A DNA stretch of 23,486 nt from a virus. Both the position numbers and the translations under genes were made by a program. Under the pieces are notes generated by a model. The model was not told where the DNA came from and did not search any database. It worked only from the letters and a program-made list of their open reading frames with translations. The stretch is from positions 1 to 23,486 of IMG/VR virus record IMGVR_UViG_3300044986_000929. One strand, written 5' to 3'. Numbering within the stretch: position 1 is the first letter of the stretch; each line of letters opens with the position of its first letter. Positions 1-23,486 of this stretch are shown piece by piece.

Positions 1-239
1 CTGCGCGTCATCGCCTCCTGGAACTGAAACAGCCCCGGATAACTGCCCTCAATCGCCCGCGCCACCGCCGGCGTCCGCGGCGCCAATGCCTCCTGCAAGA
101 AATAGCTGGGCGCCCGCCCCGCCATCAAATCCGCCCACAGCGCCGCCGCACTGGACACCGCCGCCTGCCGCTTCTGGCTACGATGGCGCGTGAACCCACG
201 CAGCCCACCTTCACTCAACACCCCATACATCTCACTCAT
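1..239 (-). CDS. Major capsid protein, N-terminal part (runs off left edge)
   Basis: This is an open frame from an ATG at 239 to the window edge, giving about 79 residues starting MSEMYGVLSEGG. The start has a good ribosome site (AAGGGGAG, about 6 nt upstream). The N-terminal stretch is Ala/Arg-rich with a helical look, as in HK97-fold capsid N-arms. I identify it mainly by position: it directly follows portal, MuF, protease-scaffold and decoration genes, where the major capsid gene is expected. No domain motif can be seen in the visible part, so the name is inference from synteny. The rest of the gene and the tail genes should lie to the left of the window. Confidence 0.6.
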   Translation of the reverse strand, partial: MSEMYGVLSEGGLRGFTRHRSQKRQAAVSSAAALWADLMAGRAPSYFLQEALAPRTPAVARAIEGSYPGLFQFQEAMTR

Positions 240-312
240 ACCATCTCCCCTTCTTCCCAATATCCATCCCATCCATCCTATTCGATCCTATCGGTGCGAC
301 TGGCCTTACGCC

Positions 313-684
313 CTAATACCCAATCTTTACCGTAATCGTCGCCGTCGCCCCACTCGCAATCAACTGCGCACCCGGCGCCACACTGGGACTCCACGCATAC
401 CCAAAGCGTACCCCCGCCGTCGCCTTCTTCCCTAGCTTCGGCGTATCCGCTTCCAAGTAGTAAAGAATATCGCCGTTGTTGACCGCCACGTTGCCGGCGT
501 CATTCACCCCACGCACCGACATACTAAAAATCCCATCTGTCTTCACCACCGTCCGCCCCGCGCCATCCGTCGCCGTCAGGCATACCCCTGGCATCTGCCC
601 CACCAGCGCCGGATCACCACTCGCCTTACTGGCAATCGTCGCCTCAATCTGATTCCCATTCGCATTAACCATATTTACAGCCAT
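313..684 (-). CDS. Capsid decoration protein, DUF2190-like
   Basis: A 123-residue protein, small and beta-rich. The sequence MAVNMVNANGNQIEATIAS followed by repeated Gly/Ala/Val turns, 'GDPALVGQMPGVCLTATDG' and 'GVNDAGNVAVNNGDILYYLE' resembles the DUF2190 family of small capsid-associated (decoration or stabilisation) proteins. In that family the pattern is 'G.pvl.G...GVa...a..G..~v...G.~~~~v' ending in an exposed beta strand. It sits between the protease-scaffold gene and the capsid gene, the usual place for such proteins. AGGGG lies about 9 nt before the ATG. It would bind the outside of the head. The family call is from visible pattern and context; the position alone makes a head role likely. 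Confidence 0.7.
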   Translation of the reverse strand: MAVNMVNANGNQIEATIASKASGDPALVGQMPGVCLTATDGAGRTVVKTDGIFSMSVRGVNDAGNVAVNNGDILYYLEADTPKLGKKATAGVRFGYAWSPSVAPGAQLIASGATATITVKIGY

Positions 685-741
685 ATCATTTTCCCCTTCC
701 TATCCACCGACTAAACCACCCGATAACTGAGCCTGCCGAAG

Positions 742-1791
742 TTACGCCCGCCCGTTCACCGCGTGCGCAACCTCTTTTTCACTCAGACCCAGCCGGCCAA
801 ACGCCTCAGATAACCGCTTCTGCACCGCCACCGGATCGACCTCTGTCGCCGCCGGCGCGCCCCCCATCCCCTGAATCTGCCCCGTATTCCAACTCACCGC
901 CTCAATCAGGTACGCCGTTTCCGCTGCCACCGCCTCCTTTACCCGCTGTGCATAGGCCGCCGTGTCCAACTTCCCATCGGTAATCGACGGCGCCAGCGTC
1001 AACGCCTCATATAACCGCTGCTTCGTCATCTCCGGCAACGGCGCCCCCACCAACTGCCCGCGCACAAACTCCCGTGCATCACGCAGCAACAACGCCTCCT
1101 GCAACCGTGCATTCTGCTGCTCCAGCGCCGCCAGGCGTCCCTGCGCCTCCGTCAACTTCCCCTCTAATTCCTTGCTCACCGTCTCATCTCCTTTGCTCTG
1201 AGCGTCATCCGCTCCACCAAGATCCGCGTCTCTCTGTCCCGTGCGCGCCGCCTCAAACATCTCCACAATTCGCCCGCCCGCACCAGGCTTCGTTACAAAA
1301 TCAATCGAACTCACGCTCGTGATTTCCTGAATAATGCGCCCCTGCCGGCCCTCCGCCGTCCCTTGGGCCGCCTTGCCAAAGGCCCGAATGCTCACCCCAA
1401 TATGGGGCGCCAGATTATTGACCGGCGCCTGATACGCCTCAAACACCTTCGCATCCGCATACAGCCCCGGCCCTTCCGGCCCATTGCCATCCCAGCGCGC
1501 CGGCGTCGTCAACACCGCCGCCAAATCGTTCAGGCTGCCCTCTGGCCGTTCTGCCTCCTCGGTTGGCGTCGCATGGTCCCAAAACATCTGCACGCCCGGC
1601 GTAAAAACCTTCGGCCCATCCCGCTCCAACACCTCTGCCGGGTAATAGCCCGTGCTACCCCACCCCGGCTTAATCACCTTAATCGGGATCGTCCCATCCC
1701 GCCGCACCGCCCGCTCCACCAACGGCACCACCGCCCCACGCAATGCCCCCTCTGTCGCCTCCATCATATCCGGCCCATGCTCCTCATTCAT
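742..1791 (-). CDS. Prohead maturation protease fused to scaffold
   Basis: A 349-residue protein. Residues 30-180 look like a phage serine prohead protease: 'FTPGVQMFWDHATPTE' holds a candidate catalytic His73, and 'APHIGVSIRAFG' a candidate nucleophile Ser134, followed by 'SVSSIDFVTKPGAGG', which closes the fold in this family. Residues 185-205 are an acidic linker and 205-240 a predicted coiled coil (KELEGKLTEAQGRLAALEQQ), typical of a scaffold. The C-terminal part (to 349) is helical. A single-chain protease plus scaffold is common in siphophages: it assembles inside the prohead, then trims capsid and scaffold. The ATG at 1791 is preceded by GGAGGAATAGGGG. A GATAA-N7-TTATC palindrome lies about 52 nt upstream. 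Confidence 0.82.
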   Translation of the reverse strand: MNEEHGPDMMEATEGALRGAVVPLVERAVRRDGTIPIKVIKPGWGSTGYYPAEVLERDGPKVFTPGVQMFWDHATPTEEAERPEGSLNDLAAVLTTPARWDGNGPEGPGLYADAKVFEAYQAPVNNLAPHIGVSIRAFGKAAQGTAEGRQGRIIQEITSVSSIDFVTKPGAGGRIVEMFEAARTGQRDADLGGADDAQSKGDETVSKELEGKLTEAQGRLAALEQQNARLQEALLLRDAREFVRGQLVGAPLPEMTKQRLYEALTLAPSITDGKLDTAAYAQRVKEAVAAETAYLIEAVSWNTGQIQGMGGAPAATEVDPVAVQKRLSEAFGRLGLSEKEVAHAVNGRA

Positions 1792-1837
1792 CCCCTATTC
1801 CTCCCATCACTACCATCCGTCCCACCCTATCAATCCT

Positions 1838-1866
1838 CGACCGATAACAAAGCATTATCGCCCGAC
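1838..1866 (-). promoter_or_regulatory. GATAA-N7-TTATC palindrome, copy a
   Basis: The core is GATAA at 1843-1847 and TTATC at 1855-1859, spacer exactly 7. In the minus orientation the flanks fit the family pattern GTCGGGY-core-RGTCGA. It lies between the stop of the small membrane/zinc gene (1872) and the start of the protease-scaffold gene (1791). See the finding on the nine-copy family. Function (operator or RNA hairpin) is inferred. Confidence 0.75.
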
Positions 1867-1871
1867 GACTC

Positions 1872-2048
1872 CTAATCATGACGACAAATTTCCATCGGCA
1901 AATTGCAACCAGGACACCAGCCAGCATCCCTATCAAACCCCTCATCCACCATCTCCACCGGCCTCGCCATCACCCACAGCGCCCGGCGCAACAGCACCAA
2001 CACCACCGTCAACCACACAAGAAAAGCCGCCACCCCCAACCCACTCAT
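1872..2048 (-). CDS. Small membrane protein with C-terminal Cys/His cluster
   Basis: A 58-residue protein starting MSGLGVAAFLVWL. The ATG overlaps the stop of the MuF-type gene (ATGA), which sets this start; a longer frame beginning at 2084 would only add out-of-context residues. Residues 4-23 form one strongly hydrophobic segment (VAAFLVWLTVVLVLLRRAL), followed by Arg, so the N-terminus would be outside and the tail inside by the positive-inside rule. The tail contains CPGC, a further Cys and a His (WCPGCNLPMEICRHD), enough for one zinc site. I do not recognise the family. A membrane protein in the middle of head-assembly genes is odd; it could be a moron or a lysis-related peptide. Confidence 0.65.
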   Translation of the reverse strand: MSGLGVAAFLVWLTVVLVLLRRALWVMARPVEMVDEGFDRDAGWCPGCNLPMEICRHD

Positions 2049-2872
2049 GCTTGCTTCCTTTGATACAGCGCCGTACACCGGCACCCCGGAAACCGCAACG
2101 GATGTTGATGCCCACTACTAAAGCTCTGCGCAAACGGAATCCACCCCTGCACCTGGTTGTTGCGGCAGCCGTCACTCACCCGGGCATCGCCGACGGTGAG
2201 CCACTTCTTCTCCATCTGCAACCCGGCATCCTGCAAATCCCGCACAATCAGCGCACTCCCCGCCTCATACGCGTTCCCAATCTCCGTCACCGCAATCAAA
2301 TGCGCCCGGCTATCAATATGCGCCTGCGGCTTCTCCGCCCCCATAAAGCTGTACAGGCTCGTAATCTCCCGCGCAATCCGGTTATAACTCCACCCCTCCC
2401 GGATGCCCTCATTGATAATCGTCGCCAGATTCCCCCGCGTCGTCCCATCAATCTGGCTGATCAGCCCATACCCATGCTCCAGCAGGTAAGCCTCGGCCCG
2501 TGGATGCCGCAGGTTGAACGCAATATTCACCCCCACGTCCGCAATCGTCTCCGTCGCCCCCCGCTCCAACGCCGCCCGCATCGCCGCCTGCAACGGGTCA
2601 AACATCCGTTCCGTGCTGGCCGCCGCCACCCGCTCCCACACCGCCACCCAATCATCCGCCGACAACGCCTCTTGCAGCCGGCTCTCATCAATCCGCCCTC
2701 GCAACTGGGCAAAGCCCCGCAGAAACGCCTGTAACTGCCGCTTCATCACCACGGCAACTTTGCGCTCCGTGCGGCTCACCAGCGGATCAAGCGTCCGCCA
2801 CTTCGCCGCCACGCTCGCCGCCTCCAGGAAATGATCTAGCGCCGCTTGCAACGACTGTGTCGCCGGCGCCAT
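2045..2872 (-). CDS. MuF / SPP1 gp7-like minor head protein
   Basis: A 275-residue protein, MAPATQSLQA onward. Its C-terminal ~50 residues carry the MuF signature: 'WLTVGDARVSDGCRNNQ' then 'GHQHPLRFPGCRCTALY', matching the family pattern W..D.RvC..C...HP.CRC (cysteine and histidine cluster). The middle has a long helical region and 'REGWSYNRIAREI', typical of these proteins. They bind the portal and enter the head during assembly, sometimes carrying toxin or ejection functions; no extra toxin domain is visible here. The start ATG at 2872 overlaps the stop of the preceding gene (TGATG), so I prefer it to a possible start at 2887. It lies two structural genes after the portal rather than next to it, which is unusual. 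Confidence 0.82.
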   Translation of the reverse strand: MAPATQSLQAALDHFLEAASVAAKWRTLDPLVSRTERKVAVVMKRQLQAFLRGFAQLRGRIDESRLQEALSADDWVAVWERVAAASTERMFDPLQAAMRAALERGATETIADVGVNIAFNLRHPRAEAYLLEHGYGLISQIDGTTRGNLATIINEGIREGWSYNRIAREITSLYSFMGAEKPQAHIDSRAHLIAVTEIGNAYEAGSALIVRDLQDAGLQMEKKWLTVGDARVSDGCRNNQVQGWIPFAQSFSSGHQHPLRFPGCRCTALYQRKQA

Positions 2873-3933
2873 CAATAGACCCCCCACTTCGTATTCAAGT
2901 AGCTGCCTACCCGCTCCAGCTCAAATATTGTCAGCCCTCGGTTGTAAATCAGCACCTCACAAATATGACCATTCATTAAATTCGTCGCTGTATTGATATT
3001 GAATCGACCAATGGCAATGTTGTTCGACACCAGCCCTGCCGCATGAGCCGCTATTGTTGTAAAACTATTGTTAGACAATGCCACCGCATTGATCGGCGTA
3101 ACACTCCCGCCAAAAACAAACGGCGCATTCGCACCGATAGAGATTGGTGCGGTTCGTTGGGTTGATGGCGTCGCTACTGCCAACGATGGCTGATCCGTAC
3201 TTCCTAGCCACATACGCGTCCCAAACGTGGTCGAGTGATAAAGCGAAACCAACCCGCGCGTCGCCCCCAGTGTGGCCGACTGCTTCCCCACCCCCACAAT
3301 CGTCAGCGGATAGCTTGCATACGTCGCCACCCCATCCAAATAATCTCCGCCATCAAAACTTACCCCCGGCAACCCACCCTGCACACCCGTTTGGTACGTT
3401 GGCTTGGCTGTTCCCGTCGCCTGCATCACATGGTTCCCTGCCCCAGACAGATCCGCCCATCGCCCCACAGGGTCATTGTTCGTCGCTACCGGCGTCGCCC
3501 CTGCATCATCCTGAAAGAGCGAAGCTAGGTTGCTGGCATCGAGCCACAAGATCAAGCCAGATAACGCCGACGGCAAAAAAGCCGCAGCGTCATATTTCAA
3601 CCGGCTACCCAACTGCATCACCCCCACACTCAGCCCACTCACCCCCGAATAGGCCATCACCACCTTGCCAGCGCTGTTGCTCCACCACTGCCGCAACAGC
3701 GCCCCCACCAACCGGATCTGCCCCGCCGCCACCACCACCTGCACCGGCGCAAACAACAACCCCCGCGGATCAAAATCCGGCGTCAGCGTCACCGTAATCG
3801 ACCCCGCCCCCGCATTCTGAAGATACAAAACAGTATCGCCCGTATTCTCAAACTGATCCCCACCACTGTCCGCCGCCTGCGTCACAAACCCCGCCCCATC
3901 ATACCCCGGCGAAAAAACGGATAACTCAGCCAC
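2872..3933 (-). CDS. Virion protein with C-terminal LamG/concanavalin-like domain
   Basis: A 353-residue protein using a GTG start at 3933, with GGAGGA about 8 nt before it. Residues 1-105 form a beta-rich N-domain that resembles small head-decoration or fibre-base modules. From about residue 125 there is a laminin-G/concanavalin-like lectin domain: 'GLILWLDASNLASLF', 'VGRWADLSGAGNHV', 'GLPGVSFDGGDYL', then 'GHICEVLIYNRGLT' and 'ELERVGSYLNTKW', the classic beginning and end of such domains. It would be a surface-exposed glycan-binding virion protein. Its place between portal and MuF genes suggests a head fibre rather than a tail fibre, but this is inference. A palindrome (copy b) sits 22 nt upstream of the start. 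Confidence 0.72.
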   Translation of the reverse strand: MAELSVFSPGYDGAGFVTQAADSGGDQFENTGDTVLYLQNAGAGSITVTLTPDFDPRGLLFAPVQVVVAAGQIRLVGALLRQWWSNSAGKVVMAYSGVSGLSVGVMQLGSRLKYDAAAFLPSALSGLILWLDASNLASLFQDDAGATPVATNNDPVGRWADLSGAGNHVMQATGTAKPTYQTGVQGGLPGVSFDGGDYLDGVATYASYPLTIVGVGKQSATLGATRGLVSLYHSTTFGTRMWLGSTDQPSLAVATPSTQRTAPISIGANAPFVFGGSVTPINAVALSNNSFTTIAAHAAGLVSNNIAIGRFNINTATNLMNGHICEVLIYNRGLTIFELERVGSYLNTKWGVY

Positions 3934-3948
3934 TCGCCCTTCCTCCCA

Positions 3949-3977
3949 CCGACCGATAAGCGTTTATTATCGGTCGG
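3949..3977 (-). promoter_or_regulatory. GATAA-N7-TTATC palindrome, copy b (most perfect)
   Basis: GATAA at 3955-3959 and TTATC at 3967-3971, spacer 7. The flanks are also complementary here, so each arm is CGACCGATAA and its exact complement, a 10-bp perfect stem. It sits between the 790-residue virion protein gene (stop 3981) and the GTG start at 3933; the ribosome site begins just after the palindrome. Confidence 0.78.
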
Positions 3978-3980
3978 TCG

Positions 3981-6353
3981 TTATGCCCCGTATGTCTTCA
4001 ACAATGCGTAGCCTAGCGTTGCCCCTACCCCAGCCGTTGTCACCCTGGCCCGAAGCAAGTCAGCATTGAAATCATTGACCGTAACCTGGACTGTCGCACT
4101 TGCCACGCCGGTCAGTGCCGCGCCAATCGCGTACCACGTCGCCCCATTGTCGTCGCTACCTTCAATTTGTAGCGCCGGCGCCGTGGTCGTAATCGCCCCC
4201 ATCGACAAAACCAACTGGATATTTTTGGCCCCATTACTTTTTAATGCCACCGTCGTGGCATTCAATGTGCCAACCGCCACAGCACGATCTATAACCTGCC
4301 GATACGGTGGAGGGCTGACCATTTGGTGCGTGATTCGGTTGAGCACCCGCGTAAACGATGGGGTTGTCCCGCCAACCGTCTGCACATAGCGCAGCCGGTT
4401 GCCACTGAGCGGCAGCACCGGCGACCGATACGCGCCGGTGGTCGTAATCCGCGGAAAATCGTAGATTCGGTACCAGTTCACGCCTGAGTCGTCGCTCTCC
4501 TCAATCCCTACGTCTAGCGTCGCACTCGTCCCACTCACCGCCGTCACCACAATGTTAAATTCCGCCGCCGCCCCAACTGGCGTTGGCATAATAGTCGCCG
4601 TGGTCGTGGTCGTCGTCAGCGCGGCAGTGGCCACATCGGCAAACAACACATTGTCAGGCTCCATGTACCAGCCGTTGCCGAGTGTCACCCGACTCGATTG
4701 GGTGGCGCTCATGGAAACGTTGCTACCACCAGTAATCTGCACCGGCACGGCTTGACTGGCGTCTTGGCTCGGCCGCGGCAACATTTCAACCCGTTGCCGC
4801 TGATAAGCGAACAACCGCGCATACGAAATCCGTAGATCTGATCTCTTGATGATGCCGCCACCACAGTTGGTCGAAGCAAAGTCAGTTGGTGCGGTTGTCC
4901 CCGGCAATGGTAACAATTCCAGGCTGGTCGTACTAATGTTTCTAACTTTCCATGCGCCATCGCAATCCAGACTAGCGCCAGTCCCATCCACCCGCAACCC
5001 GGTGACATTAACATAATCGCCAATCAATAGCCCAGCCCAGGCCGCATTGCCGGTAATCGTCAGCACGCCCCCAGCCAGCACCGCACTCGCCGCCACCTGC
5101 GCAATCGCCCCTAGCGCCGACATAAGATTGCCACCATTGCAGAGCGCAACATACCCACCATAACTGGTCGCCGTCACCGCACTCCCAATCACCACGGTAA
5201 TCGTGGTCGAATTCACAACCGATGCCACCACTGTGGCCACCGCCAGGTTGGGAAAATTCGTCTGATCACGCACGCCATACAGGTTAATGTTGTCGCCTGT
5301 AGTTAGGCCGTGCGCCTGATGAAGCACCACAGTGGCCGTCGTCGTCCCGCTTTTGGCGATGCTGACTATTTGCCCGATGGGAACCGACAACCCCTTGCTA
5401 TTGATGGCTCGAATGCGCAACTTATAGAGCTTTTCACTACTCGGTACCACCTGTGTTCTAAGCAAACGGTTTGTCATCAATCCCGTACTGTCTACGGCAA
5501 CATCACTCCACTGCACACGATCCTGTTGCAAATACGACCGATATTCTGTTGTTGGTTGAAACGCATAGCTGTTGGGCGCATTTACTGCTTGCACAGATGC
5601 CGTTGAGCCTATCGTTGATTGATGAGTGCCGGTTATGCCTGCCCCCGGCAAAGTATCTCCGGCATCAGCACGCGAATAGAAACTCGCGTTGGTTGCCGTG
5701 CCATTCTCAAAAATCATGCTCGTACCATTTGCCGAATAGCCCAACGCTGGACGGTAATAAATCATCCCTGAAGCAAACGGCCCAACCGTCAAACTCGGAA
5801 TCGTTCCATTCGGCCCAGAAGCAACGGTAACACGATTTGCACTAGGTGCGGTCAATACGACTAATGCCGGGTAATTTAATCGCGAATCTGTGACCCCATA
5901 GATCCCGATCCGCATCCCTGGTAGTAGATCATGAGCGGCTATGGTGTCAATCGTCAATGTTGTCGTTGTTTGTGAAATAGCCGAAATCGCTCTTTCCGCT
6001 ACAGGGGAAATCAGTGGCCCTGTGTCCACAATTTCTATGGCAAATTCCTGCCCGAATGTGCGCTGTGATAAATGAATCCCCATCGCCATTTCTAAAGGCG
6101 TAGGAAAATTCATCACCGCGGTAACCACGCTTTCCGTCCCTGGTGCTAACGGGTCCTTTGAAATAACCAAATAGGATGCTGCGGCTGTATTCCCATCTAC
6201 CTGAATAATGTCCCCGGTCGCCTTGCTTTCCAACCACTTACTTCCCGGCGTATAAGATTCAAAGGTCTCGATAAATACCCCGCCAAATCCATTTAATGGG
6301 TTCCCCTTCTGATCAACCTCCCGAAACTTATAAATATCGCTAATCGACCCCAT
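3981..6353 (-). CDS. Large beta-rich virion structural protein
   Basis: A 790-residue protein, rich in Thr, Val, Ala, Gly and Asn, with no signal peptide or membrane segment. It contains internal repeats. Around residues 125-180 and 340-395 there is a repeated unit with 'AH.L..G..I..YGV.D...N.PAL.V', and the last ~200 residues hold two copies of a unit marked by 'ESDDSGVNWYRI' and 'GSDDNGATWYAI', which look like beta-sandwich fibre or decoration modules. The N-terminus (MGSISDIYKFREVDQKG) may be the virion anchor. I do not recognise a named family. It lies directly after the portal gene and before the LamG-type gene, so it may be a head fibre or surface appendage. The start has GAGGGGGGAATAG upstream. 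Confidence 0.75.
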   Translation of the reverse strand: MGSISDIYKFREVDQKGNPLNGFGGVFIETFESYTPGSKWLESKATGDIIQVDGNTAAASYLVISKDPLAPGTESVVTAVMNFPTPLEMAMGIHLSQRTFGQEFAIEIVDTGPLISPVAERAISAISQTTTTLTIDTIAAHDLLPGMRIGIYGVTDSRLNYPALVVLTAPSANRVTVASGPNGTIPSLTVGPFASGMIYYRPALGYSANGTSMIFENGTATNASFYSRADAGDTLPGAGITGTHQSTIGSTASVQAVNAPNSYAFQPTTEYRSYLQQDRVQWSDVAVDSTGLMTNRLLRTQVVPSSEKLYKLRIRAINSKGLSVPIGQIVSIAKSGTTTATVVLHQAHGLTTGDNINLYGVRDQTNFPNLAVATVVASVVNSTTITVVIGSAVTATSYGGYVALCNGGNLMSALGAIAQVAASAVLAGGVLTITGNAAWAGLLIGDYVNVTGLRVDGTGASLDCDGAWKVRNISTTSLELLPLPGTTAPTDFASTNCGGGIIKRSDLRISYARLFAYQRQRVEMLPRPSQDASQAVPVQITGGSNVSMSATQSSRVTLGNGWYMEPDNVLFADVATAALTTTTTTATIMPTPVGAAAEFNIVVTAVSGTSATLDVGIEESDDSGVNWYRIYDFPRITTTGAYRSPVLPLSGNRLRYVQTVGGTTPSFTRVLNRITHQMVSPPPYRQVIDRAVAVGTLNATTVALKSNGAKNIQLVLSMGAITTTAPALQIEGSDDNGATWYAIGAALTGVASATVQVTVNDFNADLLRARVTTAGVGATLGYALLKTYGA

Positions 6354-6365
6354 CTATTCCCCCCT

Positions 6366-6394
6366 CGACTGATAATTCCTTCTTATCACTCCAC
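6366..6394 (-). promoter_or_regulatory. GATAA-N7-TTATC palindrome, copy c
   Basis: GATAA at 6371-6375 and TTATC at 6383-6387, spacer 7. It lies 18 nt upstream of the ATG at 6353 and overlaps the last codons of the portal gene (stop at 6386), so the palindrome bridges a gene junction. Flanks on the minus strand are GTGGAGT and AGTCGA, close to the consensus. Confidence 0.72.
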
Positions 6395-8020
6395 GCCTTC
6401 ACGCAACCGCACCAACGCATCCCGCAACTCTCGCACCGCCCGCACCATCATCGCCTCCACCGCAGCGCCATCCGTCGCCCCATCCGTCGCATCACTCCCA
6501 TTTGTCCCATCCACCCCCTGACCCACCGGATTCAACGCCCGCCCCTCTTCGTCGAAGAGTTTTTGTAAAATGGCATCAATATCATCCACCCCCAGCGCCA
6601 CCAACATCAATCGCGCCGTCGTCATCAGATCCAGCGTCCCCGCCGGCGCCTTCCCATCCAGCGTCGCCGCCGAAACAATCGCCCGCATCTGCGCATCCAA
6701 CGCCTCCGACCTGATCGGCGGAAAATCAATATCAATATGCGCGTCTACATCGCCCCAATCCACCGTCTCGCTAATCTCATCCCCATCCCGCTCGACGACA
6801 ACCGTTCCCAGCCCCCGCAGTGGCCCCCGTGGCGCCTTCACCGCCCACAGCAACACAAAATCAAAAATGGCTTGAAAAATATCCTGCCAAAAGGTCTGCC
6901 GGTCCCGCATCGCCAACTCAGTCGGTCGGTCAAGGCTGCTCGCCGTGGCCAGCGTCCCCACGCTCACATCGCCAAAAAACGTTTCAGGCAACCCCACCGC
7001 CGCCGCCACCATCAACAACAACCGCCGCCCATCCTCCGCCGCCACCGTCGCCCCGGATGTGCGCACCGGTGTTAAATTCACATTGTCGCCCGCCACAAAC
7101 GTACTACCCACCACCGGCGCCGGATTCGTCTCCGCCCCCAGCCCACCAGCGCCATACGTCGTACCCAGCTTGGCCTTGGCCGCCGCAATCGCACTCTTCC
7201 CGCCCGGCGTACTCAACTGGAAAGCGAATCGACGATAAGCGCGCACAATGCTCGCCCAGTCTTCCAGGAATTCCTTATAGGCCCGGCTCCAATCAATCGC
7301 CGCATAAATCTCCGAACAACCAAACTTCCAGTTAGAAAACCCGCCCGTCTTGATGTGGTAAACCGGATTCTCCCACCGCACTGGATAGCTCCCAATACTC
7401 GCCGGCTTGTTCACCGGGTTGTAACGCCAATCCGGGTAATACGCCGTCTTCACCATCGTCGCAATCGCCCCGCTGCCGGCATCCAACGTCTGTTCCGACC
7501 AAGACCGCTTGTAATACCACGGCGACTTCGCATCCTGCGGATCACACACAATCTCGATCACCTCTTCAAACTGGAACGTGCGCACCCGTACCCGCCCCGT
7601 CAACGCGTTCACAAAGAAGACAAAGAAGGTATTCCCATCCGTCGTCTGCTCCGTCTCCTTCTGCATCCGCGCCTGGTGGCTCGTCAACTCCACCTGATTC
7701 TTCGGGTCCTTCATAAAAGCGTCCAGCACGCCCTGCACATCCGGGTCACTCGCCTTCACATTCCAACCCTGACCCCACACGTACAGCCGCTGCACCTGCA
7801 CCCCGCGCTTAATCAGCGGATTCTTCAGCGACATAATCCGGCTCAACTCCGTGATCAGCCGCAACCCCTCCCGGCTAAACTCCTGATCGGCCTGCATCGT
7901 CAGCATCCGCCAACCATCCGCCTCCAACGCCATCTCCAGCGCCGCCAGGCGTTCCTGCAACTCGATATTCTCCCCTTGCAACTGCTGGATCTGCGCTGTC
8001 TGCGAACTCCGTTTAGCCAT
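6386..8020 (-). CDS. Phage portal protein
   Basis: A 544-residue protein of usual portal length. Residues ~5-33 are a coiled coil (QLQGENIELQERLAALE), an uncommon N-terminal addition. The body has typical portal features: 'SLKNPLIKRGVQVQRLYVWGQGWNVKA' early on, a 'DGNTFFVFFVNALTGRVRVR' beta wing, 'VYHIKTGGFSNWKFGCSEIYAAIDW' and 'AAVGLPETFFGD', and a helical C-terminus with an acidic/Gly linker. It would form the dodecameric DNA gate at the capsid vertex and bind the terminase. The ATG overlaps the stop of the holin-like gene (ATGGCTAA). Assignment by pattern and by the portal-protease-capsid order that follows. Confidence 0.86.
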   Translation of the reverse strand: MAKRSSQTAQIQQLQGENIELQERLAALEMALEADGWRMLTMQADQEFSREGLRLITELSRIMSLKNPLIKRGVQVQRLYVWGQGWNVKASDPDVQGVLDAFMKDPKNQVELTSHQARMQKETEQTTDGNTFFVFFVNALTGRVRVRTFQFEEVIEIVCDPQDAKSPWYYKRSWSEQTLDAGSGAIATMVKTAYYPDWRYNPVNKPASIGSYPVRWENPVYHIKTGGFSNWKFGCSEIYAAIDWSRAYKEFLEDWASIVRAYRRFAFQLSTPGGKSAIAAAKAKLGTTYGAGGLGAETNPAPVVGSTFVAGDNVNLTPVRTSGATVAAEDGRRLLLMVAAAVGLPETFFGDVSVGTLATASSLDRPTELAMRDRQTFWQDIFQAIFDFVLLWAVKAPRGPLRGLGTVVVERDGDEISETVDWGDVDAHIDIDFPPIRSEALDAQMRAIVSAATLDGKAPAGTLDLMTTARLMLVALGVDDIDAILQKLFDEEGRALNPVGQGVDGTNGSDATDGATDGAAVEAMMVRAVRELRDALVRLREGVE

Positions 8021-8174
8021 TCAACCACCCCATCATCAACTGCCAGGCCTCGCCAACTTCCATCCCCGCCGCCTTCGCCAACCCCAACACCGCCACCAAC
8101 AAAATCAACACCAACGCCCCAACCCCTACCATCCCATGCTCCCGGTAAACCGTCTCCACCCACTGCTTCAGCAT
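8013..8174 (-). CDS. Holin-like single-membrane-span peptide
   Basis: A 53-residue protein (MLKQWVETVYREHGM...), start ATG at 8174 with AGGAGG 5 nt upstream; the ATG at 8177 immediately before it is the alternative. There is one hydrophobic segment (VGVGALVLILLVAVLGLA, about residues 16-33), a charged amphipathic N-terminus and a short helical tail 'GEAWQLMMGWLNG'. It is encoded directly after the cell-wall hydrolase gene and overlaps the portal start by 8 nt. Size, topology and position next to an endolysin suggest a holin or spanin-like helper that lets the hydrolase reach the wall; no sequence family is recognised. Confidence 0.62.
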   Translation of the reverse strand: MLKQWVETVYREHGMVGVGALVLILLVAVLGLAKAAGMEVGEAWQLMMGWLNG

Positions 8175-8185
8175 CATCCCCTCCT

Positions 8186-8214
8186 CGACTGATAAGAAAG
8201 AGTTATCACCCGAC
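8186..8214 (-). promoter_or_regulatory. GATAA-N7-TTATC palindrome, copy d
   Basis: GATAA at 8191-8195 and TTATC at 8203-8207, spacer 7. Minus-strand flanks GTCGGGT and AGTCGA match the consensus fully. It sits about 17 nt before the holin-like start, directly ahead of its ribosome site. Confidence 0.75.
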
Positions 8215-8256
8215 CTTTACTCCCCTCTCCGATCTGGGGAGGGCTGGGGGTAGGGT
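8213..8256. repeat. Hairpin-forming dispersed-repeat-like sequence
   Basis: CTCCCC at 8220-8225 pairs with GGGGAG at 8236-8241 across a 10-nt loop, followed on the + strand by GGGCTGGGGGTAGGGTC. This C-run/G-run pattern looks like short repeats scattered at gene ends in many bacterial genomes. It lies right after the hydrolase stop codon. There is no T-run on either side, so a simple intrinsic terminator is unlikely. Whether it is really repeated in the host genome cannot be seen here. Confidence 0.4.
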
Positions 8257-8643
8257 CTACTCCACATAAAACCGATGCCGCCCGATATCCACCACATGCC
8301 GCAGCAACCGCGTCCAATCCGGCGTCACCCCTACCGCATGATAATGCGTCGCCCCCAACGTCGGATCAAGCGTCAACTTCCCCATGGCCAACTCCGCAAT
8401 CGCCAACTGCACCAACCCCGGCCCCGGCGACCGACTATTGAAGTACGAAAACTGCCATTTCTTCAAGATCACCGACCGCACATCATGCCCCCACCAACGC
8501 GGACTCGCCGCCCGATTCAACACCACATGCGCCACCGCCAATTGCCCCGTCACCGATTCTCCCCGTGCCTCACCCCAAATGCACAGCGCCAGCAACTGCG
8601 TATCATCCAACGCCGCCAGGCGTTCATGCCCGGCGGCGCTCAT
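8257..8643 (-). CDS. SleB-type cell-wall hydrolase (endolysin)
   Basis: A 128-residue protein consisting almost wholly of a Hydrolase_2/SleB-like domain. Key features: 'LCIWGEARGESVTGQLAVAHVVLNRA' (candidate catalytic Glu25), a middle 'KKWQFSYFN', 'GATHYHAVGVTPDW' and the family ending 'IGRHRFYVE'. Such enzymes are lytic transglycosylase-like peptidoglycan hydrolases, first known from spore germination and also used by phages as endolysins. There is no signal peptide, so release to the wall would need a holin, and a holin-like gene follows. The start at 8643 overlaps the upstream stop (ATGA), favouring it over an earlier in-frame start at 8700. Confidence 0.85.
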   Translation of the reverse strand: MSAAGHERLAALDDTQLLALCIWGEARGESVTGQLAVAHVVLNRAASPRWWGHDVRSVILKKWQFSYFNSRSPGPGLVQLAIAELAMGKLTLDPTLGATHYHAVGVTPDWTRLLRHVVDIGRHRFYVE

Positions 8644-9272
8644 TCCCCCGTCCACTGTTTCAACAACCCTTTCAACTGGCGAATCTCCCGCTCGCACCAC
8701 GCCAGGCGTTTTTCCACGTCACCACCCACCGGCGGCTCAACTGGCGGATCAATCGGCGGTGTCACCACTTGGGCCGGCTGCCACTTCCACACCACAAACG
8801 TCGAAACATGCCATCGATTCGGCAACCCCAACCCCGTCACCGCCTCCGCATAAGGCACCAGCGGAATCGCCGACCACGGCCCCCGCTGCCCTTGCTCGAT
8901 ATAAAAGGCCGAATCGCCATTCATAAACATATTGGCCCAGCCGCTCTTCTTCTGCCCTGTATTCTCCGCAACAGCCAGATTGCCCGTAAAAAAGCGCACA
9001 TCCAGCGCCTTCGCCCGCCCGTTCTCATCCTCCACCCGCGCAAACAAATGCGTCGCCCCGCCGGCGTCATCAAAATAATCCGGCGACCCCATCGGCTTCA
9101 GATACCCATTACGCGCCCACGATGTGATGGAGAAGATCGTCCCATTCATATCCCACGATCCATCCGCTGTGGTAAAAATATCCTTCACCACATACTTCCC
9201 GAACCCAGCCGGCGGATCAATCGGCTGGATCTGCAACTTCATAAATTCCGCACCTTGGGATAACCGCGCCAT
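8640..9272 (-). CDS. Protein of unknown function with proline hinge and coiled-coil tail
   Basis: A 210-residue protein starting MARLSQGAEF; GGGAG lies 5 nt before this ATG (an alternative is the ATG at 9242). Residues 1-165 form a compact domain rich in aromatic residues ('DIFTTADGSWDMNGTIFSI', 'WANMFMNGDSAFYIEQGQRGPW', 'RWHVSTFVVWKWQP'). A Pro/Val hinge (TPPIDPPVEPPVGG) follows, then a short coiled-coil tail (EKRLAWCEREIRQLKGLLKQW). I do not recognise the family. It overlaps the hydrolase gene by 4 nt, so it may act with lysis, or be a virion protein that multimerises through the tail. Its start lies 21 nt after a strong terminator-type hairpin, implying attenuated expression. Confidence 0.65.
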   Translation of the reverse strand: MARLSQGAEFMKLQIQPIDPPAGFGKYVVKDIFTTADGSWDMNGTIFSITSWARNGYLKPMGSPDYFDDAGGATHLFARVEDENGRAKALDVRFFTGNLAVAENTGQKKSGWANMFMNGDSAFYIEQGQRGPWSAIPLVPYAEAVTGLGLPNRWHVSTFVVWKWQPAQVVTPPIDPPVEPPVGGDVEKRLAWCEREIRQLKGLLKQWTGE

Positions 9273-9284
9273 AAAAACTCCCGG

Positions 9285-9334
9285 AAAATAAAAAGAGCGC
9301 CACCAACCTGGCAAACCAGGTCAATGACGCTCTT
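9285..9334 (-). terminator. Strong intrinsic terminator or attenuator hairpin
   Basis: On the minus strand AAGAGCG (from 9328-9334) pairs with CGCTCTT (9293-9299) and CCTGG with CCAGG around a 4-nt loop (9312-9315). The 7 bases in between (9321-9327 and 9300-9306) also pair fully if G-U pairs are allowed, giving a 19-bp RNA stem. A run TTTTTATTTT follows. Because several pairs are G-U only in minus-strand RNA, the element is directed leftward. It ends 13 nt before the start codon at 9272. Confidence 0.8.
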
Positions 9335-9402
9335 ACGGCGTTCGTGGGCAATGGCCGGCAACCACCACCCGTCTCTTCAATTCACAACCAGAGGAATCAG
9401 CA
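9285..9402 (-). ncRNA. Candidate ~118-nt small RNA or attenuated leader
   Basis: A near-perfect promoter (9409-9437) and the terminator hairpin ending near 9285 frame a stretch with no credible reading frame. If the terminator works fully, the product is a ~118-nt RNA starting near 9402. If it is leaky or controlled, the region is a leader that regulates the genes from 9272 onward (unknown protein, hydrolase, holin). Start and end points are estimates from the promoter and T-run. Confidence 0.5.
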
Positions 9403-9408
9403 GCCCCC

Positions 9409-9437
9409 AGTATAGCACACCTATCGCCCCCTGTCAA
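9409..9437 (-). promoter_or_regulatory. Sigma-70-type promoter
   Basis: On the minus strand: -35 TTGACA (9432-9437), spacer 17, -10 TATACT (9409-9414) with an extended -10 TGC just before it. This is a near-consensus housekeeping promoter. It shares the segment GGTGTGCTATA and the following G-run with the promoter at 12849-12878. Confidence 0.8.
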
Positions 9438-9524
9438 TGAGAAAAATTCCCACTTAGGCGCGCCCAACCAAAAAAATAAGGCCGATGGCAAACCCATCAG
9501 CCCTATAACTCCCATCTATCCCCT

Positions 9525-9552
9525 CGACCGATAACGCCTTATTATCAGTCGC
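9525..9552 (-). promoter_or_regulatory. GATAA-N7-TTATC palindrome, copy e
   Basis: GATAA at 9530-9534 and TTATC at 9542-9546, spacer 7; minus-strand right flank GGTCGA matches the consensus. It overlaps the stop codon of the small gene ending at 9545 and lies about 90 nt upstream of the -35 box at 9437. Confidence 0.75.
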
Positions 9553-9745
9553 TCTCCTCCCGTCCCTCAATCCGTCGAAAATCCACCCCCATCATACCCT
9601 GTCTCCGTTGATGGGGTAACCGATACTCATCCAGGTTGATCTCCACCATCTCCCCCCGCACCACAATCGCCACCACATCCTGCTCCGGGTCAAACCGAAA
9701 CACCAACCGATTTCCTTCTTTTAAGCGCACATCCCGAAACGCCAT
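9545..9745 (-). CDS. Small conserved-looking hypothetical protein
   Basis: A 66-residue protein starting MAFRDVRLKEGNRL, with GAGAGG 5 nt before the ATG at 9745; a GTG at 9751 is less likely because the ribosome site would touch it. The sequence reads as alternating beta strands ('NRLVFRFDPEQDVVAIVVRGEMVEINLDEYR') followed by a basic/acidic tail. No family recognised. It follows the terminase large subunit by 9 nt and is followed by palindrome copy e, so it is probably the last gene of the terminase transcript. Confidence 0.6.
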   Translation of the reverse strand: MAFRDVRLKEGNRLVFRFDPEQDVVAIVVRGEMVEINLDEYRLPHQRRQGMMGVDFRRIEGREESD

Positions 9746-9754
9746 ACACACCTC

Positions 9755-11281
9755 TCAGAATTGCGAAATCGAAACAAACTCCTCATGTACCACGGTTCTC
9801 GCCGGCGGCGTCCGCACCAACTCAATCGCCCGATTATAGGCACCCGCCGTTGCATCCACCTGGTCGCGATACGTCCCATTGGGAACCACCACCATCTCAT
9901 CAATATAGACCTGGTTCCACGCCCCTTGCAGCAACACCACATTCAGCGCCTCAGCCTGCGCAATAAACGGCATCAACCGCACATCCTTATCACCCGTCGC
10001 CTTGTCCGCAAAGACCGGGTAACCAGCCAGCAACGCAATCTCATCCTGCACACTATCCACGCCGCTCGACCCCGGCTCCTGCTCAATAAACACAAAGACC
10101 CCATTGTTAAACGCCGCCGCATCCAACTGGGCCGTCTGCAACATCACGTTGCGTCGCTCCTTGGTTGTCCACTGCCCATGCACCACATCCTCAATCACCA
10201 CCCGCCCATCCAGCGCAATCGCCAGCCGTACCCCGGCACTGAATTTGGCGCTCTTACTCACACTCGCCGCCTTATCCCAATAACGAATCCGGTAAGGCGT
10301 CGCCGGCGCCGCTTGAGTCACAATCCGCAACCAGGGCCGCTTAATCAGATTGCCCTCCGTCGCCCGTGGGCTGCCCTGATACTCCGCCCCAAAGACCATA
10401 CTCCCCACGTCCTTGGCAATGCTCTGCAACTCCGTCGCACTGTAGCGCTTCGGCGCCACCGCCTCCCCTGCCGCCCGCCCCAACGGATCAGGCTCCCCCA
10501 GCGGCAACCCCATCAACCGATTATTGTTATCCCGCTCTTCCTGGCTCTCTGCAATCGCCGGCAACCGCAACACCGTCCATTGCCCTGGCTGTTCCTTCAA
10601 CAACTTCCCCGCCAGATCATCCTCATGCCACCGGGTCATGATCAGCACAATCGCCCCGCCCTCCCAAATGCGCGTGCGGAATGTCCCCCGATACCACTCC
10701 CACACCCGCCGGCGCATCGTCGCGCTCTGCGCTTCTTCCCAATTCTCATGTGGGTCATCAATAATCCCCAGCAGCGCACCATGCCCCGTCACCGGCCCAC
10801 CCACGCCGACGGCGAGAACCCGCCCTCGGTTGGGGTGCATCAACTGCCAGCGCTGCACCGCCCGGCTATCCGGCCGCACCTGCACCGACTCAATCTCACC
10901 CGCCCGCAGATCACCAAAGAGCGCCCGATACTCGCCACTCTCCACAATATCCCGCGCCTGCCGGCTCTTACTCTCCGCCAGCTCAGCCCCATAACTTGTA
11001 ATAATAATTGGGTCATTCGGCCGGCGCCCCAACCAATAAGCCGGCAACCGTACTGAGGTTAACTCACTCTTCCCATGTTGTGGCGGCGCAAAGATCATCA
11101 AGCGCCGGATCTCCCCCGCCACCACCCGATCCAAATGCCCCGCAATCAACCCATGCACCAGGTCAGCCTGATATTGGGGATAGGTATATTGAGTAAAGGC
11201 CAGCAGCCCTTTACGTGCGTTGCGCCTGTTTAATAACTCCTGAGCCGCGTCCTGTGGCAATACGCTCCAACTCTTCGTCAC
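9755..11281 (-). CDS. terL: Terminase large subunit
   Basis: A 508-residue protein. The ATPase domain has a Walker A variant APPQHGKSE (residues 65-73) and a Walker B 'LLGIIDDPHEN' (170-180), with 'IMTRWHEDDL' as coupling motif. The C-terminal nuclease shows its three acidic motifs: 'YWDKAAS', 'VFIEQEPGSSG' and 'RDQVDATAGAYN'. It powers DNA packaging through the portal and cuts the concatemer. The start overlaps the small-subunit gene by 71 nt; no other Met lies before the Walker A region and the N-terminus (LPQDAAQELLNRRNARKGLL) looks native, so I keep this start. Confidence 0.93.
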   Translation of the reverse strand: MTKSWSVLPQDAAQELLNRRNARKGLLAFTQYTYPQYQADLVHGLIAGHLDRVVAGEIRRLMIFAPPQHGKSELTSVRLPAYWLGRRPNDPIIITSYGAELAESKSRQARDIVESGEYRALFGDLRAGEIESVQVRPDSRAVQRWQLMHPNRGRVLAVGVGGPVTGHGALLGIIDDPHENWEEAQSATMRRRVWEWYRGTFRTRIWEGGAIVLIMTRWHEDDLAGKLLKEQPGQWTVLRLPAIAESQEERDNNNRLMGLPLGEPDPLGRAAGEAVAPKRYSATELQSIAKDVGSMVFGAEYQGSPRATEGNLIKRPWLRIVTQAAPATPYRIRYWDKAASVSKSAKFSAGVRLAIALDGRVVIEDVVHGQWTTKERRNVMLQTAQLDAAAFNNGVFVFIEQEPGSSGVDSVQDEIALLAGYPVFADKATGDKDVRLMPFIAQAEALNVVLLQGAWNQVYIDEMVVVPNGTYRDQVDATAGAYNRAIELVRTPPARTVVHEEFVSISQF

Positions 11282-11873
11282 TCAACTCCCCCACCTCGCG
11301 CACATCAATCGGCCCGCCACCCTCGCCCGTTAGCTCGACCTTGCCCGCCGGCTTATACTGCCCCGTCAGTTCCAAAAATAACTTTCTGTCCGGGTGCGAC
11401 TTCGCATCCGCTTGGGTGGCCACCAACACCAGCGCTTCCAACACATTCGCCACATGGCCCAACAACAACCGCTTCGGCCCCGCCGCAATCCGCTCCTCAA
11501 TCTCCGGGTCTTTCAACTTCCACTCGCGGATCGTGCGCGTGTTGGTCAACCCCAAAAAATCGCTGGCCAACTCATATTCATACTTTGGCCAGCGCTGCCC
11601 AGTCGGCACGCAAGACCACGCAATATACAGCGCCTTCCGCCAGTCCCACCGCAACTTCCCATCCGCCGTCCGCTCCTCCAACAAATCCCGATAGAGCGCC
11701 TCCCATGCCACCGGTTCCGGCGTCGCCTCTGCAAACGAAGGCTCCGGCAACGCCCGCCGCGCCGCCAACAACCCCTCCAGCCGCTCCTTACTCACCCGGC
11801 TCTCCGCTTGCCCCGGCGCATTGCCTGGCGCCGTAAAACCGGAAAATTCGGAGTTTCCATCCTTCCGGCCCAT
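11211..11873 (-). CDS. terS: Terminase small subunit
   Basis: A 220-residue protein directly upstream of the large subunit. The middle (about 85-130) is helical with a helix-turn-helix look ('LASDFLGLTNTRTIREWKLKDPEI'), and the C-terminal part 'PDRKLFLELTGQYKPAGKVEL' is a hallmark of a common small-terminase group. It would recognise the packaging site and regulate the large subunit. The N-terminal 45 residues are low-complexity. The start ATG at 11873 lies 36 nt after the stop of the CHAT protease gene. The assignment rests on both the C-terminal signature and the gene order. Confidence 0.82.
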   Translation of the reverse strand: MGRKDGNSEFSGFTAPGNAPGQAESRVSKERLEGLLAARRALPEPSFAEATPEPVAWEALYRDLLEERTADGKLRWDWRKALYIAWSCVPTGQRWPKYEYELASDFLGLTNTRTIREWKLKDPEIEERIAAGPKRLLLGHVANVLEALVLVATQADAKSHPDRKLFLELTGQYKPAGKVELTGEGGGPIDVREVGELSDEELERIATGRGSGVIKQAQRT

Positions 11874-11909
11874 TTTCTACCCCCAGCCGCAAACGTTGTC
11901 TACACGAAG

Positions 11910-12641
11910 TCAGCGCGCTAGCCGCTCCAATTCATTCGCATACGACGCCAACTCCCGCGCAATGCTCCCCGTATAGACCCACAGCGCCACCTCCACCGCC
12001 ACCACCAGCGCCAGCCCAAACAGAATCACCGTCAACCACGTCCGCATCACCCGGACATCGGATCGTAGCTCATAGACCGATACCAGCAACTCCTGCCATT
12101 CCCCCTCACGCTCCCGATCCCGATCCCGGCTACGATACGCCCCATCCCCCGCCCGGTAATACCGATATTTCCCGCTCGCCGGCCGCACCAACTCATAAGC
12201 TTCCTGATAATCCGGCGTGCGCGCCAACTCCCTGGCCAGCAGGATCGCCAATCGGCTCGCATCCCGATCCTGCACCTCGGCAATCGTGCAAATCGTATCA
12301 GCGTGCGTCGTCGCCATAATCGCCAACGCCACCTCCTCACTCTCGCACGAATTCAGCACACACAACCCCGCCGCCGCCGTCCGCACATACTGCCCCACCC
12401 CATCAATACTCAGCAGCCCATCACTCAACAAAATCCCCTGCGAACTCCCATGCGACGCAAACCACACCACATCATACGGCCCCGCCTCAATCGCCGCCGC
12501 AATATCCCGATCCCGCACCACCCCCGGCAACACCACCGCCTCATGATGCCCCGCCACCGCCGCCACCTCCGCCGCCACATTCGGCAGATCCGAATGCGCC
12601 GGCGCCACCACCAACACCCGCAACTTCCCCACCATATCCAT
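11910..12641 (-). CDS. CHAT-type caspase-like protease with C-terminal membrane anchor
   Basis: A 243-residue protein. Residues 7-160 look like a compact CHAT (caspase/HetF) domain: a beta strand 'KLRVLVVAPAHSDLP', then 'DVVWFASHGSSQGILLSDG' with candidate catalytic His64, then 'AGLCVLNSCESEEVALAI' with candidate Cys99, the expected His-Cys dyad of clan CD. Residues 165-185 are a charged linker (repeated Arg/Asp/Glu) and 201-224 a single hydrophobic helix, followed by a short helical tail. The protease would face the cytoplasm. It has no TPR or sensor domain. Bacterial CHAT proteases often act in defence and cell death, for example by cutting gasdermins or regulators, but no partner of that kind is visible here. 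The ATG at 12635 is an alternative start. Confidence 0.78.
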   Translation of the reverse strand: MDMVGKLRVLVVAPAHSDLPNVAAEVAAVAGHHEAVVLPGVVRDRDIAAAIEAGPYDVVWFASHGSSQGILLSDGLLSIDGVGQYVRTAAAGLCVLNSCESEEVALAIMATTHADTICTIAEVQDRDASRLAILLARELARTPDYQEAYELVRPASGKYRYYRAGDGAYRSRDRDREREGEWQELLVSVYELRSDVRVMRTWLTVILFGLALVVAVEVALWVYTGSIARELASYANELERLAR

Positions 12642-12643
12642 CC

Positions 12644-12784
12644 TTATCCCATTACTCCCATCAATCCCCCGACCGATAACAAACCCTTATCACCCGAAGG
12701 TGGGTGTGGCCAGTCCCGCAACCAACCACACCCAAAACCCGTCGTCGCCAACATATATATAATCGTAAATAAATGGTAAATCAT
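12644..12784 (-). CDS. Possible 46-residue membrane peptide ahead of the CHAT gene
   Basis: The frame starts MIYHLFTIIYMLATTGFG with GGAG 4 nt before the ATG, and ends 2 nt before the CHAT start (TAA GG ATG), an arrangement that fits translational coupling. Residues 2-20 form one hydrophobic segment. The C-terminal third (SGDKGLLSVGG...) is encoded by palindrome copy f and the purine-rich leader, which weakens the case for a selected protein. The start lies 11 nt after the T-run of a terminator hairpin. It may be a leader peptide controlling CHAT expression, a membrane partner, or not a gene. Confidence 0.4.
   Translation of the reverse strand: MIYHLFTIIYMLATTGFGCGWLRDWPHPPSGDKGLLSVGGLMGVMG
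12669..12697 (-). promoter_or_regulatory. GATAA-N7-TTATC palindrome, copy f
   Basis: GATAA at 12675-12679 and TTATC at 12687-12691, spacer 7; minus-strand flanks TTCGGGT and GGTCGG. It lies 34 nt before the CHAT start. Just upstream (12692-12735) minus-strand RNA could fold a small CACC-TTCG-GGTG tetraloop hairpin and an 8-bp GGGTGTGG/CCACACCC stem, so this leader is structured. Confidence 0.72.
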
Positions 12785-12794
12785 GCGCTCCAAC

Positions 12795-12846
12795 AAAAAA
12801 GGGGTGTGCGGCCCTCGCATCACCCCTCCCCCTCGCCGCACACCCC
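12795..12846 (-). terminator. Intrinsic terminator immediately downstream of a promoter
   Basis: A perfect 12-bp stem: GGGGTGTGCGGC at 12801-12812 and GCCGCACACCCC at 12835-12846, loop 22 nt, followed on the minus strand by six T (12795-12800). It can end transcripts from the Toprim gene and from the promoter at 12849-12878. In the latter case the estimated start site (about 12842) falls inside the stem's 5' arm, so only ~8 bp would remain. Confidence 0.8.
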
Positions 12847-12848
12847 CC

Positions 12849-12878
12849 ATTATAGCACACCCGTGCGGTTATTGTCGG
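12849..12878 (-). promoter_or_regulatory. Extended -10 promoter
   Basis: On the minus strand: -10 TATAAT (12849-12854) preceded by TGC (extended -10), and a weak -35 CCGACA (12873-12878) at 18 nt. It shares GGTGTGCTATA with the promoter at 9409-9437. It drives toward the CHAT gene, but a terminator follows within a few bases. Confidence 0.65.
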
Positions 12879-12889
12879 TTGCCCTTAAG

Positions 12890-13021
12890 TTATATCTCCC
12901 AACACCAACTGCCCCGCCGCTTCCCGCCCACCCCCCGCTTCGCCGCCACCATCGGCACTGGCGCCGCCCGCTCCTCCACCAACAAGGCCATCTGCTCACC
13001 CGTTATTGTATTTCTTTTCAT
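12890..13021 (-). CDS. Possible 43-residue basic protein
   Basis: The frame starts MKRNTITGEQMALLVEERAA, with AGGTGA 4 nt before the ATG and 17 nt after the stop of the Toprim gene. The C-terminal half is rich in Lys, Arg and Gly (AAKRGVGGKRRGSW). It ends just before the promoter at 12849-12878. It is short and unrecognised; the good ribosome site and fitting position are the only support. Confidence 0.45.
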   Translation of the reverse strand: MKRNTITGEQMALLVEERAAPVPMVAAKRGVGGKRRGSWCWEI

Positions 13022-13038
13022 CTTGTCACCTCATCATG

Positions 13039-13935
13039 TCACCCCAAATATTCCACCACCGCATCCCAGTGGCTTTCGACTGTTTGCAGCAAGCGAATCC
13101 CCTCATTCTCCAACGCCACCATCCGTTCATACGGCTCATTATCCCGAATCCCTAGAACGGCGCTTTCGATCAAGCCAACCAGCACCTGCGGCTCCAGCGC
13201 ATCCAATTCCCAACTCTCATCACCATACAACTCGATATAAGAAGCAAAGCGCGAATCCGACTCTTTCGCCGGGTTGGGTGGCGGCTGATACTCATCAATC
13301 TGGCTCATATTGAGCGCCAACCGTCGCAACTCGACGCCCCCCATAAACATCTCAAGCCGATCCCGGTTATCCCTGGTCATATCAATCCCCGAAGGGTCAT
13401 GGTCGCCTAAGTGAAAAATAATCGGCTCATACCCAGCCTGCATATACCCCCGCAACCGTTGCCCCGCCCCCCACTGCTCTGACTGCGAGTTATAGCCCTT
13501 GCACGCAAAATACGGCACATCCAAGCGACTACACACCCCCGCAATCACCCCCTCTAACGCCTGCTTCTCGATCCACACTTCCGGCCGGTAGCGCTGCCCC
13601 TCCCACTTGTCAACCCGATAACTGCGCCGCGCCGACCGAATAATCTCAGCCGGCGTTGACCAATGCCCATTCTGGCGCAAATTCCGCCCACGGTCCTCAA
13701 TCGCATTCCAATCAATCAGCCCCGCCAACCGCGCATTGCTAACCAGATCACCAAGCCGCTTGTAACTGCGCTCCGTGTTCTCAATAATATTCCGACTCAC
13801 CATCTGATAATAAAGCTGCCGCAAAGTGAGGGAAAACCCTTGCCGTTGATAGTCCACGATCACCGCATTGCACCGCTCGATCAACGCCAACGAATCAACC
13901 TTGAACTGCTTTTCGATATATGAAATCTTAGGCAT
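13039..13935 (-). CDS. Toprim protein resembling Spo11 / topoisomerase VI subunit A
   Basis: A 298-residue protein starting MPKISYIEKQF; an earlier in-frame ATG at 13977 reads through the leader and is less likely. Residues 35-50 'SLTLRQLYYQMVSRNI' resemble the catalytic-tyrosine motif of Spo11/Top6A (R-x-I/L-Y-Y). The Toprim part has 'PEVWIEKQALEGV' (acidic Glu123) and 'FHLGDHDPSGIDM' (Asp178, Asp180). Near-identical layouts occur in many phage and prophage proteins, whose exact role is not established; DNA nicking or topology control during replication is a reasonable inference. There is no partner like subunit B here. It follows palindrome copy g and a purine-rich leader. Confidence 0.75.
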   Translation of the reverse strand: MPKISYIEKQFKVDSLALIERCNAVIVDYQRQGFSLTLRQLYYQMVSRNIIENTERSYKRLGDLVSNARLAGLIDWNAIEDRGRNLRQNGHWSTPAEIIRSARRSYRVDKWEGQRYRPEVWIEKQALEGVIAGVCSRLDVPYFACKGYNSQSEQWGAGQRLRGYMQAGYEPIIFHLGDHDPSGIDMTRDNRDRLEMFMGGVELRRLALNMSQIDEYQPPPNPAKESDSRFASYIELYGDESWELDALEPQVLVGLIESAVLGIRDNEPYERMVALENEGIRLLQTVESHWDAVVEYLG

Positions 13936-13984
13936 ACCCCCCCATCCTATCTCTCGTATCTGTCCTATTTGTCCCATCCAAGGT

Positions 13985-14012
13985 GGAGTGATAATAGAGA
14001 ATTATCACCCCA
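13985..14012 (-). promoter_or_regulatory. GATAA-N7-TTATC palindrome, copy g
   Basis: GATAA at 13990-13994 and TTATC at 14002-14006, spacer 7. Here the flanks differ from the other copies (GTGGGG and ACTCCA), yet the two arms stay complementary over about 13 bp with one G-U. This looks like compensatory change. It lies about 55 nt upstream of the Toprim start at 13935. Confidence 0.72.
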
Positions 14013-14072
14013 CCCAATTCCTACCTCTGGTTCGCGATACCCTGAGCTACACCCTATGACACACTTCCCCCA

Positions 14073-14150
14073 CCCATCGCTCACCCATCGCTCTCGCATC
14101 GTGCTAACTTCGCTCTCATTTCACGCTCACATCGTGCCGTCTTCGCTATC
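14073..14150. repeat. Degenerate short direct repeats
   Basis: CCCATCGCTC occurs twice 11 nt apart (14073 and 14084), CATCGTGC occurs twice (from 14097 and 14130), and TTCGCTCTC/TTCGCTATC twice (14109, 14141). The units resemble the iterons near 18160. They span the end of the gene at 14127 and the intergenic stretch 14013-14126, which otherwise holds nothing I can name. Confidence 0.45.
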
Positions 14151-14687
14151 CCCCTCGCCCCCGGCATCATGCCGGTGTCTGTTCATCCGCTCATACGCAC
14201 GCATCCGATAAACATCCGCGTGCAACCGCCACTCCTTCAACGTAATCGGCTGCTGCTTCCAATACATCAGCGCCAGATCCAACCGCGGATAATCAGCCCA
14301 ATTCAAATGCCACGTCCGCGCCGCCTCATTGTAATCAAACAACGGCGCCCCCCTTCTAACCTGACACCGCACCTGCAAAATCCGCTTGAAAATCTCACTC
14401 TCCCAATACCGCAACCCCCACTTCCGCCAACCCGCCCGGCCCCACGGCGCCGGCACCAACAACCGAAACGTCCGCCGATCCAGATTCGCCGGCACCCCAT
14501 CCGGGTCAACCTCATACAACACCCGCACCAACGCCAGCGTCGCCTCATTCAACAACTCCACCCGCATCTGATTCTCCCCCGCATGGCTCAACTCCGCCGC
14601 CGCCTGCGCCAACCGCTGTTTCACACTCGGCCCCGGCAACGCCTGGCGTACATCCTGCGTCCGTTCAATCAGTTGTGTCAGTTCCAT
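14127..14687 (-). CDS. Hypothetical protein, last gene of the overlapped cluster
   Basis: A 186-residue soluble protein, starting MELTQLIERTQDVRQAL and overlapping the membrane gene upstream by 10 nt. It reads as mostly helical with many Trp, Arg and Tyr ('WGRAGWRKWGLRYWESEIFKRIL', 'TWHLNWADYPRLDLALMYWKQQP') and an acidic Glu/Asp/Gly tail. I do not recognise a family. A helical, Arg/Trp-rich protein next to small phage genes could bind nucleic acid, but no motif shows this. Confidence 0.62.
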   Translation of the reverse strand: MELTQLIERTQDVRQALPGPSVKQRLAQAAAELSHAGENQMRVELLNEATLALVRVLYEVDPDGVPANLDRRTFRLLVPAPWGRAGWRKWGLRYWESEIFKRILQVRCQVRRGAPLFDYNEAARTWHLNWADYPRLDLALMYWKQQPITLKEWRLHADVYRMRAYERMNRHRHDAGGEGDSEDGTM

Positions 14688-14878
14688 AGGCTCACCCCCA
14701 TCATGATTACAGCCGCTACCGTTGCCCCCAGGTTGATCAGGGAAAGCGCCAAGAAGATTACCGCCGCCACCAGGCCAGCAAACATATTGCCGTCTGTGCG
14801 CATGGCCCTACTGCGAAACGGCGGCTTAACCATGTGCGCGACTAGTGCGATAGCAAGCAGCGCAATCACAGTGTCCAT
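14678..14878 (-). CDS. Small two-span membrane protein
   Basis: A 66-residue protein: hydrophobic segments at about 3-17 (TVIALLAIALVAHMV) and 33-62 (FAGLVAAVIFLALSLINLGATVAAVIMMGV), joined by a basic loop (KPPFRSRAMR). The start directly follows the stop of the preceding gene (TAG ATG) with GGAGG 5 nt upstream. Family unknown. Confidence 0.65.
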   Translation of the reverse strand: MDTVIALLAIALVAHMVKPPFRSRAMRTDGNMFAGLVAAVIFLALSLINLGATVAAVIMMGVSLWN

Positions 14879-15388
14879 CTATTCCTCCCCTTCGATAAGC
14901 CGATCATAGTGTTGCCACCGGCGCCGCTGCTCTTCCTGAATCACACCCCATTTACTTTTCGCCTCGTACATAGCGATCCCCTCAGCGCTCACCCGCAACG
15001 TGTACCAGTAGGACGCCAGCCAGGCCAGCACAAACGAAGACCACAGGATGCACAGCCCCAAGAAGCTAAATAGCGGTGTGGTTGTCACCAGGCCCGACAA
15101 TAGCCACACGCCCAGCGCAAACGCCCCGAACAATGGCACGTTGGCAATCAAAAACCCCTTACTCCGGTCAACCGCGCTTGTCTTCATCTCAATATGCTGT
15201 GTCGCCTGCATCGGCACATCAAGCCTGTGTGTCGTCTCCGCTGGCGGCAACACCTCAATTCGTGGTCGCCGGGTCATGGCCGTCGTCTGCCCCGGTTGGA
15301 CAAAGTTCTCAAGTCCGTTATAGCGGTTTTGTGTCTGCTCTTTAACCTTCTGCACGATCCACCTCCACACGGAAAACATACTCACCAT
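14879..15388 (-). CDS. Membrane protein with cytoplasmic arms
   Basis: A 169-residue protein. An N-terminal ~75-residue polar arm rich in Thr, Gln and Arg precedes two adjacent hydrophobic segments (about 79-101 and 105-128, FLIANVPLFGAFALGVWLL and FSFLGLCILWSSFVLAWLA). A charged helical C-terminal arm of ~40 residues follows (SAEGIAMYEAKSKWGVIQEEQRRRWQHYD). Both arms would be cytoplasmic, a hairpin topology. AGGGG lies 8 nt before the ATG at 15388, which overlaps the gene upstream by 47 nt, the largest overlap in the cluster. Family unknown. Confidence 0.66.
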   Translation of the reverse strand: MVSMFSVWRWIVQKVKEQTQNRYNGLENFVQPGQTTAMTRRPRIEVLPPAETTHRLDVPMQATQHIEMKTSAVDRSKGFLIANVPLFGAFALGVWLLSGLVTTTPLFSFLGLCILWSSFVLAWLASYWYTLRVSAEGIAMYEAKSKWGVIQEEQRRRWQHYDRLIEGEE

Positions 15389-15521
15389 AGTCCCAACCCC
15401 TAATCAACTCCGCATTACCGAAAAGCCACGCCAACAACCGGTTACACCCGGTGCGGCTCAAGTGGTGAGCGTTGCCGTGCATGTAGACCGTTTGCGCCGG
15501 AACAGTGATTGTTATGACCAT
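15342..15521 (-). CDS. Small hypothetical soluble protein
   Basis: A 59-residue protein starting MVITITVPAQTVYMHGNAHH. It reads as beta strands with aromatic and His residues, with a helix in the middle ('GCNRLLAWLFGNAELIRGW') and 'YGEYVFRVEVD' near the end. It overlaps the upstream 39-residue gene by 10 nt (start 15521, upstream stop 15512). An extension upstream to 15596 exists in frame but ignores that overlap. Unrecognised. Confidence 0.55.
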   Translation of the reverse strand: MVITITVPAQTVYMHGNAHHLSRTGCNRLLAWLFGNAELIRGWDYGEYVFRVEVDRAEG

Positions 15522-15631
15522 AAGCCCTCCGTCGCCATCGTCAACCCGTAGATGATGAACCCCCAGCCAGCCAGGAACAAGGCCCCGGCGATGCACAGCG
15601 CAACGATGATGCTCTTTGAATCGTGTATCAT
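15512..15631 (-). CDS. 39-residue single-span membrane peptide
   Basis: The frame starts MIHDSKSIIVALCIAGALFL, with ATG at 15629-15631 overlapping the stop of the upstream gene (ATGA) and TAA at 15512-15514. Residues 7-30 form one hydrophobic helix (SIIVALCIAGALFLAGWGFI), with a short tail (YGLTMATEGLWS). The exact stop-start overlap on both sides supports it as a real gene despite its size. Confidence 0.6.
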   Translation of the reverse strand: MIHDSKSIIVALCIAGALFLAGWGFIIYGLTMATEGLWS

Positions 15632-15918
15632 GGACACCGCCCCATCACCTGATTGATCAGCGCCGTGGGGCAATCGCTACCCTCAATAGCCATAGCGAAC
15701 AACGCCAGCCCAACCAACGAGAAAACAATCAGGCAAAAGACAAAAACAATGCCACCAACACACCCGCCGGCCGCTCCGCTCCCTGTGGCATTGCTAACAG
15801 CGCTCTCCGTCCGATCTGCGCTATTGACGCCCCACAGGATTAGTGGCATTGCCAGCAGCAACAACGGATTCAGTAGCGCCAACATGATCCCCATTAAAAT
15901 AATCAGCAATGTATTCAT
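15628..15918 (-). CDS. Two- to three-span small membrane protein
   Basis: A 96-residue protein starting MNTLLIILMGIMLALLNPLL. Residues 3-32 form a long hydrophobic stretch, broken by Asn-Pro, that could be two helices; 57-80 is another (GGIVFVFCLIVFSLVGLALF). A Ser/Gly/Ala-rich loop with GCVGG lies between, and the tail has two Cys (SDCPTALINQVMGRCP). The start overlaps the upstream stop (ATGA). No family recognised. Confidence 0.65.
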   Translation of the reverse strand: MNTLLIILMGIMLALLNPLLLLAMPLILWGVNSADRTESAVSNATGSGAAGGCVGGIVFVFCLIVFSLVGLALFAMAIEGSDCPTALINQVMGRCP

Positions 15919-16181
15919 GGCCGCAACCCTCCTGCAACACTCAGCGCCACCAGCAGCACAACCGCACCACCAACGGCAACGAACGCACCAACCGCCCACA
16001 GCCAGCAGCCAGCGCGCCCGGTGTCGCCACTGGTCGCCGCTTCGCTCATTTGCTCGACACCCTGTTCAGCAGCGCCGAACAGCAGCGACAACAGCCCCCA
16101 GGCGATTAGCCCAGCCACGCCGATCCCAAAGAACGGGGTGACGAGGCAACACAGGCTGAAAATTAGAAGCGCCCACATCAT
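15915..16181 (-). CDS. Small multi-span membrane protein
   Basis: An 88-residue protein starting MMWALLIFSLCCLVTPFF; the second Met (16178) may be the true start. The N-terminal 37 residues are hydrophobic with Gly, enough for a helical hairpin; 58-84 is a further span (CWLWAVGAFVAVGGAVVLLV). A polar loop with AAEQGVEQMSEAATSGD separates them. It overlaps the upstream gene (ATGATG). It looks like a paralogue in style, though not clearly in sequence, of the neighbouring membrane genes. Confidence 0.63.
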   Translation of the reverse strand: MMWALLIFSLCCLVTPFFGIGVAGLIAWGLLSLLFGAAEQGVEQMSEAATSGDTGRAGCWLWAVGAFVAVGGAVVLLVALSVAGGLRP

Positions 16182-16390
16182 TTTTGCCACCGCTTTCTTT
16201 CGGAAACAGCGCAATTCAGCAGCGCCGCCGCCGCTTCCAGTGGCGTGTCACCACTGCCAGTGGCGCGCCTCATTGCCTCATCATCTGCGGCGGCCAAGTC
16301 TTCAGTCTCATACAAACAAGCGACATATTTACCCCGCCAGTCGTTTGCCCCGTAAACCAGAATCCTGATTTCTGCTTGCCAGTCGTTCAT
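16178..16390 (-). CDS. Small soluble hypothetical protein in the membrane-gene cluster
   Basis: A 70-residue protein (MNDWQAEIRILVYGANDWRG...). Its first half suggests beta strands ('AEIRILVYGANDWRGKYVACLYETED') and the second a helix ('PLEAAAALLNCAVSERKRW'). The start overlaps the upstream stop by ATGA and the stop overlaps the downstream start, so it belongs to the same transcript. Unrecognised. Confidence 0.6.
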   Translation of the reverse strand: MNDWQAEIRILVYGANDWRGKYVACLYETEDLAAADDEAMRRATGSGDTPLEAAAALLNCAVSERKRWQK

Positions 16391-16653
16391 TGTCCACCCC
16401 TTCTAAACAATCGTTTCAGAGACAACCACAACATCGGCGGAATGAGAATCAAACCGACTAGCAGCATCGTTGCGTGTAAGTTTTCCTCTTGCGTGCCTGC
16501 CATCGGTTTACCTGTGGCAATTTCGGGATGGCGTAACGCTCCAACCATCATAATTGCACTGAGGATTGCCGCCACCAGGCCCGCTTTGCCGCCGAAAGCC
16601 AGCCAGAAGATGAGCAGCGCCATTGCGATGATGATTACATGCTCATTCAACAT
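16387..16653 (-). CDS. Small membrane protein, two to three spans
   Basis: An 88-residue protein starting MLNEHVIIIAMALLIFWLAF. Hydrophobic stretches lie at 5-20, 22-42 (GGKAGLVAAILSAIMMVGAL) and 63-80 (ATMLLVGLILIPPMLWLSL), ending in a basic tail (KRLFRRGGQ) that should face the cytoplasm. The start shares a base with the upstream stop (TGATG), as in coupled translation. Unrecognised. Confidence 0.65.
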   Translation of the reverse strand: MLNEHVIIIAMALLIFWLAFGGKAGLVAAILSAIMMVGALRHPEIATGKPMAGTQEENLHATMLLVGLILIPPMLWLSLKRLFRRGGQ

Positions 16654-16979
16654 CACCGCCCCCCTTCCTTCACCAACGGCGCCGTCACCACCGCCACCGC
16701 CACATGCAACCCCTGCTCCACCCACTTCGCCAACCGCAGCGAATCGATCACAAAATGACTCACCCCATTAATCACCACAAACAGCGCCCACATATTCCAG
16801 CTCACCCGCGCCGTCCGTGCTGACAACCCCTGCAACGCCGCCACCATCAACACATGCCGCAACCGATGCCGCCAACACCGCCCCTTCTGCATCGCCTGCG
16901 CCGTCGTCTGAAAGCCCCAGTCCGCCCCCACCAACGCCAAAACCACCTTCACCGTATGAAACCCCAAAAACCCCTTCAT
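16653..16979 (-). CDS. DUF3307-like membrane protein
   Basis: A 108-residue protein. 'VVLALVGADWGFQTTAQAMQK' at the start, a Arg/His-rich turn 'RHRLRHVLMVAALQGL', and 'VVINGVSHFVIDSLRLAKWVEQGLHVAVA' near the end match the DUF3307 pattern (Asp and Gln in the first helix, H-x-x-I-D then D/E-Q-x-x-H at the end). DUF3307 members are phage- and bacterium-encoded membrane proteins whose function is unknown. The start MKGFLG at 16979 is fixed by GAGGAGGG; an ATG at 16997 lacks a ribosome site. That ribosome site pairs with a CCCTCC upstream. Confidence 0.66.
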   Translation of the reverse strand: MKGFLGFHTVKVVLALVGADWGFQTTAQAMQKGRCWRHRLRHVLMVAALQGLSARTARVSWNMWALFVVINGVSHFVIDSLRLAKWVEQGLHVAVAVVTAPLVKEGGR

Positions 16980-16983
16980 CAAA

Positions 16984-17006
16984 CCCTCCTCATTCATCCC
17001 GGAGGG
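16984..17006 (-). promoter_or_regulatory. Ribosome-site-sequestering hairpin
   Basis: On the minus strand CCCTCC (from 17001-17006) can pair with GGAGGG (16984-16989) over an 11-nt loop. The GGAGGG is the ribosome binding site of the DUF3307-like gene. This would hide the site until something opens the stem, a possible translational switch for the whole downstream cluster. Confidence 0.55.
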
Positions 17007-17059
17007 CGAAAACAAAACGCCCCCCAACGGTTGTAAAAACATCCGCTGGAAGGCGTCAT

Positions 17060-17174
17060 GGTGTATAATCACCAATCAGCCGCTGGCCATCCTTTACCGG
17101 CCCCAGCGGTCAGGGTGATGGGTGGCGCCGCAAAACACCCACCCATCACCAATCCTCAATCTTCAATTATCAAT
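17060..17174 (-). other. Structured leader: three hairpins plus heptamer repeats
   Basis: Reading leftward: four heptamers ATTGATA, ATTGAAG, ATTGAGG, ATTGGTG (17150-17174 region); a perfect 12-bp inverted repeat GGTGATGGGTGG/CCACCCATCACC (17114-17125 and 17139-17150, loop 13); CCGCTGG/CCAGCGG (17080-17086 and 17103-17109) with extra CC/GG pairs inside; and GGTG/CACC around TATAAT (17060-17073). The 228-nt gap 16980-17207 has no credible gene. It looks like a regulatory leader for the membrane-protein cluster. Confidence 0.5.
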
Positions 17175-17207
17175 TCCCAGCCATCACCCCCTTTCACTGG
17201 CCATTCA

Positions 17208-17414
17208 TCAATGCGCCGTCGCATCATACTCCGGCACAAAATAACTCGGCACCCGCACTACCTTCGCATCCCGCTCCAACTTGATATGCAACAGATCATA
17301 GGGCTGCCCATTATGCACCCGAAACTCATTCGTTGGTTCAATCTGCTGAATCATCCCCCGCCGCCCATGATACCGGCAACCCTTCCTCCGAATCGTCACA
17401 AACCCCGCTTGCAT
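17208..17414 (-). CDS. Small hypothetical protein with SH3/KOW-like look
   Basis: A 68-residue protein starting MQAGFVTIRRKGCRYHGRRG. The pattern (beta strands, 'KGCRYHGRRGMIQQI', then 'VHNGQPYDLLHIKLERDAKVVRVPSYFV') resembles small five-strand barrel modules such as KOW/SH3-like domains, which can bind RNA or protein. This is a structural impression only. GGGGAGGA lies about 8 nt before the ATG. The start overlaps the gene upstream by 19 nt. Confidence 0.58.
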   Translation of the reverse strand: MQAGFVTIRRKGCRYHGRRGMIQQIEPTNEFRVHNGQPYDLLHIKLERDAKVVRVPSYFVPEYDATAH

Positions 17415-17632
17415 CGCCCATTCCTCCCCTCAATCCTATAAGTCCTATGCTTCTGCCCCTCGACCGATAATCCCTTATTATCACCCGACCACACCACGTT
17501 ATCTTCCAGATACCGCAACCGCCTTTCCGCCGACGCCAACCGCTGGTTCACCCGCTCCTGCACCAGCGCCACCACCATCACCATCACCCCCAACGCCACC
17601 CCCGCCGCCACCACCACCACCAACCAATTCAT
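17396..17632 (-). CDS. Small membrane protein with coiled coil
   Basis: A 78-residue protein starting MNWLVVVVAAGVALGVMVMV. One membrane span covers residues 3-24, followed by a coiled coil (VQERVNQRLASAERRLRYLED), a layout seen in phage holin-like and spanin-like proteins, though the location is far from the lysis genes. GGGAGG lies 5 nt before the ATG, which overlaps the upstream stop (ATGA). Its last ~30 codons run through palindrome copy h ('SGDNKGLSVEG'), so the C-terminus may be a late extension. Confidence 0.6.
   Translation of the reverse strand: MNWLVVVVAAGVALGVMVMVVALVQERVNQRLASAERRLRYLEDNVVWSGDNKGLSVEGQKHRTYRIEGRNGRCKRGL
17461..17488 (-). promoter_or_regulatory. GATAA-N7-TTATC palindrome, copy h
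   Basis: GATAA at 17466-17470 and TTATC at 17478-17482, spacer 7; minus-strand flanks GTCGGGT and GGTCGA are full consensus. It lies within the coding frame of the small membrane/coiled-coil gene and 52 nt before the gene starting at 17414, the same distance as copy a from its gene. Confidence 0.72.
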
Positions 17633-18099
17633 CGCACCTCCCACGTCGAATAAACCCCCGTCACCACATACCCCAACCGCACCGGATCCCACTCCCGCAT
17701 CGCCCGCCACCGCCCAATCACCGGCCACTCCCCCATCGTCACCAGCACCGTCACCAACTCACTCGCCGGCAACCGCCCCACCGGCTCATCCAGCGGCCTG
17801 GACGATTTCCGCCATGTCTTCCGCACCGCCTTCGCCGCCCCCACCCGCTCCTGCGCCTCCAAACTGCGCGACTTGGTGGCCCGCCCCGTCAACTCCTCCG
17901 CCAATCGCCGCCACCCCGCCGCCCCCACAATCGCCAACCGGCTCATGTGCCGCCGCCCATCACTCACCCCCTTCGGCACCCACCGGTCAAAGTCATACAG
18001 CGTCGGCGCCCACCGCCCCGCCAAATGCTCATCACTAATCGCCAACAACACCCCCCGCAACTCATCCCGATTCAATAACCGCTTCCGCTTGCCTCCCAT
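17629..18099 (-). CDS. Putative DNA-binding hypothetical protein
   Basis: A 156-residue basic protein starting MGGKRKRLLNRDELRGV, with GAGGG 8 nt before the ATG; an in-frame extension to 18144 has no ribosome site. Residues 20-70 ('APTLYDFDRWVPKGVSDGRRHMSRLAIVGAAGWRRLAEELTG') resemble helical DNA-binding segments of phage and homing-endonuclease-associated proteins, with 'GAAGWRRLAEEL' as a recognition-like helix. A second copy of this flavour may lie near the C-terminus ('GEWPVIGRWRAMREWD'). It sits immediately beside the candidate replication origin, so an origin-binding or regulatory role is plausible, but unproven. Confidence 0.58.
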   Translation of the reverse strand: MGGKRKRLLNRDELRGVLLAISDEHLAGRWAPTLYDFDRWVPKGVSDGRRHMSRLAIVGAAGWRRLAEELTGRATKSRSLEAQERVGAAKAVRKTWRKSSRPLDEPVGRLPASELVTVLVTMGEWPVIGRWRAMREWDPVRLGYVVTGVYSTWEVR

Positions 18100-18144
18100 C
18101 GCCAAACCCTCGCAACTTTTATTACACCAATTTCCCCCAACCAT

Positions 18145-18411
18145 CCGAAGGATAAAAATTATCCTTCGCTCATCCTTCGCTCATCCTTCGCTATCCTTCG
18201 CTCTACTTTAATTTTTATAGTAGAAACATACATAGAATGACCCCAATGCCTTCGATCCTTCGCGTTTTGGCCCAACTTTTGGCGGTTTTTGCGAACTATC
18301 GAAAAACAACACGATTTATTAGCGAAGGATCGAAGGCAAAATCGGCGGTAAATCAAAAAAAAATATTTTTTTTTGCCAAAACCCCGATTTTGCCTTCATC
18401 CTTCGCAACTC
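18145..18411. other. Candidate replication origin with iterons
   Basis: No credible gene. The 9-mer ATCCTTCGC occurs at 18161, 18172, 18183, 18193, 18255 and 18398, and inverted at 18322-18330, seven copies in 250 bp. The first four are spaced 10-11 nt apart, about one helix turn. An AT-rich stretch follows, including A9-TA-T9 near 18354-18373. It lies directly after the primase-helicase gene and before a basic small protein. Iterons plus an AT-rich unwinding element beside a replication gene is the classic origin layout. Confidence 0.6.
18322..18406. repeat. Long imperfect inverted repeat inside the candidate origin
   Basis: The arm at 18322-18345 and the arm at 18384-18406 are reverse complements over 23 of 24 positions, with one single-base gap. 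The 38-bp centre contains a second palindrome, A9-TA-T9, and each outer arm ends in an iteron. It could extrude as a cruciform, or act as a bidirectional terminator after the primase-helicase gene. Confidence 0.7.
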
Positions 18412-20994
18412 TCATTGCAAGGGCTTCCCAATCCCATAGCGCTTCATCAACGCCTCTAGCTCACTTTCCTCCAATTCCACCATCGACCGGCGGCTAACGG
18501 GATGCTGCCGTTTCCCAATATTGACAATCCCCAACTCCTCGCGCAGGAGCTTCGTCACCAACCGCGGATGCACCTTCGTCTCCGGGTCAAGGTCGGCCAG
18601 AATCTCCTTTGCCCGTTCAGCAATCCCCTGTGGCGTCAAATCCCGCAAATCATTCCCCAGCAGATCCTTCTTATTGTTGTAATAAATATCCACCAACGAC
18701 TGCACCACAATCGCCGGCATCGTCAACTGGCGATCACTGATCAGCGTCTGGTTATAGGCCGACACAAAAATATCAATCTCCCGGCGCATCTCCACATCTT
18801 CAATAATGCTCTTCAGCGCCATCGTCACCTGGTTCAACCGTGGCTCCACACTCTCATTGGCCAGCGACTCATCCACCTCTACCCGCCGATGATTCCGCAA
18901 CCGATACATCAGCAGCTTATTGCGCAGCGTGTTCGACCTAGCCCAAAACTTATCATTCAACATAAAGGGGATACCCGGCCTGGGTCGCGCCGTCGTTGTC
19001 CGCTTCGTCAAACAGCGGCTCTCCACCGCCCGATCCCCAAAGGGCTTCCGTGTCGCCAGAATCTTCGGCCCAAACACGTCATAAGTCTCCGGCGCATAAA
19101 TGTCCGTGTCCGGCTCCTTCTCGGCGCGCATCACGCACCCGCCCTTGTAATAGCCCACATTGATAATCTTGATCAGCTCACTCTCCGCATCACTGTTCGC
19201 AAAGTCCGCCTCATCCATCACCAGCGTCCCCCGGAACATATCAATCAGCCGGAAAATCGGACTCGCCGTACTGGCGCCACTCACCAACATCGGCCGATAA
19301 CACAACACCCCAATCGTCTGAATAAACCGCGTCTTCCCCGTCCCATAATCGCCCAACGCTCGCAGATAGGGCAGATTCTCAAAGCAGTCATACAGCCAGC
19401 TAAAAAGAATGTAATAGGCCGCCAGCTTCTCATAAAAGGGATCACCAAAGTCAAACCAATCATGCAAGAAGGCTTGGATCTCCTTCACCAACTGCTTCTC
19501 CCCGCCATACTCCTCCGCCTTCTCCGGGAAAAGCACAATCCGCTGATTCCGAATCACCCCCAGCGTTGCCGGGTAGGGCAAGCAGGTCACATTACCCACA
19601 TCCACCGTCTTCTGGTACTCAATCTTCCCGCCCGGCTGCCGCACCGCATACATGCACACCCCGCCGCCCAGCGCATCCCAATTGATCGTCTGCTCCCACA
19701 CCAGGCCACCCACCGCCCCACCCGCGCTATACTCATAGCGTGCCGGCGTCTCCTTTTCCTGGTTGGCCTTCTGCTCTTCTTGGTTGGCCTTCTGCAATCG
19801 GTTAAACTGACTCACCTTCCCCCCACACAGATGCTTGGCTAAATCCGGCTTTAGGTCCGTCGCCACCATCGTATCCAGCGCCTCATAAATGCTAAAGAAC
19901 CGCCGCAGCAACGCCGTCCGCTCCTCATCCTTCGCCGCCGCCGCCTTGATCGCCAACCCCTCCAGCGCCGTCAAACTATCATCCAGCATCTGGCGTACAT
20001 CCTCCGCCCCGGCCCCCGCCTTCACCGCCTCCGCCGCATCCTTGGCCTCAGCCGGCCACCGCACCACCCGGCACAACGGATCAATCCCCAGCGCCAACTC
20101 CAGCGCCTTCGCCCGCCCCGCCTCATCATTATCCAGCGCCACATGGCTAACCTGCTCCGTGAGGGTAGAAACCTCCCCCTTCACCCCACACAGCGCCATC
20201 GAGGAGACACCAATCTGCCCCAGCGCCACCGCATCCGCCTGTCCCTCCACCAACAACACCGCCCCACTACACGAGACGTCCGGCGTATTCACATACGGCC
20301 GCTTCGGCCCCGCCATCTGTTCCGGCAAATTATAGTGGCGTTTCTTCTCATGGATGGCCCGCCCGGAGAGATAAACCACCTTGCCCCGCTCCCGGTGGAC
20401 ATAAACCAGGTGGCCCTGCGGAATGCTCAACACCGCCTTCGCCAACGGCATCTCCAACAACCCCGCCTCCCGCAACTGCGCATGAAGCGGCCTCACCGGG
20501 TCGGCTGATAATAATGGCTTATCCGTCGAAAGCGGGTTATACCCCAACCGCTCCCGGCGCATCGTCGCCTCCGTCCAGCCCCGGCCAGCGCAATAATCCC
20601 GCGCCACCTGCCCATCCGGCCCCCACAACAGCGCCGCATAATGCCCCGCCGCCAACTCCAAAATCTGCGCCCGCTTCTGCTCCTCACTCTTCCGGCTCTC
20701 CCACGCCTGGCGCTCCGCCTCCGTCTGCGCCTTCAGCTCCACCCCGGCCAGCCGCGCCAACTCCTCCAGCGCCACCCGAAACCCACAATTCTCCACCTGC
20801 TGCATATACCAATCAAAAATATCCCCGCCCACCCCCTTGCTAAACCAATACCACTGCTGCTTATCCGTCCAAATCTTCAGGCTGTCATGCTCAGTCGTCG
20901 TCAATGTCTTCCCCCGCCCGATGACCGTCAACGTCTGCCCAATCAACTCCTCAATCTTAAGTTGACCCTTGATCTCCTGAATTACACTATCCAT
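18412..20994 (-). CDS. Primase-helicase with degenerate zinc-finger domain
   Basis: An 860-residue protein. Residues 10-85 fit a CHC2-type primase zinc-finger fold by pattern ('QQWYWFSKGVGGDIFDWYM', then 'ALEELARLAGVEL'), but the zinc-binding Cys and His are missing. The TOPRIM domain has 'VLLVEGQADAVALG' (Glu250) and 'HVALDNDEAGRAKAL' (Asp288, Asp290). A linker with a heptad tandem repeat (QKANQEE) leads to a C-terminal ATPase with Walker A 'LGDYGTGKTRF' (547-557) and Walker B 'LVMDEADF' (591-598). The last ~100 residues look like a winged helix. It would make primers and unwind DNA at the fork. Its gene abuts the iteron region. Confidence 0.88.
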   Translation of the reverse strand: MDSVIQEIKGQLKIEELIGQTLTVIGRGKTLTTTEHDSLKIWTDKQQWYWFSKGVGGDIFDWYMQQVENCGFRVALEELARLAGVELKAQTEAERQAWESRKSEEQKRAQILELAAGHYAALLWGPDGQVARDYCAGRGWTEATMRRERLGYNPLSTDKPLLSADPVRPLHAQLREAGLLEMPLAKAVLSIPQGHLVYVHRERGKVVYLSGRAIHEKKRHYNLPEQMAGPKRPYVNTPDVSCSGAVLLVEGQADAVALGQIGVSSMALCGVKGEVSTLTEQVSHVALDNDEAGRAKALELALGIDPLCRVVRWPAEAKDAAEAVKAGAGAEDVRQMLDDSLTALEGLAIKAAAAKDEERTALLRRFFSIYEALDTMVATDLKPDLAKHLCGGKVSQFNRLQKANQEEQKANQEKETPARYEYSAGGAVGGLVWEQTINWDALGGGVCMYAVRQPGGKIEYQKTVDVGNVTCLPYPATLGVIRNQRIVLFPEKAEEYGGEKQLVKEIQAFLHDWFDFGDPFYEKLAAYYILFSWLYDCFENLPYLRALGDYGTGKTRFIQTIGVLCYRPMLVSGASTASPIFRLIDMFRGTLVMDEADFANSDAESELIKIINVGYYKGGCVMRAEKEPDTDIYAPETYDVFGPKILATRKPFGDRAVESRCLTKRTTTARPRPGIPFMLNDKFWARSNTLRNKLLMYRLRNHRRVEVDESLANESVEPRLNQVTMALKSIIEDVEMRREIDIFVSAYNQTLISDRQLTMPAIVVQSLVDIYYNNKKDLLGNDLRDLTPQGIAERAKEILADLDPETKVHPRLVTKLLREELGIVNIGKRQHPVSRRSMVELEESELEALMKRYGIGKPLQ
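19753..19794 (-). repeat. Tandem 21-bp coding repeat in primase-helicase linker
   Basis: Two consecutive 7-codon units encode QKANQEE and QKANQEK (residues 401-414). They lie in the linker between TOPRIM and ATPase domains, where length changes are probably tolerated. The unit probably arose by slippage. Confidence 0.7.
20502..20528 (-). promoter_or_regulatory. GATAA-N7-TTATC palindrome, copy i (inside the primase gene)
   Basis: GATAA at 20507-20511 and TTATC at 20519-20523, spacer 7; minus-strand flanks TTCGACG and AGCCGA are less exact. It is the only copy deep inside a coding region (residues about 157-165, STDKPLLSAD), which could make it coincidental or a roadblock-type site. Confidence 0.5.
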
Positions 20995-21078
20995 TGCCGA
21001 AACTCTCTCTCTGGTTACTCATCAAAGGATCACCCTGGCCAGTCGCCACCAACCAGGGCCTTATCCATCCTATCTCGC

Positions 21079-21630
21079 CTATTCCTCCCAGCCCCCCATC
21101 TCCTGCTTCGGACAAACCGGCGCCGCCACCGGCTCTTCCAACACATGCGCCGGCACATTCACCACATATCCCCCGGCCCAATGCTGGCGGTGATGACACA
21201 GTCGATCCGTCACACTCGGCTCGCCATAATCCACCCGCACCCCATCCAAGAACGTCGCCAGCGCAAACCCTGCCGTCACCTTCCCAAAATAATCCACCAT
21301 CTCCACCAGCGCCACCGGCCGCATCGCATCCACAATATCCCCCGGCTCATCAAGCGTATAGATCGTCTCAATCGGCCATTCCTGCTCCGCTGCCGCCGCC
21401 GCAAAGAACGCATCATAGGCCACATACCGAATCTTCCACACATGCCACGGCGCCCACAACTTCGCCGTCCACTCCTCCGCCCACACCCGGCACTCCTCCC
21501 GCCAGGCATCCAACCGCACCTCATATTCCTTCTCTGCCCCCGCCGCCAAAAAACGCCCTCGCTCTGCTACCCCCTTCTCCGCCTCAATCAACTCCGCTGC
21601 TTCCCGAATTCGCTGTTGCACCTTACTCAT
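21079..21630 (-). CDS. Hypothetical early protein
   Basis: A 183-residue protein starting MSKVQQRIREAAELIEAEKG. The ATG at 21630 overlaps the upstream stop (ATGAGTAA) and has GAGAGG 9 nt before it; a much longer in-frame version from 21819 has no such support. Residues 1-50 are a charged helix or coiled coil; the middle is rich in Trp and Ala ('WAEEWTAKLWAPWHVWKIRYVAYDAFFAAAA'), and 'CHHRQHWAGGYVVNVP' near the end may bind metal. No family recognised. It is the last small gene before the primase-helicase, so a role in replication or host takeover is possible. Confidence 0.6.
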   Translation of the reverse strand: MSKVQQRIREAAELIEAEKGVAERGRFLAAGAEKEYEVRLDAWREECRVWAEEWTAKLWAPWHVWKIRYVAYDAFFAAAAAEQEWPIETIYTLDEPGDIVDAMRPVALVEMVDYFGKVTAGFALATFLDGVRVDYGEPSVTDRLCHHRQHWAGGYVVNVPAHVLEEPVAAPVCPKQEMGGWEE

Positions 21631-21835
21631 CTTGTCCATCCTCTCGCTTATCCTGAAAATAATAATATTCCTCAACACACTCATTACACTTAAACCACGG
21701 CGCCCGTCGCCGGGAAAAAGGCTGTTGCCCCACCATCCGATAAGGCCCCGTCGTCGCAATATGCCGTGCGCACCGCGTTCGCACCGTCCGATCCGCACAA
21801 TCATAGGTAAACAGATCAATCAAGCGCTCGTCCAT
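21623..21835 (-). CDS. Small Cys-rich protein
   Basis: A 70-residue protein starting MDERLIDLFTYDCADRTV. It has Cys13, 'RTRCARH' with Cys22 and His25, and a downstream CNEC, which could form one zinc site of the ribbon type. The rest is basic ('SRRRAPWFKC') with an acidic tail. It overlaps both neighbours (upstream stop at 21816, downstream start at 21630). Unrecognised; small zinc proteins are common among phage early genes. Confidence 0.6.
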   Translation of the reverse strand: MDERLIDLFTYDCADRTVRTRCARHIATTGPYRMVGQQPFSRRRAPWFKCNECVEEYYYFQDKREDGQDE

Positions 21836-22058
21836 GCCACTTCACCAAAAATGTCAACCCCTCGTCCATGCTGGCAAACGGCCCACTATGAAACATCCCA
21901 TCGCCATTCACCCAATACAGTCGCTGCTCAAACAGCCACTTTCCCGCCGGCTGCTCACCCACCACCGGCACCCGTCGCCACCGCCCAAAGGCCATCATCG
22001 TCAGCCCCAGCTCCACCACCAACGCCACCCGCCCATCCACCATCTCCTGCTCAATCAT
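21816..22058 (-). CDS. Small hypothetical early protein
   Basis: An 80-residue protein starting MIEQEMVDGRVALVVELGL; the ATG at 22058 is preceded by AGGGGGG about 5 nt upstream, and a GTG just before it is less likely. It looks like a beta-rich single domain ('ALVVELGLTMMAFGRWRRVPVV', 'KWLFEQRLYWVNGDGMFHSGPF'). Overlaps the next gene by 20 nt. Unrecognised. Confidence 0.58.
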   Translation of the reverse strand: MIEQEMVDGRVALVVELGLTMMAFGRWRRVPVVGEQPAGKWLFEQRLYWVNGDGMFHSGPFASMDEGLTFLVKWHGRALD

Positions 22059-22069
22059 CACGCCCCCCT

Positions 22070-22276
22070 TTAACCATCTATCGTCGCCAACTCTGCCAAA
22101 TCCAACAGGTTCGCCTGGGCTGCAATGATCATCCGAAGAATCGCGTTACGCACCTCCGTCGTCGGCGCCGTCGTCAACAGCCGCTCCAAATCCACAATCA
22201 TCTCCCGATTGCGTTGCTGCTGCTCCGCCACCAAGCGCCGCCAGCGCGTCTTCCCTACCCTTGGTTGGTAAGCCAT
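22070..22276 (-). CDS. Small helical hypothetical protein
   Basis: A 68-residue protein starting MAYQPRVGKTRWRRLVAEQQ. It is basic at the N-terminus and otherwise all helical ('REMIVDLERLLTTAPTTEVRNAILRMIIAAQANLLDL'), which fits a dimerising small regulator. The ribosome site is weak. It is the first gene after the integrase terminator, 20 nt downstream of the T-run. Unrecognised. Confidence 0.55.
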   Translation of the reverse strand: MAYQPRVGKTRWRRLVAEQQQRNREMIVDLERLLTTAPTTEVRNAILRMIIAAQANLLDLAELATIDG

Positions 22277-22295
22277 CTCGTATGTCCTATGTAAG

Positions 22296-22328
22296 AAAAA
22301 AGCATGGCGAAACTACACCAAATGCTTT
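22296..22328 (-). terminator. Intrinsic terminator after the integrase gene
   Basis: On the minus strand AAAGCAT (22322-22328) pairs with ATGCTTT (22299-22305) and GGTG (22316-22319) with CGCC (22306-22309), with a 2-nt bulge; a run of six T follows (22296-22301). It ends the integrase transcript and sits 20 nt before the next start codon at 22276. Confidence 0.72.
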
Positions 22329-22401
22329 ACACCAGTAGAAAATTGCGGTATCATGAGGTCGGCGATAGGACGCAGCCGGCCCGCCCGCAACGTGCCATCT
22401 G

Positions 22402-23445
22402 CTAAAACTCAAACCGCAAATTCTGAAACAACGACTCCGAATAATCGTCCACCGGATCGTCCAGAACTTCCCGAGCATAAATCCCTGTCGTCGCCAAACT
22501 CTCGTGATGGAGGCGCTCCCGCAGCGCCTCCAAATCCCCATTCCCCTGGCGATACCGGTGCGCAAAGGTGTGGCGCAGATCATGCAACCGCACCCCCTCC
22601 GGGTCACTCACCCCCGCCTTCGCCAGCGCCGTCCGCAAAATCCGCACCGCACTCTTCTCACTCAAATGCCCGCTCACCTCCTTCACATTCCGCAGATTCG
22701 TCACATTGTGTGTCACCAACGGCACAAAGATATACTCCTCCGCCCCCATCTCTGCCGGGAACCGCCCACTCACCTTCAAATAATGCACAATCGCATGATA
22801 AACCCGTGGCGGCAACGGATCATTCTGGCTCTTCCCCCCCTTCCCCTGCCACTCAAAAACAAAAGCCCCTGGCTGCTTCCGGTTGGGCCGAATCGCCCCC
22901 CACTTCATACTCACCCCCTCATGATTCCGGTAGCCCGTCATCAAATAAGTGATAATCAGCGCATAATTGCGCGCCCCCGTCAGCGTCCCCTTATGCTGGT
23001 CCAGATAAGTGATCAACCGGTTCGTCTCCGCGTGCGTCAGCACCCGCGCATGGCCATACTGCTTCGTCCGCACCCGCTGCACATTCCCACCCGAAAACGG
23101 ATTCTCGCGCGTCTTCCCCGTCCGATCCATAAAGGCCGAAATCTCCACCCCATCCACCAACCCCTTCTCCCGAATCACAAAGGAGTAGTAACTGGAGCAA
23201 GCCGCCAACCGCTGATTCACCGAACTGCCCGACAACCCCCGCTCCTCCAACAACACATACTGCCACTCCCGTACATGATCCGCCGTCGCCTCCCACGCCT
23301 TCACCGTCCGCCCGTCCCCATGTCGCAGGGTAGCCAGAAAATCAAGCCATTCCGCCGTCGCAAACTCATAACTCCGCCGGGTGTGCGCACTGCCGCTCTT
23401 CGCTTCCTTCGTCTTCAACCACGCATCGCGCAGCCGATCCCACAC
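22402..23445 (-). CDS. int: Tyrosine recombinase / phage integrase
   Basis: A 347-residue protein. The N-terminal half (about 1-110) is a SAM-like DNA-binding core ('TRRSYEFATAEWLDFL', 'SVNQRLAACSSYYSFV'). The catalytic domain has the expected set: Arg173 in 'TGYRNHEG', a Lys in 'GKGGK' (about 211-214), 'LHDLRHTFA' (His288, Arg291), 'LHHES' (His314) and Tyr323 in 'TGIYARE'. It would catalyse site-specific integration and excision of the phage. The start is uncertain because only 41 nt remain upstream; an earlier start beyond the window edge is possible. It is transcribed the same way as the rest but ends at its own terminator. No attachment site can be identified without the flanks. Confidence 0.93.
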   Translation of the reverse strand: MWDRLRDAWLKTKEAKSGSAHTRRSYEFATAEWLDFLATLRHGDGRTVKAWEATADHVREWQYVLLEERGLSGSSVNQRLAACSSYYSFVIREKGLVDGVEISAFMDRTGKTRENPFSGGNVQRVRTKQYGHARVLTHAETNRLITYLDQHKGTLTGARNYALIITYLMTGYRNHEGVSMKWGAIRPNRKQPGAFVFEWQGKGGKSQNDPLPPRVYHAIVHYLKVSGRFPAEMGAEEYIFVPLVTHNVTNLRNVKEVSGHLSEKSAVRILRTALAKAGVSDPEGVRLHDLRHTFAHRYRQGNGDLEALRERLHHESLATTGIYAREVLDDPVDDYSESLFQNLRFEF

Positions 23446-23486
23446 CCGGCGCAGCCCCTCCTCTGCCCCCTCATAAGCCCCGCCCC

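Follow-up and report, generated by a model that had tools for sequence, protein, structure and literature searches.

The inner sequence of the E. coli dif site is ATAA/TTAT, and lambda-like attP regions have arm-type sites. The stoperators of mycobacteriophage L5 are short asymmetric sites whose orientation is set by the direction of transcription and which are bound by an HTH-type repressor, while plasmid prophages have dispersed centromere sites. The pdif modules of plasmids are served by the host recombinases XerC and XerD. As described in an excerpt of PMC5357621, dif consists of two 11 bp half-sites around a 6 bp centre, and centres of 6-8 bp are normal for Xer sites. On Acinetobacter plasmids, pdif modules bring many dif-like sites with varied central regions onto one replicon, and rearrangements have been observed between sites whose spacers are equal or nearly equal (excerpt of PMC13141974). 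The recombinase fold can also serve repression, as in the repressor MrpR, which retains only three of seven catalytic residues and whose ten binding peaks lie in SPbeta promoter regions (excerpt of PMC10516654). In the literature searched, we found no genome-wide function for evenly spaced, recombinase-type phage sites. Here we describe an array of palindromes along a temperate phage genome that can be compared with each of these systems.

Results

The window analysed here, a 23,486-nt stretch of viral DNA, is part of a temperate phage genome of ~39 kb (G002). An earlier note on this DNA reported nine copies of GATAA-N7-TTATC with a spacer of exactly 7, eight of them at gene junctions, and proposed comparing their density with shuffled sequence. 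All nine are present as exact matches, with no further match when one mismatch is allowed, against a mean of 0.21 and a maximum of 2 in 100 dinucleotide shuffles (one mismatch allowed). When the spacing between GATAA and TTATC was scanned from 0 to 30, nine pairs were found at 7, one at 3, one at 28 and none at any other spacing. The dyads are listed below, followed by two genes of the window.

1843..1859, dyad 1 (G002 30661-30677), upstream of gene 742-1791
3955..3971, dyad 2 (G002 28549), between genes 2872-3933 and 3981-6353
6371..6387, dyad 3 (G002 26133), overlapping the portal gene stop codon
8191..8207, dyad 4 (G002 24313), with the portal gene downstream of it
9530..9546, dyad 5 (G002 22974), downstream of both the gene for the terminase large subunit and a 68 aa gene
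12675..12691, dyad 6 (G002 19829), upstream of CHAT-domain and terminase genes
13990..14006, dyad 7 (G002 18514), upstream of gene 13039-13977 (PHROG 'DNA topoisomerase')
17466..17482, dyad 8 (G002 15038), between genes 17208-17414 and 17629-18144
20507..20523, dyad 9 (G002 11997), within the primase gene
18412..20994, minus strand, primase gene, host of dyad 9
22402..23486, minus strand, tyrosine recombinase Rec2, cut by the window end, with its first ~118 nt outside

The placement at junctions was upheld: eight of the nine dyads lie outside the listed genes (overlap of at most 2 nt), although only 8.5% of the window is non-coding (binomial P 2e-8), by a gene list hand-picked from the open reading frames that excludes doubtful ones over 12675 and 17466. 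Gene 742-1791 encodes a head maturation protease (PHROGs) and is followed in G002 by decoration and capsid genes. Dyad 2 has the longest symmetric arms of the window, and the position of dyad 3 at the portal stop codon is also occupied by a site in G003. The exception, dyad 9, recurs as an identical 17 bp in the primase gene of G007, including two TTA leucine codons; the G002 primase gene has three TTA among 92 leucine codons, and two of the three belong to the dyad. Sites in the primase gene and in a long late gene (an ORF call) would be unneeded for an exchange of modules.

The flanks had been described as GTCGGGY on one side of the core and RGTCGA on the other. These flanks are real, but they are two forms of a single half-site, YCGRSY-GATAA, rather than separate elements, and the whole site is therefore an imperfect dyad of ~29 bp. 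Its symmetry also explains the complementary flanks of copies b and g, which had been taken for compensatory change. The spacers, thought to be non-conserved, do vary, but in all 92 half-sites of the G002 group a base other than A adjoins GATAA. Of these half-sites, 80 come from G002, G003 and G007, phages that were picked up by their terminase rather than by the site. Read in one direction, most spacers are BAANNNN. In four other phages (G045, G035, G041 and G038), the base adjoining the inner arm is not A in 93 of 94 half-sites.

Arm asymmetry is tied to spacer polarity (P 0.0006, with 39 of 42 sites usable). In G002, G003 and G007, BAANNNN occurs in both directions with respect to the main coding strand; its direction nearly alternates along G007 but not along G002. 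Arm orientation is uniform in G035, although genes run on both strands there, and runs one way in about 8/10 of the G041 sites (by eye). The central region is 6 or 7 across arrays, with both lengths in G029. Within a genome all spacers differ, yet this is within chance (0 identical pairs vs 1.1 expected, P 0.30; 7 pairs with one mismatch vs 11.4 expected, P 0.09), and the idea that strictly unique spacers would prove a 'barcode' was dropped because the difference is non-significant.

Exact sites number 16 in G002, 12 in G003 and 12 in G007. Their relative G045 has 11 (one odd N6 row at 27511 left out), with an unchanged core and new outer arms, mostly CTGKWC, that have changed together across the whole genome. 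In distant phages the outer arms differ and the inner TAA-N6/7-TTA is kept, with 13 sites in G035 and 10 in G041 (leaving out one N7 row); G038, also distant, has 13 sites of the pattern [CA]TAA-N6-TTA[GT]. P values for the G038 pattern, the G029 variants and the G045 list are post hoc, because all three were set up with the sequence in view. As the earlier note suggested, the palindrome is a phage-wide, symmetric site of the protein-binding type; it is also conserved in related phages.

Five junctions bear a site in both G002 and G003. G002, G003 and G007 each also have a site where convergent genes meet ahead of the early region, judged by the crude gene calls, based on longest ORFs, that were used beyond the window. 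Seven near-identical records, of which the window is one, are collinear with G002 except at contig ends, and none is rearranged at a site. In G007, three sites adjoin a common GC-rich repeat. The early region is inverted in G007 as compared with G002; the left end of this inversion falls on a site, but its right end has no site in G007, and it was therefore not used as evidence.

The exact pattern occurred in ten of one set of 17 records, including G001 and G012-G015, which are the same phage as G002; G016, with a single site and 36% GC over the stretch read, was set aside as chance, and G017 was retained on its two sites alone. From a second set of 17, all pattern-selected, G025 (again the same phage), G029, G033 and G034 were kept and the other 13 set aside as chance hits. 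A weak excess of TAA-N6-TTA with irregular flanks in G042 and G043, weaker still in G036, was not counted as an array, and the TTGG-N7-CCAA dyads of G044, several of which share one fixed spacer, are of another kind. The phage had no DNA match among INPHARED phages ('near' mode).

The arrays hold 10 to 16 copies per genome, one per about 3,000 to 4,500 letters. The coefficient of variation of the gaps was lower than chance in all eight records tested (P <1e-4 to 0.008), and the gaps of G002, G003 and G007 are also more even than random sets of crude ORF starts.

Although the earlier note saw no obvious cognate repressor gene in the window, candidates exist. The window itself holds the tyrosine recombinase Rec2 (22402-23486); the rest of the phage adds a second tyrosine recombinase, Rec1, and an HTH gene (G002 6581-7078), whose product has a sub-threshold HTH_ParB match. 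Full-length Rec2 has 400 aa (G002 8916-10118), with the catalytic R, K, H, R, H and Y present; the catalytic residues are invariant in 7 of 7 aligned Rec2-like proteins, at identities down to 27%, and in 3 of 3 aligned Rec1 proteins. Rec1 is similar to XerA/XerD. Both recombinases (E<=1e-6) were found in 11 of 17 records of at least 15 kb; an array is present in seven of these 11 and absent from three (G037, G039 and G040), while G033 has one dyad, located in its attP region. In G041, Rec1 is seen only as a 134 aa ORF, and the Rec2 match of G040 has a stop close to its start. Rec2 matches at 23-31% identity occur in 14 INPHARED records; in genome contigs, 57 stretches matched in a search for close Rec2 and none was confirmed. 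The structure model of Rec2 (pLDDT 48) was too poor for use.

The half-site also occurs singly. Within ~350 bp of Rec1 there are four single half-sites in each of G002, G003 and G007, and three plus a variant in G033; in this phage they fall, like Rec1 itself, beyond the window and so out of view of the earlier note. Inverted half-sites at attP lie 17-18 bp apart, a distance that strand exchange would not use, and tRNA 3' halves lie between the half-sites in G002, G003 and G033 (by eye). Far from Rec1, single half-sites number two in G002, one in G003, two in G007 and one in G033.

A genome scan with CGRSYGATAAN7TTATCRSYCG returned 38 stretches, each with the pattern at one place, scoring 4 to 32 bits vs 23-43 for 42 phage sites. 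Sixteen of them come from Rhizobiales/Hyphomicrobiales (by title) and read ACGA(C/G)(C/T)GATAA-N7-TTATC; these form one rhizobial palindrome family, with several members adjoining mobile-element genes. Seven of the 16 carry one integrase family, 76-99% identical, identified as Phage_integrase by Pfam in 4 of 4 scanned and with no detectable relationship to Rec1 or Rec2. Among these contigs, all drafts, two from one Bradyrhizobium share 5,510 bp (99.9%) ending at the palindrome, homology in five further pairs ends within 31-53 bp of the palindrome's start, and the pairs L122/L143 and L139/L142 are alike straight through it. The other 22 loci were taken as chance or unrelated, with ordinary genes near those checked (some only).

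Discussion

On balance, we favour by a modest degree the reading that the palindrome array is a set of dif-like sites bound by Rec2, or by Rec1 and Rec2, with a recombination-related role; our confidence rose slightly, from an even balance, because of the rhizobial integrase-linked palindrome. In its favour stand the even arrays of related and distant phages, the inner arms retained while outer ones change, the attP half-sites and the two recombinase genes with their catalytic residues. Against it count the collinear records, spacer differences that stay within chance, the three two-recombinase phages that lack an array, the short Rec1 ORF of G041, the stop in the G040 Rec2 match, the 17-18 bp between inverted attP half-sites and, in rhizobia, an integrase with no detectable relationship to Rec1 or Rec2 and two pairs alike through the palindrome. 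Binding of the sites by Rec2, or by Rec1 and Rec2 together, is probable. That the sites act by exchanging strands with their equals on other genome copies is a more tentative proposal, somewhat short of even. Each site consists of a 6-7 bp centre flanked by two arms of ~11-13 bp, whose inner part is GATAA and whose outer part, in this phage, is YCGRSY; the same half-site occurs singly in the attP region beside Rec1. The phage's own tyrosine recombinases would bind the dyads along the genome, and strand exchange would join equal sites on different genome copies, be they dimers, concatemers or co-infecting relatives, while the differing central regions would keep unequal loci from recombining. 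In-register exchange or resolution would be the most likely use. It is possible, if doubtful, that locus-specific dif-like sites split the genomes into ~3-4 kb segments which the recombinase pair exchanges or resolves in register, so that mosaic exchange would be programmed and site-specific.

Retention of arrays across phages with Rec2 identity down to about 27% points to a selected genome-wide function. If that function is strand exchange, the arrays would provide a testable mechanism for phage mosaicism; if it is silencing or folding, integration enzymes would have been turned into genome-wide DNA organisers. The arrays also offer pairs of recombinase and site with several arm specificities.

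The main rival is silencing of the whole prophage, with Rec2 acting through its recombinase fold as a master repressor or roadblock on dispersed sites, like MrpR on SPBRE. The MrpR precedent and its ten SPbeta promoter-region peaks (excerpt of PMC10516654) argue for it, as does the position of eight window sites just outside genes. Even spacing and sites inside long genes would suit transcription roadblocks, and the two half-site spacings, 7 and 17-18, are about one helical turn apart, as would suit a cooperative DNA binder. Yet the six catalytic residues checked are invariant in 7 of 7 Rec2-like proteins, whereas the same excerpt has MrpR keeping three of seven; sites occur at convergent junctions (crude ORFs), and arm orientation in G035 stays constant on both gene strands. 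We consider silencing rather unlikely. The earlier proposal of a dimeric repressor or activator site survives in that the site is symmetric and of the protein-binding type, but the sites at convergent junctions and inside the primase gene, the one-way arms of G035 and the even spacing are a poor match for a promoter operator or a stoperator of the L5 type.

Architectural or partition sites, serving at even intervals as anchor points for folding or segregating the phage genome in the way of the dispersed centromere sites of plasmid prophages, would account for a spacing more even than that of ORF starts and for a site within the primase gene. We nevertheless regard them as improbable: no ParA/ParB family reached the cut-off in a scan of some 30 different phage proteins, which covered part of the G002 genes, and the attP is of the tRNA type, which suggests integration rather than plasmid life. 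Operators of the Cro/CI-type HTH repressor, or of its divergent ribbon-helix-helix neighbour, are very unlikely. Both genes are conserved in G002, G003, G007 and G033, but the promoter region between them has no GATAA dyad and carries its own palindrome, ACAATGTATTACATTGT or close to it in G003, G007 and G033, though none is clear in G002. Half-sites of such length, and single ones at attP, would also be ill-suited to one HTH dimer. The GC-rich repeat beside three G007 sites would fit the chance scattering of a passive repeat, either a small palindrome that is mobile or a repeat of the host, but this is highly improbable in view of the even spacing, the five junctions shared by G002 and G003, the joint change of outer arms in G045 and the primase site kept with rare codons. 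Least credible of all are conserved RNA hairpins for processing or antitermination, another earlier suggestion: some flanks could form G-U pairs on the coding strand and the arms are partly complementary, but the outer arms pair about 3/8 in G041 and about 5/8 in G035 (by eye), the asymmetric spacer takes either direction with respect to the main coding strand of G002, G003 and G007, and there is no Rfam match.

Like L5 stoperators, the phage sites are many, dispersed genome-wide and mostly intergenic; they differ in being dyads whose orientation is not tied to gene strand. The repeated half-sites that flank the attP core in G002, G003 and G033 recall lambda-like attP, but here the half-site is also paired and dispersed over the genome. 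With SPbeta MrpR/SPBRE the array shares dispersed phage sites and a phage-encoded recombinase-fold protein, whereas SPBRE is a 15 bp promoter motif and MrpR has largely lost its catalytic residues (excerpt of PMC10516654). The rhizobial palindrome has a like sequence, ACGAC(C/T)GATAA-N7-TTATCRGTCG, has a tyrosine recombinase gene close by in 7 of 16 loci and often marks a break in homology, but there is one copy per locus (<=8 kb) and its integrase is not detectably related to Rec1 or Rec2. As in pdif-bearing plasmids, many dif-like sites with varied spacers sit on one replicon. No rearrangement was found among seven near-identical, collinear phage records, and no spacers are equal within a genome. 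Unlike pdif modules, the phage sites are evenly spaced, with one inside a gene.

The inner ATAA/TTAT is common to the phage sites and E. coli dif. Like Xer sites (excerpt of PMC5357621), the phage sites have two arms of ~11 bp with partial dyad symmetry and a 6-8 bp centre. They differ from dif in number, with 10-16 in a phage array genome as against one per replicon near the terminus, and in having phage-encoded recombinases and outer arms unlike those of dif. Two tyrosine recombinase genes are present, with catalytic residues in the proteins aligned (G041 Rec1 being short), and their products are putative enzymes of these sites.

Dyad arrays in the window phage and its relatives

The earlier note had claimed nine copies of the palindrome GATAA-N7-TTATC in the window, all with a 7-nt spacer and mostly at gene junctions, and this description held: the nine dyads are all exact and far above chance in number, a spacing of 7 sticks out among spacings of 0-30, and eight of the nine fall outside genes, with coding sequence making up ~91% of the window (gene list picked by hand). 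Rfam gave no match on the window, and ARAGORN no tRNA. The window is a whole IMG/VR record and is contained, with one mismatch over 23,486 bases, in G002 (39,625 bases). The two ends of G002 both have matches in record G015, so this genome is circular or permuted. The gene set is that of a tailed temperate phage, with terminase, portal, Mu-F-like protein, head protease, capsid, decoration proteins, cell wall hydrolase, primase and integrase family. Two further genes of the window are:

11910-12641, minus strand: CHAT-domain (caspase-like) protein, directly upstream of the terminase genes
13039-13977, minus strand: protein matching PHROG 6247 'DNA topoisomerase' (E 1e-109)

Relatives of the first lie near the terminase genes in G007 and G004, and a relative of the second adjoins Rec2, one of the two tyrosine recombinases of these phages, in G035. 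The early region (Rec1, the recombinase by the attP region, to primase) is inverted relative to the structural genes between G002 and G007.

A terminase scan yielded 11 loci. G003 and G007 each carry 12 exact sites, G033 has a single exact dyad between Rec1 and an HTH gene, and G004 (terminase 67%) has neither an exact site nor Rec2. The G029 fragment (18.5 kb) holds six dyads, four with a 6-bp and two with a 7-bp centre, and G045, added by a capsid scan, has 11 that retain ATAA-N7-TTAT with altered outer arms, mostly CTGKWC. Distant phages obtained through Rec1 also carry arrays: ATAA-N7-TTAT 13 times in G035 (0.2 expected), ATAA-N6-TTAT 10 times in G041, and 13 copies of [CA]TAA-N6-TTA[GT] in G038. 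Our literature searches on such arrays in tailed phages found no report. Separately, G044 (loci L173, L174) carries thirteen TTGG-N7-CCAA dyads over 37 kb, several of which in L102 share the fixed spacer CTCTTTA; this is a palindrome of another type, likewise scattered over a phage genome.

Site structure and spacing

Read in one direction, 42 sites from G002, G003, G007 and G017 give the consensus YCGACT-GATAA-BAANNNV-TTATC-RSYCGR. An A never adjoins GATAA (0 of 92 half-sites, from these phages plus G029, G033 and G034), and the half-site on the BAA side is nearer to CGACT than its partner (P 0.0006; 39 sites, 3 ambiguous ones excluded). Relative to the main coding strand, BAA polarity occurs in both directions. 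All 13 sites of G035 have the ACYG-ending arm on the left, and one has it on the right as well, although the genes of this phage (crude ORFs) lie on both strands; spacer polarity in G035 is mixed. A GC-rich CCCCAGCCCTCCCC repeat adjoins several dyads (G007 at 23637, 28283 and 32213; window at ~8210-8250).

The dyads are evenly spaced. Across eight records having at least six sites (93 sites), the gaps vary less than they would under random placement (coefficient of variation 0.23-0.44; P <1e-4 to 0.008 over all eight), and in G002, G003 and G007 they also vary less than gaps between randomly drawn ORF starts. At the 0.05 level, these three and G035 have a maximum gap smaller than expected by chance; G029 is borderline (0.052), and G045, G041 and G038 show no such effect. 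The primase genes of G002 and G007 contain an internal site with identical 17 bp, which takes two of three TTA codons in G002 (92 leucine codons in total) and two of six in G007 (88 in total).

Half-sites near attP and candidate binding proteins

In the ~350 bp upstream of Rec1, G002, G003 and G007 each have four single half-sites, and G033 has three plus one variant; each of these phages has one or two more elsewhere. Inverted attP half-sites are 17-18 bp apart (by eye in G033), about one helical turn above the 7-bp spacing within dyads. Between half-sites in G002, G003 and G033, tRNA 3' halves, called by no tool, are recognisable by eye, and none was seen there in G007. The G045 attP region has one single half-site, one dyad and other short repeats, ATCCGTGA, the like of which also occur near Rec1 in G037 (5/6 matches), G039 (4/4) and G040 (5/10; loose pattern). 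Repeated ATCCGTG-type half-sites, upstream of Rec1 in G037, G039 and G040 and also present in G045, surround attP and resemble the tRNA anticodon-stem sequence of its core. G033 (locus L078) also carries, at ~35860-36205, five copies of a ~37-bp repeat GTTGCACTCGACGACTCGACAGAGCGAGTACTGAAA ~72 bp apart, the last two intervals seemingly alike, which looks like a small phage-borne CRISPR-type array.

G002, G003, G007 and G033 have in common Rec1, Rec2, an HTH repressor, an RHH protein and a 68-aa protein. Where the HTH and RHH genes diverge, the last three phages hold a separate palindrome, likely the repressor operator:

G003, 8183: ACAATGTATTACATTGT or close
G007, 17163: ACAATGTATTACATTGT or close
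G033, 21930: ACAATGTATTACATTGT or close

Rec1 is Xer-like; its ORF in G041 is just 134 aa. Rec2 residues R226, K255, H341, R344, H367 and Y376 are kept in seven aligned proteins, plus those of G003 and G007. Of the 17 records that are 15 kb or longer, 11 gave matches to both recombinases; seven of the 11 have an array, G033 has its single dyad, and G037, G039 and G040 have no array. Between phages with the CGACT arm and G045, identity to G002 falls from 62-70% to 33% for Rec2, from 46-76% to 44% for Rec1 and from 41-44% to 37% for the HTH protein. Because the fall is steepest for Rec2 when the arm changes, these sequence comparisons lend weak support to Rec2 as a candidate binder of the dyads.

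A parallel in rhizobia

The arm pattern occurs in 38 genome loci, 16 of which (L107, L114, L120, L122, L124, L136, L141, L143 and eight more), all Rhizobiales or Hyphomicrobiales by title, carry ACGA(C/G)(C/T)GATAA-N7-TTATC palindromes of one look. A single integrase family is present in seven of the 16, at 76-99% identity to the L122 member, whose gene starts 21 bp from the palindrome; this family has no detectable relationship to Rec1 or Rec2. Several of the palindromes have DUF1403 and relaxase genes nearby, a hint of conjugative elements. L124 and L136, which come from the same Bradyrhizobium, have 5,510 bp in common at 99.9%, ending at the palindrome. Homology is lost within 31-53 bp of the palindrome start in L114/L120, L122/L124, L122/L136, L124/L143 and L136/L143; L120/L136 have the right side in common, from 57 bp ahead of it, and L122/L143 and L139/L142 are alike straight through. 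In these draft contigs, the breaks fit what a crossover at the palindrome would leave.

Interpretation

We read the phage dyads as probable dif-like sites for binding by the phage recombinases; their most likely use would be in-register exchange or resolution. The pdif modules of Acinetobacter plasmids (PMC13141974) are a further comparison, with numerous dif-like sites of varied centre on one replicon. Silencing by a recombinase-fold protein, for which SPbeta MrpR (PMC10516654) is the comparison, stays a strong rival, because seven near-identical records show no rearrangement and the uniqueness of spacers is not above chance. Compared with Xer/dif (PMC5357621), which it resembles in site geometry and gene partners, the phage array differs in the number of sites, their even spacing and the phage-encoded recombinase pair.
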